Source: Pseudofrankia inefficax
GTDB taxonomy: Bacteria > Actinomycetota > Actinomycetes > Frankiales > Frankiaceae
Direction of reading: 5' to 3'
DNA length: 64,000 nucleotides
NCBI RefSeq assembly: GCF_000166135.1
Contig: NC_014666.1
Span: forward strand, 4,464,001 to 4,528,000
The notes beneath the pieces are model-generated. The model had not been told where the DNA came from. It was given only the letters and a program-made list of their open reading frames with translations, and did no database searches. The position numbers and the translations under genes are program-made. Shown in pieces: positions 1-64,000 of the stretch (positions are counted from its first letter, which is position 1; each line of letters opens with the position of its first letter).

Positions 1-1891
1 GGAAGGTCGGCGAGGTGCTGGTGGTGACGGTGGTGGCCGCACCGTTCCCGGTCACGGCGATGCGGTAGTCGACCTGGCTGTCGCCGCCGAGGTCCGCGGG
101 CGGATCCCAGGTCAGGCGGCGGCTCCCCGGACCGGGAATGGTCTGGACGACGTTCCTGACCTGTCCTGGCGCCACGCAGCCGACGGCGTCGACCGGCGTG
201 GACGGGGTCGAGCCGCCGGGGCCGACGGCGGTCACCGTGAACGAGCGGCTGGTGCAGTCGGGCACCTTCACGGCGACGGTGGTGCGCCCGGCGGCGACGG
301 TCCTGGTCGCGAGGCCGGTGGCGGCGATCTGGTAGCTGGTGACCGCTCCGCCGTCGGGCTGGGTGATCGTCAGCGAGACCGCGCCCGACTGGGCCGTCGC
401 CCGCAGGACCGGCTGGGCCGGCGCGCCAGCCGACGGCGAGGCGGTCGCGGTCGCCGACGGGGTGGCTGGCGACGTGGGCTCCGCCGAGGCGGACGGCCCG
501 GGCCCGGTATTGCTTGACGGGTCCCCGGGCGCGCTCGCCGACGGTTCAGAGGTGAGCCCGACCGTGGGCCCGGAGTCGGCCCCGGTGTCGCTCGCGGGAC
601 TGCCATGCCCCGCCGACCGCAGCGCGACCGCGATTCCCGTGCCGGCCAGCACCAGCACGACGATGGCGGCGATCAGCAGCATGAGCCCACGGCGCGACCG
701 GTCGGGGCGCCGGCGGCCGGCGGCACCCGGCGGCAGGACCCGATCCGGCGGCGGCGCCGAACCGGGTTCGGACCCTGGCAGGCTGGCCGGCCCCCAGGCT
801 CGGGCGTCCGGCGAGCGGTGGGCGCGGCTGGCCGGCAGGTCGGTCCGAGTCTCGGCCACCGCGTCGTCGGCGAGGAAACGGTTGAGGACGGTGGGCTGGG
901 CGCCGTCGTCGTCGGGCCCGCCGGGCACGTGTGTCGTGAGGTTGCGGTCCCAGTCCGGCGTCAGGCTCCACGTCGGCACGGACTCGTGGGTCCGCGGGCC
1001 CGACGTCGACGAGTCCGGGCGGCCCAGCCGGGGCAGCGCGGGCAGGCCGGAGAACGTCGGTTCCAGCGCCGCCAGGGTCGCGATGGCCTGGGACGCGGTC
1101 GGGCGGTCGTCGGGCTGCTTGGCGAGCATCGCGGCGAGCAGGTCCCAGAGCTGGTCGGCCAGGTCCGGGGGCCGCACGGGGGTCTCGTTGACGTGGCGGA
1201 GCAGCACGGCGATCGCGGGGCCGCCGACGAACGGCGGCTGGCCCGCGAGCAGCTCGTAGAACAGGCAGCCGGTCGAGTAGATGTCGACGGCGGGCGTGGT
1301 CGGCTGGGCGCTGGCCAGCTCGGGGGCCAGGTACGACGGCGTCCCCAGGATCCCGGTGCCGGTCGTCAGCGACGGGCCCTCCAGCTGGCGGGCGATGCCG
1401 AAGTCGGTGAGGACCGCGTCGTCCCCGTCGAGCAGCACGTTCTCCGGTTTGACGTCGCGGTGCACGACGCCGGCCTCGTGCGCCCGCCGCAGGGCGACCA
1501 GTACCTGGCCGGTCAGCCGGCCCGCGTCCGTCGGGGTGAGCGTGCCGCGGCGGCGCAGCAGGCCGCGCAGGTCGCCGTCGGGAAGGTAGTCCATGACGAT
1601 GCCGACGCGGTCGTCCTCGGCGATGAGGTGCCGAATCCGGATGACGTGCCGGTCTGCGAGCCGGGCGACGACCGAGCACTCCCGCAGCAGCCGGGCGACC
1701 ACCTGCGAGTCGTCGGCCAGTTCCTGGCGCAGCAGCTTGACGGCGACCAGCTCGCCGTTCGGGGTGACCGCGCGGCGGACCTCCCCGGTCGCCCCGCGAC
1801 CGAGCACCGTGCCGATCCGCAGGTCGCCGAGCGCGAACTCGTCCTCGGCGGTCATCCCGCCCAGGCCCGCGCCCGCCCAACCGCCGTCCAT
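1..1891 (-). CDS. Membrane Ser/Thr protein kinase with extracellular FN3 repeats (3' end outside window)
   Basis: Read leftwards from 1891, the frame stays open to the window edge. It shows a kinase domain with glycine loop GRGATGEV (residues about 31-38), the VAVK lysine at 52, catalytic loop HRDVKPEN, DFGIA and an APE box. One membrane helix follows (about nt 685-620), then a Ser/Pro/Thr-rich linker and fibronectin type III-like repeats (for example the segment ending RLTWDPP near nt 120). The start is ATG 1891, 8 bases after AGGGGAG; an in-frame ATG at 1855 is the alternative. The kinase class is the PknB-like group that phosphorylates cytoplasmic targets in response to envelope cues. FN3 in place of PASTA outside is less usual. 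The ligand is unknown. Confidence 0.9.
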   Translation of the reverse strand, partial: MDGGWAGAGLGGMTAEDEFALGDLRIGTVLGRGATGEVRRAVTPNGELVAVKLLRQELADDSQVVARLLRECSVVARLADRHVIRIRHLIAEDDRVGIVMDYLPDGDLRGLLRRRGTLTPTDAGRLTGQVLVALRRAHEAGVVHRDVKPENVLLDGDDAVLTDFGIARQLEGPSLTTGTGILGTPSYLAPELASAQPTTPAVDIYSTGCLFYELLAGQPPFVGGPAIAVLLRHVNETPVRPPDLADQLWDLLAAMLAKQPDDRPTASQAIATLAALEPTFSGLPALPRLGRPDSSTSGPRTHESVPTWSLTPDWDRNLTTHVPGGPDDDGAQPTVLNRFLADDAVAETRTDLPASRAHRSPDARAWGPASLPGSEPGSAPPPDRVLPPGAAGRRRPDRSRRGLMLLIAAIVVLVLAGTGIAVALRSAGHGSPASDTGADSGPTVGLTSEPSASAPGDPSSNTGPGPSASAEPTSPATPSATATASPSAGAPAQPVLRATAQSGAVSLTITQPDGGAVTSYQIAATGLATRTVAAGRTTVAVKVPDCTSRSFTVTAVGPGGSTPSTPVDAVGCVAPGQVRNVVQTIPGPGSRRLTWDPPADLGGDSQVDYRIAVTGNGAATTVTTSTSPTF

Positions 1892-2057
1892 CGGTTCCGC
1901 TCCCCTTGTGTCAACCCGCCAATCCTCCCATAGGCCCGATCCGGGCCTGGAGAACCGGTCGTCCGGGGCCGGGGCACCCGCCGGCCACGCCCCTGCGCTG
2001 GCGCGCGGCGGGACCGTAGTCTCCGATCAGGTGGGAGTCGTCGTGAGCGGAGGGTCC

Positions 2058-3005
2058 ATGCAGACACGGCCGTTGGGCACGAGCGGGCCGGCGGTGTCCG
2101 TCGTTGGGCTGGGTTGTAACAACTTCGGAATGAAGATCGACGCCGTGGCGACGGCGGCGGTCGTGGGTGCCGCGCTTGACGCCGGGATCACCCATTTCGA
2201 CACGGCCGAGATGTACGGCGGCGGGAAGTCGGAGGAGTACCTCGGCGCGGCCCTCGGGTCCCGGCGTGACGAGGTCGTCATCGCGACCAAGGTGCTGCCG
2301 CGCCCGGCGGACGAGCCCTACACCCCCGGCATTCTGCGTCGGCGCATCCTGGCGGGCTGTGAGGGCAGCCTGCGCCGGCTGGGCACCGACCGGATCGACG
2401 TCTACTACCAGCACTATGTCGACGCCGACGCCCCGAACGCCGAGGCCATGGACACGTTCAACGAGCTCGTCGAGGCGGGCAAGATGCGCCACCTCGCCTG
2501 CTCCAACGTCACGGGGCCGCAGATCGAGGAGCGGGCCTCCTACGCCGACGAGCACCGGGTCGCGCCGTTCACGGCGGCCCAGATCGAATGGAGCCTGCTG
2601 TCCCGGAGCGTCGAGGCGCAGATCGTGCCGGCGGCGGTGAAGGCCGGGATGGGGATCGTTCCCTACTTCCCGCTGGCCTCCGGCCTGCTCTCCGGCAAGT
2701 ACCAGGCGGGTGTGCCGTTCCCGGCGGGATCGCGGCTCGCTGACCTGCCGTTCTTCGCCCGGACCGCGACCGCGGAGAACTTCGCCTACATCGACGCGCT
2801 GACGGCGTTCGCGCGGGAGCGGGGCCACACGATCCTGGAGCTGGCGATCGCCTGGCTCGCGGCCCAGACCGGCGTCTCCAGCGTCATCGCCGGGGCGACC
2901 AGGCCCGAGCAGGTCGCCGCGAACGCGGCGGCGGCCGCCTGGGAACTCACCGCCGCCGACCTGACCGCCCTCGACAGAATCCCGCCCCCGCCTGCGGCCG
3001 CCTGA
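2058..3005 (+). CDS. Aldo/keto reductase
   Basis: 315-residue NADPH-dependent oxidoreductase of the AKR superfamily. It has the family tetrad in order: Asp and Tyr in the THFDTAEMYG segment, Lys in VIATK and His in VYYQHYVD. The C-terminal cofactor region reads SSVIAGATRPEQV. The start is ATG 2058 behind GGAGGG; GTG 2043 is an in-frame alternative. It is transcribed away from the kinase and converges with the response regulator at 3284-3919. The physiological substrate cannot be read from the sequence. Confidence 0.9.
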   Translation: MQTRPLGTSGPAVSVVGLGCNNFGMKIDAVATAAVVGAALDAGITHFDTAEMYGGGKSEEYLGAALGSRRDEVVIATKVLPRPADEPYTPGILRRRILAGCEGSLRRLGTDRIDVYYQHYVDADAPNAEAMDTFNELVEAGKMRHLACSNVTGPQIEERASYADEHRVAPFTAAQIEWSLLSRSVEAQIVPAAVKAGMGIVPYFPLASGLLSGKYQAGVPFPAGSRLADLPFFARTATAENFAYIDALTAFARERGHTILELAIAWLAAQTGVSSVIAGATRPEQVAANAAAAAWELTAADLTALDRIPPPPAAA

Positions 3006-3053
3006 CGCCTGCCCGGCCCGGCGAGCGCTGCCCGGGCGGCACGTTGGTGGTTG

Positions 3054-3128
3054 TGATCGCCGTTTCGGCCCTGACATGGCCGTAGAAAGCCGCTGACAAC
3101 AACCACGCGAGGGCCCAAACGGCGATCA
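3054..3128. repeat. 75-bp palindromic element, copy 1
   Basis: Intact copy of the dispersed inverted-repeat family. The left arm is TGATCGCCGTTTCGGCCCT and the right arm is AGGGCCCAAACGGCGATCA, with a 37-bp centre. It lies between the convergent 3' ends of the aldo/keto reductase (ends 3005) and the response regulator (ends 3284). Confidence 0.9.
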
Positions 3129-3134
3129 TGGCCC

Positions 3135-3239
3135 GGGAGCCGGGAGCCGGGAGCCGGGAGCCGGGAGCCGGGAGCCGGGAGCCGGGAGCCGGGAGCCGGG
3201 AGCCGGGAGCCGGGAGCCGGGAGCCGGGAGCCGGGAGCC
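3135..3239. repeat. Heptanucleotide tandem array (GGGAGCC)15
   Basis: Fifteen uninterrupted perfect copies of GGGAGCC start 7 bp after the palindromic element ends and stop 44 bp before the response-regulator stop codon. It is a simple-sequence, VNTR-like tract. A heptamer repeat shifts frame with each unit, so it is not read as coding. Perfect identity of all units implies recent expansion or active slippage. Confidence 0.95.
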
Positions 3240-3283
3240 GGCTACGGCCGGCTGGCCGGCGGTGGCTGGGCTCGGCTGGTGGG

Positions 3284-3919
3284 CTACTTCTCGACGCGGG
3301 CGGCGAAGACCGCGGCCTGGGTGCGGCTGGTCAGTTCCAGCTTGACCAGGATCGAGGAGACGTAGTTCTTCACCGTCTTCTCGGACAGGTGGATCCGGCT
3401 GGCGATCTGCCGGTTGGTGAGGCCCTCGGCGACCAGGTGCAGGATCTCCCGCTCGCGGGTGCCGAGCGCGGCGAGTTTCGGGTCCTGGGTCGGGCCCTCG
3501 CGCAGGCGGGTGAGGACACGCTGGGTGACGGCCGGGTCGAGCAGCGACCGGCCCGCGGCGATCGTGCGGATCGCGCCGATCAGGTCGGTGCCCTTGATCT
3601 GCTTGAGCAGGTAGCCGGCCGCCCCGGCCATGATCGCGGAGAACAGCGCGTCGTCGTCGTCATACGACGTCAGGATCAGGCAGCCGATCTCCGGATGCGC
3701 GGAGCGGATGTCCCGGCAGACGTCGATGCCGCTGCCGTCCTCCAGCCGGGCGTCGAGCACGGCGACGTTCGGCGCGGCGGCCGGCAGCCGCCGCAGGGCC
3801 TCGGCGGCCGTCGACGCCTCGCCGACCACCTGGATGTCGCCGGTGTCCTCGAGCATCTCGCGGATGCCGCGACGCACGATCTCGTGGTCATCCAGCAGGA
3901 ACACCCGCACATCACTCAT
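3284..3919 (-). CDS. NarL/LuxR-family response regulator, DevR (DosR)-like
   Basis: 211 residues. The receiver domain (1-120) has the acidic pair in LLDDHE, the phospho-acceptor Asp in VLDARL (about 54) and Lys in LLKQIKG. A LuxR-type HTH follows (about 145-205; TNRQIASRIHLSEKTVKNYVSSIL). Whole-length similarity is to the mycobacterial DevR/DosR group, including the GRSLLDP and RTQAAVFA segments. No histidine kinase is adjacent, so its partner lies elsewhere. A TATCGT hexamer just upstream of the ATG suggests a leaderless transcript. The dormancy/hypoxia role is inferred from family likeness only. Confidence 0.88.
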   Translation of the reverse strand: MSDVRVFLLDDHEIVRRGIREMLEDTGDIQVVGEASTAAEALRRLPAAAPNVAVLDARLEDGSGIDVCRDIRSAHPEIGCLILTSYDDDDALFSAIMAGAAGYLLKQIKGTDLIGAIRTIAAGRSLLDPAVTQRVLTRLREGPTQDPKLAALGTREREILHLVAEGLTNRQIASRIHLSEKTVKNYVSSILVKLELTSRTQAAVFAARVEK

Positions 3920-4338
3920 GATCCATACGATACCCGGTTCATCCAGCTCAGAGCGGCTCCTCGGGCCTGCCCCTGCCGTTCGGACCAGCCACTACGGGCT
4001 CCGGGACGGGCCGATCGGCCCGGTCGATGGGCCCACTCTACGGGCCAAAATGACCGCCCTGGCGGCCCGTGCGGCCCCTCGTTCCGACGGGCCGTTGGGG
4101 CGGGGCGCCTCATCGGTCGGGAATGGCGCAGGTCGAGAGGTCATGGCCGCGGCCACACCATCGGCTGGCGGCCGGGCGTGGGCCGGTGCCTGACCTTCCG
4201 ACCGGCCACCGAGGTAACCGGGAAACGGACGCGCCCACCGGCCCGGCCCGGCCCGCCGGCCCGGGTGGACCGGGCTGGCGGACGAGTGCCGACGGGCGCG
4301 TCCGTGCGCGCCGGACAAGGCGCGCTCGGCGGCGTCGC
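3920..4338. other. 419-bp gap without a supported gene
   Basis: This lies between two leftward genes (response regulator and azoreductase). Open frames here are arginine/proline-rich and show no domain. Several GGCC/GGGCC short inverted repeats occur, including around 4010-4060, but none forms a clean long hairpin. It should hold the response-regulator promoter at its left edge. Confidence 0.5.
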
Positions 4339-4974
4339 TCAGGCGCCGACGCGGACCTTGACGGCGTCGGTCGCGGCGGCCCGCGAGGCGTGGAACAGCG
4401 GCTGGAACTCGGCCAGCGCCGGGTTGACGGTCGAGAGGGTCATGTGGACGTTGACGAACTCGACGTCGTCGGCGCCCAGCGACTCGACGATGTGGGTCAG
4501 GTACGGCGTCACGTGGTCCCAGCCGTCCTTCGGGGTGCCCGGCCCGTAGGACCCGCCCTGGGAGGTCACGATGGTGACCTTCTTGCCGTTGAGCAGGCCC
4601 GGGTTCGTGCCGTCGGCCATGGTCATGCCCGGGACGATGAGCTGGTCGAGCCAGGCCTTGAGGGTCGAGGCGATCGAGAAGTTGTACATCGGCGCGGTGA
4701 AGACCACCTCGTCCGCGGCGGCCACCTCGCCGATGTAGGTGCTACGGGCCTTGACGGCCTCGACCTGCTCCGGGGTCCGCTGGTCCTCGGGGGTCATCCC
4801 GGCGGAGACGGCGGTCCAGTCCAGGTGCGCCGGGGGCTGAGCCGCGAGGTCGCGGTAGGTGACGATCCCGTCAGGGTTCCGGGCCTGCCACTCGGCGACG
4901 TACTCGCGCGAGACCGCGCGGGAGACGGAGTTGTCGCCGGCGAAGCTCGACTCGATGTGGAGCAGGTGGGCCAT
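4339..4974 (-). CDS. azoR: FMN-dependent NADH-azoreductase
   Basis: 211 residues, normal for AzoR. The flavodoxin-like fold begins LLHIESSFAG. The family FMN-binding loop appears as APMYNFSIAS (about 100) and the second as SQGGSYGPG (about 140). AzoR enzymes reduce quinones and azo compounds with two NADH-derived electron pairs. The gene is divergent from a MarR regulator with a repeat-bearing intergenic region, so it is probably controlled by that regulator as a quinone or electrophile defence gene (inference). Confidence 0.92.
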   Translation of the reverse strand: MAHLLHIESSFAGDNSVSRAVSREYVAEWQARNPDGIVTYRDLAAQPPAHLDWTAVSAGMTPEDQRTPEQVEAVKARSTYIGEVAAADEVVFTAPMYNFSIASTLKAWLDQLIVPGMTMADGTNPGLLNGKKVTIVTSQGGSYGPGTPKDGWDHVTPYLTHIVESLGADDVEFVNVHMTLSTVNPALAEFQPLFHASRAAATDAVKVRVGA

Positions 4975-5035
4975 TGGTGACTCCTCGTGAGGACGTTCGG
5001 GGCGCCCGCTGCCGTGCGGCTTGCCCCTAGATCGG

Positions 5036-5064
5036 CTATAGAACAGATCGTCTATCGAACAGAT
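5036..5064. promoter_or_regulatory. Tandem operator candidate between azoR and marR
   Basis: Two copies of CTATNGAACAGAT (5036-5048 CTATAGAACAGAT; 5052-5064 CTATCGAACAGAT) repeat with 16-bp period in the divergent promoter region. The block also contains the palindrome-like ATAGA-N8-TCTAT. It is AT-rich against its surroundings. Binding by the adjacent MarR protein is inferred. Confidence 0.6.
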
Positions 5065-5128
5065 TAGTTGCTGCGCCGCTCATCGTAAACACTGACGAAC
5101 GGAAGTCATTCCGGGGTACCCTCGTGCG

Positions 5129-5722
5129 ATGGCGCAGCTAACGGGAGCCGGGGCCGACGAGGCCCTCAACGGCCCGTGCGCCGCGGAACCCGACTGTCCT
5201 CCCGCCAACGTCGACGCCCTGGTCACGGACGACATGGCCAGGGACCTCGGCTGGCTGGTCGGCCAGATCCAGCACGGCTACCTGGCCGCCGCGTCGGCGG
5301 CGGTCGACTCGGTGCCGGGCGGCCTGCGCGGCCTGTATGTGCTGGGAGCCTCACTCTGCGGCCGGGCGCCCAACCAGATCGAGGTCGCCCGCCGGTTCGG
5401 GATCGACCGAACGGTCATGGTCCACCTCATCGACCAGATGGAGGACGCCGGCCTCGTCGAGCGCCGGCCCGACCCGGCCGACCGGCGCGCCCGCATGATC
5501 GTCGGCACCGACCACGGCCGGGCCGCCTACGACGCGGCCCAGGACCGGCTGCGTCTCGTGGAGGACCACATCCTCGCTCCGCTGGCCGAGGATGAGCGGG
5601 GCTCGTTCGCCTCGATGGCTCGCCGTGTCGTCGAGCACCTGGTCTCCATCGATCCCACTCAGGCCGAGTCGGCCTGCCAGCGCGCCTCCGGCGAGCTGGA
5701 CAAGCACGCTCCGCTCACCTGA
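5129..5722 (+). CDS. MarR-family transcriptional regulator
   Basis: 197 residues with a central winged helix: NQIEVARRFGIDRTVMVHLIDQMEDAGLVERRPDPADRRA is read in pieces as recognition helix and wing with the classic DPADRR turn. The N-terminal tail of about 40 residues contains two Cys (CAAEPDC) that could sense thiol stress, which is speculative. It is divergent from azoR, a common repressor/reductase arrangement. ATG 5129 is used; the upstream sequence GGGGTACC is a poor ribosome site. Confidence 0.88.
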   Translation: MAQLTGAGADEALNGPCAAEPDCPPANVDALVTDDMARDLGWLVGQIQHGYLAAASAAVDSVPGGLRGLYVLGASLCGRAPNQIEVARRFGIDRTVMVHLIDQMEDAGLVERRPDPADRRARMIVGTDHGRAAYDAAQDRLRLVEDHILAPLAEDERGSFASMARRVVEHLVSIDPTQAESACQRASGELDKHAPLT

Positions 5723-5807
5723 CTCCGGATCTTACGGTCGGCCGCCCGCGCCCGCGCGCCGTTTCGCGCGACGCAGACGCCCTTTCGGCGCGCGGATACT
5801 GGCTCGC

Positions 5808-6200
5808 GTGAGTGATCGCGACCCGCTGCCCCTGGCCGCCGACGAGGACGGTAACCTCCTGGTCGCGTTCCACCAGATCGCTGAGGACGCCGACCTCCGC
5901 GACGCCCCACTGCCCGCGTCCCTGCTCGCCCTCTGGACCGACGACGGCCGCCTCCTGCTGGTGTTCGACCGCCGTCGGCAGCGGTGGGAGCTGCCCGGCG
6001 GGCTGATCGACGCGGGCGAGACAGCGTGCGGCCCCTCGATCTGTACCTGGGACAGCTCGCCCGGCCACGTCTTGGGCGTCTGGCCTGAGTCCACGGGGGC
6101 GCCGCGAGTTGTCCACCCCCGTGGACTCAGGCCTGCTCTGGGGCCGCCTCGGGCCCGGCGCTCTCGGCGGCCTGCTCCGGCCCGTCGGACGGGGGGCTGA
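5808..6200 (+). pseudogene. Truncated Nudix hydrolase gene
   Basis: The frame from GTG 5808 encodes a normal Nudix N-terminal half (SLLALWTDDGRLLLVFDRRR, WELPGGLIDAGET). The Nudix box breaks off after GET at about 6022: the expected REL-EE-G residues are absent and the rest of the frame (to 6200) is unrelated. One frame over, the sequence reads DLYLGQLARPRLGRLA and stops at 6085-6087, so an internal deletion is possible. The missing catalytic glutamates make enzyme activity unlikely. The frame runs through a hairpin into the 3' end of the opposite gene. Confidence 0.7.
6082..6133. terminator. Long hairpin at convergent gene ends
   Basis: Perfect 18-bp inverted repeat: GGCCTGAGTCCACGGGGG (6082-6099) and its complement (6116-6133), with a 16-nt loop. 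The right arm includes the stop codon of the leftward gene ending at 6127. It is probably a bidirectional terminator; no U-tract, as is usual in high-GC actinobacteria. Confidence 0.7.
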
Positions 6201-7020
6201 CCGCGAGGCGGACGAGGTCCTCGAGGCTCAGCCCGTCGTCCAGGTGGTCGAAGCAGGCGACGAGCAGGGCCAGCGCCGCGGTGCCGAGCAGCGAGGTGCG
6301 CCGTTCGTGGTCGAAGACCCGGCCGTCGTCCTCGACCATCAGGCGTACCTGCATGCCCTCGGTGACGGCCGTCATGATGAAGTTGAGGTCCTCGATGGTG
6401 AGGCCGGCCCGGGGCTTCAGGCCGCGGGCGGCGGCCGCCTTCTCGTAGGAGTCCTGCCAGGCCTGGGTGCTGATCCGGTACATCTCCTGGACCGTCGAGC
6501 GGGCGATCTCGTCCCGGGCGGCCATCGCCGCGCCGATCAGCCACGTCCGCATCGCCGGGCTGTTCTGGCTGACGATCAGGTCCTGGTAGGCGGCGTCGTG
6601 GACGGCGCGGACGACGTCCTCGGCGTCGGCGAGGCGGTCGCGGGCCTCCGCGGTGCGGTCGGCGATCTCCTGCCAGTGCGCCCCGCGCAGGCTGTAGGAC
6701 AGCACGTCGCGGATGAAGTCCGGCTGGTAGGGCCAGCGGTCGCGGAACGTGCCCTCCGAGCCGTGCAGCCGCTCGCCGCTGCGGGCGACCTCGTCGATCA
6801 CGGCGCGCTGCGACAGCCAGCGGAACAGCGGCCGGTCCTCGGGGTCGGCCCCCTCGGCCGGGCCGAGCTGGGCGTCGATCAGCCGCCGCCCCGCCTCCAG
6901 GTACTCGCGGGTCAGCTCGTCGTTGGCGAGCAGCTTGCGTCCGGCGTCGGTCTTGCGCCGGGCGGCACGCATGAGTCCGGACAGGACGGGGGACAGGTCC
7001 TCGTCGGGCGCTTCCGTCAC
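6127..7020 (-). CDS. Hypothetical protein resembling a TetR-type ligand domain
   Basis: 297 residues; GTG 7020 follows AAGGAG with 7-base spacing. It is all-helical by composition. The central and C-terminal part (TWLIGAAMAARDEIARST, EDLNFIMTAVTEGMQVRLMV, ALALLVACFDHL) looks like the helical effector domain of TetR regulators, but an obvious N-terminal HTH is not recognised, so DNA binding is unproven. A perfect 16-bp palindrome sits 82 bp upstream and could be an autoregulatory site. Function unknown. Confidence 0.6.
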   Translation of the reverse strand: MTEAPDEDLSPVLSGLMRAARRKTDAGRKLLANDELTREYLEAGRRLIDAQLGPAEGADPEDRPLFRWLSQRAVIDEVARSGERLHGSEGTFRDRWPYQPDFIRDVLSYSLRGAHWQEIADRTAEARDRLADAEDVVRAVHDAAYQDLIVSQNSPAMRTWLIGAAMAARDEIARSTVQEMYRISTQAWQDSYEKAAAARGLKPRAGLTIEDLNFIMTAVTEGMQVRLMVEDDGRVFDHERRTSLLGTAALALLVACFDHLDDGLSLEDLVRLAVSPPSDGPEQAAESAGPEAAPEQA

Positions 7021-7101
7021 GACCGCTCTCCTTGGGCGAGGGCGCGGCACTATCACAGCGAGCACAGCCTAACAACGTCTCGGCGGCCGATGACGGCACA
7101 T

Positions 7102-7117
7102 CCTCGGATATCCGAGG
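7102..7117. promoter_or_regulatory. 16-bp perfect palindrome, operator candidate
   Basis: CCTCGGATATCCGAGG lies in the region upstream of the leftward TetR-like gene (start 7020). It is the only site in this gap with dyad symmetry and low local GC at its core. An operator role is inferred. Confidence 0.5.
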
Positions 7118-7344
7118 ACGGGCATGGGAGCACGTCGCTGAAAGGACGCGACCGCGAGCTGGCTCGGCCTTTCGGACTACGCAAGGCTTAGCCCCGACGA
7201 CGGGGCGTGGGGAACCCGCCACGTGGTCGTGGGCGCTGGGGGGTGTCCACGCAGGGAGGGCCGGCCGGGGCCAGCGTCTCAGACCTTCTACGGGGGGGAT
7301 GGTCTGAGCCGCTGTCCCCGGTGGCTCGAAACGCTCACACTCAT

Positions 7345-7378
7345 GATCCCCGCCGGCTCCTGGCGCCCGGCGGGGATC
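7345..7378 (-). terminator. Terminator hairpin of the ABC-F gene
   Basis: GATCCCCGCCGG (7345-7356) pairs perfectly with CCGGCGGGGATC (7367-7378) across a 10-nt loop, 60 bp downstream of the leftward stop at 7439. Confidence 0.65.
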
Positions 7379-7438
7379 AGTCGTCTCCGGAGGCTTCGTC
7401 TCCGGGGGCTTCTGCCCGCCGCGCGGGCGCCCGTGGGC

Positions 7439-9106
7439 CTACAGGGCCGACTCGGTGACCTGGCCGGCCTCGACGTGCAGGCGGCGGGTGACGCGGACGG
7501 CGTCGAGCATCCGGCGGTCGTGGCTGACCAGCAGCAGCGTGCCCGGGTAGGTCTCGAGCGCGGACTCCAACTGCTCGATCGCCGGCAGGTCGAGGTGGTT
7601 CGTCGGCTCGTCGAGCACGAGGCAGTTGACCCCGACGGCCTGCAGCAGCGCGAGCCCGGCCCGGGTCCGTTCGCCGGGGGAGAGGGCACCCGCCGGCCGG
7701 GTCATCTGGTCGGCGGCCAGGCCGAACTTGGCGAACAGGGTGCGCACCTCGGCCATCACCCAGCCGGTGGCCTCCTCGGCGATCGTGAGCGTCGTCTTCT
7801 CGCCGCGGAACCGGTCCCGGGCCTGGTCGACCTGCCCGACGCGCACGCCCGAGCCGAGCGTCGCCGTCCCGGCGGCCAGCGGCACCCGGCCCAGCAGCGC
7901 GGCGAGCAGCGTCGACTTGCCGCCGCCGTTCGGCCCGGTGATGACGACACGGTCCGCCCAGGACAGCGTCAGGTCGACCGGCCCGAGCCGGAAGCCGCCC
8001 GCCGTGGCGGCCGGCTCCGCCGGGTACTCGACGACCGCGCCGGCCAGAGTGGCGACCACGTCGCCGGAGCGGGGCGCCGCGGCGATCGTCATCCGCAGCT
8101 GCCACTCCTTGCGCGGCTCGTCGACCTCCTCCAGCCGGTTCAGCTTCGTCTCCAGGTTGCGGACCCGGGACGCGCTCTTCGTCGCCGCCTCGATCTTGTA
8201 GCTGCGCACCGACCGGTCGTTGTCCGGGACCTTCCGCTTGGCCCGGATCGCGCCGCGCACCGACTGCTCGCGCTGGCGCTGCACCTGGGAGACCAGGCCG
8301 GCCCGGGTGTCCGCGTAGTCCTCGTAGCGTTCGCGGGCATGCCGGCGGTCGATGTCGCGCGCCTCCAGGTAGGCCTCCCAACCGCCCGCGTAGTGGGTGA
8401 CGTCGCGGCGGTGCTGGTCGATCTCGGCGACGCTGTCGATCACCCGGTCGAGGAAGGCCCGGTCGTGGCTGACGACGACCAGCGCGCCGGAGATCCCGGT
8501 GACGAACCGTTCCAGCCGTTCGAGGCCGTCGAAGTCCAGGTCGTTCGTCGGCTCGTCGAGCAGGGTGATGTCGAAGCGGGACAGCAGTACCGCGGCGAGT
8601 GACCCGCGGGCGGCCTGGCCGCCGGAGAGCGCGGTCGTCGGCGCGTCCAGCGCGTCCGCGGGCAGGCCCAGCTCGGCGCAGACCTGCTCGGCACGCACAT
8701 CGAGGTCGGCGCCGCCGATCGCGAGCCACCGTTCGAGGGCCACGGCGTAGGCGTCGTCGGCGCCGGCGCGGCCCTCGGTGAGCGCCTCGGTGGCCTCGTC
8801 GAGGGCGGCCTGCGCGGCGGCGACGCCGGTGCGCCGCTCCAGGAAGGCGCGCAGCGTCTCGCCGGGGCGGCGGTCCGGCTCCTGCGGCAGCAGGCCGACG
8901 TTGGCCGACGGTGGCGAGAGCTCGACCCGGCCTGCGTCCAGCACCGCCTGGCCGGCCAGGGACCGCAGCAGCGTCGACTTGCCGACCCCGTTGGGGCCGA
9001 CGACGCCGACCCGGTCGCCCGGCGCGACAGTGAGGTCCACTCCGTCGAGGACCACCTGCCCTCCGCGGACGACGGACAGGCCAGAGGCGACAAGGGTGGC
9101 GGACAC
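7439..9106 (-). CDS. ABC-F family ATP-binding protein (ribosome-associated ATPase)
   Basis: About 555 residues, no membrane segments, two ABC modules in one chain. Walker A GPNGVGKST and GPNGGGKST; signatures ALSGGQAARGS and ALSPGERTRAG; Walker B TLLDEPTNDLD and LVLDEPTNHLD. The inter-domain linker is charged. This is the ABC-F layout (EttA/Vga/OleB-like): such proteins act on the ribosome exit site, and many protect against antibiotics. GTG 9106 starts right before the first beta strand (SATLVASGLSVVRG). The frame is open upstream to 9274, so a longer N-terminus is possible. Its antibiotic spectrum is not predictable here. Confidence 0.88.
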   Translation of the reverse strand: MSATLVASGLSVVRGGQVVLDGVDLTVAPGDRVGVVGPNGVGKSTLLRSLAGQAVLDAGRVELSPPSANVGLLPQEPDRRPGETLRAFLERRTGVAAAQAALDEATEALTEGRAGADDAYAVALERWLAIGGADLDVRAEQVCAELGLPADALDAPTTALSGGQAARGSLAAVLLSRFDITLLDEPTNDLDFDGLERLERFVTGISGALVVVSHDRAFLDRVIDSVAEIDQHRRDVTHYAGGWEAYLEARDIDRRHARERYEDYADTRAGLVSQVQRQREQSVRGAIRAKRKVPDNDRSVRSYKIEAATKSASRVRNLETKLNRLEEVDEPRKEWQLRMTIAAAPRSGDVVATLAGAVVEYPAEPAATAGGFRLGPVDLTLSWADRVVITGPNGGGKSTLLAALLGRVPLAAGTATLGSGVRVGQVDQARDRFRGEKTTLTIAEEATGWVMAEVRTLFAKFGLAADQMTRPAGALSPGERTRAGLALLQAVGVNCLVLDEPTNHLDLPAIEQLESALETYPGTLLLVSHDRRMLDAVRVTRRLHVEAGQVTESAL

Positions 9107-9164
9107 GCTCCTATTCTGCTCGCCGCCGAGAGCAGGCCCGCGGCCCCGGAGCAGGGCAGTGGGC

Positions 9165-9180
9165 CCCGCCCCGGGGCGGG
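9165..9180. promoter_or_regulatory. GC palindrome in the ABC-F leader
   Basis: CCCGCCCCGGGGCGGG is a perfect 16-bp palindrome 59-74 bp before the ABC-F start. With the promoter-like TATCTT on the minus strand near 9275-9280, it would lie in a leader of about 170 nt. An attenuator role is inference from known ABC-F control. Confidence 0.35.
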
Positions 9181-9280
9181 ATCGCGTGAGGGGGCTGTTG
9201 CCTGGCTCGGCTGGACGCTCGACGCCTCGCGAGGCGCAGTCTGGCCGCAGACCGCGGATCACCGGAAGGCCCACAAGATA

Positions 9281-9295
9281 GTCAACGGTGTTGAC
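9281..9295. promoter_or_regulatory. GTCAAC-GGT-GTTGAC inverted repeat
   Basis: Perfect 6-3-6 inverted repeat next to a TATCTT hexamer on the minus strand, about 175 bp upstream of the ABC-F gene. It is a plausible repressor site. The rest of the 9107-9496 gap holds no recognisable gene. Confidence 0.4.
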
Positions 9296-9496
9296 CTGCG
9301 CTCGACACCGATGTTGATCTTTAGGCGCTCAGAACCCCATAAGGCCCCTACGGGGCTCACAACAAACAGAGTCACCTTGGCCGTCACCGGCCGGGTGAAC
9401 GCCTGCGCCGATGAGACCGCGGTCGCCCCGGCGAGGCCAGCCAGCCGCAGCCCGCCGGTCTCGCGTCCTGAGGGCGGCGGCTGGCTGGCGCGTTGG

Positions 9497-10237
9497 TCAG
9501 CCGATCCTGACGGGCGGCGGGGTGACGTCGTCCTCCTCGTCGAGGGCACCGCGCGGACGGCGGCCCTCGACGCCCGGACCGGTCTCGTCCTCCCGGTCGT
9601 CGTCGTCCTCGTCGTCGAGGCCGGTGAAAGGGTCCAGCGGGTAGTGCAGGACGGGCTGGGCGTCCCGTGGCAGGACCCAGCCGGGCTCCCAGGGCAGGTT
9701 GCCGGCGGGGTCGCACCAGATGACCTGGAGCGCGTCGACGGGCGGGCCGTCGGTGGGCTGGTAGCGGCGGTTGGCGGCGACGAGGAGGTCGCCGCTGTTG
9801 TCGGGGTCGACGTCGAGGAGCGCGAGGCGGGGCCAGCCGGGGAAGTCGGCGCACTGCTGGCGGGTACCGAGGCGCTGGCCGTCGCGGACGTGGTCGCACA
9901 GGACGTTCAGGATCCGCGCGGCGACGTGGGACCGTAGCCCCGTGATGATCAGTTCGGGATGCCGGTCGTAGGCCGTGAGGCCGACGGTGTACGCGAGGCG
10001 TGGCCGGCAGTGGAGGGCGGGGGCGGCCTGCAACGCCCAGCCGTGGGCGGCGATGGCCTCGTCGATCAGGGCGTCGTACCGGGTCTCGAACTGTTCGCAC
10101 AGCTCGTCGAGGAGCCGCTCGGGGTCGACGAGCTGGGCGGGCCGAGCGGCGCCGCCGGCCGGGTAGCGGCCCGGGCTGGGGAAGGTGGCTGTCGGTCGCG
10201 GGTGGGGCCGGGGGCCAGGGTCGCGGGTGGTGGTCAT
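9497..10237 (-). CDS. DUF4262 domain protein
   Basis: 246 residues. Residues about 40-200 match the DUF4262 pattern: HGWALQAAP, LAYTVGLTAYDRHPELIITGL, then ARILNVLCDHVRDGQRL and a C-terminal WCDPAGNLPWEPG segment. The tail is strongly acidic (DDEDDDDREDE). The family is widespread in actinobacteria and has no established function. The ATG is at 10237. Confidence 0.85.
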   Translation of the reverse strand: MTTTRDPGPRPHPRPTATFPSPGRYPAGGAARPAQLVDPERLLDELCEQFETRYDALIDEAIAAHGWALQAAPALHCRPRLAYTVGLTAYDRHPELIITGLRSHVAARILNVLCDHVRDGQRLGTRQQCADFPGWPRLALLDVDPDNSGDLLVAANRRYQPTDGPPVDALQVIWCDPAGNLPWEPGWVLPRDAQPVLHYPLDPFTGLDDEDDDDREDETGPGVEGRRPRGALDEEDDVTPPPVRIG

Positions 10238-10627
10238 GGCGTCTCCTGCTGTTGGCGGGAACGCCCCCGAGTGGTGCCGGCGGGCCGGCTGCGGTTCGTC
10301 CGGGGTGTGTCAGTGGGCCGTCTGGCCGCGGGTGGTGCCGTGGTCCTCCGATGGGTCACCGTAGTCGCTGGTGGCGGGGCCGGGAGGCTGGCTGTGGATA
10401 CCGGAGCGCCGGCCACAGCGATCGCGGCCGAAGGGCCGGGACTGGGGTTCCGGTGGGCCCGCCGACCGGCGTGGGTGACCGGCCGGGGACCGGGTGTCTG
10501 GGAGCGGGCGCGGCGACCTGCGGAGCGTTGCCCCCTATGGCTTTCGGCCGCGCACCGCTCGGACGAGCCGGGCCGGATGGTGCCTGGTGCCGCCTCCGGC
10601 GAGCTTCGCCCGTTCCGGCGTCCCCAT
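10238..10627. other. 390-bp gap without a supported gene
   Basis: Upstream region of the DUF4262 gene. Open frames are compositionally biased shadows. No strong hairpin or operator is seen, and the degenerate palindromic element follows at 10628. Confidence 0.45.
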
Positions 10628-10701
10628 GATCGCCGATTCGGCCCTGGGATGGTCGTGTCCTGCGCTGTCGCACAGCCACCAGAGGGCGTAGTCAGCGGTC
10701 A
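10628..10701. repeat. Palindromic element, degenerate copy
   Basis: The left arm TGATCGCCGATTCGGCCCT is well conserved and the inner motif TGGTCGTG is present. The right arm is decayed (AGAGGGCG...GGTCA) and the length is 74. It lies between two leftward genes (msrB end 10751, DUF4262 start 10237), not at a convergent junction. Confidence 0.75.
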
Positions 10702-10750
10702 TGGCGACTCGGGCCCTGATCGAGCCAGGGCCAGAGCGGGCGCGGGTGGT

Positions 10751-11212
10751 TCAGCTTGCGGTGTCGGGGTTCAGGTCGAGGGCGAGGCTGTTCATGCAGT
10801 AGCGCTGCCCGGTGGGCTGGGGGCCGTCGGGGAAGACGTGGCCGAGGTGGGAGCCGCAGCGGCCGCAGCGGACCTCCGTGCGGACCATGCCGTGGGAGCT
10901 GTCGTCCACGAACTCGACGGCGTCCGGGGTGAGGGGAGCGTAGAAGCTGGGCCAGCCGGAGCCGGAGTCGTACTTGGTGTCCGAGGAGAACAGCGGGTTC
11001 CCGCAGGCGCCGCACTGGTAGGTGCCGGTCTCCTTGCTGTAGGTGTAGGCGCCGGTGAAGGGGCGCTCGGTGGCGGCCTGGCGCAGGATCTGGTAGCGGG
11101 CCGGGTCGAGGACGGAGCGCCATTCGGCGTCGGTGCGGGTCACCTTGTCGGCCGTGGCCGGCTCCGTCGTCCGGGCGGTCGCCGGGGCGGCGGGGTCGAG
11201 CTGGTCGCTCAT
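10751..11212 (-). CDS. msrB: Peptide-methionine (R)-S-oxide reductase
   Basis: 153 residues, single-domain MsrB. It carries both zinc-binding pairs (CGACG and CGRCG), the GWPSFY core and the catalytic Cys in RYCMNS near the C-terminus. It repairs methionine-R-sulfoxide using thioredoxin. The N-terminal 30 residues are low-complexity and not part of the fold. No msrA lies nearby. Confidence 0.96.
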   Translation of the reverse strand: MSDQLDPAAPATARTTEPATADKVTRTDAEWRSVLDPARYQILRQAATERPFTGAYTYSKETGTYQCGACGNPLFSSDTKYDSGSGWPSFYAPLTPDAVEFVDDSSHGMVRTEVRCGRCGSHLGHVFPDGPQPTGQRYCMNSLALDLNPDTAS

Positions 11213-11388
11213 GGTGTGTTCCTCCGTTCGGCGGGGTGGGTGGCGGCGGGGGCTGCCGGGGTCCGGAAGGCCTGGACGCTGTGTGCACTGGGTCGTGGCG
11301 AGTTTCCGGTCGCTCGGCGCATGGGGTGTAGCGGTGGCGGCGCGGGTGGCATTCCCGCGGGTCGGCTGGGTGACGGCCGGGGTGGTTG

Positions 11389-11802
11389 TCAGGGGGTGGC
11401 GTTGTCTGGGTCTGGGTTGGTGAGGGCGGGGAGCGCGGCGGCGGCCGCGCCGGCGCCGAGGAGGGCGGCGAGGGTGCCGGCGGCGGGGGCCAGGTCGCGG
11501 CGGGCCGTGGCGGTGGCGAGGACGGTGGCGTCGACGGCGTCGGCGATCAGGCCGGCCCAGACCCAGCTGTCGGTGGGCTGGCGGCGGCTGAGGGCGTGCA
11601 GGAGCCCGGCGCCGAGGGCGAGGTCGCGGCCGCCGAGGAGGCGGGCGGTCCAGGCGGTGCGTTCGGCGGTGACGCGGTCGACGCCGGTGGCGCGCAGGGC
11701 GGTGGCGGGGCGTGTGAGGGCGGCGACGCCGAGGCCGCAGCGGGCGAGGGCGAACAGGCCCAGGTAGGGGCGGACCCCGATACGCTGCGTGATGGCTGAC
11801 AT
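11389..11802 (-). CDS. Small integral membrane protein (DUF4267-like)
   Basis: 137 residues from ATG 11802. Three to four hydrophobic stretches: YLGLFALARCGLGVAAL, GGRDLALGAGLLHAL, SWVWAGLIADAVDATVLA and an Ala-rich C-terminal helix. The pattern fits short actinobacterial DUF4267-type membrane proteins of unknown function. It is divergent from rbpA. Family assignment is tentative. Confidence 0.65.
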   Translation of the reverse strand: MSAITQRIGVRPYLGLFALARCGLGVAALTRPATALRATGVDRVTAERTAWTARLLGGRDLALGAGLLHALSRRQPTDSWVWAGLIADAVDATVLATATARRDLAPAAGTLAALLGAGAAAAALPALTNPDPDNATP

Positions 11803-11853
11803 CGGCTGGACACGCGGTATGGCCACGGTCTCGTTACCGACCCTTCCGTTGTG

Positions 11854-11879
11854 GGAACGTCTCGGCTGGCCGGGTCGTT
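11854..11879 (+). promoter_or_regulatory. SigR-type promoter of rbpA
   Basis: GGAAC (11854-11858), an 18-bp spacer and GTT (11877-11879) match the actinobacterial SigR/SigH consensus GGAAT-N18-GTT. The transcript would start about 40 nt before the rbpA ATG. In Streptomyces, rbpA is a known SigR target, which supports the call. Confidence 0.75.
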
Positions 11880-11925
11880 CAAACTGCTGAGACACGGGTA
11901 ATCGACAACGCTCGGAGGGGTTTCT

Positions 11926-12270
11926 ATGGGCGAACGCGTATTGCGGGGCAGCCGTCTCGGCGCGGTGTCCTACGAGACCGACCGCAGCACGGAGCTTGCG
12001 CCGCGGCAGACCGCGTCGTACGACTGTCCGAACGGTCACCAGTTCACCATGCCATTCGCGGCTGAGGCCGAGGTTCCCTCGGTCTGGGAGTGCCGTGTCT
12101 GCGGTGAGGCCTCGGTGATCGTGGACGGGGAACGGCCGGAGCCGAAGAAGGCCAAGCCGCCGCGTACGCACTGGGACATGCTGATGGAGCGCCGGACGAC
12201 CGCGGACCTTGAGGAGGTCCTGGCGGAGCGGCTGGCCGTGCTGCGTGGCGAGGACCGTCAGGCTAGCTGA
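11926..12270 (+). CDS. rbpA: RNA polymerase-binding protein RbpA
   Basis: 114 residues, normal length. RGSRLGAVSYETD at the N-terminus, then a zinc-ribbon-like core (CPNGHQF, CRVCGEA) and the basic linker and sigma-interaction domain THWDMLMERRTTADLEEVLAERLAVLR. RbpA binds RNA polymerase and group 1/2 sigma factors and stabilises the open complex in actinobacteria. A strong ribosome site (GGAGGGG) precedes ATG 11926. Its convergent neighbour is ppm1, the same pairing known in mycobacteria. Confidence 0.97.
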   Translation: MGERVLRGSRLGAVSYETDRSTELAPRQTASYDCPNGHQFTMPFAAEAEVPSVWECRVCGEASVIVDGERPEPKKAKPPRTHWDMLMERRTTADLEEVLAERLAVLRGEDRQAS

Positions 12271-12296
12271 GCCTGGGCGAACCCGCCTGGGGACGA

Positions 12297-12344
12297 GGAC
12301 GCGAAAGAGGGGCACGGCCGTGGCCGTGCCCCTCTTTCGCGTCC
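12297..12344. terminator. 48-bp near-perfect terminator hairpin after rbpA
   Basis: 23-bp perfect inverted repeat (GGACGCGAAAGAGGGGCACG... at 12297-12319, complement 12322-12344) 26 bp after the rbpA stop. It is followed by a palindromic element before the opposing ppm1 3' end. Confidence 0.9.
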
Positions 12345-12376
12345 GGTGCTGTGCCGGCGAAGGTCGGCCCGTGGGG

Positions 12377-12451
12377 TGATCGCCGTCTTGGCCCTCGAGT
12401 GGTCGCGATTCGGGTCTTTTCGTCACCATTCGGGGGCCAGGACGGCGATCA
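12377..12451. repeat. 75-bp palindromic element, copy 2
   Basis: Intact copy: left arm TGATCGCCGTCTTGGCCCT, right arm ending GGACGGCGATCA. Both arms carry the change that turns CGTTT/AAACG into CGTCT/GGACG, partly preserving pairing. It lies between the convergent rbpA and ppm1 ends. Confidence 0.9.
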
Positions 12452-12495
12452 TGTTCGAGGTTCGGCGCGGGCGGGCGGGACCGGGAGGGCCGGCG

Positions 12496-15321
12496 TTAGC
12501 TGTCGCCGGTGGCGGTCTGCTGGACGGGTGCGTCGACGGTGGTGGCACCGTTGGGGCTGGCGCCGTTGGCCGTTGTGGGTACCGCGGCTCCCCCGGTTGG
12601 TGTGGCCTTGGTCACCTGTGGGGCGGGCGCCGTCGGGGTGACGAGGGCCGGCTCGGGGGTCGGTGACGGTACTTTCACCGGCGGTGGCGGCGTGGGGCGC
12701 AGCGTTCCCGGTCCGCGGCGGCCGGAGGCGACGGCCCACAGGGCGGTGCGCCAGAACGCCTCGACGATGATGGAGCGGCTCATCTTGGAGGCGCCGCGTT
12801 CGCGTTCGACGAAGGTGATGGGGACCTCGGCGACCTGGAAGCCCTGGCGCCAGGCGGTCCAGGCGAGGTCGACCTGGAAGCAGTAGCCCTGGGACTGGAT
12901 CTGGTTGAGGTCGCGGGCGCGCAGCACGTCGGCGCGGTAGGCGCGGTAGCCGGCGGTGGCGTCGCGCATCGGGATGCCGAGGGCCGCGCGGACGTAGAGG
13001 TTGGCGCCGCGGGACAGGATCAGGCGGCTGCGCGGCCAGTTGCGGACCTTGCCGCCGGGGACCCAGCGGGAGCCGATGACGAGGTCGGCGGTGGCGAGCC
13101 GGGCGAGCAGCCGGGGCAGCTCCTCGGGCTGGTGGGAGCCGTCGGCGTCCATCTCGACGACGACGTCGTAGCCGTGGCGCAGCGCCCAGGAGAAGCCGGC
13201 GACGTAGGCGGAGCCCAGGCCGGACTTGCCCGCGCGGTTGAGGACGTGGATCTGGGGGTCCTCGCGGGCGAGCTCGTCGGCGATCTGGCCGGTGCCGTCG
13301 GGGCTGTTGTCGTCGATGACGAGCAGGTCGACGGTGGGGTTGGCCTCGCGGAGCCTGCGCGCCGTACGGGTGAGGTTCTCCCGTTCGTTGTACGTCGGCA
13401 CGCAGACAACTACCCGGTGGGCGTCCACGCCGTTCCTTTCCTGTCCGCGGCCGTCGGGCCGGTGGCCTGTCCGCGGGTCGGCCTGGGGCCCGCGCGCGTC
13501 GTGCCGCGCGGGGGAGGCGTCTCGCGGGGTGCCGTCGTGGTCAGGGCCGGTGTGCCGCGGACCGGTGGTGGTCGCTGGCCGTGGGCGCCGGCGCCCGGTG
13601 GCGATTCCAGCAATAATGGCCGCCGCTCCCAGGGCGGTCGCGACCGCCTCCGGGATGGCGCCGACCCGGTCGGCGAGGGTGCGGGCGGTGCGTAGTGGCA
13701 GTGCGGCGGAGAGTATGCCGGGTTCGTAGAGGCCGGTCTGCGCGAGGACGGTGCCGTCGGGGTTGATGATCGCGCTCTGGCCGCTGGTGGAGACCTGGAT
13801 GGTGGCGCGGCCGTGCTCGACGGCGCGGATCCGGGTCATGGCGAGTTGTTGCTGGCTTTCGCCCTTGCGGCCGAAGGAGGCGTTGTTCGTCTGGACGACG
13901 AGGAGGCGGGCGCCCTGGTCGACGGATGCGCGGACGTTGCCGTCGTAGGCGACCTCGAAGCAGATGACGTCGCCGATGACGGTGTGGGCGGCGGGCAGGA
14001 CGGCGGGGCCGGTGCCGTGGACGAAGTCGTTGGGCATCTCGTCGGCGAACCGTTTGATCAGTTTCTGCAGGACCGACCGGCCGGGGAGGTACTCGGCGAA
14101 CGGGACGGGCCGGTGCTTGACGTACATCTCGCCGCTGAAGCCGGTGGGGGTCCACAGGAGGCCGGCGTTGCGGACGTGGCCGCGGCCGGGGCCGTCGAGG
14201 ACGGCGCCGACGAGGACGTCGGTGCCGACGGCCTGGGCGGCCTCGTTGAGGAGGTTCGCGGCGTCGGGGTTGAGGAACGGGTCGACGTCGGAGGAGTTCT
14301 CGGGCCAGACGACGAGGCCGGGGGCCGGGATGTTCCCGGCGCCGACCTGGGCGGCGAGTTTCAGGGTCTGGTCGACGTGGTTGCTGGTGACCTGGAGGCG
14401 CTGGCCGAGGGCGTCGTAGCCGCCGGGTTCGTGGACGCCGCCCTGGATCGCGGCGACCCGCAGGGTGCCGTCCTGGGCGCCGGTGGGCAGCGGGACGGCG
14501 AGGCCGGCGACGGCGAGGGCGAGGATGCCGACGACCGGCAGGAGGGCGCCGAGGGCGATCAGGCGGCCCGTCGGCCGGGCGGCGGGCGGCTGGTCGGCGG
14601 GGGCGGAGCCGGGGACGCCGAGGTGGCGGGTGAGTGCCGCGCGGCCGGTGGCGGCCAGGGTGGTGAGGGTGAGGGCGAGCAGGGCGCCGGTGGCGGCGAC
14701 GGCGAAGGTGAGGGTGGGGGCGCCGGCGACGGCGGCGAGGGGCGTGTAGGGGCTGTGGGGCTGGCTGAACGCGAGGCGGCCCCAGGGGAAGCCGCCGAAC
14801 GGTTCGCGGCCGCGCAGGGCTTCCTGGCCGATCCAGACGCAGCCGACGGCGGCCCAGGCGTACCGGGGCTTCAGGCGCAGGGCGAGGGTCGTCGCGGGTC
14901 CGACGATCGCGAGGATGGCGGCTTCGCCGGCGGCCAGGACGATCAGGGCGTCCAGGCCGACGTAGTCGACGAACCGCAGCAGTGGCAGGAAGAACCCGAG
15001 GCCGAACAGGACGGCGAGGCCGTAGGCGCCGCGTAGCCGGCGGCCGCGGACGAGCAGGGTGAGCCCGGCGACGGCGACGGGGGCGAGTGGCCAGGCGCCG
15101 ACCGGGGGGAAGGCGAGGTAGAGCAGGAATCCGGCGGCGAGCGCGGCGGCGGCGCGCAGCGCGGTGGCCGGGTGGGGTGGCCGCGGCCGGCGGCGTCGGG
15201 TGCGTGCCGGGCCGCCGGGGTCTGGGCCGTCCGCGGGGAGGCCGGGGGCCGGCGGCGCGCCGGGCGCGGTGGCGGCGGGGGTCGGGCCGGTGGGCGCTGG
15301 GGCTGCGGACGGCGGTGTCAC
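12496..15321 (-). CDS. ppm1: Fused apolipoprotein N-acyltransferase / polyprenol-phosphate mannosyltransferase
   Basis: 941 residues in one chain. After a proline-rich N-tail come several membrane helices (about 50-285). Then comes a carbon-nitrogen hydrolase domain with the Glu-Lys-Cys triad (VVWPENSS, YVKHRPVPFAEY, DVICFEVAYD), as in Lnt. From about residue 637 a GT2 domain follows (VCVPTYNERENL, VIDDNSPDGT, VEMDADGSHQPEE, GSRWVPGG), as in Dpm/Ppm synthases. The Pro-rich tail is probably unstructured. It acylates lipoproteins and makes polyprenyl-P-mannose for glycolipids and protein mannosylation. The fusion equals M. tuberculosis Ppm1. Confidence 0.95.
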   Translation of the reverse strand: MTPPSAAPAPTGPTPAATAPGAPPAPGLPADGPDPGGPARTRRRRPRPPHPATALRAAAALAAGFLLYLAFPPVGAWPLAPVAVAGLTLLVRGRRLRGAYGLAVLFGLGFFLPLLRFVDYVGLDALIVLAAGEAAILAIVGPATTLALRLKPRYAWAAVGCVWIGQEALRGREPFGGFPWGRLAFSQPHSPYTPLAAVAGAPTLTFAVAATGALLALTLTTLAATGRAALTRHLGVPGSAPADQPPAARPTGRLIALGALLPVVGILALAVAGLAVPLPTGAQDGTLRVAAIQGGVHEPGGYDALGQRLQVTSNHVDQTLKLAAQVGAGNIPAPGLVVWPENSSDVDPFLNPDAANLLNEAAQAVGTDVLVGAVLDGPGRGHVRNAGLLWTPTGFSGEMYVKHRPVPFAEYLPGRSVLQKLIKRFADEMPNDFVHGTGPAVLPAAHTVIGDVICFEVAYDGNVRASVDQGARLLVVQTNNASFGRKGESQQQLAMTRIRAVEHGRATIQVSTSGQSAIINPDGTVLAQTGLYEPGILSAALPLRTARTLADRVGAIPEAVATALGAAAIIAGIATGRRRPRPATTTGPRHTGPDHDGTPRDASPARHDARGPQADPRTGHRPDGRGQERNGVDAHRVVVCVPTYNERENLTRTARRLREANPTVDLLVIDDNSPDGTGQIADELAREDPQIHVLNRAGKSGLGSAYVAGFSWALRHGYDVVVEMDADGSHQPEELPRLLARLATADLVIGSRWVPGGKVRNWPRSRLILSRGANLYVRAALGIPMRDATAGYRAYRADVLRARDLNQIQSQGYCFQVDLAWTAWRQGFQVAEVPITFVERERGASKMSRSIIVEAFWRTALWAVASGRRGPGTLRPTPPPPVKVPSPTPEPALVTPTAPAPQVTKATPTGGAAVPTTANGASPNGATTVDAPVQQTATGDS

Positions 15322-15537
15322 GGGTCCCAGTTTGCTAGAGGCGGGGCCGGCGGTGTGCCGGAGTGTCCGTCCTGTCCGCGCGGGCCGGTCGCCGGTGGGC
15401 GTGGATGTGCCTGGGGGTGTTGCTGTGGCGCCCGGTTCGCCGGGTCGGGGTGGCCTTCGTTACCCGGGCCGGGTCCCGCTGGTCAGGGGGACGGTGGCGC
15501 AGTGGACGAGCGGACGCCGGGATGATCGGCGGGCCGG

Positions 15538-17154
15538 TCAGGGGGTGGGGTTGTCGTGCAGGACCGTGCCGGCCAGGACGGTGCGGACGCAGCGGGGGTC
15601 CGGGCCGGTGAGGTCGGGCAGGGCGGGGTGCGCCGGCGGGCCGGTGAGGCCGGTGGGCAGGCGCCAGACGGCGAAGGTCGCGGGCTGGCCGGCGGTCAGG
15701 GAGCCGTCGGTGCTGGCGCGGGCCGCGTGCCAGCCGCCGCGGGTGGCGGCGTCGAACGCGGCCGCGAGGTCGAGGCGGGCGGTGTGGGTGTGGTGGCCGG
15801 TGGCGGCGCGGATCGCGCCCCAGGGGTCGAGCGGGGTGACGGGGGCGTCGGAGGACAGTGCGACGCCGACCCCGGCGGCGACGAGGCCGGCGAGTGGGTT
15901 CATGGCGGCGGCCCGCGCGGTGCCGAGCCGTTCGGCGTACATGCCGTGCGGGCCGCCCCAGAAGGCGTCGAACGCGGGCTGGACGGCGGCGACGGCTCCG
16001 AAGCGGGCGAGTGCGGTGATCTGGTCGGGGTGGACGAGCTCGCAGTGCTCGATCCGGGGCCGGGCGGCGATGACCTGGGCGGGCCCGGCCGTGGTGGCGG
16101 CGGCGGCCAGGCCGGCGAGGACGGTGTCGACGGCGGCGTCGCCGATCGCGTGGAAGCCGGGCTGGCGGCCGGTGGCGACCGCGGTCAGTACGACGTCGCG
16201 GACGGCCGTGGCGTCGAGCATGGGCGGGGGACGGTGGCCGGGCCGGTCGGCGTAGGCGGCGCGTAGGGCTGCGGTGTGGGAGCCGAGGGAGCCGTCGACG
16301 AACAGGTCCCCGCCGACGCCGACGGCGAGCCGCCCGTCCGGGTCGAGGTCGGCGAGGTCGGCCGGGTCGCCGGCCCAGTAGCCGGCGATCACGGGGCCGG
16401 GTTCGGCGGCGGCGTGGGCGAGCAGCGCGGCGAGGTCGTCGGCGGAGGACACCTCGGGGCCGGCCATCTCGTGCAGCGCGACGAGCCCGAGGCCGGCGGC
16501 GGTGGACCGCAGCCGCCGCCACGCGTCCTCTCGCTGGCCCGGGGTGATCGTGTCGTAGGCGTGGACGCGGGCGGCGTGGTGGGCGTCGTCGCGGACGAGG
16601 CCGTCGCCGAGCCAGCCGGGCTGGCCCGCGGCGCCGGCCGCCGCGGCGAGCGGGCCTGAGATGACGGCGGTGTGGCCGTCGACGCGGGCGAGGTAGACCA
16701 GCCGGCCGGGGGCGGCGCGGTCGAGTTCGGACGTTGTCGGCGGGCGGCGCTGGGGCCAGCGGGTCTCGTCCCAGCCGGTGCCGAGCAGGGTGGTGGCGGC
16801 GTTCGCCCTGGCGGCGGCGCTGACCGCGTCGAGCGCGGCGCCGAGGGTGGGGGCGGCGGCGAGGTCGAGGCCGCCGAGCGCGAGGCCGGTCGCGGTCGCG
16901 TGCAGGTGGGCGTCGACGAACGCCGGGGCGACCCAGGCGCCGGCCAGTTCGACGACCTCGTCCGCGTCGCCCGGGGCGACGCCTGCGTCGGTGCCGAGCC
17001 AGGTGACGCGCCGGCCGACGGTGAGCAGCGCGGTGGCGCCGGGGACGGTGGGGCTGTGGACGTGGCCGCCGCGGTAAAGCACGGCCCGTTCCCGGTCCGG
17101 GTGGATCGGCGTCGGGTGGATCGGCCGTGGTGGGCGGTGTGGTGGGCGGCTCAC
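15538..17154 (-). CDS. Amidohydrolase family 3 (YtcJ-like) metal-dependent hydrolase
   Basis: About 538 residues. Metal ligands are visible as VDAHLHAT near residue 75, then GFHAIGD, IEHCELV and the ALSSDAPVTPLDPW Asp near the C-terminus, the order seen in YtcJ-type amidohydrolases. The actual substrate is unknown. The start is uncertain: GTG 17154 is used, with an in-frame GTG at 17196 and no convincing ribosome site for either. The next gene in the same direction, ppm1, begins 216 bp downstream. Confidence 0.85.
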   Translation of the reverse strand: MSRPPHRPPRPIHPTPIHPDRERAVLYRGGHVHSPTVPGATALLTVGRRVTWLGTDAGVAPGDADEVVELAGAWVAPAFVDAHLHATATGLALGGLDLAAAPTLGAALDAVSAAARANAATTLLGTGWDETRWPQRRPPTTSELDRAAPGRLVYLARVDGHTAVISGPLAAAAGAAGQPGWLGDGLVRDDAHHAARVHAYDTITPGQREDAWRRLRSTAAGLGLVALHEMAGPEVSSADDLAALLAHAAAEPGPVIAGYWAGDPADLADLDPDGRLAVGVGGDLFVDGSLGSHTAALRAAYADRPGHRPPPMLDATAVRDVVLTAVATGRQPGFHAIGDAAVDTVLAGLAAAATTAGPAQVIAARPRIEHCELVHPDQITALARFGAVAAVQPAFDAFWGGPHGMYAERLGTARAAAMNPLAGLVAAGVGVALSSDAPVTPLDPWGAIRAATGHHTHTARLDLAAAFDAATRGGWHAARASTDGSLTAGQPATFAVWRLPTGLTGPPAHPALPDLTGPDPRCVRTVLAGTVLHDNPTP

Positions 17155-17324
17155 GGCTGCGAGTCTGCCGAACGGCCGGCCGGGATCCCCGCCCACCCGC
17201 GCTGGTCGGCGCCTCCCGGCCGGTCCGCCCGAGGCGGATCGGCCGGCGTCTCATCGTGCGCCGGAACCTGGGCGTCTGGACTGAGCACGGGTGCGGTGGT
17301 TCCGGCGAGGGTGCGGAGGCGAGG

Positions 17325-17957
17325 GTGCGGGCGGATGACGAACGGGCGTTCGAGGAGTTCATGGCCCGGACGGCGCGGCGGCAGCTGCTGCGCGCGGTCC
17401 TGCTGACCGGCGGCGACTGGGCGTCCGCCGAGGATCTCGTCCAGGGCGCGTTCGAACGTATCTACCTGCACTGGCGCAAGATCGAGGAGGGCCGCCAGGA
17501 GGCGTACCTGCGCCGGACGCTGGTCAACGGGGCGACGAGCCGCTGGCGACGGCTGCGGGTGCGGGTCGACGAGGTGCCGTTGCTCGTCGACGGCGAGTGG
17601 ACCGTCGACGAGCCCGAGGCGGCCGTCGACGCCGCCGACCGGCTGGCCCAGCGCGACGGCCTGCTGCGGGCGTTACGGGCGCTGCCGCCGCGCCAGCGCG
17701 CCGTCATCGTCCTGCGTTACGTCGAGGACCTCTCCGAGGCCGACGTCGCCGCGGCGATGGGCTGCTCGGTCGGCTCGGTGCGCAGCCAGGCCTCCCGTGG
17801 CCTGGCGAGGCTGCGTGACAGCGAGCATCTGCGCGATCTCGACCCCTACAACCGTGGCGCCGACCCCGCGGCGGGTCTCGACGCCGGGGCGCTGGACGTC
17901 CTGACCAACGAACCGCGGTCGCGGGCCGCGGCGGCGGCGTGGGAGGAGACGCGATGA
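17325..17957 (+). CDS. SigE-family RNA polymerase sigma factor
   Basis: 210 residues. Region 2 (about 5-75; FEEFMARTARRQLLRAVLLTGG, AEDLVQGAFERIYLHWRKI) is followed by a short linker and region 4 (about 125-180; LPPRQRAVIVLRYVEDLSEADVAAAMGCSVGSVRSQ read in parts). This is the small SigE-like group of actinobacterial sigma-70 proteins. GTG 17325 follows GGAGGCGAGG. The stop overlaps the next start by ATGA, so the downstream membrane protein is co-translated and probably acts with it. Confidence 0.9.
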   Translation: MRADDERAFEEFMARTARRQLLRAVLLTGGDWASAEDLVQGAFERIYLHWRKIEEGRQEAYLRRTLVNGATSRWRRLRVRVDEVPLLVDGEWTVDEPEAAVDAADRLAQRDGLLRALRALPPRQRAVIVLRYVEDLSEADVAAAMGCSVGSVRSQASRGLARLRDSEHLRDLDPYNRGADPAAGLDAGALDVLTNEPRSRAAAAAWEETR

Positions 17958-19213
17958 GCCTCACCGACAGCGATCTGCGGACCTGGCTGCGTGCCCTGCC
18001 CGACGAGCTGCCGCAGCGGGACTTCGGACCAGGCCCGGACGCGGTGCGGTCCGGGGCCCGGCGCCGGCGGGCGCGGGCTCGGGCCGCGGGTGTCGTCGCG
18101 CTGGTCGTGCTGGTCGCCGCCGGGGTCGGCGTCCCGGTCGGCCTGCACGCGGCGGGAGGTGACGGGAACAGCCGGGTCGTGTCCGCGCGGCCGGCGGTGT
18201 CGACGGCCGGGGGTTTCACCCTGACCTGGCTGCCCGACGGGCTGACGCACTCCGGTGACGCCGCCGCCTCCCGCGCGGGCACGTCGGGCTTCGACTGGGG
18301 TCTCGTCGACGGGGCGGGCAGGCCGCTGCCGCCGGGGCAGGCCGCGAGGACACCGTTGCGGCTGCTGAGCCTGCTCGCCGCGAGAACGGACCCGACGAAG
18401 TTCGGCGCCCTGTTCACGGCCACGGGCGGCCATGCCAATCCGTCAACGGTGACGGTGACGGTGACCTGGCAGCCGACGTACGCGATGAACATCGACGCGC
18501 TGCGCGCCAACGTCACGCCGCAATCGTTGAGCGGCTACGGGCCGGTCGGCGTCACCGCGGACACCGTCGGTGGGCGCCCGGCTCTCGTCCTGCGCCACGA
18601 CACCGCGACCGACCAGGGCGACGGCCTGACGGCGCCGGCGGTTCCGGCCGCGGCGCGCTACCAGCTGGCGTTGCTGTGGGTCGACGCGACGGGCGTGGTC
18701 CTCACCGTGGACCTGGCCGGGCCGAGCCCGCCCGACGTGGCGGTGGCGCACCGGATCGCCGGCGGCATCGTCCTGGGCACGATGCCGCCGTTGGTGGGCT
18801 ACACCCCGCCGGGCGTGGCGCCGGCCCCGGTCGACGCGGTGACGGCGGCCGCGGTCACCGCCGCGATCGACACGGCCTACACCGGCGGGGTGCCGGATGA
18901 CCGGTGGGCGGCCGCGGTGCAGGACGGCCCGCGGCTGGTCGCGGTCCGCGCGAAGACCAGGCAGCTGTTCCCGGGGCTGATGGCCACGTTGCAGCCGGCC
19001 GTCGACACCCTCAGCCGGGTCGACGCGAACACGGTCCGGGCGTCGGTGGCGCTGGCGTTCAGCGATCCGAACGTCTCGATCGCGGCCGCCCCGGCCGGGC
19101 TGCGCTTCGCCGTGACGGTCGTCCACACGGCGGCCGGTTGGCAGGTCACCCGGGCCAGCTACTGCGCCAACGTCGACCAGCTCGGGGTCTCGGCGCTGTC
19201 GCTGGCCTGCTGA
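17954..19213 (+). CDS. Membrane protein paired with SigE-type sigma factor
   Basis: 419 residues. A cytoplasmic N-terminus of about 50 residues (WLRALPDELPQRDFGPGPDA) precedes a basic stretch and one membrane helix (VVALVVLVAAGVGVPVGLHA), leaving about 340 residues outside. The short cytoplasmic part could bind the sigma factor like an anti-sigma, but no ZAS zinc motif is present. The outer part is related to the next gene: both have a WLPDG/WWPDG start, a GGRPA/AGHPA middle and an AGW-V-R-S-C ending. Coupled to the sigma gene by a 4-bp overlap. Confidence 0.75.
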   Translation: MSLTDSDLRTWLRALPDELPQRDFGPGPDAVRSGARRRRARARAAGVVALVVLVAAGVGVPVGLHAAGGDGNSRVVSARPAVSTAGGFTLTWLPDGLTHSGDAAASRAGTSGFDWGLVDGAGRPLPPGQAARTPLRLLSLLAARTDPTKFGALFTATGGHANPSTVTVTVTWQPTYAMNIDALRANVTPQSLSGYGPVGVTADTVGGRPALVLRHDTATDQGDGLTAPAVPAAARYQLALLWVDATGVVLTVDLAGPSPPDVAVAHRIAGGIVLGTMPPLVGYTPPGVAPAPVDAVTAAAVTAAIDTAYTGGVPDDRWAAAVQDGPRLVAVRAKTRQLFPGLMATLQPAVDTLSRVDANTVRASVALAFSDPNVSIAAAPAGLRFAVTVVHTAAGWQVTRASYCANVDQLGVSALSLAC

Positions 19214-19297
19214 CGCCCAGGCGGCCGGGGGACAGCGAGCCGGGCGGCGTACGGCTACGTCGCGGGACCGGGATGTCACGACAGAAGGGGACAACGA

Positions 19298-20362
19298 ATG
19301 TCAGACAGGGACGCGCCTGCCTCTCACGCCGGCCTGTCCGCCGGTCGCCGCCGGCGGCGGGTCGGCGTGAGGGCTGTGGTCGCGCTTGGGTGTGTGGCGC
19401 TGGCCGGCTGCGGCACGGGTACGGGCCAGGTGGTCGCCGCCGGGACCAGCCAGCCGGCGGCGACGGCGGCGGCACCGGCGGGCCCGCCGAAGGTGATCTA
19501 CGGGGCGACGGTCGGCTGGTGGCCCGACGGCTACGTCGTGGTCGACGACCAGTTCCAGAACGTCCGCATACCCGTCGGGCTGGCCACGATGAAACCCGGG
19601 GCGACGGGCGCGCCGCCGATGGTGTGGTCGGGCTACACCGAGCAGTGGGTCGGGGTAGCCGGCTCGGCGGATCTCGCGGCGGTCCGCGCCGCGGACAAGC
19701 CCTATCTCGACGGGCCGCGGTACATGGTCGACGTCAGCCGCGGCCAGGTACGCACGATCGCGGAGATCAGGGCCGACGCGGCGAGGATGAAGATCGACGA
19801 GACCTTCCAGGACGTCACCGTCGCCGGCCATCCCGCGACGCTGGAGCACATAACCGGGGGGCAGAACCCGGCCAAGTGGGCCCTGATCTGGACGAGTGGC
19901 GCGGACACCTCGGTGGTGGTGAACGGGCCGGACGAGGCGGTCGTACGGCGGATCGCCGAGAACATCACGGTCGGCGCGCCGCCGGCCGGCCCGGCCGGCC
20001 CGGCCGCCGCGACCGCGCAGGTCCGGGCCGCCGCGCACACCGCGTTCCAGGGGACGACGGGTCTGGGCATGCTCGACGCCGTCGACGACCCCGAAGGGCT
20101 CGCCCGCCGGGCGGTGACGAAGTACCTGTCCGAGGACCCGAAGACCGGGGCCACCGTGCGGCTGGACAGCGTCGGCGACATCGTCTTCCTCGGCCCGACC
20201 GAGGCCGGCACCGAGGCGACGGTCCTCATCCCGGAGAAACCCGTGGGCGAGCTGCGCAGCGCCGTCCGCCTCACCCGGACAGCGGGCGGCTGGAAGGTCA
20301 GCAGGGAGAGCTTCTGCCTGGCCATGTCCACCGTGTTCCCCGGCTGCCCGACCATTCCCTGA
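19298..20362 (+). CDS. Secreted lipoprotein, paralogue of the preceding outer domain
   Basis: 354 residues. Twin-arginine-rich N-region, hydrophobic core and lipobox LAGC give a lipoprotein signal; processing would leave Cys at about residue 45. The mature part has the same block order as the upstream protein: GWWPDGYVVV, VAGHPATLEH, ALIWTSGADTSVVV, and the C-terminal TAGGWKVSRESFC. It is probably the third member of the sigma-factor operon (85-bp gap). Function unknown; cell-envelope location is inferred from the lipobox. Confidence 0.75.
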   Translation: MSDRDAPASHAGLSAGRRRRRVGVRAVVALGCVALAGCGTGTGQVVAAGTSQPAATAAAPAGPPKVIYGATVGWWPDGYVVVDDQFQNVRIPVGLATMKPGATGAPPMVWSGYTEQWVGVAGSADLAAVRAADKPYLDGPRYMVDVSRGQVRTIAEIRADAARMKIDETFQDVTVAGHPATLEHITGGQNPAKWALIWTSGADTSVVVNGPDEAVVRRIAENITVGAPPAGPAGPAAATAQVRAAAHTAFQGTTGLGMLDAVDDPEGLARRAVTKYLSEDPKTGATVRLDSVGDIVFLGPTEAGTEATVLIPEKPVGELRSAVRLTRTAGGWKVSRESFCLAMSTVFPGCPTIP

Positions 20363-20368
20363 CGGGCG

Positions 20369-20812
20369 TCACAGGGCCGGGGGGCGGCCCTCGTAGGGGG
20401 TGGACAGGACGACGAGGGTGCGGGTGGAGACGTTCGCGGCGGCGCGGACCTGCTGCAGCAGCGTCTCCAGGTCGGCGGGTTCGGCGACGCGGGCCTTCAG
20501 CAGGTAGGACTCCTCGCCGGCGACCGAGTGGCAGGCCTCGATCGCGTCGAGGTGCGCGAGCCGGTCGGGCGCGTCGTCGGGCTGCGACGGGTCGATCGGT
20601 TTGATCGAGATGAAGGCGGTCAGGGGCAGTCCGACCTTCGACGGGTCGACCTGGGCGCTGTAGGAGGTGATCACGCCGCGTTGCTCGAGCCGGCGGACCC
20701 TCTGATGGACCGCGGAGACGGACAGGCCGGTGGCGCGGGCCAGGTCGGTGAAACTCATCCGCCCGTCCGCGCACAGCAGCCGGACAATCTGCCGGTCGAG
20801 ATCTTCGAGCAC
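20369..20812 (-). CDS. Lrp/AsnC-family transcriptional regulator
   Basis: 147 residues. N-terminal AsnC HTH (LDRQIVRLLCADGRMSFTDLARATGLSVSAVHQRVRRLEQRGVI in pieces) and C-terminal RAM domain (GLPLTAFISIKP, CHSVAGEESYLLKA, DLETLLQQVRAA, STRTLVVLSTPYE). It senses amino acids through the RAM fold and controls their metabolism. A CATAAT hexamer 9 bases before GTG 20812 suggests a leaderless transcript. It converges with the lipoprotein gene with only 6 bp between stops. Confidence 0.92.
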   Translation of the reverse strand: MLEDLDRQIVRLLCADGRMSFTDLARATGLSVSAVHQRVRRLEQRGVITSYSAQVDPSKVGLPLTAFISIKPIDPSQPDDAPDRLAHLDAIEACHSVAGEESYLLKARVAEPADLETLLQQVRAAANVSTRTLVVLSTPYEGRPPAL

Positions 20813-20831
20813 AGCCCGGAGATTATGGCCT

Positions 20832-20857
20832 GATCACCGACCGGTTCCGGAGTGATC
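20832..20857. promoter_or_regulatory. Dyad upstream of the Lrp gene
   Basis: GATCAC (20832-20837) and GTGATC (20852-20857) form an inverted repeat with an internal ACCGGT, just upstream of the minus-strand CATAAT hexamer. It fits the place expected for Lrp-type autoregulation (inference). Confidence 0.45.
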
Positions 20858-21097
20858 GGCGTAGTTGTGCGCGGGACTGGTCACTGATCGCGTCGGTATG
20901 CCGGACCGGCGCGGGAAGGACCACAGCCGAGTGGCACGAAGGGGCCCTGTTGCCTGGCTGTGGGCCTGGGAGTGGGTAACGGTGGCCGTTTCCTGCCGGT
21001 CCGGGGGCGTGTCGGCCGCCTGTTGCCAGTCCGGGCGGCGGTGCGGCGGGCCGGGCCGGCGGCCGGGACTGTCGGTGGGCCGTGCCAGGGTGGGCGG

Positions 21098-22252
21098 GTG
21101 AGCGCAGGAACGAGTGAGACCGCGTCCGAAGGGCCGGCGCGGCCGGTCCGCGAGCAGCCCGGGGCGGCCGGGCCGGGCGGCGGGCTGCTGCTGGTCGACA
21201 CGCCGTCGCTGTACTTCCGGGCGTTCTACGGGGTGCCGCAGTCGGTGACGGCGCCGGACGGGATGCCGGTGAACGCGGTGCGCGGGCTGCTGGACGTCCT
21301 CGCCCGCCAGATCGCCGACCTGCGCCCGGCGCACCTGGTGTGCTGCTTCGACGGGGACTGGCGCCCGGCGTTCCGCGTCGAGCTGGTGGAGTCGTACAAG
21401 GCCCACCGGGTCGCCGACGTGCTCGACCCGGCGGCCGTGCCACCGTCGGTCCCGGTCTCGGCGGCGGCCACGCCCGGGCCGGCCGGCACCACCGAGGGCG
21501 TCGCGGCGGGCGCGGTGGCCGTCGAGGAGGTCCCCGACGAGCTGACCCCGCAGCTGCCGGTGATCGACGCGGTGCTGGACGCGTTCGGGATCTGCCGGGT
21601 CGAGGCGGCCGGGTTCGAGGCCGACGACGTGATCGGCACGCTGGCGACCCGGTTCCCGCACGGCGACGCCGCCGGCTGGGCGGCCCAGGACCGCGGCGAG
21701 GCACCCGCCGGCGGCGGCCCGTTCGCCGGGCCGGTGGAGATCCTCACCGGCGACCGGGACCTCTTCCAGCTGGTCCGCGACGACGTGCCGGTCCGGGTGC
21801 GGTACTCGGTGGAGAAGTTCGCGGCGATCGACGAGGCCGCGGTCAGCGCCCGCTACGGCGTGCCCGGCCGGGCCTACGGGGACTTCGCGACGCTGCGCGG
21901 CGACCCGTCCGACGGGCTGCCCGGCGTGGCGGGCATCGGGGCGAAGACGGCGGCCGCGCTGCTGACCCGGTTCGGGTCGCTGGCCGGCGCGCTCGCGGCG
22001 CTCGACGCGGGGCAGACCGACGGTTTCCCCGCCGGGGCGCGCCGCCGGCTGGAGGCGGCCCGCGACTACCTGGACCGGGCGGAGGTCGTCGTGCGGGTCG
22101 TCCCCGACGTGCCGCTGCCGGCGCTGGCCACCCGGCTGCCGGCCACTCCGGCGCACCCGGACGAGGTGCTCGCGCTCGCGGAGCGGTTCGGCCTGGCCGG
22201 TGCCGCGACCCGGCTGACCCGCGCCCTGACGGCGGCGGCCCGCCCGGCGTGA
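21098..22252 (+). CDS. 5'-3' exonuclease (PolA N-terminal / FEN-like domain)
   Basis: 384 residues from GTG 21098. LLLVDTPSLYFRAFYG and the HLVCCFDGDW metal site, then FEADDVIGTLA, EILTGDRDLFQL (metal Asp) and the helix-hairpin-helix DGLPGVAGIGAKTAAAL. It lacks the polymerase domain, so it is a stand-alone flap/5' exonuclease, a common extra copy in actinobacteria. Two inserts rich in Ala/Pro/Gly (about residues 125-155 and 195-212) enlarge the domain. Role in RNA-primer or flap removal is inferred from the family. Confidence 0.9.
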   Translation: MSAGTSETASEGPARPVREQPGAAGPGGGLLLVDTPSLYFRAFYGVPQSVTAPDGMPVNAVRGLLDVLARQIADLRPAHLVCCFDGDWRPAFRVELVESYKAHRVADVLDPAAVPPSVPVSAAATPGPAGTTEGVAAGAVAVEEVPDELTPQLPVIDAVLDAFGICRVEAAGFEADDVIGTLATRFPHGDAAGWAAQDRGEAPAGGGPFAGPVEILTGDRDLFQLVRDDVPVRVRYSVEKFAAIDEAAVSARYGVPGRAYGDFATLRGDPSDGLPGVAGIGAKTAAALLTRFGSLAGALAALDAGQTDGFPAGARRRLEAARDYLDRAEVVVRVVPDVPLPALATRLPATPAHPDEVLALAERFGLAGAATRLTRALTAAARPA

Positions 22253-22574
22253 CCCGCCGGGGCGCCAGGGCCGTCCCCGGGACCGGGGCCGGGCGGCGGG
22301 GTGCCGGCGTCGCCGCGGCCGGGAGATCTGGCCCACATCGGGGCAAAGCCGGCCGGGCGGGCGCCGACGCCGTCGCCGGGCGAGGCGGGCCTCCCGGACG
22401 GCCGGGCGGCGACGGTACAGACTGCGGGTGCTGGGCTCGTCGGCGGCCGGTACCCGGGCGGTCGCCAGCGGCCGGCCGGTTCGCCCCGGCCGGGCGCTGG
22501 CCGCGCCAGATGGCCGAGCCGGTAGTTTGACCAGTCATACTCCGGCCTGGGCAGCGCGTACGCGTGAACGTTTC
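22253..22574. other. Gap upstream of the lipid operon
   Basis: No gene is supported. A TTGACC hexamer occurs at 22527-22532, but no convincing -10 box lies 16-19 bp downstream. The hairpin at 22575-22603 follows. Confidence 0.4.
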
Positions 22575-22603
22575 GGCCAGGACACCGCTGTAGGTGTCCG
22601 GCC
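22575..22603 (+). promoter_or_regulatory. Leader hairpin before the acyl-CoA reductase gene
   Basis: GGCC-A-GGACACC pairs with GGTGTCCGGCC around a GCTGTA loop: an 11-bp stem with one bulged A, 57 bp upstream of the GTG start. It could be the upstream terminator or an attenuator of the operon. Confidence 0.45.
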
Positions 22604-22659
22604 GTCGCCTACCGTTGCCCAGCGGATGTCAGTGGTGTAGTGGTCGCGGAGGTGGACGG

Positions 22660-24987
22660 GTGGGGCTGCGGGAGCGGCTCGCGGGCAGGCGTGTGTTCCT
22701 GACCGGGGTGACGGGGTTCGTCGGGGAGGCGCTGCTGGAGCGCCTGCTGTCGGACTTCCCGGACACCCGGGTCGTCGCGCTGGTGCGTCCCCGCGGCGGG
22801 CAGGACGGAGCGGCGCGGTTGCGCCGCCAGCTGCGCAAGCCCGCGTTCGCGGCGCTGCGGGCGTCGCTCGGCGACGGCGCGGTGGACCAGCTCGCGGCGC
22901 GGGTGGAGGTGCTGGCCGGGGACCTGGCGTCGATGCCGGACCTGCCGTCCGACATCGACCTGGTGATCCACTGCGCGGGTGAGGTGTCGTTCGACCCGCC
23001 GATCGACGAGGGGTTCGCGACGAACCTCGGCGGTCTGCAGGAACTGCTGCGCGCGCTCCGCGCCGGTGGCGCGTCGCCGCACCTCGTGCACGTCTCCACG
23101 GCCTACGTGGCGGGCCTGCGGTCGGGCCACATCGCCGAGGGCCGTCTGGCGCACGACGTCGACTGGGCGGCCGAGCAGGCGTCCGCGGCGCGGGCCCGCC
23201 AGACCGCCGAGGACGCCTCGCGCGCCCCGGAGCAGTCGGCGGCGTTCCTCGCCGACGCGCAGGCCAAGCACCTGCGGGCCGGCGCGCAGACGGTGTCGCG
23301 GGACGCCGAGGACCGCCGCCGCGAATGGGTCCGCGAGCGGCTGGTGCGCGCCGGGGCCGAGCGGGCGCAGGTGCTGGGCTGGACCGACAGCTACACGTTC
23401 ACCAAGGCCCTCGGCGAGCGGTACCTGGAGGACGAGCACGGCGACCTGCCGCTGACGATCGTCCGCCCGTCGATCATCGAGTCGGCGCTCAACCGGCCGT
23501 TCCCGGGCTGGATCGAGGGCTTCAAGATGGCGGAGCCGCTGATCCTGGCCTACGGCCGGGGGGAGTTCCCCGACTTCCCCGCGTCGCCCGACGCGGTCGT
23601 CGACATCATCCCGGTGGACCTGGTCGTCAACGCGATCCTCGCGGCCGCGGCGGCGACCCCGCCCGTCGAGACACCCGCCTACTACACGGTCTGCTCCGGG
23701 TTCCGTAACCCGCTGCTGTTCCGGGAGCTGTTCGAGCACGTCCGCGCCTACTTCCGGGCGTTCCCGCTGCCGAAGCGGGGCCGCGGCGACATCGCGGTGC
23801 CGGACTGGCCGTTCGCCGGCGCGCGGGCCGCCGAGGCGAAGCTGCGCAACGGCGAGCGGGCGGCGGCGGTCGCCGGCCGGCTGCTGGAGCACGCGCCTCG
23901 GTCGGAGAAGGTCCGCCGGTGGGCGACCGAGTTCGACCGGTTCGAGTCCCGCGTCGGGTTCCTGCGCCGCTACTCGGACATCTACCGGGCGTACACGAAG
24001 GCCGAGCTGGTCTACGTCGACGACGCGACGAAGGCGCTGCACGACGCCCTGTCGGACGCGGACAAGGAGCTGTTCGGCTTCGACCCGGCCTGCTACGACT
24101 GGACGCACTACCTCGAAGAGGTCCACTTCCCCGCGGTCACGTCGATCCTGCGCAAGCCGCGGGACCCGGCGCCGGCCCGGCGCGCCGGGGTGAACCTGGC
24201 CGCGAACCCGGCGGCGCTGGCCGTGTTCGACCTGGACGGCACGCTGGTGACCTCGACGGTCATCGAGTCCTATCTGTGGCTGCGCCTCGCCGACGAGGCG
24301 CCGGGCGGGCGGGCGCGGGAGCTGGCGGGCCTGGCCGCGAAGCTGCCGAGCTACCTGCGGGCCGAGCGCACCGACCGGGGGCATCTGATCCGCTCGGTGT
24401 ACGGCCGTTACGCGGGCGCGGACCCCGAGGAGCTGGCGCGGATCATCGACGAGGTGGCGGGGGACATCCTGCTGCGGCGGGTCAAGCCGGCAGCGATCCG
24501 CCGGGTCCGCGCGCACCGCGACGCGGGGCACCGCACGGTGCTGCTGACCGGGTCGGTGGACTTCCTGGTCCGCCCGCTGGCGCCGCTGTTCGACGAGGTC
24601 GTCGCGTCGCGGCTGACCGTCGGCGCGGACGGCCGGTTCACCGGGAAGCTCGCCGCGTCGCCGCTGGTCGGCGACGCGAGGGCCGCGTTCCTGGACCACT
24701 TCGCCGGCCGCGTCGGCGCGGACCTGTCCGCGTCGTGGGCGTACGGCGACTCGCAGTCGGACATCCCGATGCTGCGCGCGGTCGGCAACCCGGTGGCGGT
24801 CAACCCGGACCTGGCGCTGTTCCGCACCGCGAAGGCGAACGGCTGGGCTGTCGAGGAGTGGCCGTCAACGCCGGGGGAGCCACGCGCGGTCGCGCCGTCG
24901 CTGCGGGAACGGGGCCTGTTCCACGCGGCCCGTACCGCGGCCGCCCAGACCCGGGCGGCCGTCACAGGTGTGGGAGGTGCGCGGTGA
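22660..24987 (+). CDS. Fatty acyl-CoA reductase-HAD phosphatase fusion protein
   Basis: 775 residues. Residues about 8-500: an extended SDR of the fatty-acyl-CoA-reductase type, with NAD(P) loop TGVTGFVG, HVSTAYVAG, catalytic YTFTK (Tyr about 245) and IVRPSIIESA, followed by a FAR-C (male-sterility) like region. Residues about 515-745: HAD-IB (SerB-like) hydrolase with FDLDGTL, LLTGSVDF and YGDSQSDIPML. Start GTG 22660 follows GGAGGTGG. It opens a four-gene operon with a dehydrogenase, a LarA-like protein and an acyltransferase. Reduction of an acyl-CoA to aldehyde or alcohol and a phosphatase step are inferred; the product is unknown. Confidence 0.85.
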   Translation: MGLRERLAGRRVFLTGVTGFVGEALLERLLSDFPDTRVVALVRPRGGQDGAARLRRQLRKPAFAALRASLGDGAVDQLAARVEVLAGDLASMPDLPSDIDLVIHCAGEVSFDPPIDEGFATNLGGLQELLRALRAGGASPHLVHVSTAYVAGLRSGHIAEGRLAHDVDWAAEQASAARARQTAEDASRAPEQSAAFLADAQAKHLRAGAQTVSRDAEDRRREWVRERLVRAGAERAQVLGWTDSYTFTKALGERYLEDEHGDLPLTIVRPSIIESALNRPFPGWIEGFKMAEPLILAYGRGEFPDFPASPDAVVDIIPVDLVVNAILAAAAATPPVETPAYYTVCSGFRNPLLFRELFEHVRAYFRAFPLPKRGRGDIAVPDWPFAGARAAEAKLRNGERAAAVAGRLLEHAPRSEKVRRWATEFDRFESRVGFLRRYSDIYRAYTKAELVYVDDATKALHDALSDADKELFGFDPACYDWTHYLEEVHFPAVTSILRKPRDPAPARRAGVNLAANPAALAVFDLDGTLVTSTVIESYLWLRLADEAPGGRARELAGLAAKLPSYLRAERTDRGHLIRSVYGRYAGADPEELARIIDEVAGDILLRRVKPAAIRRVRAHRDAGHRTVLLTGSVDFLVRPLAPLFDEVVASRLTVGADGRFTGKLAASPLVGDARAAFLDHFAGRVGADLSASWAYGDSQSDIPMLRAVGNPVAVNPDLALFRTAKANGWAVEEWPSTPGEPRAVAPSLRERGLFHAARTAAAQTRAAVTGVGGAR

Positions 24988-26285
24988 CCCGCGGGCTGGA
25001 GCTGTACCGGTCGGTGCCGCGCTACGCGGCGGCGCGGGTGCTGTCGAGCAGGCTGCCGTCGCTGGCGGGTGCCGCGGCGACAGCCGCCGCGCCGCTGCGC
25101 CTGGTCGACCACGGCGACCCGGCGCTGCCCGGGCCCGGCTGGGTGACGGTCCGCCCGAAGCTGTCCGGGATCTGCGGGTCGGACCTCTCGACGGTCACCG
25201 GCCAGTCGTCGTTCTACTTCTCCCCCCTGGTGACGATGCCGTTCACGCCGGGCCACGAGGTCCTCGGCGTGCTGCAGTCCGACGCGGCCGCCGCCGACGG
25301 GACCCCGCTGCGCGCCGGTAGCCGGGTCGTCGTCGATCCGGTCCTCGGCTGCGCGACCCGTGGGCTCGAGCTGTGCGGGAACTGCGCGGCCGGGCACCCG
25401 TCGCGCTGCGACCGGGTGACGGTCGGGCACGTGGCGCCGGGCCTGCAGACCGGTCACTGCAAGGACGTCGGGGGTGGCTGGGCGCGGGCGATGGTCGCCC
25501 ATCACAGCCAGCTGCACCCGGTGCCCGACGACCTGTCCGACGAGCGGGCGGTGCTGGTCGAGCCGCTGGCGACCGCGGTGCACACCGCGGGCCGGGCCAG
25601 GGTCGCCCCCGGTGACCGTGTGCTGGTCATCGGCTCCGGTGCCATCGGCCTGTTCACGCTGCTGGCGTTGCGGGCGTACACCCCGGCCGCGCACATCACG
25701 GTCGTCGCCAAGTACCGCCGGCAGGTCGAGCTGGCGAAGGCGTTCGGCGCCGACGAGGTGCTGTCCCCGTCGGACACGCTCGGCGGGGTGCGTCGCGCGA
25801 CGCGGGCGCTGCGGGCCGAGCCGGAGTTCGGCGGGTCGTTCCTGCTCGGCGGGGTGGACGTCACGCTGGACTGCGTCGGGTCGTCGTCGTCGCTGTCGAC
25901 GGCGCTGCGGGTGACCCGCGCCGGTGGGCGGGTCGTGCTGTCCGGGGTGCCGTCGGGGGCGGTCGACCTGTCGCCGCTGTGGTACCGGGAGCTGGAGCTC
26001 GTCGGCACCTACGCCTCGTCGGGGCGCGCCGTCCAGTCCGCGGGCGAGGCGGCGCGGCCCGGTCTGGAGCCCGCCGGTTCGGCGCCGACGGCGGGCCTCG
26101 ACGGGCCGTCCGGCGCGCGGTCGGACTTCGGCCGGGCGTTCGAGCTGGCCGCGTCCGCGCCGCTGGACGGCGTCGTCTCGGCGGTCTACCCGTTGGGCCG
26201 GTGGCGGGAGGCGCTGGACCACGCGCTGTCCGCCGGCCGCCTCGGCGCCGTGAAGATCGCGTTCGACCCGACCCAGACGACATGA
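24984..26285 (+). CDS. Zinc-binding medium-chain alcohol dehydrogenase
   Basis: 433 residues; GTG 24984 overlaps the previous stop (GTGA). Catalytic zinc region GICGSD and TPGHEVLG (about residue 89), structural-zinc cysteines in LCGNCAAGHPSRC, nucleotide fold VLVIGSGAIGLF (about 215-226). There is a basic VAKYRRQ after the fold, so NADPH is likely. An insert of about 35 residues rich in Gly/Ala/Pro lies near 355-385. It probably interconverts an alcohol and aldehyde in the same pathway as the upstream acyl-CoA reductase (context inference). Confidence 0.88.
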   Translation: MTRGLELYRSVPRYAAARVLSSRLPSLAGAAATAAAPLRLVDHGDPALPGPGWVTVRPKLSGICGSDLSTVTGQSSFYFSPLVTMPFTPGHEVLGVLQSDAAAADGTPLRAGSRVVVDPVLGCATRGLELCGNCAAGHPSRCDRVTVGHVAPGLQTGHCKDVGGGWARAMVAHHSQLHPVPDDLSDERAVLVEPLATAVHTAGRARVAPGDRVLVIGSGAIGLFTLLALRAYTPAAHITVVAKYRRQVELAKAFGADEVLSPSDTLGGVRRATRALRAEPEFGGSFLLGGVDVTLDCVGSSSSLSTALRVTRAGGRVVLSGVPSGAVDLSPLWYRELELVGTYASSGRAVQSAGEAARPGLEPAGSAPTAGLDGPSGARSDFGRAFELAASAPLDGVVSAVYPLGRWREALDHALSAGRLGAVKIAFDPTQTT

Positions 26286-26464
26286 TCGTTACAATGGGCG
26301 GGGGTGCCGCGATGGACATCGCGGGCGCCGCCGCGTACACCACCACCAGGCCTGCCTGTCCGCGGGTGCGCGGCGCGGCCGGGGTGGGCAGGGCAACCGC
26401 AACGGCAACAGCCCGCGACGGCGAAGCACCGTCCGGGCCCGCGACGAGGGGAACGTGGCTGTGA
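26282..26464 (+). CDS. Possible 60-residue coupled small ORF
   Basis: ATG 26282 overlaps the dehydrogenase stop (ATGA) and its own stop at 26464 overlaps the LarA-like start at 26455, so it would be translated in series. The product starts MIVTMGGGAAMDIAGAAAYT and has no known domain. Third codon positions are less GC-rich than in the neighbours, which argues against a conserved gene. Low confidence; it may only be spacer. Confidence 0.25.
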   Translation: MIVTMGGGAAMDIAGAAAYTTTRPACPRVRGAAGVGRATATATARDGEAPSGPATRGTWL

Positions 26465-28035
26465 GACCGGGGTTCGTGCTCGAGGTCGACGAGCGGACTC
26501 CCCCGCTGCTGGTGCACCAGGGTGAGGGCCTTCTGCTGGAGCAGTTCCCGCTGGGGACGCGGGTCGTCTACCCGCCGGAGTCGCTGCCCGGGCTGCCGGA
26601 CGTCGACGCGGCGATCGCCGACGCGCTGGAGCATCCGCAGAACAGCGAGCCGCTGCGGGAGCTGCTGTTCGCCGGGATGAAGCTGACGATCGCGTTCGAC
26701 GACCTGTCGATCCCGCTGCCGCGGATGCGCCGCCCGGACATCCGCCAGCGGGTCATCGAGCAGGTGTTGACCCTGGCCGCCGAGAAGGGCGTCGACGACG
26801 TCGAGCTGATCGTCGCGACGGCGCTGCACCGGCGGATGACGGCCGCGGAGATCGAGTACGTCGTCGGGGAGCGGGTGTTCCGGTCGTTCTGGCCGGACCA
26901 CCTGTACAACCACGACGCGGAGGACAAGGACAACCTGACCCACGTCGGGCTGACCGACCACGGCGAGGACGTCGAGGTCAACCGGCGGGCCGCCGAGTCG
27001 GACCTGCTCGTCTACGTGAACGTCAACCTCGTCGCGATGGACGGCGGCCACAAGTCGGCCGCGATCGGCTTGGCGTCGTACAACTCGCTGCGCCACCACC
27101 ACAACAGCCACACGATGCTGCACTCGACGTCGTTCATGGACCACACCCGCTCTGCGATGCACTCGTCGGCGTGGCGGATGGGCCGGCTGCTCAACGAGCA
27201 CGTCAAGGTGTTCAACATCGAGTCGACGCTGAACAACCAGGCGTTCCCCGAGAAGTACGGGTTCCTGACCAAGCGCGAGTGGGAGTGGACGCGCAAGGAC
27301 CAGGCGATGGCGTACGGCACGACGACGGCGCTGCCGAAGCTGCCGAGCCGTCAGCGGCACAAGTTCTTCCAGGGGATCGTCGCCGACTACCAGGTCACCG
27401 GCGTCCACGCCGGCGAGACCGAGGCCGTGCACGACAGGACGCTGGAGACCGTGCACCGCCAGCAGCTCGTCGAGGTCGAGGGCCAGTCGGACGTGCTGGT
27501 CTTCGGGCTGCCGTACCTCGGGCCGTACAACTCCGACGCGGTGATGAACCCGATCCTCGCGACCTGCATGGGCCTGGGCTACTTCTTCAACATGTACCGG
27601 GGCAAGCCGCTGGTCCGGCACAAGGGCGCGCTGATCCTGTACCACCCGGTGACGCCCGAGTTCACCCAGCTTCACCACCCGTCGTACGTCGACTTCTACG
27701 AGGAGGTCCTCGCCGAGTCCACCGACCCGGCGACGATCGAGGCGAAGTTCGAGAAGCAGTACGCGACCGACCCCTGGTACATCCACCTGTACCGGACCTC
27801 GCACGCCTACCACGGGGTGCACCCGTTCTACATGTGGTACTGGGCGACGCACGGCATGGACCACGTCGGGGACGTCGTCTGGGTCGGCGGTGACCGCAAG
27901 GCCTGCGCCCGGATGGGGTTCCGGGCCGCGTCGACGCTCGCGGACGCGCTGGAGATGGTGTCGGGGTCGGTCGGGCGCGACCCGTCGATCACCTATCTGC
28001 ACTCGCCGCCGCACGCCATCGCGGACGTGCGGTGA
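26455..28035 (+). CDS. LarA-like (DUF2088) nickel-pincer-type protein
   Basis: 526 residues from GTG 26455 (GAGGGG upstream). The first part follows the lactate-racemase LarA pattern: AFDDLSIPLPR, IVATALHRRMTAAEIEYVVG (His about 126), YNHDAEDKDNL, NVNLVAMDGGHKSAAIGLASY and a His-rich RHHHNSH. These correspond to the Lys and His residues that hold the Ni-pincer cofactor in LarA. The C-terminal half is longer than in LarA. No LarB/C/E cofactor genes are in the window. Racemase or hydride-transfer chemistry on a lipid or hydroxy acid is inference only. Confidence 0.8.
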   Translation: MAVRPGFVLEVDERTPPLLVHQGEGLLLEQFPLGTRVVYPPESLPGLPDVDAAIADALEHPQNSEPLRELLFAGMKLTIAFDDLSIPLPRMRRPDIRQRVIEQVLTLAAEKGVDDVELIVATALHRRMTAAEIEYVVGERVFRSFWPDHLYNHDAEDKDNLTHVGLTDHGEDVEVNRRAAESDLLVYVNVNLVAMDGGHKSAAIGLASYNSLRHHHNSHTMLHSTSFMDHTRSAMHSSAWRMGRLLNEHVKVFNIESTLNNQAFPEKYGFLTKREWEWTRKDQAMAYGTTTALPKLPSRQRHKFFQGIVADYQVTGVHAGETEAVHDRTLETVHRQQLVEVEGQSDVLVFGLPYLGPYNSDAVMNPILATCMGLGYFFNMYRGKPLVRHKGALILYHPVTPEFTQLHHPSYVDFYEEVLAESTDPATIEAKFEKQYATDPWYIHLYRTSHAYHGVHPFYMWYWATHGMDHVGDVVWVGGDRKACARMGFRAASTLADALEMVSGSVGRDPSITYLHSPPHAIADVR

Positions 28036-29015
28036 GCGGCGTCGCCGGGAAGTCCGGCCGGGCGCTGCGGGTCGGCTCGGCCGCGCCCGCGCGCCGCCAC
28101 CCGGGCCTGGGCCTGGGGGAGGTCGCCCGTGGGTTCCGCTGGACCGGGCGGCCGCTGGTCCCCGCGTCGGCGCAGCCGTTCCGCCCGCCCGTGGCGGGCC
28201 GGGAGTTCCCGACGGCGTGGGCGCGGGGCCCGGTCGCGCGGGCGACCCGGGCGGCGTTCCTCGGTGGGATCATGGACCCGTTGCTGCACTCGCAGCTGAC
28301 CTGGCGGGTCGAGGGCGCGCAGGTGTTCGAGGACCTCGGCGAGCCGGCGCTGATCGTCGCGAACCACGCCTCGCACCTGGACGCGACGGTGCTGCTGTGC
28401 GCGCTGCCCGCCGCGGTGCGGGAGCGCACCGTGGTGACCGCGGCGGCGGACTACTTCTTCGAGTCGACGTGGCGGGGCCTCTCGACGGCGCTGGCGTTCG
28501 GCACGGTGCCGATCGACCGCAGCGGCGGCGCGCCGTCGACGACCCCGGTCGACCTGCTGCGCGAGGGCTGGAACCTGGTCATCTTCCCGGAGGGCACCCG
28601 CTCCGCGGACGGTGCGCGCGGCCGGTTCAAGCTCGGCGCCGCGTTCCTCGCGCTCAACGCCGGGGTTCCGGTCGTGCCGGTCGGCCTGCGGGGCACGTTT
28701 GCGGCGATGCCCCGCGGCCGGTCCTGGCCGGTGCCGGGCCGCCCGGAGGTGTCGGTGCGGTTCGGCCGGCCGCTGCGCCCCGGCACCGGCGACGACGTGC
28801 GCGGGTTCACCGCGAAGCTGGTCAGCGAGGTCGACCGGCTGGTCGCCGAGGGGGAGACGTCCTGGTGGGCGTCGCTGCCGCGGCCGGACGGCCCGACGGT
28901 GTCGGCGCGGGCGGCCCGCCCCGCGGCCGGCGGCGGCGAGCCGGCCCGGTGGCGCAAGGTGTGGGCGGCGACCGAGCCGCCCGCGCCCAGCCACCCCCGC
29001 TCGCCCTGGTCGTAG
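28032..29015 (+). CDS. PlsC-type acyltransferase
   Basis: 327 residues; GTG 28032 overlaps the preceding stop (GTGA). Acyltransferase blocks: NHASHLDATVLL (H-x4-D), GTVPIDRSGG, IFPEGTRSADGARGRFKLGA and VPVVPVGLRGT. The N-terminal extension of about 90 residues and Pro/Ala-rich tail are outside the domain. It transfers an acyl group from acyl-CoA/ACP to a lysophospholipid or similar alcohol at the membrane. As the last gene of the operon it implies that the pathway ends in a lipid ester. Confidence 0.9.
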   Translation: MSGVAGKSGRALRVGSAAPARRHPGLGLGEVARGFRWTGRPLVPASAQPFRPPVAGREFPTAWARGPVARATRAAFLGGIMDPLLHSQLTWRVEGAQVFEDLGEPALIVANHASHLDATVLLCALPAAVRERTVVTAAADYFFESTWRGLSTALAFGTVPIDRSGGAPSTTPVDLLREGWNLVIFPEGTRSADGARGRFKLGAAFLALNAGVPVVPVGLRGTFAAMPRGRSWPVPGRPEVSVRFGRPLRPGTGDDVRGFTAKLVSEVDRLVAEGETSWWASLPRPDGPTVSARAARPAAGGGEPARWRKVWAATEPPAPSHPRSPWS

Positions 29016-29016
29016 C

Positions 29017-29050
29017 GGCGCCCGGGCCCGGCCTTTCGGGGTCGGGCGCC
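29017..29050 (+). terminator. Terminator hairpin of the lipid operon
   Basis: GGCGCCCG (29017-29024) pairs with CGGGCGCC (29043-29050) immediately after the PlsC stop codon. Confidence 0.55.
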
Positions 29051-29084
29051 GGGCCTGGGGGCTGGTCATGCGTTGTGGTGGGTT

Positions 29085-29116
29085 CGGGGTAGCTCAGTGG
29101 GTCCGGGGTAGCTCAG
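29085..29116. repeat. Two CGGGGTAGCTCAG direct repeats
   Basis: Copies at 29085-29097 and 29104-29116, 19-bp period. The core CGGGGTAGCTC recurs inside the perfect hairpin at 48989-49024. The tRNA-like look of GGGGTAGCTCAGTGG is coincidental. Confidence 0.6.
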
Positions 29117-29439
29117 GCGACCGCAGATCCACCCGATCATGAAGGTCGGGCCCGAGGTCCGGACACGGTCTGTCAGCATCGGGTGGGTGCGTGGGCGTGG
29201 CTCGGGGAGCGGCTCTGCCGCTGTCCGGCGTCCCCGGTTCACCTCGACCGCCAGTGTGAGATGGGTCACATCAAGATCAAGATGTGGATAAGCCTGTCCA
29301 CGACACGGTGGGTAACCGGGCGGCGGCTGGGGACCGCGGTGGGTACGGCTGGGGATTGCCTGTGGGGCGGGCACAACCCCGCCGACAGGCCGAAAGTCAA
29401 GGCATTGAAGGACGCCCGGCGGTAGGTATCACTGGGTGC
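29117..29439. other. Gap with a single DnaA-box-like site
   Basis: No gene is supported. The region is less GC-rich near 29260-29300 and contains one perfect TTATCCACA on the minus strand (29283-29291). No cluster of such boxes is present, so it is not an origin. It should contain the promoter of the small gene at 29440. Confidence 0.4.
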
Positions 29440-29946
29440 ATGGCCCTCCTGCACAGGCTCCGCCGCCCCGACGAGACGTTCGCCGACGACGTGGCGGCCG
29501 GCGTGACCGTGACGGCCCGTGACCTGGCTCCGGCCGGGTTCGCGTCCGCCGCGCCCCCGCCGGCCGGACGCGCGCCGGCGGGGACCGCCGCCGGCCGACC
29601 GGTCCCGACGCGGCCGGCCGGCGGGTCGCCGGCCGCCGTCGACCGAGCGGTGATGGCGCGGCCTGCCGCCGACCGGGGGCCTGCCGCCGTGCGGCGGGAC
29701 GCACCCGCGCTGCCGCCCAGCGTGGCCCGGGTCGCCGCCCGGACCCGGCTGTCGGCCGAGCTGCTCGCCGCGATCCTGGAGGTCGACGCCCGGCAGCGGG
29801 CGACCCTCGACGACATCGAACGCGCCGACGCGCTCGCGCAACGGCTGCTCGCCCGCCGCGCGGACCGCCAGCGCGCCGCCGCCTCGGGCCGACCCGGCTC
29901 CCAGCCACGCGCCCGCCACGGCGCCGAGGTCCGGCTCGCCGGCTGA
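29440..29946 (+). CDS. Hypothetical protein
   Basis: 168 residues, soluble, rich in Ala/Arg/Pro. Only the C-terminal third looks structured: SVARVAARTRLSAELLAAILEVDARQRATLDDIERADALAQRLLARRADR would be two charged helices. No family is recognised. ATG 29440 is the likely start, but no clear ribosome site is seen. Coding is supported by length and codon phase only. Confidence 0.5.
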   Translation: MALLHRLRRPDETFADDVAAGVTVTARDLAPAGFASAAPPPAGRAPAGTAAGRPVPTRPAGGSPAAVDRAVMARPAADRGPAAVRRDAPALPPSVARVAARTRLSAELLAAILEVDARQRATLDDIERADALAQRLLARRADRQRAAASGRPGSQPRARHGAEVRLAG

Positions 29947-30187
29947 CAGCGGCGCCCACGTGCCCGGGTCCCCGCCCGGGCGGACCGGTGCGACCGGCCG
30001 GGGTGGGCACCCGCTTCGGGACCCCTGTGGACGGGGCCGTGCTGTCCACAGCGGCGACCAGCCGCCGGACAGGCCGGCCGGCTCGGGTGACGCTCTGTTC
30101 CGCCTGCTGGGCGCGGCCAACGCCGTCCGCGGCCAGGAGGCTCCGCCGGGCAGGCGGCGGTGACGGACCAGGGCGAGGGGACTCGGC

Positions 30188-30244
30188 ATGACGGACTGGA
30201 AGCGGCGCGGCGCGCGCCACACCCTGGGCAGGGGTGCGCGGTGA
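30188..30244 (+). CDS. Possible 18-residue leader peptide
   Basis: ATG 30188 encodes MTDWKRRGARHTLGRGAR and stops at 30242-30244, overlapping the GTG of the next gene (GTGA). It could be a coupling leader, or the true N-terminus separated by a frameshift. Too short to judge by codon usage. Confidence 0.3.
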   Translation: MTDWKRRGARHTLGRGAR

Positions 30245-31302
30245 GCGCCGCCGGACTGCCACCCGAGACGGTGGGCGGTGTGGCACGGCGCCCGGCGGCG
30301 ACGGACGAGGGCCCGGCCGACGTGCTGCACCTGAAGGTCGAGCAGGACGCGACGCCGGCCGGGGTGTCGCTCGGCCAGGGCAGGGCGCTGCTCGCCGGGA
30401 TGGCCCGGCTGCTGCAGGCGGCGGCGATGGCCGTGATCGGCCCGGCGCCCCGGTTCGCCGGCCGGCGGCCCGACGTCGTGAAGGCGTTCGTCGAGCAGGA
30501 CGTCCGATTCGCGCACACCGACGCGGCCGGCTCCCTGCTGGCCGTGTTCGTCCGCCTCGACGACGACCCGCCGGCCGCGCCCGACGAACCGGGCCGGCGG
30601 TCCGCCGGGAGCTGGCCCGCCGGCCCCGCGGCGGTGCGGCTCGCCCCGTTCCAGCGCCGCGCCGGTGTCCTGACGGCGGGTGCCCTCGTCGCGGTCGCCG
30701 AGGCGGTCGGCGAGCATCGCGCCGGGCGGCGACCCGCCCCGCCGGCGGGTCCCACCACCCCGACCGCGCCCGCGCCGGGCGCGGAGGCCGCGGGGCGGCG
30801 CGCGGAGGCGCTGCGCCCGCTGGTCGCCCGCGGAGTCAGCGCCGACCTGTGCGACGCGCTGCTCGCGATGGTGACCGCGCCACGGGTCCGGACGCTGGAG
30901 TTCTCCTTCTACTGGGCGCAACGCGCCGGGCTCGACACCCCGGCGGTCGTCCGGGCCGCCCTGCACCGCGCCGACGCCGACGCGCTGGCGCGGCTGCGTG
31001 ACGAGCTCGCCGCCCTGCCCGAGCCTCGCCACCCGACCGCCGTCTACGGCCAGGTCACCCGGCTTGACCGCGGCGACGATGGCGAGGGCGGGGTCGCGAC
31101 GATCCACGGGGTCGTCGGGCGGTCGACTCCGCGCACCGTGCAGGTCGCGGTGTCCGGACCCGAGTACGACGACGCGATCCACGCCTACCGGACCCGGACT
31201 CCGGTCGTCGCGACCGGCCGGCTGCTGCGCCGCCGTGGCGGCATCCACGTCCTGACCGGCCGGTTCAGCGTCGCGACCGCGATCGTCGGCGCTGGCCCGT
31301 GA
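30241..31302 (+). CDS. Conserved hypothetical protein (no assigned function)
   Basis: 353 residues from GTG 30241; an in-frame GTG at 30160 would add 27. Two parts: an N-terminal domain (VLHLKVEQDATPAGVSLGQGRALLAGMARLL, RRPDVVKAFVEQDVRF) and a C-terminal beta-rich domain (TAVYGQVTRLDRG, ATIHGVVGRSTPRTVQVAV, GRLLRRRGGIHVLTG). A Pro/Ala linker lies between. I recall similar actinobacterial proteins without a function, but cannot name a domain. No membrane segments. Confidence 0.7.
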   Translation: MSAAGLPPETVGGVARRPAATDEGPADVLHLKVEQDATPAGVSLGQGRALLAGMARLLQAAAMAVIGPAPRFAGRRPDVVKAFVEQDVRFAHTDAAGSLLAVFVRLDDDPPAAPDEPGRRSAGSWPAGPAAVRLAPFQRRAGVLTAGALVAVAEAVGEHRAGRRPAPPAGPTTPTAPAPGAEAAGRRAEALRPLVARGVSADLCDALLAMVTAPRVRTLEFSFYWAQRAGLDTPAVVRAALHRADADALARLRDELAALPEPRHPTAVYGQVTRLDRGDDGEGGVATIHGVVGRSTPRTVQVAVSGPEYDDAIHAYRTRTPVVATGRLLRRRGGIHVLTGRFSVATAIVGAGP

Positions 31303-31306
31303 CCGC

Positions 31307-32296
31307 TCAGCCGGGCAGGCCGACCCGTTCGAGGGAGTAGTCCCACAGCTCGCGGGCCAGCCCGGGGTCGTTGGCCTGGCGGGCGGTGAACAACCGCTCG
31401 CCCTGGTGGAACCGCATCCGGAAGGTGCCGTTGAGGGCCTGCGGGTTGGGGCGCGTCGCGAGGTCGACCAGGGGCATGGCGCCGCTGTCCGAGGACCTGG
31501 CGCCGAAGACCTTCAACGGCCGCCGGTAGAAGGTCCGCACGAACCAGCTGTCCCGGCCGAAGCTGCTCAGCACCACTCCCGGGTGCACGGCGGTCGCGGT
31601 CGGACCGTCCGGGTAGCCGCGGCGGGCAAGCTCCTTGACGAAAAGGATGTTCGCCAGCTTGCTCGTCGAGTAGGCGACGAAGGGCCGGTAACGCCGGTCC
31701 GCGCAGCCCGGGTCCGTTTCCAGGCCGGTCAGGTCGATGCGGCCCTCCAGGTTCATGAAGCTGCTCGTCACGATCACCCGGGAGCCGGGCGTCTCGCGCA
31801 GCCGGGGCAGCAGCAGGCTCGTGAGCAGGAACGGAGCGAGATGGTTCACCTGGAACGTCAGCTCGTTGCCGTCCTCGGTCACCACCCGGTGCGGGAACAG
31901 CCCGCCGGCGTTGTTGACCAGCACGTCGATCCGCGGGCACAGCGCGGCCACCTCGGCGGCGGCGTGCCGGACGTCGGAGAGCCGGGCGAAGTCGGCGACG
32001 ACCGGGGTCGCGCCGGTCTCCGCGGCGACCGCGGCCGTCTTCAGCGGCGACCGGCCGAGGGCGATGATCCGGGCTCCGAGCGCCGCCAGCTGGCGGACCG
32101 CCGCGGCGCCGATGCCGGCGCTCGCGCCGGTGACGACGACCGTCCGGCCGGCGAGCGGCTGGTCGTTCCCCGCGTCCCCGACCACCGGTCCCGGTGGTAT
32201 CCGGGGTGCCGGCACCAGCGCCGGCAGCTGTTCCTCGTGTACCGGCCATGGGGTCTCGTCGACCAGCTGGCCCGTTCTCTCCTGCTGTCGTGCCAC
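31307..32296 (-). CDS. Short-chain dehydrogenase/reductase
   Basis: 329 residues. Classical SDR: VVVTGASAGIGAAA, VLVNNAGG, catalytic Ser in VTSSFMN and YSTSK (Tyr/Lys), followed by AVHPGVV. A 40-residue N-tail precedes the fold. It resembles the retinol-dehydrogenase/WW-domain-oxidoreductase-like group. GTG 32296 follows GGAGGAAG closely; an upstream in-frame start at 32329 is possible. It converges with the hypothetical gene with a 4-bp gap. Confidence 0.88.
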   Translation of the reverse strand: MARQQERTGQLVDETPWPVHEEQLPALVPAPRIPPGPVVGDAGNDQPLAGRTVVVTGASAGIGAAAVRQLAALGARIIALGRSPLKTAAVAAETGATPVVADFARLSDVRHAAAEVAALCPRIDVLVNNAGGLFPHRVVTEDGNELTFQVNHLAPFLLTSLLLPRLRETPGSRVIVTSSFMNLEGRIDLTGLETDPGCADRRYRPFVAYSTSKLANILFVKELARRGYPDGPTATAVHPGVVLSSFGRDSWFVRTFYRRPLKVFGARSSDSGAMPLVDLATRPNPQALNGTFRMRFHQGERLFTARQANDPGLARELWDYSLERVGLPG

Positions 32297-32586
32297 GCTT
32301 CCTCCGCCGTCGTCCCGATCGCCGCGCACGGGGCCGCGCGATCATCGCACGACTCGACGCGGCGCGCGCGGGTCCATCGGGTCCCGTACCGGTTCGGGAC
32401 AGCCCGTCGCGAAAGCCCGCGGTTTCCAGGCAATCTTGACGGCGATCGGGGCGGGCGGAATGTCGTTCCGACGACAGGGACGGTCACCCGACAGCGGCCC
32501 GCCCCGGCGCCGGGCGGCCCCGGCGACGGAGCCGAGCCCAGCCCGGCAGGCTCGGCCGCGCGGTTGCGGGCAGGGGGAGGGCGACG
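32297..32586. other. Gap between MFS and SDR genes
   Basis: No gene is supported; open frames are arginine/proline-rich shadows. The SDR promoter should lie at the left end. The MFS terminator hairpin follows at 32587. Confidence 0.4.
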
Positions 32587-32622
32587 GGGGCTGCCGGTCG
32601 GCTGGCCGCGGCTGGCAGCCCC
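32587..32622 (-). terminator. Terminator hairpin of the MFS exporter
   Basis: GGGGCTGCC (32587-32595) pairs with GGCAGCCCC (32614-32622) just past the leftward stop at 32629. Confidence 0.5.
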
Positions 32623-32628
32623 ACGGCC

Positions 32629-34254
32629 CTACCCCGGCAGGGCGGCCGGGTCGCGGGTCGTCTGCGCCTGGGCCGCTGGCCGGGTGGGGACTACGGCCGG
32701 GTCGGCCGGTGCGGGGACGCCGCCGGTGGCGGTCGAGCCGTGTGGGCCGACGACCAGGTAGACGACGACCGCCGCGGCGGCGAGGAAGCCGGCGCCGACG
32801 AAGCTCGCGACGTTGAACCCGTGCACGACCGCGGCCTGCGCGAGCGCCCGGGGCCCGCCGGCCGCGGCATGGTGGGAGCCGAGGTAGCCGGTCGTCGCGG
32901 TGCCGGCGATCGTGCCGAGCAGCGCCAGGCCCAGCGACGCGCCGATCTGCTGGAAGGTCATCACCGCGCCGCCGGCGACGCCCGCGTCACGGCCGGCGCC
33001 CAGGGTCGCGATGCTGTTCGCCGGCATCATGACCCAGCCCATGCCGAAGCCGAGCACGACCAGCGCGGGCAGCGCCCCCGCCCAGTAGGAGCTGTCCGGC
33101 CGCAGCAGGCCGATCAGTGTGAGTGCCGCGGCCGCCGACACGAGCCCGGTGACGAGCAGGTTGCGGATCGCCACCCGCACGATCAGCCGGCCGACGATGC
33201 GCGCCCCGGTGACGAGACCCGCGGTCAGTGGCAGGAACGCCACCCCGGTGCGGGTCGGCGAGTAGCCGAGCACCTCCTGCAGGTAGTAGGTGAGGAAGAA
33301 GAACCCGGCGAAGACGGCGACGCCGATCGCGAGCGTCGCCAGGTAGGAGCCGCCGCGGCCACGGTGCAGAACCACGCGCAGTGGCAGCAGCGGGCTCGGG
33401 ACCCGCGCCTCGACCAGCACGAACGCGACGAGCAGCACGGCCCCGGCGACGAGCGAGGCGACCGTCCCCACCGAGGCCCACCCGTCGGTCTGGGCCCGGG
33501 AGAACCCGAACACCAGCGCCATGAGCCCCACCGTCGCGAGCAGCGCCCCGGCGACGTCGACGCGGCCTCGGCCGGGCCCCGCCGCGGCGGCACCGGGGGC
33601 GGCGGCCGGCGTGGAGCGGGGCACCGCGCTGACGGTCACGGCGGCCGCGACGAGGGCCAGCGGGACCGCGATGTACATGCTGTAGCGCCAGGACAGGTAC
33701 CCGGTGAGCACCCCGCCGAGGATCAGGCCGATCCCCGAGCTGGACCCCATCACGGTCCCGAAGATCGCGAACGCGCGGGCCCGCTCGGCCGGGACGGTGA
33801 ACGTCGTGCCCAGCAGCGCCAGCGCCGCCGGGGTGAACAGCGCCCCGAACACGCCCTGCAGGCCGCGGGCGGCCAGCAGCATGCCGGTGTCGACGGCCGC
33901 GCCGCCCAGCGCCGACGCGGCCGCGAAACCGGCCAGGCCGATGAGCAGCGCGCGGCGGCGGCCGAGCAGCTCGCCGACCCGGCCACCCAGCAGCAGGAAG
34001 CCGCCGTAGCCGAGCGCGAACGTCGTCAGCACCCACTGGCGGGTCGGATCGGACATGTGCAGGTCACGCTGCGCCGACGGCAACGCGATGTTCATGATCG
34101 TGAGGTCGGCGGCGACCATCAGCTGGCCGAGCGCCGCCGCGGCCAACGCCCGCCAGCGCCGGCTCTCGGCGCCGCCGGGTACCGCCGCGCCACCGGCGGC
34201 GGTCGCGGCCGGCGCGGGCGGGCCGCTGGCGGGACCTGGGCTGTCTGTCGTCAT
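32629..34254 (-). CDS. MFS drug exporter (DHA2/EmrB-QacA type)
   Basis: 541 residues with about 14 hydrophobic helices. Typical DHA2 motifs: MVAADLTIMNIALP in helix 1, GYGGFLLLGGRVGELLGRRRALL (motif A), GLQGVFGALFTPAALALL and GIGLILGGVLTGYLSWR (motif C). ATG 34254 follows GGGAGAGG. It is a proton-driven multidrug exporter of the cytoplasmic membrane. Divergent from a MarR gene with paired palindromes between them, so it is likely repressed by that protein. Confidence 0.92.
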   Translation of the reverse strand: MTTDSPGPASGPPAPAATAAGGAAVPGGAESRRWRALAAAALGQLMVAADLTIMNIALPSAQRDLHMSDPTRQWVLTTFALGYGGFLLLGGRVGELLGRRRALLIGLAGFAAASALGGAAVDTGMLLAARGLQGVFGALFTPAALALLGTTFTVPAERARAFAIFGTVMGSSSGIGLILGGVLTGYLSWRYSMYIAVPLALVAAAVTVSAVPRSTPAAAPGAAAAGPGRGRVDVAGALLATVGLMALVFGFSRAQTDGWASVGTVASLVAGAVLLVAFVLVEARVPSPLLPLRVVLHRGRGGSYLATLAIGVAVFAGFFFLTYYLQEVLGYSPTRTGVAFLPLTAGLVTGARIVGRLIVRVAIRNLLVTGLVSAAAALTLIGLLRPDSSYWAGALPALVVLGFGMGWVMMPANSIATLGAGRDAGVAGGAVMTFQQIGASLGLALLGTIAGTATTGYLGSHHAAAGGPRALAQAAVVHGFNVASFVGAGFLAAAAVVVYLVVGPHGSTATGGVPAPADPAVVPTRPAAQAQTTRDPAALPG

Positions 34255-34350
34255 GGGTGTGCCTCTCCCGCCTGGCGCCGCGCGGGGCGGCGCCGGGGCC
34301 ACGGTGTGGCTCGGTGAAACGCCCAGGCCACACCAGATTCATTGGACCGG

Positions 34351-34370
34351 CCAACGTTGGTGGCGCCAAC
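34351..34370. promoter_or_regulatory. Operator candidate between MFS and marR
   Basis: Perfect palindrome CCAACGTTGG (34351-34360) overlaps GTTGG-TGGCG-CCAAC (34356-34370). A further CCAACGAAATTG occurs near 34394. The sites lie in the divergent promoter region and fit MarR-type dyads (inference). Confidence 0.6.
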
Positions 34371-34420
34371 AGTAACAAGATTTGTGGGTCGTGCCAACGA
34401 AATTGTTTAGACTCCGGAGC

Positions 34421-35011
34421 GTGGATCGCAGGCGGAACGTGACACCGAGCCCGGACGGCGGCCCGGACGCGGTGGCCGGGGCATGCGCCGACCCCGGTGA
34501 GCCCGACTGGGCGGCGCCGGGCGTCGCGAACTACGTGGCGACGTGGCCGACCCGGCTGAGCCGGCTGGCCACCTGGCTGGTGAACAAGACGGCGGCGCAC
34601 TCCCACCGGCTGACCGCCGAGGCCTTCGCGGGCACCGGCGGCCGTCGCTACCACTACGCGCTGCTGGCCTCGCTCGCCGAGTTCGGCGCGTCCAGCCAGG
34701 CGAGCCTCGGCCGGCGGTGCGGCTTCGACCGCAGCGACGTGGCCGCCATGGTCAACGAGCTCGCGACGGCCGGCTACGTCGAGCGCACCCAGGACCCGGC
34801 CGACCGCCGCCGCAACATCATCGCGATCACCGGGGCGGGCCAGGCGCGGCTGGCGGAGTTCGACGTCATCGCCGAGGCGATGCAGGACAGGCTGCTCGCC
34901 CCGCTGTCACCCGCCGAGCGGGCCGAGTTCGTCCGGCTGCTCACCCGGGTGCTGAACCACCAGGCCGCCAGCCACGGCCCCAGCGGCGAGCCGATCATCC
35001 ACCAGACCTGA
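34421..35011 (+). CDS. MarR-family transcriptional regulator
   Basis: 196 residues from GTG 34421 (GTG 34439 is also in frame). Winged helix at about 80-140: SQASLGRRCGFDRSDVAAMVNELATAGYVERTQDPADRRRNII in parts, with the conserved DPADRR wing. Helices at both ends form the dimer interface. Divergent from an EmrB-type exporter, the standard repressor/efflux layout. It converges with the TIR-WD40 gene at a 39-bp gap that has no palindromic element. Confidence 0.9.
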   Translation: MDRRRNVTPSPDGGPDAVAGACADPGEPDWAAPGVANYVATWPTRLSRLATWLVNKTAAHSHRLTAEAFAGTGGRRYHYALLASLAEFGASSQASLGRRCGFDRSDVAAMVNELATAGYVERTQDPADRRRNIIAITGAGQARLAEFDVIAEAMQDRLLAPLSPAERAEFVRLLTRVLNHQAASHGPSGEPIIHQT

Positions 35012-35050
35012 GCCGGCGGCGCCCCTGAGCCGGGTCCGGCGGCGGGCCGG

Positions 35051-36565
35051 TCAGCCGGCGGTAGAGGCGAGCCGGGCCCCGATGCTCCACAGGACGGCTG
35101 TCTTGCCGGCGCAGGCGGCGGCCAGCAGCGCCCCGTCGCGGGAGAAGGCCAGGCCGTTGACGGCGCCGTAGCCGCTGGACAGCGCGGCGAGACGGTTCGG
35201 CCGCCCGGGGGAGGTCACGTCCCACAGCGCGACCGTGCTGTCGGCGGCGCCGGTCGCGACCCTGGTCGCGTCGGCCGTGACCGCCAGCGCCGTCACGGCC
35301 TTGCGGTGGCCGGTCAGCTCGGCGACGGGCTCCGGGTGGGCGGGGCTCGTGATGTCCCACAGCCGCGCGGTCCGGTCGGCGCCCGCGGTCGCCAGCAGCG
35401 TCGGCGTCACGAACCGGACCGCGTGGACCGTGTCGCGGTGCGCGGCGATCGTCGCGGTGCGGGTCGGGTGCCCGGGGTCGGCGACGTCCCAGAGGATCAC
35501 CGTCTTGTCGTCGCCGCCGGACGCCAGCCGGCGGCCGTCCGGGCTGAACGCGACCGACCGCACGCCCTTGCGGTGGTCGGTCAGCACCGCGAGCACGCTC
35601 TGGCGGCCCGAGCGGCGCGCGTTCCACAGCGCGACGGCCTTGTCCTGCCCGCCGGTGGCGACGACGGAGGCGTCGGGGCTGAGCGCCACGGCCCGGATGT
35701 AGTGCTTGTGCCCCCGCTCGCTGAACACCAGCTCGGGTGCCGCCGGGTCGGCGAGGTCCCACACCGCGACCTGCATCGCGTCACCGACGACGGCGAGCCG
35801 GGTGCCGTCGGCGCTCGTCGCGAGGTCCCGGACCCACTCCTGGCTGTACCGGGCGCCGTACTCGATCTCGACCATCGTCGTCGGCCGGGCGGGCTTCGCG
35901 AGGTCGAACAGGCGGACCTTGCCGTCCTGCGCGCCGGTGACGAGCAGCCCGCCGGTCGCCGGGAACACCACGGCCCGCACCGGAGACGGGAACCCGGCCA
36001 GCTCGGCGAGGACCTCGACGCCGTCCTCGCCGGCCTGCGCCGGCACGACCGCGGCCACGGCCGGGACAGCCGCCGGGGGCGCCTCGGCCGCCGGGGGAGT
36101 CGTGGCCGGCGGGGCCGCCGCCCCCGCGGCGGCGGGCTCGGCGCGCAGCACGGCGAGCTGGCGGCGCAGCCACTCGCGGGCGACCGGCCGCTCCAGGCCG
36201 AACAGGTCGAAGGACACGACCCGGCTGAACCGGCCGGGCCGGCGGCAGTCCGCGACCCGGACCGCGACCAGCCGTCCGGCCGCCGCGTCGTCCAGCGTGT
36301 CCGCCGCGGCGCCGACCGCGGCCAGGTAGTCGTCGGACAGCACGACCAGCACGTGCTCGGCGTGGCCGGTCGCGGCGGCCAGCGCCGGGGCGGCGTCCTC
36401 GCCCGCGGCCGGGGCCAGCGGCGGCTCGGCGATCGCCCGCACCCCGGCGTCCTGCAGCTGCCAGACGAGCCAGTCGGCCCAGCCGCGGTCGGCCTCGACG
36501 AACGACACCGTGAAATCCCACCGGACGCCGTCCGGGGATCCGCCTGCCACGCTGGGGGTTGTCAC
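35051..36565 (-). CDS. TIR-like domain WD40-repeat protein
   Basis: 504 residues. Residues about 8-150 have the TIR_2-like pattern of actinobacterial proteins (RWDFTVSFVEADRGWADWL, WQLQDAGVRAIAEP, VLVVLSDDYLAAVG, then DCRRPGRFSRVVSFDLFGL). The stretch after SDDYL where NADase-active TIRs carry a Glu reads AAADTLDD, so catalytic activity is doubtful. After an Ala/Pro linker, six to seven WD40 blades follow (GGQDKAVALWN, GGDDKTVILWD, AGADRTARLWD, GAADSTVALWD). It is probably a sensor/scaffold; a defence or signalling role is inferred. GTG 36565 lacks a ribosome site. Confidence 0.85.
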   Translation of the reverse strand: MTTPSVAGGSPDGVRWDFTVSFVEADRGWADWLVWQLQDAGVRAIAEPPLAPAAGEDAAPALAAATGHAEHVLVVLSDDYLAAVGAAADTLDDAAAGRLVAVRVADCRRPGRFSRVVSFDLFGLERPVAREWLRRQLAVLRAEPAAAGAAAPPATTPPAAEAPPAAVPAVAAVVPAQAGEDGVEVLAELAGFPSPVRAVVFPATGGLLVTGAQDGKVRLFDLAKPARPTTMVEIEYGARYSQEWVRDLATSADGTRLAVVGDAMQVAVWDLADPAAPELVFSERGHKHYIRAVALSPDASVVATGGQDKAVALWNARRSGRQSVLAVLTDHRKGVRSVAFSPDGRRLASGGDDKTVILWDVADPGHPTRTATIAAHRDTVHAVRFVTPTLLATAGADRTARLWDITSPAHPEPVAELTGHRKAVTALAVTADATRVATGAADSTVALWDVTSPGRPNRLAALSSGYGAVNGLAFSRDGALLAAACAGKTAVLWSIGARLASTAG

Positions 36566-36627
36566 AGGTCGAGACTGCCACGTCAGGACGGGCGTGGCCC
36601 AGCCGGCCCCACCTGCGTGCCCGGCGG

Positions 36628-37737
36628 CTACAGGCCGACCTGGCTCGACGGGTTGTCCCGGTCGAACAGCCGGCCGGCGCGCACGTAGCTGTCCAGCGAC
36701 GAGGCCGACCGCCACCGGCCCTGGCGCATGATCGCCCGGTCGGAGGCGCCGGCGCGGGCCGCGGCCGTCGCGAAGCCCGAACGCAGCGAGTGGCCGGCGA
36801 AGTCGGCCGGGTCCAGCCCGGCCGCCCGCGCCCGGCGCTGCACGATCCGGGCCACCGAGCTGGTGTGCAGCCGCCCGGCGCCGACCTGGCCGTGCCGGTT
36901 GATGCCCCGGAACGCCGGCCCGTCCTCGACGCGGGCGGCCGCCGTCCAGGCCTGCCAGGACCGCACCGGGCAGGTCGGCCGGTAGGAGCCGTACGCGACG
37001 CCGACGAGCGCGCCGGCGGCCTGCTGGTCGGTCTTCGACGAGCGGACCGACAGCACCAGCCCGTCAGCGGTCACCTCGACGTCGGCGACGTCCAGGCCGA
37101 CGAGCTCGGAGCGGCGCAGGCAGCCGGCGAACCCGACCAGCAGCAGCGCCCGGTCCCGGACGGCCGCGAGCGCCGCCGCCGGGCCCGCCGGCTCGGCCCC
37201 GGTGCCGTCCGGCTCGTCGAGCGCCGCGAGGACCCGGGTGAGCAGCGTCGTCTCCAGGGCGGCCTTGCGCTCGGGGCGGACCCCGTGGACCCGGCGGATG
37301 CCGTCCCACACGGTCGCGACCTCGACGGAGGCGGCCGGGTTCACCGGCGCCTTCGCGAGCTGGTGGGCGACCGAGAGCGCGGCGAGGCGGCGGCGGATCG
37401 TCGACGGCTTGTAGCCCGCGTCGGCGAGCGCCGCGAGGTAGCCGGCGACGGTCAGCGCGCTCGCCGGCACCGCGACCGGCGTGCCCGGCTGCGCGGCGCA
37501 CCAGGCGCGGAAGTGCCGCAGGTCGGCGTCGTAGGCCTTCCACGTCGACGCCGCCCTCGCCGCCCGGGCGTAGTCGGTCACCCGGCCGGTCAGCCACGCC
37601 GTGAGCTCACCGTCGTCGGGGTCGCGCTCCCGGGGCACGGGCAGCGCGGCGCCGGCCGGTGCCGCGCCGGGCTGGCGCGACCGCTCGGGGCCGGCGGGGT
37701 CGACGGGGCCGACGGCCGGGCCGGGTCCGCTGGGCAT
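36628..37737 (-). CDS. Tyrosine recombinase / integrase
   Basis: 369 residues, ATG 37737. N-terminal SAM-like core-binding domain (STWKAYDADLRHFRAWC, SALTVAGYLAALADAGYKPSTIRRRLAAL in parts). The catalytic domain carries Arg in GCLRRSELVGL, Lys in VRSSKTDQ, the H-x2-R box GHSLRSGFAT and the nucleophile Tyr in SLDSYVRA. All catalytic residues are present, so it should be active. No tRNA or evident attachment duplication was found next to it, so a mobile island cannot be delimited. Similar lone integrases occur on actinobacterial accessory regions. Confidence 0.9.
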   Translation of the reverse strand: MPSGPGPAVGPVDPAGPERSRQPGAAPAGAALPVPRERDPDDGELTAWLTGRVTDYARAARAASTWKAYDADLRHFRAWCAAQPGTPVAVPASALTVAGYLAALADAGYKPSTIRRRLAALSVAHQLAKAPVNPAASVEVATVWDGIRRVHGVRPERKAALETTLLTRVLAALDEPDGTGAEPAGPAAALAAVRDRALLLVGFAGCLRRSELVGLDVADVEVTADGLVLSVRSSKTDQQAAGALVGVAYGSYRPTCPVRSWQAWTAAARVEDGPAFRGINRHGQVGAGRLHTSSVARIVQRRARAAGLDPADFAGHSLRSGFATAAARAGASDRAIMRQGRWRSASSLDSYVRAGRLFDRDNPSSQVGL

Positions 37738-37805
37738 GGTCGGAGTGTTCTCCCGCCTCTCACCTGGCGGCACCGACCTGGCCGCCGCTGTGGACAGTAT
37801 GATGC

Positions 37806-37825
37806 CTGTCAGTTCAAACTGACAG
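37806..37825. promoter_or_regulatory. 20-bp palindrome abutting the HTH-gene start
   Basis: CTGTCAGTTCAAACTGACAG has perfect 9-bp arms around CA and ends one base before the GTG at 37827. A TATGAT hexamer at 37798-37803 lies directly upstream, so a bound protein would cover the transcription start. Autorepression by the HTH protein is inferred; the integrase promoter on the other strand may share the site. Confidence 0.7.
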
Positions 37826-37826
37826 C

Positions 37827-38039
37827 GTGAACGTTGACGCCCTCCTGGACCGGGTCCGCGCCGGCGACCCGGCGCTGGGGCTGCGCGCGGTGGGCGCGCT
37901 GCACCGGCTGGCCGAGCAGGTCGAGTCGGTCGCCGTCGTCGCCGCCCGTGACCGCGGCTGGTCGTGGGAACAGATCGGCGACGCCCTCGGGGTGTCACGC
38001 CAGTCCGCGCACGCCAAGCACGGCCGGTCCGCCGGCTAG
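37827..38039 (+). CDS. Small HTH DNA-binding protein
   Basis: 70 residues. The C-terminal half is a clear helix-turn-helix: DRGWSWEQIGDALGVSRQSAHAKHG. The N-terminal half is a single helix (LLDRVRAGDPALGLRAVGALHRLAEQVE). There is no ribosome site because a palindrome abuts the GTG, so translation is probably leaderless. The Clp-N protein gene follows at 37 bp; this HTH/Clp-N pairing recurs in actinobacteria. Confidence 0.85.
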   Translation: MNVDALLDRVRAGDPALGLRAVGALHRLAEQVESVAVVAARDRGWSWEQIGDALGVSRQSAHAKHGRSAG

Positions 38040-38075
38040 CGGCGGCCGGGCCGAACACGGAGGGGGGAGGGGCGG

Positions 38076-38663
38076 ATGCGACCGCGGTTCGGCCCCGGTG
38101 CCCGCGAGGTGATCGGCTCGGCGGTCGCCGAGGCCCGGCTGCGCGGCGACCGCCGGATCGGCACCGAGCATCTGCTGCTCGGGGTGCTGCGCCACCCGGA
38201 CACCGCCGCGGCCCGCGCGCTGGCGGTGGACCTCGCCGACGCCCGCGCCGCGCTGGGGGCGCTCGACCGGGAGGCGCTCGCGGTCCTCGGCATCGACGTG
38301 AGCCCCGGGCTTCCCGCCCCCGCGGGCGGGCCGTGCCTGGCCCCCGGCGACCCGTGGGGATCCCCGGACGAGGAACCCGCCGCCGGCCGGCTCTTCGGCG
38401 GGCACCGGGCCCCGCCGAGCCCCGAACAGGTCGCGCGGCTGCGGGCGGCCCTGAGTTCGGGTGCCCGCGCGGTGCTGGCCGGCTCGATCGGCGCCGCTCC
38501 GCACGACCCGGCCGGACGCGTCACCCCGGAGCTCGTCCTGGCGGCGCTGCTCGAGCGGCAGCCACCGGACCCCGCGGCCGCGCTGCTGGCCCGCCTCGGT
38601 GTCGACCCCGCGGTGGCCCGCGCCCGGCTCACCGCGCCACACCCACGCCCACCCAGCGGCTGA
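38076..38663 (+). CDS. Clp N-terminal (ClpN) repeat protein
   Basis: 195 residues with two ClpN-like repeats: GPGAREVIGSAVAEARLRGDRRIGTEHLLLGVLR (residues 5-40, in parts) and a second around 110-180 (VTPELVLAALLERQPPDPAAALLARLGV). No ATPase module is present. ClpN domains bind substrates or adaptors for ClpC/ClpA. Stand-alone forms may act as adaptors or with the neighbouring HTH protein. ATG 38076 follows GGAGGGG. Confidence 0.85.
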   Translation: MRPRFGPGAREVIGSAVAEARLRGDRRIGTEHLLLGVLRHPDTAAARALAVDLADARAALGALDREALAVLGIDVSPGLPAPAGGPCLAPGDPWGSPDEEPAAGRLFGGHRAPPSPEQVARLRAALSSGARAVLAGSIGAAPHDPAGRVTPELVLAALLERQPPDPAAALLARLGVDPAVARARLTAPHPRPPSG

Positions 38664-38688
38664 GCCCGGCGCCCGGCCCAGAAAACGC

Positions 38689-38719
38689 TTTGACCTGAAG
38701 TGGAGTTGAGCTCGTAGTG
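38689..38719 (+). promoter_or_regulatory. MerR-type promoter of the ABC exporter operon
   Basis: TTGACC (38689-38694) and TAGTGT (38714-38719) are separated by 19 bp, the elongated spacer typical of MerR-activated promoters. The spacer and its edge contain the imperfect dyad ACCTGAAGT-GG-AGTTGAGCT, close to SoxR/MerR-type sites. No merR gene is in the window, so the activator must lie elsewhere. Confidence 0.65.
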
Positions 38720-38838
38720 TCCTCCTACGCCGACGGCGAGACACCCGGAGACCGGCGCCGTCCGGTCCTGGCCTGTCACGGCCGTATGGCAGCCTTGCTA
38801 CCGCCGTCCGCGCCGTCGCCGAGAGGGATCACCGCCGC

Positions 38839-40575
38839 ATGCTGATCCGAGTCCTGCGGGCCCACCTCGGGCCCTACCGCGGCCAGATCGCGGCGCTCGT
38901 CGTGCTCCAGCTGGCCGCCACCTTCGTCATGCTCTACCTGCCGACACTGAACGCCGACCTGATCGACCACGGCGTCGTCGAGGGGGACACCGGCTACATC
39001 GTGTCCATCGGCGGCATCATGCTCGCGCTCACCTTCGGGCAGGTCGTGTGCGCCTGCGGCGCCGCGTTCTTCAGCGCCCGCACCGCGATGGCCTTCGGCC
39101 GCGACGTCCGCGCCTCGGTGTTCAACCGGGTCCAGTCGTTCTCCGCCCGCGAGATCGGCCACTTCGGCGCCCCGTCGCTGATCACCAGGGCGACGAACGA
39201 CGTCCAGCAGGTCCAGATGCTCGCCCTGCTGTCCGGCACGATGATGATCTCGGCGCCGTTCATGTGCATCGGCGGGATCGTCCTGGCGATCAACCAGGAC
39301 GCCAAGCTGTCGCTGCTGCTGGTCGCCGTCGTCCCGATCCTCGGCATCGTCATCAGCCTGATCATCCGGCGGATGCACCCGCTGGGCCGGGCGATGCAGG
39401 AACGGCTCGACACGGTCAACCGGGTGCTGCGCGAGCAGCTGCACGGCCTGCGGGTGATCCGCGCGTTCGTCCGCGACACCCACGAGCGTGACCGGTTCGC
39501 CGTCGCGAACGCCGAGCTGACCGACACCTCGGTGCGCTACGGCCGGCTGATGGCGCTGATGTTCCCGTTGGTGTTCGCCGCGGTGAACATCTCCTCGATC
39601 GCGGTGATCTGGTTCGGCGCGCACCGGATCGACTCCGGCGGCATGCAGATCGGCGCGCTGACCGCGTTCCTGTCCTACCTGATGCAGATCCTCATGTCGG
39701 TGATGATGGCGACGTTCATGTTCGCCATGATCCCGCGCGCCGCGGTGTGCGCCGAGCGGATCTGCGAGGTCCTCGACACCGAGACGACGCTGCTCGCGCC
39801 GGAGAACCCGGTCACCGAGCTGGACCGCCACGGCGAGCTGGAGCTGCGCGGCGTCGGGTTCCGCTACCCGGGCGCCGAGGCGTCCGTGCTGCGCGACATC
39901 AGCCTCGCCGCCCGGCCCGGCCAGGTCACCGCGATCATCGGCTCCACCGGCGTGGGCAAGTCGACGCTGATGTCCCTGATCCCCCGGCTGTCCGACGTCA
40001 CCGAGGGAACGGTGCTCGTCGACGGCGTCGACGTCCGTGACATCGACCCGGCGCTGCTCGCGAAGACCGTCGCCCTCGTGCCACAGAAGCCGTACCTGTT
40101 CTCCGGCACGGTCGCGTCCAACCTGCGCTACGGCGACCCGGACGCCACCGACGACGAGCTGTGGCGCGCGCTGGAGACCGCGCAGGCGAAGGGGTTCGTC
40201 GAGGCGATGCCCGACGGGCTCGCGACGTCGATCTCCCAGGGCGGCACGAACGTCTCCGGCGGGCAGCGCCAGCGCCTCGCGATCGCCCGCGCGCTCGTCC
40301 GCCGCCCCGAGGTCTACCTGTTCGACGACTCGTTCTCAGCGCTGGACTACGCCACCGACGCGGCGCTGCGCGCGGCGCTGGCCCGGGAGACCGCCGCCGC
40401 GACCGTGGTGATCGTCGCCCAGCGGGTCGCGACGATCCGCGACGCCGACCAGATCATCGTCCTCGACGCCGGCCAGATCGTCGGCGTCGGCACCCACCAC
40501 GAGCTGATGGCCGACAACGAGACCTACCGGGAGATCGTGCTGTCCCAGCTCACCGAACAGGAGGCGGCCGCATGA
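38839..40575 (+). CDS. ABC exporter half-transporter with degenerate ATPase site
   Basis: 578 residues: six-helix type-IV exporter membrane domain (1-320) and NBD (about 340-578). Walker [10 protein letters not shown], signature [10 protein letters not shown]. Walker B ends [10 protein letters not shown], so the catalytic Glu is replaced by Asp, a hallmark of the degenerate subunit in heterodimeric multidrug exporters (LmrC/BmrC/TM287 type). The stop overlaps the next start (ATGA). With its partner it should export drugs or lipids. The ATG has only a distant GAGAGGG. Confidence 0.93.
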
Positions 40576-42548
40576 CCAGCCCGAACGGCCGGCCGGGCGG
40601 CGCGCCGGCGCAGCGGGCACCGGTGGGCGGGCCGCCGATGGCCCGGATGATGATGCAGGGCGGCAACGTCGAGAAGCCCACCGACTTCAAGTCCTCGACA
40701 CGCCGGCTGCTGCGCCTGCTCAGCCCGCAACGCCACCTCGTCATCCCCGCCGTGGTCCTCACCGCCCTCGGCGTCGCGCTCAACGTGTCCGGCCCCCGGC
40801 TGCTCGGCCACGCGACCGACCTCGTCCTGACCGGCCTGCTGTCCAAGCACATCCCCGCCGGGGTCAGCAAGGCGCAGGCCGTCGCGCAGCTGCGCGCCCA
40901 GGGCCACGGCACCCAGGCCGACCTGCTGTCCTCACTGAACGTCCGCCCGGGCCACGGGATGGACTTCGACGCGATCGGCCGGGTGCTGGCGATCGTCCTG
41001 GCCGTCTACCTGGTCGCCCTCGTCTGCAACATCCTGCAGGCCAGGCTCATCAACGCCGCGCTGCAGCGGATCCTGTCCGACCTGCGCACCGAGGTCCAGG
41101 CGAAGATCACCCGGCTGCCGCTGCGGTACTTCGACCGGGCCCAGCGCGGCGAGGTCCTCTCCCGCGTCACCAACGACATCGACAACCTCGGCCAGAGCGT
41201 CCAGCAGTCCCTCTCGCAGCTGATCCAGTCCGTCCTGCTGATCATCGGCGTGCTGTCGATGATGTTCTGGATCTCCTGGCTGCTCGCGCTGATCGCGCTG
41301 GTCACCGTCCCGCTGTCGATGCTCGTCGCCGCCCGGGTCGGGAAGCTGTCCCAGCCGCACTTCGTCAACCAGTGGCGCACCACCGGCCGGCTCGGCGCCC
41401 ACATCGAGGAGATGTACACCGGGCACTCCCTCGTGCGGCTGTTCGGCCGCCAGGAGGAGGCCGCGGCGACGTTCGCCGAGCAGAACCAGAAGCTCTACGA
41501 GGCCAGCTGGCGCGCGCAGGCCCTCGCCGGGCTGATGCAGCCCGCGATGATGTTCATCGGGAACCTGAACTTCGTGTTCGTCGCGGTCGTCGGCGGGCTG
41601 CGGGTCGCCTCCGGGGACCTCTCGATCGGCTCGGTGCAGGCGTTCATCCAGTACTCCCGGCAGTTCTCCCAGCCGCTGACCCAGGTCGCCTCGATGGCGA
41701 ACCTGGTCCAGTCCGGCGTGGCGTCCGCCGAGCGGGTGTTCGAGCTGCTCGACACCGACGAGCAGAGCCCCGACCCCGAGGTCCCGGCCCGCCCCGAGCA
41801 GCCCCGCGGCCGGGTCGCGTTCGAGCACGTCGCGTTCCGCTACGAGCCCGACAAGCCGCTGATCGAGGACCTGTCCCTGGTCGCCGACCCCGGCGACACG
41901 GTCGCGATCGTCGGCCCGACCGGCGCCGGGAAGACCACCCTGATCAACCTGCTGATGCGGTTCTACGAGCCCACCAGCGGGCGGATCACCCTCGACGGCG
42001 TCGACATCGCGACGATGACCCGCGACGAGCTGCGGGCGACGACCGGGATGGTGCTGCAGGACACCTGGCTGTTCGGCGGCACCATCGCGGACAACATCGC
42101 CTACGGCGCCCAGGGGGCGACCCGCGAGCAGGTCGTCGAGGCCGCGAAGGCCGCCCACGTCGACCGGTTCGTCCGGCTGCTGCCGCACGGCTACGACACG
42201 GTCCTGGAGGACGAGGGCACCGGAGTGTCCGGCGGTGAACGCCAGCTGATCACGATCGCGCGGGCGTTCCTCGCCGACCCGCAGATCCTGATCCTCGACG
42301 AGGCGACCAGCTCGGTCGACACCCGCACCGAGGTCCTCATCCAGCGGGCCATGGCGCAGCTGCGCTCCGGGCGGACCGCGTTCGTCATCGCCCACCGGCT
42401 CTCGACGATCCGCGACGCCGACACGATCCTCGTGATGGAGCACGGCTCGATCGTCGAGCAGGGCTCCCACCACGAACTGCTCGCCGCCGACGGCGCCTAC
42501 GCGCGCCTCTACCAGGCCCAGTTCGCCCAGGCGGTCGCCGAGGTCTGA
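40572..42548 (+). CDS. ABC exporter half-transporter with canonical ATPase site
   Basis: 658 residues. N-terminal Met-rich tail ([11 protein letters not shown]), membrane domain (about 45-395) with an extra 55-residue extracellular loop after helix 1, and NBD. Walker [10 protein letters not shown], signature [10 protein letters not shown], Walker [13 protein letters not shown] with the catalytic Glu intact, and H-loop IAHRLST. It pairs with the preceding degenerate half as an asymmetric exporter. Overlapping start (ATGA) ensures equal synthesis. Confidence 0.95.
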
Positions 42549-42587
42549 CGGTCCTAGCGGGGCCCCGGCCCCGCGTGCGCTGGCCGC

Positions 42588-42662
42588 TGGTCGCCGTTTC
42601 GGCCCTGGCGTGGTTGTGATCTGGCTGGCTTCACGACCATCCGAGGGCCGAAACGGCGATCT
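42588..42662. repeat. 75-bp palindromic element, copy 3
   Basis: Intact copy with ends TGGTCGCCGTTTCGGCCCT and AGGGCCGAAACGGCGATCT; the inner arms TGGTTGTG and CACGACCA extend the stem. It lies between the convergent ABC exporter (ends 42548) and MFS gene (ends 42722). Confidence 0.9.
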
Positions 42663-42721
42663 CGGCACGAAGGTGCCGCCGGTCGGGCCGGGGCCGGCGT
42701 GGCGCGACGGCGGGCCGCCGG

Positions 42722-43879
42722 TCAGCGGTCCGGTCCAGGCCGGCCGATGGGAGGCCGTCCCGCGGCCACGGCCAGCAGCAGGCAGGGGAGCGCGGCCGCG
42801 GCGAACAGCCAGCGGGGGGACAGCCACGCCGAACCGGCCGCGTAGAGGCCGAACGTCAGGATCGCGACGGCCTCCATGGCGGCGCCGGAGATCGAGCTGA
42901 CCGTGGCCCGGACCGAGTCGTCGACCCTGTCCTGCAGCCGGGCGTCCGCCTGCGCGAGCGCCCAGTAGAAGATCCCGAACGCGGCGGCGACGCCGACGAT
43001 CCCCACCGGCAGCCCGGTGCCCGCTCCCACCGCGAGCAGGACCGCCGCCGCCGCGAGCGCCGGGCCGAGCCATCGGACACCCCGACCGGCGAGCAGCCCG
43101 CCGACGGTCGACCCGGCGGTCACCGCGAGCACCAGCAGCGGCACCAGGCCCTGCCCGGCGCCGGTACCGCGGGCCAGCAGCGGCAGGTACTCGTCCAGGG
43201 CAGCGACACCGGTCAGCGTGGCCGTCAGCAGCAGCACCCGCCGGACCACCGCGGACCGCCGCACGACCCCGAGGCCAGTACGCAACGTCGCGAGCTGACC
43301 CCGCTCGCCGTCACCCGCGCCCTGGTCGTCAGAGCCCTGGCCGTCCGGCGCCGGCTCGGCTGGCCCGCAGGTCCCGCGCCGGGGGGTTCCGGGCAGCGCC
43401 CGGCCGGCCGCCGCGCAGGCCAGCAGCGCCAGCACGCTGCACACGCCGACCAGCCGGTTGCCGCCGGCGGCGATCAGGGGGGCGGCCAGCGCGGTCGCGA
43501 ACAGCTCGGCGGCACCACCGAACGCCTGGGCGCGCCCGGACAGCCGGGCATAGGCACCAGCCGCGCCGATCCGGTCAAGCTCGGCGTAGACAAGCGCCTG
43601 CAACGTGCCGGACCGCAGCGCGGTGCCCGCCCCGAGCAGCACGAACCCGGCGGCGAACGACCAGAACTCCGGAACGATGATCCACAGCGCGTAGCCGGCC
43701 GCCTCCAGCAGCGGGGCGAGGATGACCAGCAGCCGCCTGGACACCACGTCCGCCCACACCCCGGACGGGATCTCCACCAGGAACGACGCGGCCGACCACA
43801 GCGCGAACAGCGCCGAGATGCCCGCCGGCGACACCCCCGCGTCCGCGAACACCAACGCGTACACCGGGTAGAACGGCAC
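42722..43879 (-). CDS. MFS transporter
   Basis: 385 residues in the usable frame, about 11-12 helices. Motif A-like FLVEIPSGVWADVVSRRLLVIL. It resembles the MFS group with GALRS-type helix 4 (GTALRSGTLQALVYAEL). The first helix seems cut: upstream of GTG 43879 the frame continues with plausible residues (RLYTYAFLADC) to a stop near 43984 but offers no ATG, GTG or TTG. Either a CTG start is used or the 5' end is damaged. Substrate unknown. Confidence 0.75.
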   Translation of the reverse strand: MPFYPVYALVFADAGVSPAGISALFALWSAASFLVEIPSGVWADVVSRRLLVILAPLLEAAGYALWIIVPEFWSFAAGFVLLGAGTALRSGTLQALVYAELDRIGAAGAYARLSGRAQAFGGAAELFATALAAPLIAAGGNRLVGVCSVLALLACAAAGRALPGTPRRGTCGPAEPAPDGQGSDDQGAGDGERGQLATLRTGLGVVRRSAVVRRVLLLTATLTGVAALDEYLPLLARGTGAGQGLVPLLVLAVTAGSTVGGLLAGRGVRWLGPALAAAAVLLAVGAGTGLPVGIVGVAAAFGIFYWALAQADARLQDRVDDSVRATVSSISGAAMEAVAILTFGLYAAGSAWLSPRWLFAAAALPCLLLAVAAGRPPIGRPGPDR

Positions 43880-44245
43880 ACAGTCGGCGAGAAACGCATA
43901 TGTATACAGCCGTCCGGCCAGGGCCCGCTCCGGGGCCGGCCGCGGCTTGCCGCCACCGCTCGATCTGCCGGTGGTGGATCAATGTCGCCAGGTCACACCG
44001 GCAGGCTACGGCCTTCCGCCCGCCTCCGCACCGGATTTCGCCCGCCCGCACGGGTCTGGGGGAGCCGGGTCGCCGGCCGGTGGCGTGAATCCGGCGACAT
44101 CTGGCATTTCCGCCAGGGTCGGGGCGGCCCGCGGGTGCATAGCGTCCAGGACGCGGCCTTCGTGCTGGTCGAAGGCCCACCGACGTCCCCGGTTCTGGGC
44201 CGGGACTCGGCCCTGTCCGTCCACGGAAGCCGGAGCGACCCACTC

Positions 44246-44776
44246 GTGACCAAGATCCTGCTCAGCCTGCACGTGCTCGCCGCGATTCTCACGGTCGGCC
44301 CGGTCGCCGTCGCGGCGAGCATGTTCCCGCGGTATCTGCGGCTCGCCGCCGATCCGGCGGCCAGCCCGGGGGAGAGCGCCCCGCTGACGGTCGCCCGGAC
44401 ACTGCACCGGATCTGCCGGGTGTACGCGCTGGTCGGGCTCGCGGTGCCGTTCTTCGGGCTGGCGCTCGCCGGCCCGCTGCACGTCTTCGGCCAGGCCTGG
44501 GTCATCGTCTCGATCGTGCTCACCGCCGCCGCGGCCGCGCTGCTGGCGGCCGTCGTGCTACCCGGCCAGAGCGCCGCCCTCGCCACGCTGAGCCACCCCG
44601 TCGCCTCGCCGGCCGGGAGCGTTCCGGCCGTGCCGGACTCCGCCACCACGTCCGAGCCTGGCGTGGGCGCGCGGCTCGCTGGCCGGCTGGCGATGACGAC
44701 TGGCATGTTCAACCTGCTCTGGGCCGCCGTCGTCATCATCATGATCGTCCGACCCGGGTCGACCACCGGCGTCTGA
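44246..44776 (+). CDS. Four-helix membrane protein (DUF2269-like)
   Basis: 176 residues from GTG 44246 (GGAG 10 bases upstream). Helices: ILLSLHVLAAILTVGPVAVAAS, VYALVGLAVPFFGLALA, AWVIVSIVLTAAAAALLAAVV and FNLLWAAVVIIMIV. An LHVLAAI start and an early conserved Pro/Arg (FPRYLR) fit small membrane proteins annotated DUF2269-like. Function unknown. It converges with the GlxA-type gene, with an element between. Confidence 0.7.
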   Translation: MTKILLSLHVLAAILTVGPVAVAASMFPRYLRLAADPAASPGESAPLTVARTLHRICRVYALVGLAVPFFGLALAGPLHVFGQAWVIVSIVLTAAAAALLAAVVLPGQSAALATLSHPVASPAGSVPAVPDSATTSEPGVGARLAGRLAMTTGMFNLLWAAVVIIMIVRPGSTTGV

Positions 44777-44824
44777 GCCCGGCGGCCGTCCTAGGCCGCC
44801 TCTCGCGGACCAGCGGCCAGTCCT

Positions 44825-44899
44825 TGATCACCGTTTTGGCCCTGTCGTGGTCGTGACCTGGCCGTTTCTGTAACCACCCGAGGGCCGAAACCACGATCA
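44825..44899. repeat. 75-bp palindromic element, copy 4
   Basis: Intact length. The left arm TGATCACCGTTTTGGCCCT and right arm AGGGCCGAAACCACGATCA have each changed at different positions, so pairing near the tips is weaker. Convergent junction of the genes ending at 44776 and 44984. Confidence 0.9.
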
Positions 44900-44983
44900 C
44901 CAGCACCAACGGGCCGACGCGGGCCCGGGCACCCCGTTCACCGGCATGATCCGGCGCCATGGACCGACCTGAAGATCTAACGC

Positions 44984-45985
44984 CTACGCCGCGCGGGCGG
45001 CCTCGGGGGAGCGGAACGCGCGGCGGTAGGCCTGCGGGCTGGTCCCGACCAGCCGGCGGAACCGGTCACGGAACGCGGCGGGAGAGCGGAAACCGACCCG
45101 GGCCGCGACCCACTCGACCGGATGGTCCGTCGACTCCAGCAGCTGCTGGGCGCGCCGCAGCCGGGCCACCGCCAGCCACTGCGCCGGAGTGGTGCCGGTC
45201 TGCTCCCGGAACCGGCGCGACAGGGTCCGCGTCGACAGAGCGGCCTCCCGGGCCATCTCGACGAGGGTCAGCTCCTCGTCGAGATGGCCGGTGAGCCAGC
45301 GCAGCAGCGGCTCCAGCGACACCCCGTCCGGCGCCGGCGGCTGGTGCGTGATGAACTGCGCCTGCCCACCGGCCCGCTCCAGCGGCATCACCGACAGCCG
45401 GGCAGCGTCGGCCGCGACCGCCGACCCGAAGTCCGCCCGGACCAGGTGCAGGCACAGGTCCAGCCCGGCCGCCGCGCCCGCCGAGGTCAACACCCGCCCG
45501 CCGTTGTCGACGAACAGCACGTCCGGGTCGACGTCGACCGTCGGGTAGCGGGCGGCGAGCTGCGCCGCCCCCAACCAGTGCGTCGTGGCCCGCTGGCCGT
45601 CGAGCAGGCCCGCCGCGGCCAGGATGAACGCCCCCGAGCAGATCGACGCGACCCGCGCCCCACCCCGGCCGTCCGCCCCGGCCGCCGCCGCCCGCAACGC
45701 GTCCAGGACAGCCGGATCCACCGGGGCGCCGACGTCGCCGGTACCGGGGACGACCACCGTGTCCGCCGCGGCGAGCACGTCCAGCCCGTGGCGGGCGCGC
45801 AGCGTGAAGGTCCCCGCGTCGACGTCGGCCCCCGGCCGGGCCGCGCAGACGACAACCCGGTAGGCCGCGCTCCCGTCGGCGAGCCGCGCCCGGCCGAACA
45901 CCTCCACCGGCACCGCCAGGTCGAACGGAACCACCCCGTCGACCGCCAGCACCGCCACGAGCCGCGAGGCCGCTCCGGTTGTCAT
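44984..45985 (-). CDS. GlxA-family regulator (DJ-1/PfpI domain plus AraC HTH)
   Basis: 333 residues. Residues 8-190: class I amidotransferase-like DJ-1/PfpI domain, with the nucleophile-elbow Cys in ASICSGAFILAAAGLLDG. Residues about 225-325: two AraC HTHs (TLVEMAREAALSTRTLSRRF and PVEWVAARVGFRSPAAFRDRF). This is the GlxA/FtrA layout of activators that sense small metabolites. It is divergent from a sigma-factor operon; a target cannot be named. Confidence 0.92.
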   Translation of the reverse strand: MTTGAASRLVAVLAVDGVVPFDLAVPVEVFGRARLADGSAAYRVVVCAARPGADVDAGTFTLRARHGLDVLAAADTVVVPGTGDVGAPVDPAVLDALRAAAAGADGRGGARVASICSGAFILAAAGLLDGQRATTHWLGAAQLAARYPTVDVDPDVLFVDNGGRVLTSAGAAAGLDLCLHLVRADFGSAVAADAARLSVMPLERAGGQAQFITHQPPAPDGVSLEPLLRWLTGHLDEELTLVEMAREAALSTRTLSRRFREQTGTTPAQWLAVARLRRAQQLLESTDHPVEWVAARVGFRSPAAFRDRFRRLVGTSPQAYRRAFRSPEAARAA

Positions 45986-46144
45986 GGCCGAAATCTAGGC
46001 CACCGCCGGATTCCCGCCACCAGGGACCCAGGCAGACTCCCACCCGAGCCACCACCTCCAGCGCGCCCGCCGGTGGTTCGCGCAAACCGTCCAACCCGGG
46101 CAACCCCGGACCGACGGGGCAGCGTCTGTAGGGCGGGAGGTCAC

Positions 46145-46720
46145 ATGGGACCAGCGGACGGCGACGACGGGTTCGTCGCCTACTTCCAACCGCGCACCGC
46201 GGGACTGCTGCGGTTCGCCTACCTGCTCACCGGCGACGCGGGGGAGGCCGAGGACCTGACCCAGACGACGCTGACCCACGTCTACGTCGTCTGGCGCCGG
46301 GTGTCCGGCCACGCCCGGCCCGACGCCTACGCCCGCCGGGTCATGGTCAACGCGAACGTGAGCCAGTTCCGCCGCCGCCGCGTCCACCACGTCCTCGTCG
46401 AGCGGCCACCCGAGACCGCGCAGGCCTCGGCGCAGCTCGCCGCCGTCGAGGATCGCGCCGAGCTGGCCAAGGCCCTCGCGGCGCTGCCACCCCGCCAGCG
46501 GGCGGTCGTGATCCTGCGCTACTGCGAGGACATGCCGGAAGACGAGGTCGCGGCGCTGCTGCGCTGTTCGACGGGCACGGTGAAAAGCCAGGCGTCGAAG
46601 GGCCTCGCGAAACTGCGCGCGGACCCGGCCGTCGCTGCCCTTGGCCCACCGACGCTCGCGACGACACCACCGGGCCGGGTCACCCTCAGCAGCGCCGCCC
46701 GCGGGAAGGAGACCCCGTGA
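46145..46720 (+). CDS. SigE-family RNA polymerase sigma factor
   Basis: 191 residues. Region 2 (FVAYFQPRTAGLLRFAYLLTGD, AEDLTQTTLTHVYVVWRRV) and region 4 (LPPRQRAVVILRYCEDMPEDEVAALL, CSTGTVKSQASKGLAKLR). ATG 46145 follows GGGAGG. Its stop overlaps the next start (GTGA). Same architecture as the 17325 sigma gene: a small SigE-like factor coupled to a single-pass membrane protein. Confidence 0.92.
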   Translation: MGPADGDDGFVAYFQPRTAGLLRFAYLLTGDAGEAEDLTQTTLTHVYVVWRRVSGHARPDAYARRVMVNANVSQFRRRRVHHVLVERPPETAQASAQLAAVEDRAELAKALAALPPRQRAVVILRYCEDMPEDEVAALLRCSTGTVKSQASKGLAKLRADPAVAALGPPTLATTPPGRVTLSSAARGKETP

Positions 46721-47565
46721 ACCCCACCCGTCACCCCTCGGACCACCGCGACGACGACGCCGACCGCGCCACCGCCGACTGGCTGCGCACCGCCGCGGGC
46801 CAGGTCCACGCCACCGCGCCCGACAGGCTGCTGACCCGGGCGCTGGCCGCCGCCCCGGCGGCCCGGCGCCGCCGGCGCCTCGCCGTCGCGATCCCGGTGA
46901 CCGTCACCGCGTTCACTGTCGCCGCGGTCGTCGCCGCGACGGTCCTGCTGACCGGCGGTGGTTCCGCGGTCAGCCACGTCTCCCAGCCCCTCGCGGGCCG
47001 GCCCGCCGGCACCCTCCCGCCGACCCTCACTCCCGGCATACCGGCGATCGTCGCGAGCGTGGGAACGAGCCCGCCGACGGTCGCGCCGACCCAGCAGGGC
47101 CCGCACACCACCGTCCCGCCCCCGGCGACAGCACCCCCTTCGCTGACCACGGTGCCCAACGTGGTCAGCAGAAACGGCACCGACGCGACGGCCACGCTGC
47201 GGGCCCTCGGCTTCACGGTGAGCCAGACGTCGGTGTGCGGCTCCACGGACAGCCCGGCCGGCCAGGTCCTCGCCCAGCAGCCCGCCGCGGGAACCCGGGC
47301 GGCCGCGACCGCGACCATCACCCTGCGGGTGGCCGCCGCATGCGCCGACGTGCCCAACCTCGTCGGAACCACCCCGGCCACGGCGAAGACCACCCTGGAG
47401 GCCGCCGGCTTCCAGGTCTGGCTGGACGGCCCGTGGACCTGCTCCACCGGCTACGGCAGCGTCACGGCCCAGAGCCCCACCGCCGGCACCCGCGCCGCCC
47501 GGGGGAGCACGGTCAGCATCACCTACGCCTGCGTGCCCCCAGCGTCCGTCGCCGCCAGCCCCTGA
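46717..47565 (+). CDS. Single-pass membrane protein with two PASTA domains
   Basis: 282 residues from GTG 46717. Cytoplasmic part about 1-60 (ATADWLRTAAGQVHATAPDRLL), a basic anchor RRRRR and one helix (LAVAIPVTVTAFTVAAVVAATVLL). Outside are a Pro/Thr linker and two PASTA repeats (VPNVVSRNGTDATATLRALGF; VPNLVGTTPATAKTTLEAAGF), each with Cys pairs that could form disulfides. PASTA domains bind peptidoglycan fragments or beta-lactams. It probably tethers and controls the coupled sigma factor, giving a wall-sensing module (inference). Confidence 0.85.
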   Translation: MNPTRHPSDHRDDDADRATADWLRTAAGQVHATAPDRLLTRALAAAPAARRRRRLAVAIPVTVTAFTVAAVVAATVLLTGGGSAVSHVSQPLAGRPAGTLPPTLTPGIPAIVASVGTSPPTVAPTQQGPHTTVPPPATAPPSLTTVPNVVSRNGTDATATLRALGFTVSQTSVCGSTDSPAGQVLAQQPAAGTRAAATATITLRVAAACADVPNLVGTTPATAKTTLEAAGFQVWLDGPWTCSTGYGSVTAQSPTAGTRAARGSTVSITYACVPPASVAASP

Positions 47566-47579
47566 CCGGTCACCACCTC

Positions 47580-47630
47580 GCTCGCCCTGTCCTGTCATCC
47601 CGCCTCTCCGGCTGACAGGACAGGGCGAGC
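47580..47630 (+). terminator. Terminator hairpin after the PASTA gene
   Basis: GCTCGCCCTGTCCTGTCA (47580-47597) pairs perfectly with its complement at 47613-47630 across a 15-nt loop, 14 bp after the stop. Confidence 0.88.
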
Positions 47631-47796
47631 CCCGCCCAGCTGGCGGGACGGCCACACAGCCAGCGGGCCGGTCTTGTTACGGTGCGGGAGGCCGCTACTG
47701 GCGCGGGTGGGTCACCACCGGGGAACGGCCGCGTGACCGTCGACGCCGACCGCCTGGGCCCGCGACGCGAAGGAACCCTTTCGCGTGAGGTGGGCG

Positions 47797-48930
47797 ATGA
47801 ACCTGCGGTACGGCATGAACCCCCATCAGCGGCCGGCGACGGTCGAACCCCTCGACGGCACCGCACCCGTCCGGGTCCTGCACGGCGAGCCCTCCTACAT
47901 CAACATGCTGGACGCGCTCGGTGGCTGGCAGCTCGTCCGCGAGGCGGCCGGGGCCCTCGGCCGGCCCGCCGCCGCCTCGTTCAAGCACGTCTCACCGGCC
48001 GGAGCCGCGCTGGCCGGAGCCCTCGACGCGGCCATGACCGAGTCCTACAGGCTGGGCCCAGGGCCGGCCGGGGCGCTGACCAGCGCCTATGTGCGGGCCC
48101 GCGACACCGACCCGAAGAGCTCCTACGGTGACTTCGCCGCGGTCTCCGCGCCGGTCGACGCCGAGCTGGCCGACCTGTTGCGGCGGCTGGTCTGCGACGG
48201 GATCGTCGCGCCCGGCTACGAACCGGGCACCGTGGCGACGCTGTCCGCGAAGAAGAACGGCGCGTTCGTCGTCCTCGAAGCCGACCCGGCCTACCAGCCA
48301 CCCACCCAGGAGGTCCGCGACGTGTGCGGGCTGCGTTTCGTCCAGCCACGGGACGACGCCGTCCTGGACCGGACGACGCTCGCCGACGTCCAGGTGGGGA
48401 CGGTGCCCGACGGCGCGCGCGACGACCTGCTCCTCGGCCTGATCGTGGTCCGCCACACCCAGTCGAACTCGGTCGCCTACGTCCGCGACGGGATGACCCT
48501 CGGAGTCGGCGCGGGCCAGCAGTCCCGCGTCGACGGTGTCCGCCTCGCCGGCGCGAAGACCGACACCTGGTGGCTGCGCCGCCACCCCCGCGTCCAGGCG
48601 CTGACCACCGGCGGCGACCGGAAGATCCAGGACCGGATCAACGACCAGATCAGCTACCTCGACGCGGACCCCGCCATGCGTGAGGACGGCACCGGCCCGG
48701 TACCGCTGACCGGCGCCGATCGCGCACGCTGGCTGCGCCAGCTCGACCAGGTCGCGCTCGCCTCCGACGGTGCCCTGCCGTTCCCGGACAACATCGACCA
48801 CGCCCACCGCCACGGCGTCCGCTACATCGCCGAACCCGGCGGGTCCACCCGCTCGGCCGACGTCGCCGCCGCCTGCCAGGACCGGGGGATCGCGCTCATC
48901 CACACAGGCCTGCGCCTGTTCCGCCACTGA
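47797..48930 (+). CDS. Stand-alone AICAR transformylase (PurH-N-less)
   Basis: 377 residues. It contains only the formyltransferase half of bifunctional PurH: RYGMNPHQ, catalytic Lys-His in ASFKHVSPAGAA, the SSYGDF loop, LSAKKNGAFVVLEAD, HTQSNSVAY and GAGQQSRVDGVRLAGAKTDTWWL. The IMP cyclohydrolase half is absent. It transfers formyl from 10-formyl-THF to AICAR in purine synthesis. Stand-alone forms exist but are minor; a normal PurH is probably encoded elsewhere. ATG 47797 follows AGGTGG. Confidence 0.92.
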   Translation: MNLRYGMNPHQRPATVEPLDGTAPVRVLHGEPSYINMLDALGGWQLVREAAGALGRPAAASFKHVSPAGAALAGALDAAMTESYRLGPGPAGALTSAYVRARDTDPKSSYGDFAAVSAPVDAELADLLRRLVCDGIVAPGYEPGTVATLSAKKNGAFVVLEADPAYQPPTQEVRDVCGLRFVQPRDDAVLDRTTLADVQVGTVPDGARDDLLLGLIVVRHTQSNSVAYVRDGMTLGVGAGQQSRVDGVRLAGAKTDTWWLRRHPRVQALTTGGDRKIQDRINDQISYLDADPAMREDGTGPVPLTGADRARWLRQLDQVALASDGALPFPDNIDHAHRHGVRYIAEPGGSTRSADVAAACQDRGIALIHTGLRLFRH

Positions 48931-48988
48931 CCTTTTCCGCCACTGACCTTGCCAACGCCGCGCGCCGCGTTCCGCCGCTCCCGGCACG

Positions 48989-49024
48989 CCGTGATCGGGG
49001 TAGCTCTGGCTACCCCGATCACGG
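48989..49024. terminator. Perfect 36-bp hairpin after the AICAR transformylase
   Basis: CCGTGATCGGGGTAGC (48989-49004), loop TCTG, then GCTACCCCGATCACGG (49009-49024): 16 perfect pairs. It is a likely terminator. The core CGGGGTAGCTC is shared with the direct repeats at 29085-29116. Confidence 0.85.
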
Positions 49025-49134
49025 ACGTGATCGGCCCAGGCCGGTTGCCAGCCGGGACCAGGCTTCATGATCATCGGGCGTGTGGGGGAGCGGAAGGCTC
49101 AGCGCCGCGGCCGTCAGCGGCTCGGCGGCCCCCT

Positions 49135-49209
49135 TGATCCCCGTTTTCGCCCTGGGGTGGCCGCGAAACATGCTCGGCGACGACCACCAGAGGGCCGAAA
49201 CGGCGATCA
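49135..49209. repeat. 75-bp palindromic element, copy 5
   Basis: Intact copy: TGATCCCCGTTTTCGCCCT left, AGGGCCGAAACGGCGATCA right, with inner GGTGGCCGCG and CGACGACCACC. Convergent junction of the AICAR transformylase (ends 48930) and coiled-coil gene (ends 49240), in addition to the 36-bp hairpin. Confidence 0.9.
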
Positions 49210-49239
49210 TGGGGACGCCGAAGGCGAGCGGGGCCGGCG

Positions 49240-50598
49240 TCAGCCGGCGGTCTGGGCGAGCTGGGCGGCGAGCGCGTCGGCGTGGCGTTCGGCGCGTTCG
49301 GCGCGGGACCGGGCGTCGGCGCGGGCCTCGGCCAGCACCGCCATCCGCTCCTCGGCCGCCGCCCGGTCGGCCTCCCGCGCCGTCGCCGCCTCGGCCCGGA
49401 TCCGGCCGACCTCGGTGTCCGCCGCGGCCCGCACCCTGGCCAGCTCCTCCCGGCCCCGGCCGAGCTCGTCGGCGGTCTCCCGGCGCAGCCGGTCGGCCTC
49501 GGCCGCCGCCTCGGCCCGGACCCGGTCGAGGGTGGCCGCGGCACCAGCCCGGTCCGCCGACGCCGCCTCCCGCAACGCGGTCAGCTCGGCGCGCAGCTCC
49601 GCCTGCGCCTCGGCCGCCGACGCGGCGTCACGGCGGGCGCCACCGAGCTCGGCGTTCGCCGCGGCGAGCTGACCGCGCAACGTCGCCATCTCCCGTTCCG
49701 CGGTCGCCCGGATCGTCGCCAGCCGGGCCGCCGCGTCCGCGCGCGCCGACTCGGCCCGCTCGTCGGCCTCGGCCCGCGCGGTCGCGACCTCGGCCCGGGC
49801 CTGGGCCCTGGCCGTTTCGACCTCCGCCGCCGCCTGGGCGCGGATCTGGGCGATCTCCTCGGCGGCCCGGCGTTCGGCCTCTCCCGCGGCCTCCCGGGCG
49901 GCGAGCGCCGCGGCGTCGGCCACAGCGAGGCGTCGTTCCAGCTCGTCGAGCGCGGCGGTCGCCTCCGCGGTGACCGCCTCCGCGTCCGCCCGCGCCACGG
50001 TCTGCTCCCGGGCCGCCGCCTCGGCGCGGACCGCGCGGGCGGTCGCCTCACCCACCCGGCGGGCCGCGTCCGCCTCGGCCGCCTCCACCTGCGTCTCCGC
50101 CGCGGCGACGTCACCCAGCCGGCCCAGCGTCGCGGTGAACGCCTCCAGCGTCCGGCCGAGATCGGCGGCCAGCGTCCCGACGTGGGCGGCGAGCTCGTCG
50201 GCGCGCAGCCGGGCCACCGCCACCGGCCGGGTCTCGGACCGCCCGGGCGCACGGCTGGCCGGCACGCCCCCTCCGGCGGTCCGGCGCGGGCCGTCACCTG
50301 CCTCCGGCCCGCCGTCGGCCGCGGTCAGCGCGGCGATCTCGCGGCGGCGGCGGTAGGCCGACAGCCGGGTGTGCGCCGGGTCGTCGCAGTACGCGGGCGG
50401 CCGGCCGGGCCCGTCCGCCGGCGCGCACGGCCGCCCACACCCCGGATAGCCACACACCGCCCCGGGCACCCCGTCCGACGCGTCCCGGAGCGCGACGAGA
50501 CGGCCGGCGTCGTCAGTGACGCCGGCCGCCTGACCGAACTCTCCCCCGACCTCCGCCCCCAAATCCCCACTGTTGTCCCGTGTCGCCGCCGCTTCCAC
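49240..50598 (-). CDS. Long coiled-coil protein with N-terminal Cys-rich motif (KfrA-like?)
   Basis: 452 residues from GTG 50598 (GGAGGGGG upstream). The N-terminus has a zinc-finger-like segment (CGYPGCGRPC ... YCDDPAHTRLSAYRRRRE). From about residue 115 to the end it is one uninterrupted Ala/Glu/Arg-rich coiled coil (for example VETARAQARAEVATARAEAD). The shape recalls plasmid KfrA-type proteins, where an N-terminal DNA-binding part precedes a long coil, but no standard HTH is visible. Repeats upstream could be its binding sites. Identity uncertain. Confidence 0.7.
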   Translation of the reverse strand: MEAAATRDNSGDLGAEVGGEFGQAAGVTDDAGRLVALRDASDGVPGAVCGYPGCGRPCAPADGPGRPPAYCDDPAHTRLSAYRRRREIAALTAADGGPEAGDGPRRTAGGGVPASRAPGRSETRPVAVARLRADELAAHVGTLAADLGRTLEAFTATLGRLGDVAAAETQVEAAEADAARRVGEATARAVRAEAAAREQTVARADAEAVTAEATAALDELERRLAVADAAALAAREAAGEAERRAAEEIAQIRAQAAAEVETARAQARAEVATARAEADERAESARADAAARLATIRATAEREMATLRGQLAAANAELGGARRDAASAAEAQAELRAELTALREAASADRAGAAATLDRVRAEAAAEADRLRRETADELGRGREELARVRAAADTEVGRIRAEAATAREADRAAAEERMAVLAEARADARSRAERAERHADALAAQLAQTAG

Positions 50599-50618
50599 CT
50601 TCGCGCCCCCTCCACCAG

Positions 50619-50693
50619 TTTCGTAACGTCCAGACCGTAGCAGAGACGAAACGCTACGACGGAACGAAACGCTATTGATCGGGAGACGAAAAG
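50619..50693. promoter_or_regulatory. Iteron-like ACGAAACGC cluster
   Basis: ACGAAACGCTA occurs at 50646-50656 and 50664-50674 (18-bp period), ACGAAAAG at 50686-50693, and an inverted TTTCGTAACG at 50619-50628. The block is clearly less GC-rich than its surroundings and lies directly upstream of the coiled-coil gene. Nothing else is seen in 50599-50876. Confidence 0.65.
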
Positions 50694-50876
50694 TCTGACG
50701 CGCGATAAGCTTCGATTCTCGGGCGTCAGAATCTGGACCGGGGGAGCAGCTTTCAGCCGCGCTGCGGACCGCACGGCGGCCAGGGCCCGACCAGTCGAGG
50801 TCGCGGCGATCGTCGCGGTCGTCGGTCATGTGTCGGCGCTGCTGGGACTATGGCTGCGCCTACGATCACGGGCACG

Positions 50877-51791
50877 TCAGGCCGACGCGCACCGGCGGGT
50901 GCGGACCAGGTCGCCGAGCGCGGTGCGACCGCGGTCGATGAGGATCTGGTCCTGGTTGCGCAGGCCGGTGGTCAGGTAGGACACGGCCAGCCGGGCGGTC
51001 AGCAGGAGCAGCAGCCGCTGCTCATCGTCGGTCAGGGGGCGGCCGTAGCCGTCGAGGTACGCCTCGCGCAGGTGCGGCTGGCTGGGCCACAGGGCGCCGC
51101 GGAGCCAGATCATGTCCTGGACGGCGAGGCCGTGTTCGGCGGTCTCGAAGTCGATCAGGGCCAGGGTGGTGGTGACCTGGTCCCAGAGCCAGTTGCGCGG
51201 TGCGGCGTCGCCGTGGAGGTAGACCAGCGGGAGGCCGGCGGCCAGGGCGACCAGGTCGTGGGCGACCTCGGCGACCAGTTCCCGCTCGTCGGGGTGCAGC
51301 AGTTCCTCGGTGGCCTTCAGGCACAGTGCCGCCTCGGCCGCCTGTGCGGTCATCGAGGCGGTGACCTCCTTCCGGGCGCCCTCGGGTGCAGTCTCGGGGT
51401 GGTCGTGCCAGCCCCGCAGCAGGGTGCCGCCCAGGTGGTGGACCCGGGTCTCGATATCGGGGTCCAGCGGCAGCCCGCGCACCACGGCGCCGGGGACCGC
51501 GGTGGTCAGCAGGGCGAGGGTGCGGGTGTCGTAGGCGATCAGGCGGGGGGCCGCGGTGGGGGGCAGTGCCGCCCTGGCGTGGCGGTGGGCGTGGATCTCC
51601 CGCTCGAAGGCGCGGCGTGAGGGGCTGATCTTGGCATAGACGCTGGTGCTCTCGCCGTCCACGCGCCAGACCTGGGAGGTGCCGCGCGGCCAGGAGGTGT
51701 CGGTGGCCCGGGTGGCGCCGGGCAGGTGCTGCTCGGCCCAGCGGTGCAGGTCCTCGGGGATCGGCGCGGCGGGGGTCAACAGGGTCTCCAA
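50877..51791 (-). CDS. Aminoglycoside phosphotransferase (APH) family kinase
   Basis: About 304 residues. Protein-kinase-like small-molecule kinase: Lys in SVYAKISPS, Brenner motif YLHGDAAPRNWLWD (catalytic Asp, Asn) and metal Asp in LALIDFETAEHG. A resistance role is only one possibility; many APH-fold proteins in actinobacteria phosphorylate other metabolites. The start is weak: TTG 51791 is the only early candidate and no ribosome site is seen. Confidence 0.82.
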   Translation of the reverse strand: METLLTPAAPIPEDLHRWAEQHLPGATRATDTSWPRGTSQVWRVDGESTSVYAKISPSRRAFEREIHAHRHARAALPPTAAPRLIAYDTRTLALLTTAVPGAVVRGLPLDPDIETRVHHLGGTLLRGWHDHPETAPEGARKEVTASMTAQAAEAALCLKATEELLHPDERELVAEVAHDLVALAAGLPLVYLHGDAAPRNWLWDQVTTTLALIDFETAEHGLAVQDMIWLRGALWPSQPHLREAYLDGYGRPLTDDEQRLLLLLTARLAVSYLTTGLRNQDQILIDRGRTALGDLVRTRRCASA

Positions 51792-51960
51792 GGGTGCGGT
51801 CGATCAGCTGCTCCGGAGTCCACTCCAGCCGCACGCCGGCCACCCTAACTGGACGATCACGGCAGGTTAGACGCCAATCACCCAAACGGGCCGAGCGTTC
51901 GAGATGTCACTCAGAGCTACTTTGCGGCTGGTGACACGCACCCGAATCCCGGGCCGTCAA

Positions 51961-51991
51961 CACAGCCATCTGAGGGCCGAATCGGCGATCA
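51961..51991. repeat. Palindromic element, right half only
   Basis: CACAGCCATCTGAGGGCC continuing GAATCGGCGATCA matches the right arm. The 44 bp where the left arm should lie show no match. It is at a tandem junction (AKR gene ending 52039, APH start 51791). Confidence 0.75.
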
Positions 51992-52038
51992 AGGCAGGCG
52001 GCTGCCGCGCGCCGGGATGCAGATGGCGTGTCGTGACG

Positions 52039-52929
52039 TCAGGGCCTCGGGGCGGCCAGCAGCTCCAGCTCGGCCGCGGTGAGCCGCAGGCCCGCGGCGG
52101 CGACGTTCTCCTGGAGATGCCCGGGGTCTCCCGTTCCCGGGATGGCGAGCACGTGCGGTCCCTGCGCCAGCGTCCAGGCGATCCTGACCTGGGCCGTGGA
52201 CACGCCGTGGGTCGCGGCGACCCGGCGCACCGCCTCGTTGTCACCGCCGGCCGCCCTGGCACCGGCCGGGCCGCGAGCGCCGGCTATCGAGAAGAACGGC
52301 ACGAACGCGATGCCCAGCTGGGCGCAGCGGCGCAGGACGTCCTCGCTGTCCCGGACCTCCAGGCCGTAGAGGTTCTGGACACAGACCACCGGGGTGATCG
52401 CCCGCGCCTCGGCGAGGTGCTCGACGGTCACGTTGGAGACGCCGATGTGACGGATGAGCCCGGCGTCGCGCAGCTGCGCGAGTGCGCCGACGTGCTCGGC
52501 GATCGACTCCTGCGAGGACCGGCGGAAGTTCACCACGTCGAGGTGGTCGCGGCCGAGCTGGCGGAGGTTCTCCTCGACCAGCCCGCGCAGCTGGGCCGGG
52601 GTCGCCGTGTACCACTCGCCCCACGGGTGGCGGCCGCCGCCGACCTTCGTCGCGATGACCAGGTCGTCCTGGTAGGGCGACAGCGCCGTGTGGATCAGCT
52701 CGTTCGCCGAGCGGAGCGAGGAGAAGTAGAACGCCGCGGTGTCGATGTGGTTCACACCGAGTTCCCGGGCGAGCCGCAGGACCTTGATGGCGGTGTCCCG
52801 GTCGCTCGGTGTGCCGAGGTCGAACGGCGCGCTGCCCGTCAGGCGCATGGCCCCGAAGCCGAGGCGGTGCACGGTCAGATCGCCGAGGCGCCAGGATCCG
52901 GCCGCCGACGCGTCGACGCTGGCGGTCAT
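52039..52929 (-). CDS. Aldo/keto reductase (YdbC-like)
   Basis: 296 residues, ATG 52929 behind GGGAGG. Asp/Tyr in VNHIDTAAFYFSS, Lys in LVIATKVGG. The usual catalytic His position reads DVVNFRRSS, so His is replaced by Asn, as in the YdbC-type subgroup. C-terminal VLAIPGTGDPGHLQENV is the cofactor phosphate loop. Substrate unknown. Next gene upstream is 72 bp away in the same direction. Confidence 0.9.
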   Translation of the reverse strand: MTASVDASAAGSWRLGDLTVHRLGFGAMRLTGSAPFDLGTPSDRDTAIKVLRLARELGVNHIDTAAFYFSSLRSANELIHTALSPYQDDLVIATKVGGGRHPWGEWYTATPAQLRGLVEENLRQLGRDHLDVVNFRRSSQESIAEHVGALAQLRDAGLIRHIGVSNVTVEHLAEARAITPVVCVQNLYGLEVRDSEDVLRRCAQLGIAFVPFFSIAGARGPAGARAAGGDNEAVRRVAATHGVSTAQVRIAWTLAQGPHVLAIPGTGDPGHLQENVAAAGLRLTAAELELLAAPRP

Positions 52930-53001
52930 CGATGGGCCTCCCAAGGGTCGCGGTAGCCGTCGTCGCACAGGATCCGAGCCGGCCTCCCCTGGGCCGCGCG
53001 C

Positions 53002-53763
53002 TCAGAAGGCGGTGTTGGCGAGCCAGCCGGTCCAGAGGCCGTCATCGCCGACGATCTCCAACGAGCCGTCGTCGGCGGGCAGGCGGCGCAGCAGCGCGAG
53101 CAGCAGGTCGGCCGCGGCCGCGCGGACGGCGGTGTCGCCCTTGCCGTGGCCGTGGTCCCAGGTGATCCCGCCCGGCCCGCCACGAACCGTCCATTCCCCG
53201 TCGGAGCCGAGGCCGCCGTCGGTCGCGTGCAGGTGCAGCGTGGCGCCGTCGCGCAGGGCGGTGCCGTCGGGGCGGGCGGCGAGAAGGCCGAGCCATTCGG
53301 ACACCCCGTCCGCCGCGAGCGCCGGCTCGACGGTGTAGCCCGTTCCCAGCGCGAGGGCGGCGTCGACGCGGTGGACGACCGCCTCGTAGAGCCGTCGCCG
53401 GACCCACCAGTGGGCCGGCCGCGGGCCGGTGAACGTCCACACCGGCGCGTCGGGATCGACGGCGACCGCGTCGAGCAGCAGCGCCGGGCTCTCACGCAGC
53501 CAGGCCACCGCGCCGTCGGCCGGTGGCTTGCCGCCCGCGACCGTGCGTGGGTCGATGATGTCGACGGCCCGTGCCTCGACCATCGCCGCGGCCCAGCGAT
53601 GACCACGCCCGACGTGGCGCATCAACTGGGTCAGGTCCCAGCCCGGGCAGGTCGGAACCGGCGTGGCCAGATCGGCGTCGCCGAGCAGATCGGCGAACAG
53701 GTCGTTCTGCTCCACCAGAGCGGCAGCGTGGTCCACGACTGGCACCGTACGCCGATCAGGCAT
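53002..53763 (-). CDS. Maleylpyruvate isomerase / mycothiol-dependent DinB-like protein
   Basis: About 253 residues. The N-terminal MDMPI helical bundle (HAAALVEQNDLFADLLGDADLATPVPTCPGWDLTQLMRHVGRGHRWA in parts) carries the GW-L--H metal pattern. The C-terminal part (SEWLGLLAARPDG, LHLHATDGG, ADLLLALLRRLPAD) matches the MDMPI_C SCP-like domain. The family includes mycothiol-dependent isomerases and many proteins without assigned reactions. ATG 53763 is chosen; GTG starts slightly downstream are possible. Confidence 0.85.
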   Translation of the reverse strand: MPDRRTVPVVDHAAALVEQNDLFADLLGDADLATPVPTCPGWDLTQLMRHVGRGHRWAAAMVEARAVDIIDPRTVAGGKPPADGAVAWLRESPALLLDAVAVDPDAPVWTFTGPRPAHWWVRRRLYEAVVHRVDAALALGTGYTVEPALAADGVSEWLGLLAARPDGTALRDGATLHLHATDGGLGSDGEWTVRGGPGGITWDHGHGKGDTAVRAAAADLLLALLRRLPADDGSLEIVGDDGLWTGWLANTAF

Positions 53764-53828
53764 CCGGACACGCCGCGGGCCAGCCGGACTCGACGGGCCC
53801 GACGCGAGATGTCGCAAGGCCCGGGCGG

Positions 53829-54635
53829 TTAGAGAAGGTCCTCAAGCCGGGTCGCGACCTGGCGGTAGCGGCTGACCGGGACGAGGTGCACACCGGCGAA
53901 GGCGCCGCTGTCGCGCAGCCGCAGCACCTGGTCGCAGGCCGCTTCGACCCCGGCCGCCCGGTCCCGTTCGACCGCCTGGACGAGGTCGTCGGGGATGTCG
54001 ATGTCGGGGATGGTCGCGGCGAGGCGGCGGGCCATCCCGGCGCTCGCGAGGACCATGACGCCCGCGTAGACCGGTAGTTCGACCGGATGGGCGTCGCGCC
54101 AGCGCAGCAGGGCGTCCACCGAGTAGCTGACCTGCACGAACAGGAAGTCGGCCGCTCGTTTCCAGGTGGGCAGTGGACGCAGGCCGGCCGCGGCGCCGAC
54201 CCGGAACGCCGGCGTGTCCGCGAACACCGGGTCGGCGCTGGCCGCGCGGGCCTCGTCCATCATCGCGCGCACGGTCAGGTCGCTGGTCCGGTTCCCGGCG
54301 GTGGGTTTGTCGCCGTGGACGAACAGGAACTCCTCGACGCCGTAGGCAGCGGCGGTGAGCAGGTCGCGGCGGAAGCCGAGCAGGTTGCGGTCGCGGGAGT
54401 TCACGCACGCGATGCTGCGCCCGCCCATCGTCGCCACCTCGTGGGCGACGGCGATGCTCGACACCGTCGCGCGTCCGATGTGGTTGTCGGGAATCAGGAA
54501 CGCGTCGGTGACGGGGCTCAGGACGCCGATCTGGTGTCGGGCGTGGGTCAGGTCCGGCCGGGTCGGCGGCTCGATCTCGCAGATCAGCTCGAAGCCGCGC
54601 TCCGGACGTTCGTGACCCGCCGTGGATTCCTGCAC
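53829..54635 (-). CDS. Methylenetetrahydrofolate reductase (MetF)-like protein
   Basis: 268 residues. TIM-barrel MTHFR pattern: ELICEIEPPTRPDLTHA, SIACVNSRDRNLLGFRRDLLTAAAYGVEEFLFVHGDKP in parts, DFLFVQVSYSVDALLRW and a C-terminal GVHLVPVSRY. It lacks the typical MetF N-terminus, so it is a divergent homologue that may use another folate or flavin substrate. GTG 54635 has a TATCCT hexamer 9 bases upstream and no ribosome site, consistent with leaderless translation. Confidence 0.85.
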   Translation of the reverse strand: MQESTAGHERPERGFELICEIEPPTRPDLTHARHQIGVLSPVTDAFLIPDNHIGRATVSSIAVAHEVATMGGRSIACVNSRDRNLLGFRRDLLTAAAYGVEEFLFVHGDKPTAGNRTSDLTVRAMMDEARAASADPVFADTPAFRVGAAAGLRPLPTWKRAADFLFVQVSYSVDALLRWRDAHPVELPVYAGVMVLASAGMARRLAATIPDIDIPDDLVQAVERDRAAGVEAACDQVLRLRDSGAFAGVHLVPVSRYRQVATRLEDLL

Positions 54636-54749
54636 CCGGACAGGATAAGGCGCCACGATCCGCCCACCGGCCACGGCCACGGCGAGCCGGGCAGCGACTG
54701 CCGGTGCAGGCGGCCCGTGGCTGTTCCCCGCGCCGGGCCCGGACGGGTT

Positions 54750-54950
54750 CACGGGTCCCTCAAGGCCGATCCGGCCGACATCCGCGCCACTGTCGACGAG
54801 CTGCTGGCCAAGGGACTGCTCGTCACGCAGGGCCCGCACATCCGGCCCACGGACGCGGGGCACGCGCTGATGGCCACCGTCACCGCGGAGACCGCCCCGG
54901 TGACCGCCCGCGTCTGGGGTGGGATCTCCGCCCGGGAACATCGGTGCCGC
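54750..54950 (+). pseudogene. MarR-type regulator remnant
   Basis: One frame reads ADPADIRATVDELLAKGLL, then VTQGPHIRPTDAGHALMATV and APVTARVWGGISAREHR, the wing and C-terminal helix of a MarR-type winged-helix protein. No start or recognition helix is found upstream, and the frame loses similarity where the palindromic element begins at 54959. It is a decayed 3' fragment. Confidence 0.6.
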
Positions 54951-54958
54951 CATCGGCA

Positions 54959-55033
54959 TGATCGCCGTCTTGGCCCTCGCATGGTTGTGGGAAGACCCGA
55001 TTCACGACCACCAGAGGGCGAAAACGGCGATCA
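54959..55033. repeat. 75-bp palindromic element, copy 6
   Basis: Intact copy: TGATCGCCGTCTTGGCCCT left, AGGGCGAAAACGGCGATCA right; inner TGGTTGTG and CACGACCACC. It lies between the rightward MarR remnant and the leftward VOC gene, a convergent arrangement. Confidence 0.9.
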
Positions 55034-55075
55034 CCGCGTCGGGCCGGCCTTCCGCTCCGGCCGGAGGAGTCGTTC

Positions 55076-55813
55076 TCAGGTCCGGGTGAGGACGCAGAAG
55101 TCGTTGCCCTCCGGATCGGCCAGGACTGTCCACGGGACGTCGCCCTGCCCGACGTCGGCGGGCGTCGCGCCGAGGGCTGTCAGTCGGGCTACGTCCGCCG
55201 TCTGGTCGTCGCCGGGGTAAGGCAGCACGTCGAGGTGAACGCGTCCCTTCCAGGTCCGCGCAGCCGGCGTGCGGAGGAACTCCAGATAGGGGCCGACGCC
55301 CTGGGCGGCGCGCAGCCGGGCGTGGGCGTCGGTGATCTCGTGCACGGTCCAGTCGACCGCCTCACCCCAGAATCGGGCCAGGGCACGCGGATCCGCGCAG
55401 TCGACCACCACCGCGGCGATCGGACCGGTGTCCCGGTAGATCTCCCGAGGTTCCAGCACGCAGAACACGTTGCCCTCGGGGTCGGTCAGGACCGTCCACG
55501 GGACGTCGCCCTGGCCTATGTCGGCGGGCGTCGCGCCGAGCTCCCGCAGGCGGGCGACCAGCTCCGTCTGATGGGTGGCGGAGGTGGTCGCGAGATCGAG
55601 GTGCACGCGGTAGTTCACCGTCTCGGGGTCCGGGACCGTGACGACATCGACGCAGACCGCCTCAGGGTTCGGCCAGGTGAACCCCAGGGGTTCGAGGTTG
55701 GTCACCCCGGGTCCTTCGCTGGACATGCCCCAGCCAAGCGCCGCTGCCCAGAACCGGCCGAGCGCCGCGTCATCGCGGGCCTTGACGTTCACCTGCACCA
55801 GCCGCAGCGCCAT
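55076..55813 (-). CDS. Tandem VOC (glyoxalase-like) protein
   Basis: 245 residues, two VOC domains (about 1-120 and 125-245). The domain ends are almost the same: LGATPADIGQGDVPWTVL and LGATPADVGQGDVPWTVL followed by DPEGN-FCVL, showing an internal duplication. Such CPGB-like tandem glyoxalase proteins are common in actinobacteria; a metal-dependent dioxygenase or isomerase role is not assured. ATG 55813; its ribosome site is weak. Confidence 0.88.
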   Translation of the reverse strand: MALRLVQVNVKARDDAALGRFWAAALGWGMSSEGPGVTNLEPLGFTWPNPEAVCVDVVTVPDPETVNYRVHLDLATTSATHQTELVARLRELGATPADIGQGDVPWTVLTDPEGNVFCVLEPREIYRDTGPIAAVVVDCADPRALARFWGEAVDWTVHEITDAHARLRAAQGVGPYLEFLRTPAARTWKGRVHLDVLPYPGDDQTADVARLTALGATPADVGQGDVPWTVLADPEGNDFCVLTRT

Positions 55814-55867
55814 GCCCTCGACCCTAGTGCCGCCTCCGACCGGGTTCGCCTCGTCCCGAGGCCGGCT

Positions 55868-55900
55868 TGATCGCCGTTTTCGCCCTCGCATGGCTGTAGT
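55868..55900. repeat. Palindromic element, left half only
   Basis: TGATCGCCGTTTTCGCCCT then CGCATGGCTGTAG matches the left arm and inner motif. The right half would fall inside the coding end of the gene at 55907-56353. Tandem junction. Confidence 0.75.
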
Positions 55901-55906
55901 GGGCGC

Positions 55907-56353
55907 TCAGGGGTGGCCGGTCTCCGGGAGGTCGACGGTGTTGCGGCGGTACTGGATCTTCCAGCCGTCCGGGGTGCGGACGTGGCGGCTGTGGTGGTGG
56001 CCGAACCAGACGACGCGGGTCAGGCCGTCGTCCTGGGTCCGGCCGACGCCGTAGAGCATCGTGGAGCTGGCGGTGTCGCCGTCGAGGGTGATCCGCGGGT
56101 TCATCTCCATGTGGACGACGGCCGGCGGGTTCTTCGCCATCACGCTGGCGAGCATGTCCTTGATCGCGGCCCGGCCCCGGGCGACCCGGCCCGTGCTCAT
56201 CTCGAACTCGCCGTCCTCGGCCCACAGCTCGGCCCAGGCATCCAGGTCACGGGTGTCGAGCAGCTCGCCGTAGTCGACCAGGCTCTGCGTGATCTCCGCC
56301 CGGTCCTCCAGTAGCCGCACACGCTCGTCGAGGCTCAGCTTGCTTGTGGTCAT
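55907..56353 (-). CDS. SnoaL-like (NTF2-fold) protein
   Basis: 148 residues. N-terminal helix LSLDERVRLLEDRAEITQSLVDYGELLDTRD and WAELWAEDGEFEM, then TGRVARGRAAIKDMLASV and a beta-sheet end (STMLYGVGRTQDDGLTRVVWFGHHHSRHVRT). This is the SnoaL_4 pattern. Members are cyclases, isomerases, dehydratases or ligand-binding proteins, so the reaction is unknown. ATG 56353. Confidence 0.88.
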   Translation of the reverse strand: MTTSKLSLDERVRLLEDRAEITQSLVDYGELLDTRDLDAWAELWAEDGEFEMSTGRVARGRAAIKDMLASVMAKNPPAVVHMEMNPRITLDGDTASSTMLYGVGRTQDDGLTRVVWFGHHHSRHVRTPDGWKIQYRRNTVDLPETGHP

Positions 56354-56507
56354 GGCGACCAGCTTGCCGAAAAAATTTGCACTCAGTCAAGAAATCGCGC
56401 AGGTCTCGGGTTCGTTCCTCTACTCCCCCGGGCGTTCGCCTAGATGATCTACGGGAGGGACCTAGCCTTGACGGTGGAAGGCGTCCGAGCCGTGAGGGGA
56501 AGCACCT

Positions 56508-57257
56508 GTGCGCAAGCTGACGAGCCAGGGCGAGCAGGTGGTCGCGGATCTCTCCGCCAGATACGGAGTCAGCGCCGACGCGGTGCGCGCCATGCTGGAG
56601 GCGGTCCGGCTCGGCAACGGCACCATGGCCCAGTTCTCCCACCCGGAGTTCGGCGGGCGCGGGCAGTGGATGGCTGGCGGCATGACCATGGTCGCCGACA
56701 TGTTCAACCAGCGCCTGCAGGCGCTGGTCAGCGGCCTCGCCAGTGAGCTCGCGAGCCAGCTCGCCGCGGCCCCGCTGTACGCACCGGCTCCGGAGGCGGG
56801 CCCAATCCACCAGGCCAACCTGGAGTCCTGGTGGCCTGGCGAGCTGGGCCGGCCCGGGTCCAGCGGCGGCCAGAACGACTCCCGGTACGCCGTGTTCCCC
56901 CAGGCCAGGCGGCTGGCCGTGCAGAGCGGCGGCGGGCCTGTCCGCGTCCACGACACGCTCGACCATGTCATCGGCGGCGTGCAACAGCAGCAGGGCGCGG
57001 TACCGGGCACCTTGTCGTTCACCAGCCAGCACGGCACCTTCACCGTGGAAAGCCTGCCGCTGGCAGCCCCAGCCGCGGCACGGGCCGCGGCGGCGCCCGA
57101 GCCCGCCATGCCGCCCGCCCTGGCGGCCTCCGCGCCGGTGTCCGACGCCGACGCGGTGCTCGCGACCCTCGACCGGCTCGGCGACCTGCACCAGCGTGGC
57201 GTCCTGACCGACGAGGAGTTCGCCGCGAAGAAGGCTGAGCTGCTCGCCCGCCTGTAA
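56508..57257 (+). CDS. SHOCT-domain protein
   Basis: 249 residues from GTG 56508 (GAGGGGA upstream). N-terminal helical part (LTSQGEQVVADLSARYGVSADAVRAML, MAQFSHPEFGGRGQWMAGGMTMVADMFN), a Gly/Ser/Ala middle, and a C-terminal SHOCT module (VLATLDRLGDLHQRGVLTDEEFAAKKAELL). SHOCT is a short C-terminal oligomerisation motif. Function unknown. Confidence 0.85.
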   Translation: MRKLTSQGEQVVADLSARYGVSADAVRAMLEAVRLGNGTMAQFSHPEFGGRGQWMAGGMTMVADMFNQRLQALVSGLASELASQLAAAPLYAPAPEAGPIHQANLESWWPGELGRPGSSGGQNDSRYAVFPQARRLAVQSGGGPVRVHDTLDHVIGGVQQQQGAVPGTLSFTSQHGTFTVESLPLAAPAAARAAAAPEPAMPPALAASAPVSDADAVLATLDRLGDLHQRGVLTDEEFAAKKAELLARL

Positions 57258-57278
57258 CCGCCACCCGGCGGGCGGTCG

Positions 57279-57306
57279 TTCGAGACCAAGGCTTCGAGAC
57301 CAAGGC
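57279..57306. repeat. Two tandem TTCGAGACCAAGGC copies
   Basis: A perfect 14-bp unit repeats twice head to tail between the SHOCT gene and the MFS gene. Probably a recent slippage duplication. Confidence 0.8.
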
Positions 57307-57443
57307 CATGCGGGCGCCCCACGCGGCCGGGTTTCCAGGCACCGTGGGGGCATGAGAGACGACTCGCCGGGTCCTGACCGGCCCGTGACCAGCCCGCGGC
57401 CGGTCTCGTCGAACGGTGGGACGGCGCCCGGCGCCGCGGCCTC

Positions 57444-58796
57444 ATGACCTCGGCGGAGTCGCCGGACCCGGAACCCACCCGCGGCGGGCTGCGCGGGCGG
57501 CTGCGCGGGCTCGCGGTCGACACCCGGCCGCTGGCGATCCCCGCGTTCCGCCGGACCTTCCTCGGGCAGGGGACCGCGATCATCGGGACGATGGTCACGG
57601 AGGTCGCCGCCCCGGTCCAGATCTACGACATCTCGGGCTCGTCGTTCGCGGTCGGCCTGACGGGGCTGGTCGGGCTGGTCCCGATGGTCGTGTTCGGCCT
57701 GTACGGCGGGGCGGTCGCCGACGCGGTCGACCGGCGGACCCTCTACCTGTCGTCGTCGCTGCTGACCTGGGCGGTGACCCTCGCGCTGCTGACGCAGAGC
57801 CTGCTGGGCGTGCGGTCCGTCGCGCTGATCCTCAGCCTCGTCGCGGTCCAGGCGGCCGGTTTCGCCGTGTCGTCGTCCACAAGGGGTGCCGTGGTCCCCG
57901 CGCTTGTCCCGGTCGAGCTGGTCCCCGCGGCCAACTCGTTGAACTACACGGCGTTCACCGCCGGGGCGGTGATCGGGCCGCTCGTCGCCGGTCTGTTGCT
58001 CGGGTTCGACCACGGGTTCAGCTACGCCTACGCCGCCGACGCGGTCCTGTTCACCGCCGCGCTCTACTCGACGTTCCGGCTGCCGTCGCTGCGCCCGACG
58101 GTGTCGGCGGGGCGGCCTGGGCTGCGGTCCGTGCTCGACGGGCTGCGGTTCATCGGCGGGAACCCGGTGCTGCTGATGTCGTTCCTGGTCGACATCGTCG
58201 CGATGGTGCTGGCGATGCCGCGGGCACTGTTCCCACAGGCGGCCGCGACCCGGTTCCACGGCGGCGTCGGCCTGCTGTACTCGGCGATCGCGCTCGGGTC
58301 GGTGCTCGCCGGGCTGAGCAGCGGGTGGATCGGCCGGGTCCGCCGCCAGGGCGTCGTCCTGACCGTCGCGGTCCTCGGCTGGGCCGCCGCGATCAGCCTC
58401 GCCGGGTTCGCCCACGTGTACTGGCTGGCGATCGTGCTGCTCGCGTGCGCGGGCGCCGCGGACCTGGTCAGCGCGGTGTGCCGGCAGACGATCCTGCAGA
58501 CCTACGTGCCCGACAACATGCGGGGCCGGTTGCAGGGCGTGTTCACCGTCGTCGTCGCGGGCGGCCCGCGGCTGGGAGACCTGCGGGCGGGCGCGATGGC
58601 CGCGGCGACGACGCTCACCATCGCCTGGTCGGGTTCGGCGATCCTCTGCGTCGTCCTCGTGCTGATCGCCGCCGTCGCGGTCCGGCCGTTCTGGCGCTAC
58701 GACACCGCCGCGACCCTCACGGCGGCGCAGGTGGCCGACGCCGTGCCGGCGCCGACGCGGCCGGAGGACCGGGTCGAGACCGGCCTCGGCGCCTGA
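57444..58796 (+). CDS. MFS transporter (EntS-like)
   Basis: 450 residues, 12 predicted helices. FLGQGTAIIGTMVTEVAAPVQIYD in helix 1, GLYGGAVADAVDRRTLYLSSS (motif A) and PARAVVPALVPVEL-like SSTRGAVVPALVPVELVPAANSLN resemble MFS_3 exporters of siderophore or macrolide type. ATG 57444 is used. It converges with the response regulator (36-bp gap). The substrate cannot be assigned. Confidence 0.9.
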   Translation: MTSAESPDPEPTRGGLRGRLRGLAVDTRPLAIPAFRRTFLGQGTAIIGTMVTEVAAPVQIYDISGSSFAVGLTGLVGLVPMVVFGLYGGAVADAVDRRTLYLSSSLLTWAVTLALLTQSLLGVRSVALILSLVAVQAAGFAVSSSTRGAVVPALVPVELVPAANSLNYTAFTAGAVIGPLVAGLLLGFDHGFSYAYAADAVLFTAALYSTFRLPSLRPTVSAGRPGLRSVLDGLRFIGGNPVLLMSFLVDIVAMVLAMPRALFPQAAATRFHGGVGLLYSAIALGSVLAGLSSGWIGRVRRQGVVLTVAVLGWAAAISLAGFAHVYWLAIVLLACAGAADLVSAVCRQTILQTYVPDNMRGRLQGVFTVVVAGGPRLGDLRAGAMAAATTLTIAWSGSAILCVVLVLIAAVAVRPFWRYDTAATLTAAQVADAVPAPTRPEDRVETGLGA

Positions 58797-58832
58797 CCCT
58801 CACCGCCGCCCTCGGCCAGCCGGCGGTGAGGG

Positions 58833-59474
58833 TCAGCCGAGGATGCCGCGCTGGTAGGCGACCGCCACGGCGGCCGCGCGGTCGCGGACCCCGAGCTTGT
58901 TGTACAGGTGGATCAGGTGGGTCTTGATCGTGGCCTCGCTGACGAGCAGCGCGCGGGCGGCGGCCTGGTTCGTGGCGCCGGCCGCGACGAGGCGCAGCAC
59001 GTCGAGCTCGCGGGGGCTCAGACCGCCGGGTTCGCGGGCGCCGACCCGGCCCATCAGGGTGCCCGCGACCGACGGGGCGAGCACCGGCTGGCCGGCGTCG
59101 GCGGCGCGGACCGCCCGGATCAGCTCGTCGCGCCGCGCGTCCTTGAGCAGGTAGCCGGTGGCGCCCGCCTCGATCGCGGCGACGACGTCACGGTCGGTGT
59201 CGAAGGTCGTCAGGACCAGCACCCGGGCCGGATGGTTGCGTTCGCGCAGCCGGGTGATCGCCTCGACGCCGCTGGTCCCGGGCATCCGCAGGTCCATGAG
59301 GATCACGTCGACCTCGACGGTCTCGGCGACCCGGACGGCATCAAGGCCGTCGGCGGCCTCGGCGACGACCTCGAAGTCCGGGTCGCCGGCGAACACGCCC
59401 CGCAGGCCGTCGCGCACGATCGGATGGTCGTCGACGATCAGCAGCCGGATCGGCCCCGCCTGGGCGCGGCTCAC
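58833..59474 (-). CDS. NarL/LuxR-family response regulator
   Basis: 213 residues. Receiver with DDHPIVRDGL, phospho-acceptor Asp in VILMDLRMPG and Lys in LLKDARR. LuxR HTH at 145-205 (LSPRELDVLRLVAAGATNQAAARALLVSEATIKTHLIHLYNKLG in parts). GTG 59474 overlaps the kinase stop (GTGA), so it is the cognate partner. Output genes probably include the upstream ABC exporter, as in LiaR/DesR-type systems (inference). Confidence 0.93.
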   Translation of the reverse strand: MSRAQAGPIRLLIVDDHPIVRDGLRGVFAGDPDFEVVAEAADGLDAVRVAETVEVDVILMDLRMPGTSGVEAITRLRERNHPARVLVLTTFDTDRDVVAAIEAGATGYLLKDARRDELIRAVRAADAGQPVLAPSVAGTLMGRVGAREPGGLSPRELDVLRLVAAGATNQAAARALLVSEATIKTHLIHLYNKLGVRDRAAAVAVAYQRGILG

Positions 59475-60850
59475 CGGGCCACCTCTACCGACGCCGTCTC
59501 GCGTGCCGCTCCCCCGGTGCCCGGTGTCGCCTCGGCCGGTGTCGGCGTCAGCGGGAACACGGCGTTGACGGTGGTGCCGTCGCCGGGCGCGGACTCGATG
59601 CTCAGCGTCCCCGCGACGGACTCGGCGCGCCGGCGCATCCCGGTCACGCCGAACCGGGCCGGCGGCGCGCCCGCGCCCGGATGGAAGCCGGCCCCGTCGT
59701 CGGCGACGTCCAGCAGAAGCGTGTCGTCAAGGTAGCTGAGCGTGACTCGGGCGCGGGTGGCGTGGGCGTGCCTGGCCACGTTCGCGAGTGCCTCCTGCGC
59801 GATGCGGAACACCGCCATCTCCGTCTCCGCGGGGGCCCGGACCGGCACGCCCGTGGTCACGGCCTCGGCGGGGACCTGGGTGCGCCGTGACCAGTCCCGG
59901 GCGAGGTCGGCGAGCGCGTCGGACAGGCTGGCCTGCTCGAGCTGCTCGGGGCGCAGCGCCCGCACCGAGCGGCGGGCCTCGGTGAGGTTCGCGCGGGCGA
60001 GCCCGTCGGCGAGCTCGATGTGGCGGGACCACTCGGCCGGGTCGGCGTGCGCGCGCCGCGCCGCCTCCAGCTGGGTGAGGATCCCGGCGAGGCCCTGGGC
60101 GAGGGTGTCGTGGATCTCGCCGGCGAGCCGGCCGCGTTCCTCGGCGACGCCGGCCTCGCGGGCCTGGGTCAGCAGCTGCGCGTGCAGGCCGGCGTTCTCG
60201 TCCATCGACGCCTGGAGCTGGCGGTTCGTCTCGGCCAGCTCGGCGATCATCCGGCCGCGTTCGGTGTTCTGTTCCATGACGCGGTTGGTCAGGTTGACCA
60301 TGAGGAGCACGGCGACGACGTTGAACGCCGCCATGATCAGGTAGGTGACGGTGTGGGCGTTCGAGCCGTTCGGGTAGCCGGCGGCCTGGGAGGCTGCCGA
60401 CACGAGCGCGACGGCGACGAACCCGACCCGCCGGGCGTGGCCGCCCAGCTCGTCGGCGAGGAAGTAGCCGGTGAACGCGAAGACGCCGTACCAGGGGTTC
60501 AGCCAGACCAGCGTCGCCGCCAGCGTGAGGTGCACGCCGAACACCAGCCAGCGCGACCGCGGGGGCACACCGGTCACCGGGTAGCGGATCAGCCCGGTCG
60601 ACCAGAGAGCGGCGACGGCGACCACCGCGACGCCGATCTCGACCCGGGTGTGCTGGGTGCGCACGGCCGGCAGCGTGATCACGGCCAGCAGGGTCGAGAT
60701 GGCGAGCATCGGCAGCATCAGCAGCCGGGCGAGGCGGTCTGAGCGTTCCTGCCAGGTCACCTCGCCGGTCTGCCCCGCGGCCCCGCACCCCAGCGCGGCC
60801 CCCGGGCCGACGGCCCGCTCGGGGAGGTGGACGCCTCTCATGACGGTCAT
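59471..60850 (-). CDS. Membrane sensor histidine kinase (HisKA_3, DesK-like)
   Basis: About 459 residues. Five to six membrane helices (about 45-205), a coiled linker, HisKA_3 phospho-acceptor His in GRLAGEIHDTLAQGLAGI, and an ATPase with NVARHAHATRA, DDGAGF and GVTGMRRRAESVAG. No large extracellular domain, so the membrane itself may be the sensor, as in DesK/LiaS. ATG 60850 lies 5 bp after the permease stop; ATG 60841 and a GTG near 60761 are alternatives. Operon with ABC exporter and response regulator. Confidence 0.92.
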   Translation of the reverse strand: MTVMRGVHLPERAVGPGAALGCGAAGQTGEVTWQERSDRLARLLMLPMLAISTLLAVITLPAVRTQHTRVEIGVAVVAVAALWSTGLIRYPVTGVPPRSRWLVFGVHLTLAATLVWLNPWYGVFAFTGYFLADELGGHARRVGFVAVALVSAASQAAGYPNGSNAHTVTYLIMAAFNVVAVLLMVNLTNRVMEQNTERGRMIAELAETNRQLQASMDENAGLHAQLLTQAREAGVAEERGRLAGEIHDTLAQGLAGILTQLEAARRAHADPAEWSRHIELADGLARANLTEARRSVRALRPEQLEQASLSDALADLARDWSRRTQVPAEAVTTGVPVRAPAETEMAVFRIAQEALANVARHAHATRARVTLSYLDDTLLLDVADDGAGFHPGAGAPPARFGVTGMRRRAESVAGTLSIESAPGDGTTVNAVFPLTPTPAEATPGTGGAARETASVEVAR

Positions 60851-60854
60851 CGTG

Positions 60855-61625
60855 TCACTGCCAGCGGAAGCGGCGCGCCGCGATCGCGCCACAGACGGCG
60901 GCCCAGCCGACGAGGACCAGCAGCGCGGACGCGGCCGGCCAGTGCCCGTCCAGCGAGCCCCCGACCGCGCGGACCCCGGCGCCGAGCGGGCTGTAGTCGC
61001 TGATCGTGCGCAGGACGTGGTTCATCTCGGGGCGCGGGATCCACAGCCCGGCGAAGAAGATCAGCGGGAAGAAGGCCAGCATGCCCGCCGCGTTCGCGGC
61101 CCGGCTGTTCGGGACGAGCGCGGTGATCAGCAGGCCGATCCCCAGGGTCGCGGCGGCCACGAGCAGCAGGGAGAGCGCGAAGCCGACGGGCTGGCGGGGC
61201 GCCGGCGCGCCGAAACCGATCCCGATCACGAGGATGACCACGTCGATGGCGACGCCGAGCGTCAGGTAGATCAGCGCCTGCGCGCCGAGCAGCCGCGCCG
61301 GTGGCACGGGCGTCGTCGCCAGGCGGCGCAGGATGCCCTTCTCCCGGTAGCCGGCGAGCACCTCCGGCAGGAAGTTCACCGACGCCATGACGAACACGTA
61401 CATCATCAGGATCGGCAGGTACACCTCCAGCCAGCTGCGGCCGTCGAACGAGGCGCTCGGGTGACGGGTCGCGGGCACGGCGCCGAGCACGACGACCGCC
61501 GCGATCGGCAGCAGCGCGGTCCACAGGATCGAGCCGACGGACCGGGCGAACAGCAGCGCCTCGACGCGGGCCAGCCGCCAGAACGGGTGACGGCGGGCCG
61601 GGACGGTGGCGGTGAGCGACGTCAT
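60855..61625 (-). CDS. ABC-2 type exporter permease
   Basis: 256 residues from ATG 61625, which has a strong GAGGAGAAGG; ATG 61664 overlaps the ATPase stop (ATGA) and would add 13 residues. Six helices: ILWTALLPIAAVVVLGAV, YLPILMMYVFVMASVNF, the YREKGILRRLATTPVP cytoplasmic loop typical of ABC-2 permeases, DVVILVIGIGF, GLLITALVP and AAGMLAFFPLIFFAGLWIP. It forms an exporter with the ATPase next to it. Confidence 0.92.
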   Translation of the reverse strand: MTSLTATVPARRHPFWRLARVEALLFARSVGSILWTALLPIAAVVVLGAVPATRHPSASFDGRSWLEVYLPILMMYVFVMASVNFLPEVLAGYREKGILRRLATTPVPPARLLGAQALIYLTLGVAIDVVILVIGIGFGAPAPRQPVGFALSLLLVAAATLGIGLLITALVPNSRAANAAGMLAFFPLIFFAGLWIPRPEMNHVLRTISDYSPLGAGVRAVGGSLDGHWPAASALLVLVGWAAVCGAIAARRFRWQ

Positions 61626-61660
61626 GGCCTTCTCCTCGGTGGTGGTCGCGGCGGTGGGGT

Positions 61661-62578
61661 TCATGGCCGGGCCGGCGGCGGGGTGCGGGCGGTGAGCGCG
61701 AGGTAGGCGTCGTCGAGGCTGGGCTGCTCGATCCGCAGCCGCCGCGCGAGAACCCCTGTCCTTGCCAGGTGCGCGGTGAGGACCGACAGCGCGTCGTCGT
61801 CGCCGACGACGAGCAGCTCCTCGCCGTGGCGGCTGACCGACTCGACGCCGGGCAGAACGGCCAGCTCGTCGGCGCCGAGCGGCCCGGACGGGATGAAGCG
61901 GATCCGCTGGCGGGTGCCGAGGCGGGCGGTCAGCGCCGACGGCGAGTCGCAGGCGACGACCTGGCCGGCGTCGATGACGGCGACCCGGTCACAGAGCCGT
62001 TCGGCCTCCGCCATGAAGTGGGTGACGAGCAGGATCGTCACGCCCCGGTCGCGGACCGCCGCGATGAGCTCCCAGGTGTCGCGGCGGGCGGCCGGGTCCA
62101 GGCCGGTCGTCAGCTCGTCGAGGATCGCGACCTTCGGCGTTCCGACCAGCGCCAACGCGATCGAGAGCCGTTGGCGCTGGCCGCCGGACAGCTTCCCGAA
62201 CCGGGTGCCGGCCTGCGCGGTGAGGCCGAGGGCGTCGAGCAGCTCGCCCGGGTCGGCCGGCCGCGGGTAGAAGGAGGCGAACAGCTCCAGCGCCTCACCG
62301 ACCCGTAGGTTCGGCTGCAGCTCGCTGTCCTGCAGCTGGACACCGAGGCTGGCCGTGACCGCGGCCCGGTCCCGGGCCGGGTCGTGGCCGAGTACCCGCA
62401 CCGCGCCGCCGTCGGGTGTGCGCAGCCCGGCGACGCACTCGACCGTCGTCGTCTTCCCGGCGCCGTTCGGCCCGAGCAGGCCGAAGATCTCCCCTTCCGC
62501 CACGGAGAACGAGAGGTCGCGGACCGCGACCCGATCCCCGTAGGCCTTGCGTAGCCGGGTCACCTCGACAACCGTCAC
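61661..62578 (-). CDS. ABC exporter ATP-binding protein
   Basis: 305 residues from GTG 62578. Walker A GPNGAGKTT, Q-loop LGVQLQDSEL, signature [10 protein letters not shown], Walker B VAILDELTTGLD (Leu in place of the usual Pro after Glu, Glu present), H-loop LVTHFM. The C-terminal domain of about 80 residues is the DrrA/CcmA-like extension (PSLDDAYLALT). It powers the ABC-2 permease; antibiotic or lipid efflux controlled by the two-component system is inferred. Confidence 0.94.
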   Translation of the reverse strand: MTVVEVTRLRKAYGDRVAVRDLSFSVAEGEIFGLLGPNGAGKTTTVECVAGLRTPDGGAVRVLGHDPARDRAAVTASLGVQLQDSELQPNLRVGEALELFASFYPRPADPGELLDALGLTAQAGTRFGKLSGGQRQRLSIALALVGTPKVAILDELTTGLDPAARRDTWELIAAVRDRGVTILLVTHFMAEAERLCDRVAVIDAGQVVACDSPSALTARLGTRQRIRFIPSGPLGADELAVLPGVESVSRHGEELLVVGDDDALSVLTAHLARTGVLARRLRIEQPSLDDAYLALTARTPPPARP

Positions 62579-62801
62579 CGGTCCGTCCCTTCCCTGCGAG
62601 CCCTTGTGCGGACGGCTCTGACGATCTCGCGAGGGCAGGGTGTGCCACATCGCCCCGGCGGCTACATCCCGGCCGCCGTGCGGTGGACGCGGCGCATCCA
62701 CCGATCGGTCGATGCGGCGCCCTCGTGGGTGGGCTGTCACGATCGGGAGGGCACGGCCGCCTTGGCGGCGCGCCGAGGCGGGGCCGGGAGAAGGGGACGT
62801 C

Positions 62802-63289
62802 GTGGGCGAGGCACCAGAAAACGAGGCCGGCGCGGACGGCGCCGAGGTCCGGGCGGCCGGCGGGGTGGTCTGGCGGCCGGCGGCGGGCGGGGGCGTCGAG
62901 ATCGTGCTCGTGCACCGGCCCAGGTATGACGACTGGTCGCTGCCCAAGGGCAAGGTCGACGGCGACGAGACGTGGCTGGCGGCGGCGGTCCGGGAGGTCG
63001 ACGAGGAGACCGGGCTCGCCGTCGAGGTCGGGGTCCTGCTCGGTGACGTGACGTACCCCGTCCGCCGGCACGGGTCGGCGGACTCGCCGCCGGCGACGAA
63101 GGTCGTGCGGTACTGGGCGCTGCGCGTCACCGGGGGTGCGTTCACGCCGAACGACGAGGTCGACGAGCTGCGCTGGCTCCCGCCGGAGCAGGCAGCGGGG
63201 CTGCTGTCCTACGACCTCGACCGCGACGTCGTGGACCGGTTCCTCGCCCGCGGGAGCGGGGCCGTCGAGGAAGGGCCGGGCGGGGGCGC

Positions 63290-63293
<4 letters not shown>
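62802..63293 (+). CDS. Nudix hydrolase (MutT/Ap4A-type)
   Basis: 163 residues from GTG 62802 behind GGGAGAAGGGG. Complete Nudix box (GKVDGDETWLAAAVREVDEETGL) at about residues 45-68, preceded by VVWRPAAGGGVEIVLVHRP and DDWSLPKGK, as in MutT1-type proteins; the C-terminal phosphatase domain of MutT1 is absent. It cleaves a nucleoside diphosphate derivative (8-oxo-dGTP, Ap4A or similar). Its stop overlaps the next gene (GTGA). Confidence 0.92.

Positions 63294-64000
<707 letters not shown>

Follow-up and report, generated by a model that had tools for sequence, protein, structure and literature searches.

A palindromic repeat of near-constant 75-bp length at gene ends of Pseudofrankia inefficax, a candidate DNA site that seems to be kept in place

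Why should a palindrome recur along a bacterial chromosome at one length while its centre changes? The question is raised by a 64,000-nucleotide stretch of Pseudofrankia inefficax (NC_014666.1, positions 4,464,001 to 4,528,000), hereafter the window, in which the first-pass annotation had reported nine copies of such a repeat and listed six of them as intact. A search with the 19-bp arm (≤3 mismatches) gave 14 matches in the window versus a mean of 0.03 in shuffled sequence. Rechecked on the sequence, the six listed copies are each exactly 75 bp and lie where they had been placed. The nine sites are likewise present, but they comprise seven full 75-bp elements and two solitary halves, the copy at 10627 having been overlooked:

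3054..3128, no strand: full 75-bp element between convergent predicted genes, with strong half-sites (45.3 + 48.4 bits)
10627..10701, no strand: full 75-bp element with a decayed right arm, the overlooked copy; 75-bp ortholog in G002, a close genome
12377..12451, no strand: full 75-bp element; 75-bp ortholog in G002
42588..42662, no strand: full 75-bp element between convergent genes; 75-bp ortholog in G002
44825..44899, no strand: full 75-bp element between convergent genes; 75-bp ortholog in G002
49135..49209, no strand: full 75-bp element; 75-bp ortholog in G002
51959..51991, minus strand: solitary half-element, a single arm that stops near the dyad centre
54959..55033, no strand: full 75-bp element in a stretch rearranged relative to G002, so that its ortholog is insecure
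55868..55900, plus strand: solitary half-element, a single arm that stops near the dyad centre

No described Rfam family matched the 75-bp repeat in the window at the gathering score. The sole Rfam match there was a ZTP riboswitch, away from the repeat copies.

The chromosome holds a few hundred copies of this palindromic repeat, as 254 forward matches carried both 12-bp arms at exactly 75 bp (≤3 mismatches) and the control gave 0. Allowing the 37-bp centre any of 31 lengths gave 25 elements in the same genome, of which 24 measured 75 bp and one 73 bp. A gapped model run on about 1.7 Mb, which represents stretches of two genomes and not whole ones, detected 146 full copies, and a hand count of the match lists assigned 135 of them to 75 bp, 7 to 74 bp, and 4 to 76 bp; an ungapped half-site count, blind to length changes outside the central nine columns, placed 135 of 140 at 75 bp. 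In other Frankia genomes length was looser, with 75 bp in 19 of 23 copies, 74 bp in three, and 77 bp in one. In G025, which belongs to another family, the outer arm and the 75-bp length recurred with different inner arms, and 31 of 32 arm pairs were at 75 bp and one at 74 bp. Within the genus, copy number ranged from none to hundreds, and G007 had essentially no copies. The constant length with variable centres described from the window thus holds beyond it, with exceptions of 73, 74, 76, and 77 bp, and the genome search, in which few copies or random lengths would have pointed to ordinary repeat debris, returned many (254) at a near-constant length. The centres, described as strongly different, are not wholly unrelated, and a hidden asymmetric consensus gives the copies an orientation.

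In each 37-bp half, TGATCGCCGT, GCCCT, and TGG form three sequence-specific blocks whose spacing is constant; the centre is variable. The consensus of 149 copies begins with TGATCGCCGT, and the GG at columns 25-26 is present in approximately 100% of them; this near invariance indicates that the sequence itself, beyond mere pairing, is kept. Just outside both ends, C followed by A or T is preferred. Of 278 sides, a minority showed extended flank motifs, which lie outside the core. Contacts recurring at a strict 11-bp period were considered and dropped, as the final block positions do not fit such a period.

The repeat sits at gene ends and is enriched between convergent genes. None of 140 copies lay inside a gene, and the 135 placed copies were divided into 68 convergent, 55 tandem, and 12 divergent ones, against an intergenic-base background of 15%, 50%, and 35%, respectively. 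The convergent placement could partly reflect tolerance of insertion after genes. With the origin assumed near base 1, no skew in orientation relative to the replication strand was found among 72 copies.

Copies at orthologous positions in G002 were then compared. Among 21 ortholog pairs (of 22; the copy at 54959, in the rearranged stretch, was excluded), 29 of 756 conserved columns had changed versus 134 of 819 variable columns (p = 3e-17), and the change rate of the latter did not differ from that of the flanks (349 of 2290; p = 0.47). A single neutral branch alone predicts 57.6 conserved-column changes, whereas 29 were seen on both branches (p = 2e-5); therefore, the use of a matrix to find copies cannot explain the slow conserved columns. 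The 42 flanks of these pairs required 82 gap openings. In G002, among 24 own-genome copies whose two flanks are both found there, 20 were full and unchanged in length, one had indels, and three were lost, against an indel-free expectation of about one quarter on a single neutral branch (p = 7e-9). Judged from these alignments, selection seems to keep the arms and the 75-bp length in place while the centre drifts, and the suggestion of selection made from the window is supported in orthologous copies by both the substitution and the indel tests. At the sites of 42588, 44825, 10627, and 12377, however, the orthologous spots in G001 and G003-G006 hold no copy, and because of these empty spots and the near absence of the repeat from G007, no single site can be essential.

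That arms and length seem kept while the middle drifts points to a protein that reads the repeat as DNA. We consider, with a probability of about 0.48, that the repeat is a 75-bp double-stranded DNA dyad at gene ends read by a putative symmetric DNA-binding protein. The dyad would consist of two 37-bp half-sites with their blocks at fixed spacing; the binder, like the binding itself, is inferred and would be dimeric or larger. Such a site may act where transcription units end, for instance by forming a block or a topological insulator between convergent genes. A past spread of the repeat is likely; copies probably spread earlier as a small repeat, before this genome and G002 split, and would now be held in place. 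Sequence-specific half-sites, fixed spacing, and selection in place are all found, as would be expected of a protein-bound dyad. The centre, on the other hand, is asymmetric, which a purely symmetric protein would not need. The sites are also not fixed within the genus, arm pairing shows a small excess, length is looser in other Frankia, and one copy is carried within an insertion bounded by inverted ends, a sign of mobility at some stage. It is rather doubtful that the pattern extends further, to rigid 75-bp dyads placed chromosome-wide at gene ends for a putative actinobacterial reader, with the outer half-site and the length shared across families and the inner part exchanged, the two shared features framing insulator or chromosome-organising sites of a new class.

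Among known systems, parS, matS, and the gyrase sites in BIMEs are similarly scattered sites held by a binding protein, which is a candidate here; they are shorter or have no fixed length. Bacterial intergenic palindromes have mostly been treated as selfish repeats or RNA hairpins, and the present repeat offers, at the sequence level, a case of several hundred copies in which blocks and length are kept in place and the centre evolves as the neighbouring sequence does. Should a protein read the repeat, this would represent an undescribed chromosome-wide site system in actinobacteria. No description of the repeat was recognised in literature on Frankia palindromes, REP or MITE elements, palindrome families, EuI1c, bidirectional terminators, and the arm sequence, a search in which subscription journals were thinly covered. 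In PMC4447401, four Frankia strains were searched for exact palindromes with gaps of ≤20 bases, a limit that would miss the repeat because its 37-bp centre exceeds that gap.

The alternative that survives best, though we regard it as unlikely, is that of a non-autonomous MITE-like element that amplified before the two close genomes split and is now a fossil, its conserved bases recording the needs of a lost transposase. The repeat has the terminal inverted repeats and dispersed copies of a MITE, and such a history would fit its range from none to hundreds of copies among same-genus genomes, the asymmetric ancestry shared by the centres, the empty orthologous spots in other same-genus genomes, the bases preferred just outside both ends, and the recurrence of the outer arm with another interior in G025. 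In addition, one G002 copy is interrupted by about 290 bp of inserted sequence, bounded by 11-bp inverted ends other than the arms of the repeat and itself carrying a second full copy, and nearest paralogs in G002 reach 94.7%. The median nearest-paralog identity, however, is 84% in this genome (73 sampled copies) and 88% in G002 (76 sampled copies), indicating no recent burst in either. Target-site duplications of 2-10 bp, sought in 135 copies, did not exceed shuffled pairing except for two 5-bp matches (versus 0.21, p = 0.01), and 1-bp flank matches numbered 48 versus 39.6 (p = 0.047). Four copies absent from the other genome left no clean empty site, as two of these resemble deletions, one resembles replaced sequence, and one falls in a rearrangement. 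When the solitary halves in the 1.7 Mb were inspected by eye, no gene-containing element with these arms as its ends was seen. Moreover, a fossil would not be expected to preserve its blocks and length when its centre has changed as fast as the flanks. Current transposition is not shown, clear support being found neither in duplications and empty sites nor in a Y1 transposase of the carriers.

Classical insertion-sequence MITEs are likewise small, dispersed, and non-coding with inverted-repeat ends, but the present repeat lacks a clear target-site duplication and is near invariant in length, and a parent insertion sequence was not seen among the solitary halves of the 1.7 Mb. REP/REPIN elements, which are mobilised by RAYT Y1 transposases, share with it high-copy intergenic palindromes in paired and solitary forms; the present repeat, in contrast, is 75 bp, and its consensus (149 copies) lacks a GTAG or CGTC tag at the arm foot, such tags and RAYTs being those described in the main text of PMC3733652, where the word Frankia is absent. 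The RAYT domain PF01797 had 0 matches in G000-G006 and G025 and one match in G007, where the repeat is essentially absent, and a REPIN/RAYT origin was rejected since the carriers are without PF01797. ERIC (127 bp) and YPAL (about 168 bp) resemble the repeat as one long imperfect intergenic dyad of family-wide length, but differ in length, sequence, and host group; 135 of 146 copies here have one length, whereas Yersinia pestis ERIC ranges from 69 to 127 bp in a table of PMC2267715, from whose main text the word Frankia is also absent. One element queried against phage and plasmid collections matched nothing in either.

The DNA-dyad reading also has to be weighed against one in which an RNA hairpin, working in both directions at the 3' ends of genes, stops transcription or shields the ends of mRNA; this we regard as improbable. 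Copies do follow stop codons and are enriched between convergent genes, and the predicted fold is strong (mean -46.8 kcal/mol on one strand and -48.0 kcal/mol on the other); it exceeds that of re-dealt arms by about 1 kcal/mol, and 2 of 60 re-deals reach it. A slight pairing excess was detected in 73 oriented own-genome copies (0.786 versus 0.773, p = 0.014), with p = 0.005 at columns 20-23 and, in a thinned set, p = 0.03 (columns 1-19) and p = 0.009 (columns 20-23); 4 of 8 outer-arm double changes in ortholog pairs keep a Watson-Crick pair, and some paired arm changes were seen by eye in G003 and G006 copies. Nevertheless, the two arms vary almost independently. Pairing was 87.7% versus 88.1% with shuffled partners in 23 copies, which amounts to no covariation, and the 73 copies showed little of it; no column block beat re-dealt arms at p < 0.05 in G003 (6 copies) or G006 (9 copies). 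The covariation for which a check had been suggested from the window was therefore not borne out, compensatory base-pair changes being limited to the small excess above. Transcribed-strand mismatches did not prefer G-U over A-C (89 versus 91), the blocks are near invariant in sequence, and T runs of ≥4 within 12 bp occurred on only 2 of 270 sides, unlike the hairpin followed by a T-tract of an intrinsic (Rho-independent) terminator. The stretches from stop codon to element folded like element-free gene ends (mean z -0.60 versus -0.55, p = 0.66), indicating that the element does not replace the genes' own hairpins. A cruder comparison had suggested stronger hairpins before the element; the difference vanished with dinucleotide shuffles and matched lengths. 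On covariation, G-U bias, T-tracts, and hairpin replacement, folded RNA was rejected as the main reading, so that of the two options offered in the first-pass annotation, a folded RNA or a spaced protein site, the former is not supported and the latter fits as a candidate.

A recombination or hairpin-processing site, at which central breakage would yield solitary halves and rearrangements, is very improbable. In its favour, the halves stop near the dyad centre, G002 has a full copy at the position matching the half at L102:5920, and the window stretch rearranged relative to G002 contains two halves together with one full copy. Against it, the cases are few, no inversion was traced to two elements, and palindrome instability explains halves without a dedicated system. 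The 18 unpaired half matches resolved into six full copies in which an arm had decayed or an indel had arisen, four weak matches inside genes, two parts of one split copy, one match cut by the end of a stretch, and five true halves.

Nine copies of a dispersed 75-bp palindromic repeat had been reported by the first-pass annotation within the window, which spans bases 4464001-4528000 of an 8,815,781-bp single-contig genome. The element is made of two 37-bp halves and has a variable centre. The six copies listed as full each measured 75 bp, and a covariance model together with a position matrix added a seventh full copy, missed by that annotation, and two solitary halves:

10627-10701, full copy with a decayed right arm
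51959 (-), solitary half-copy
55868 (+), solitary half-copy

The reversed sequence of the four scanned sets gave zero half-sites over the matrix threshold. When a copy was defined as a pair of 12-bp outer arms spanning exactly 75 bp with ≤3 mismatches, further copies were abundant: 254 in the own genome and 293 in the close relative G002, against 0 for the reversed control in every genome counted. Among the other genomes named Frankia on the basis of same-genus assignment (G001-G007), G003 had 33 copies, G001 and G006 19 each, G004 and G005 2 each and G007 0; G025, from another family, had 27. Sampling 400 kb as twenty evenly spaced 20-kb stretches gave 13 copies, equivalent to ~290 per genome.

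The length of the element was examined in several ways. With the arms fixed and the centre free over 31 lengths, 24 of 25 elements found genome-wide were 75 bp and one was 73 bp. An ungapped half-site count in two genomes' stretches yielded 140 paired copies (135 of 75 bp, two of 74 and three of 76), but was blind to length changes outside the central nine columns because half-sites were matched without gaps. A gapped model, its tallies made by hand from match lists, detected 66 full copies in the stretches from the own genome (60 at 75 bp, four at 74 bp and two at 76 bp) and 80 in those from G002 (75 at 75 bp, three at 74 bp and two at 76 bp). The claimed constancy of length was thus nearly right: 135 of 146 copies in these stretches had 75 bp, the other 11 had 74 or 76, and zero lay beyond that range. 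A further 23 copies came from loci and stretches in G001 and G003-G006; 19 had 75 bp, three 74 bp and one 77 bp.

The half-site consensus was TGATCGCCGT-TT-Y-GGCCCT-C-NNN-TGG-TYGYGA. In 149 distinct copies, columns 2-5, 16-18 and 25-26, numbered from the outer end, carried a single base at 98-100%, and columns 13, 21 and 33-36 were nearly free. The centres do differ strongly, as had been noted, but orienting copies by them revealed a hidden asymmetric consensus around GAAACNGCCCCGGT (log-likelihood -2756 versus -2907 to -2948 for re-dealt halves); the centres therefore share ancestry. Immediately outside the element, both sides preferred C, then A or T. Longer outside motifs, with orthologs of two genomes counted twice, occurred on a minority of 278 sides (GTTCGCCCGTTCCGGCGTCCCCA, 12 at ≤6 mismatches, control 0; CAAGGTCCGCCCGCTGGCT, 24 at ≤5 mismatches, control 1), so some copies may be parts of longer units.

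Selection in place was assessed in 22 pairs of orthologous copies from the own genome and G002, with the pair that lies in a rearranged region excluded. Across the remaining 21, 29 of 756 sites had changed in conserved columns (1-10, 15-19 and 24-26 of both halves), 134 of 819 in the other element columns and 349 of 2290 in the 60-bp flanks; variable columns changed at a flank-like rate (p = 0.47) and conserved columns ~4 times more slowly (p = 1e-19 versus flanks). Because matrix-based finding of copies might itself produce conservation, a neutral-branch check was run: 57.6 conserved-column changes were expected on one neutral branch alone, compared with the 29 observed on both (p = 2e-5). 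Both flanks were present in G002 for 24 own-genome copies; there, 20 copies were full, three were missing and one was scored half; the latter (L156:6060), scored by the ungapped matrix, was a 74-bp copy in the gapped model. In the reverse comparison, which overlaps this set, 18 of 20 G002 copies were full, one half and one missing. Three of the missing copies could be read: two resembled deletions and one replaced sequence, with a clean empty site at none of them. The 42 flanks needed 82 gap openings, a rate at which ~26% of copies would be indel-free per single branch, compared with 20 of 24 observed (p = 7e-9). A half-element of the own genome had a full counterpart in G002 (L102:5920 and L094:8966), and the deletion ended near the dyad centre.

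By our codon-based gene calls, none of 140 copies lay within genes: 68 had convergent neighbouring genes, 55 tandem and 12 divergent ones, and 5 sat at stretch edges. Relative to intergenic bases in the same stretches (15% convergent, 50% tandem, 35% divergent), convergent sites were in excess (p = 8e-22) and divergent ones depleted (p = 5e-12). Most stretches had been picked for containing elements; an unbiased grid had 7 copies in convergent, 2 in tandem and 3 in divergent contexts, plus 1 at an edge. Copies lay a median of 61 bp away from stop codons and 219 bp away from start codons.

Each half keeps exact bases in three blocks, the spacing is nearly exact, the centre is free and the arms vary almost independently; this pattern of constraint matches a double-stranded DNA dyad read by a putative symmetric protein, which fits the spaced protein site proposed earlier. 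The dyad may act at the ends of transcription units.

The main rival is a fossil mobile element. The wide copy-number range in the genus, together with the spots of 10627, 12377, 42588 and 44825 being without a copy in G001 and G003-G006, means that the family must have spread at some time, and a mobile fossil probably describes the origin of the repeat; it leaves unexplained, however, why blocks and length stay held in place. No clear target duplication surrounded the copies, Y1 transposases were absent from G000-G006 and G025, and the one element queried matched no phage or plasmid record. Nearest paralogs (median identity 84% in the own genome, 88% in G002) were no closer than orthologs (mean 90%), with the closest G002 pairs reaching 94.7%. 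At L173:5252-5617 of G002, one copy was split by a ~290-bp insert with 11-bp inverted ends (ACCCTGCTGGC) and an ambiguous target duplication; the insert holds another full 75-bp copy (5448-5522), and its inner sequence had no second occurrence in the genome stretches examined.

Folded RNA, also suggested by the first-pass annotation, found no support in tests of pairing, G-U, T-tracts and gene-end folding. Arm pairing equalled shuffled pairing in 23 copies; 73 oriented copies gave 0.786 versus 0.773 for re-dealt arms, an excess mostly in spacer columns 20-23 that persisted after thinning to 45 copies. Folding energy was 1 kcal/mol better than for re-dealt copies, matched by 2 of 60 re-deals. 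This small pairing excess can be explained by shared ancestry or by palindrome correction during replication, a possible source of such pairing. On the transcribed strand in 53 tandem contexts, mismatches showed no G-U preference (89 G-U versus 91 A-C); T-tracts were missing on 268 of 270 element sides, and stop-to-element stretches folded no differently from element-free gene ends.

A comparison of 393 genomes from the class showed copies in number only in Frankia and G025. The latter had 69 arms (GATCGCCGTTTYCATGATC, ≤2 mismatches), of which five were unpaired and the rest formed 32 pairs, 31 spanning 75 bp and the other 74 bp; the outer 12 bp are identical to those of the Frankia repeat, and the inner arm and centre differ. 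Its contexts (24 entries including duplicates) were tandem in 10, divergent in 7 and convergent in 4, with 3 at edges. In L207-L236, this sister repeat has a conserved asymmetric centre near CGACCTGCRG. G237 gave a single match at 3 mismatches, probably by chance, and G050 one shorter match.

At the ortholog spot of the 49135 element, G001 (L100, ~8750-8860) carries a different palindrome of ~50 bp that likewise begins TGATC and ends GATCA. Gene order at 50750-56400, a region containing the two solitary halves and one full element, is rearranged and partly inverted relative to G002. A ZTP riboswitch at 47684-47766 (+), at the gathering threshold (39.3 versus 39), lies directly upstream of an AICARFT/IMPCHase-domain gene, an ordinary and sensible pairing. 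At 12496-15321 (-), one frame joins apolipoprotein N-acyltransferase domains to a family 2 glycosyltransferase domain.
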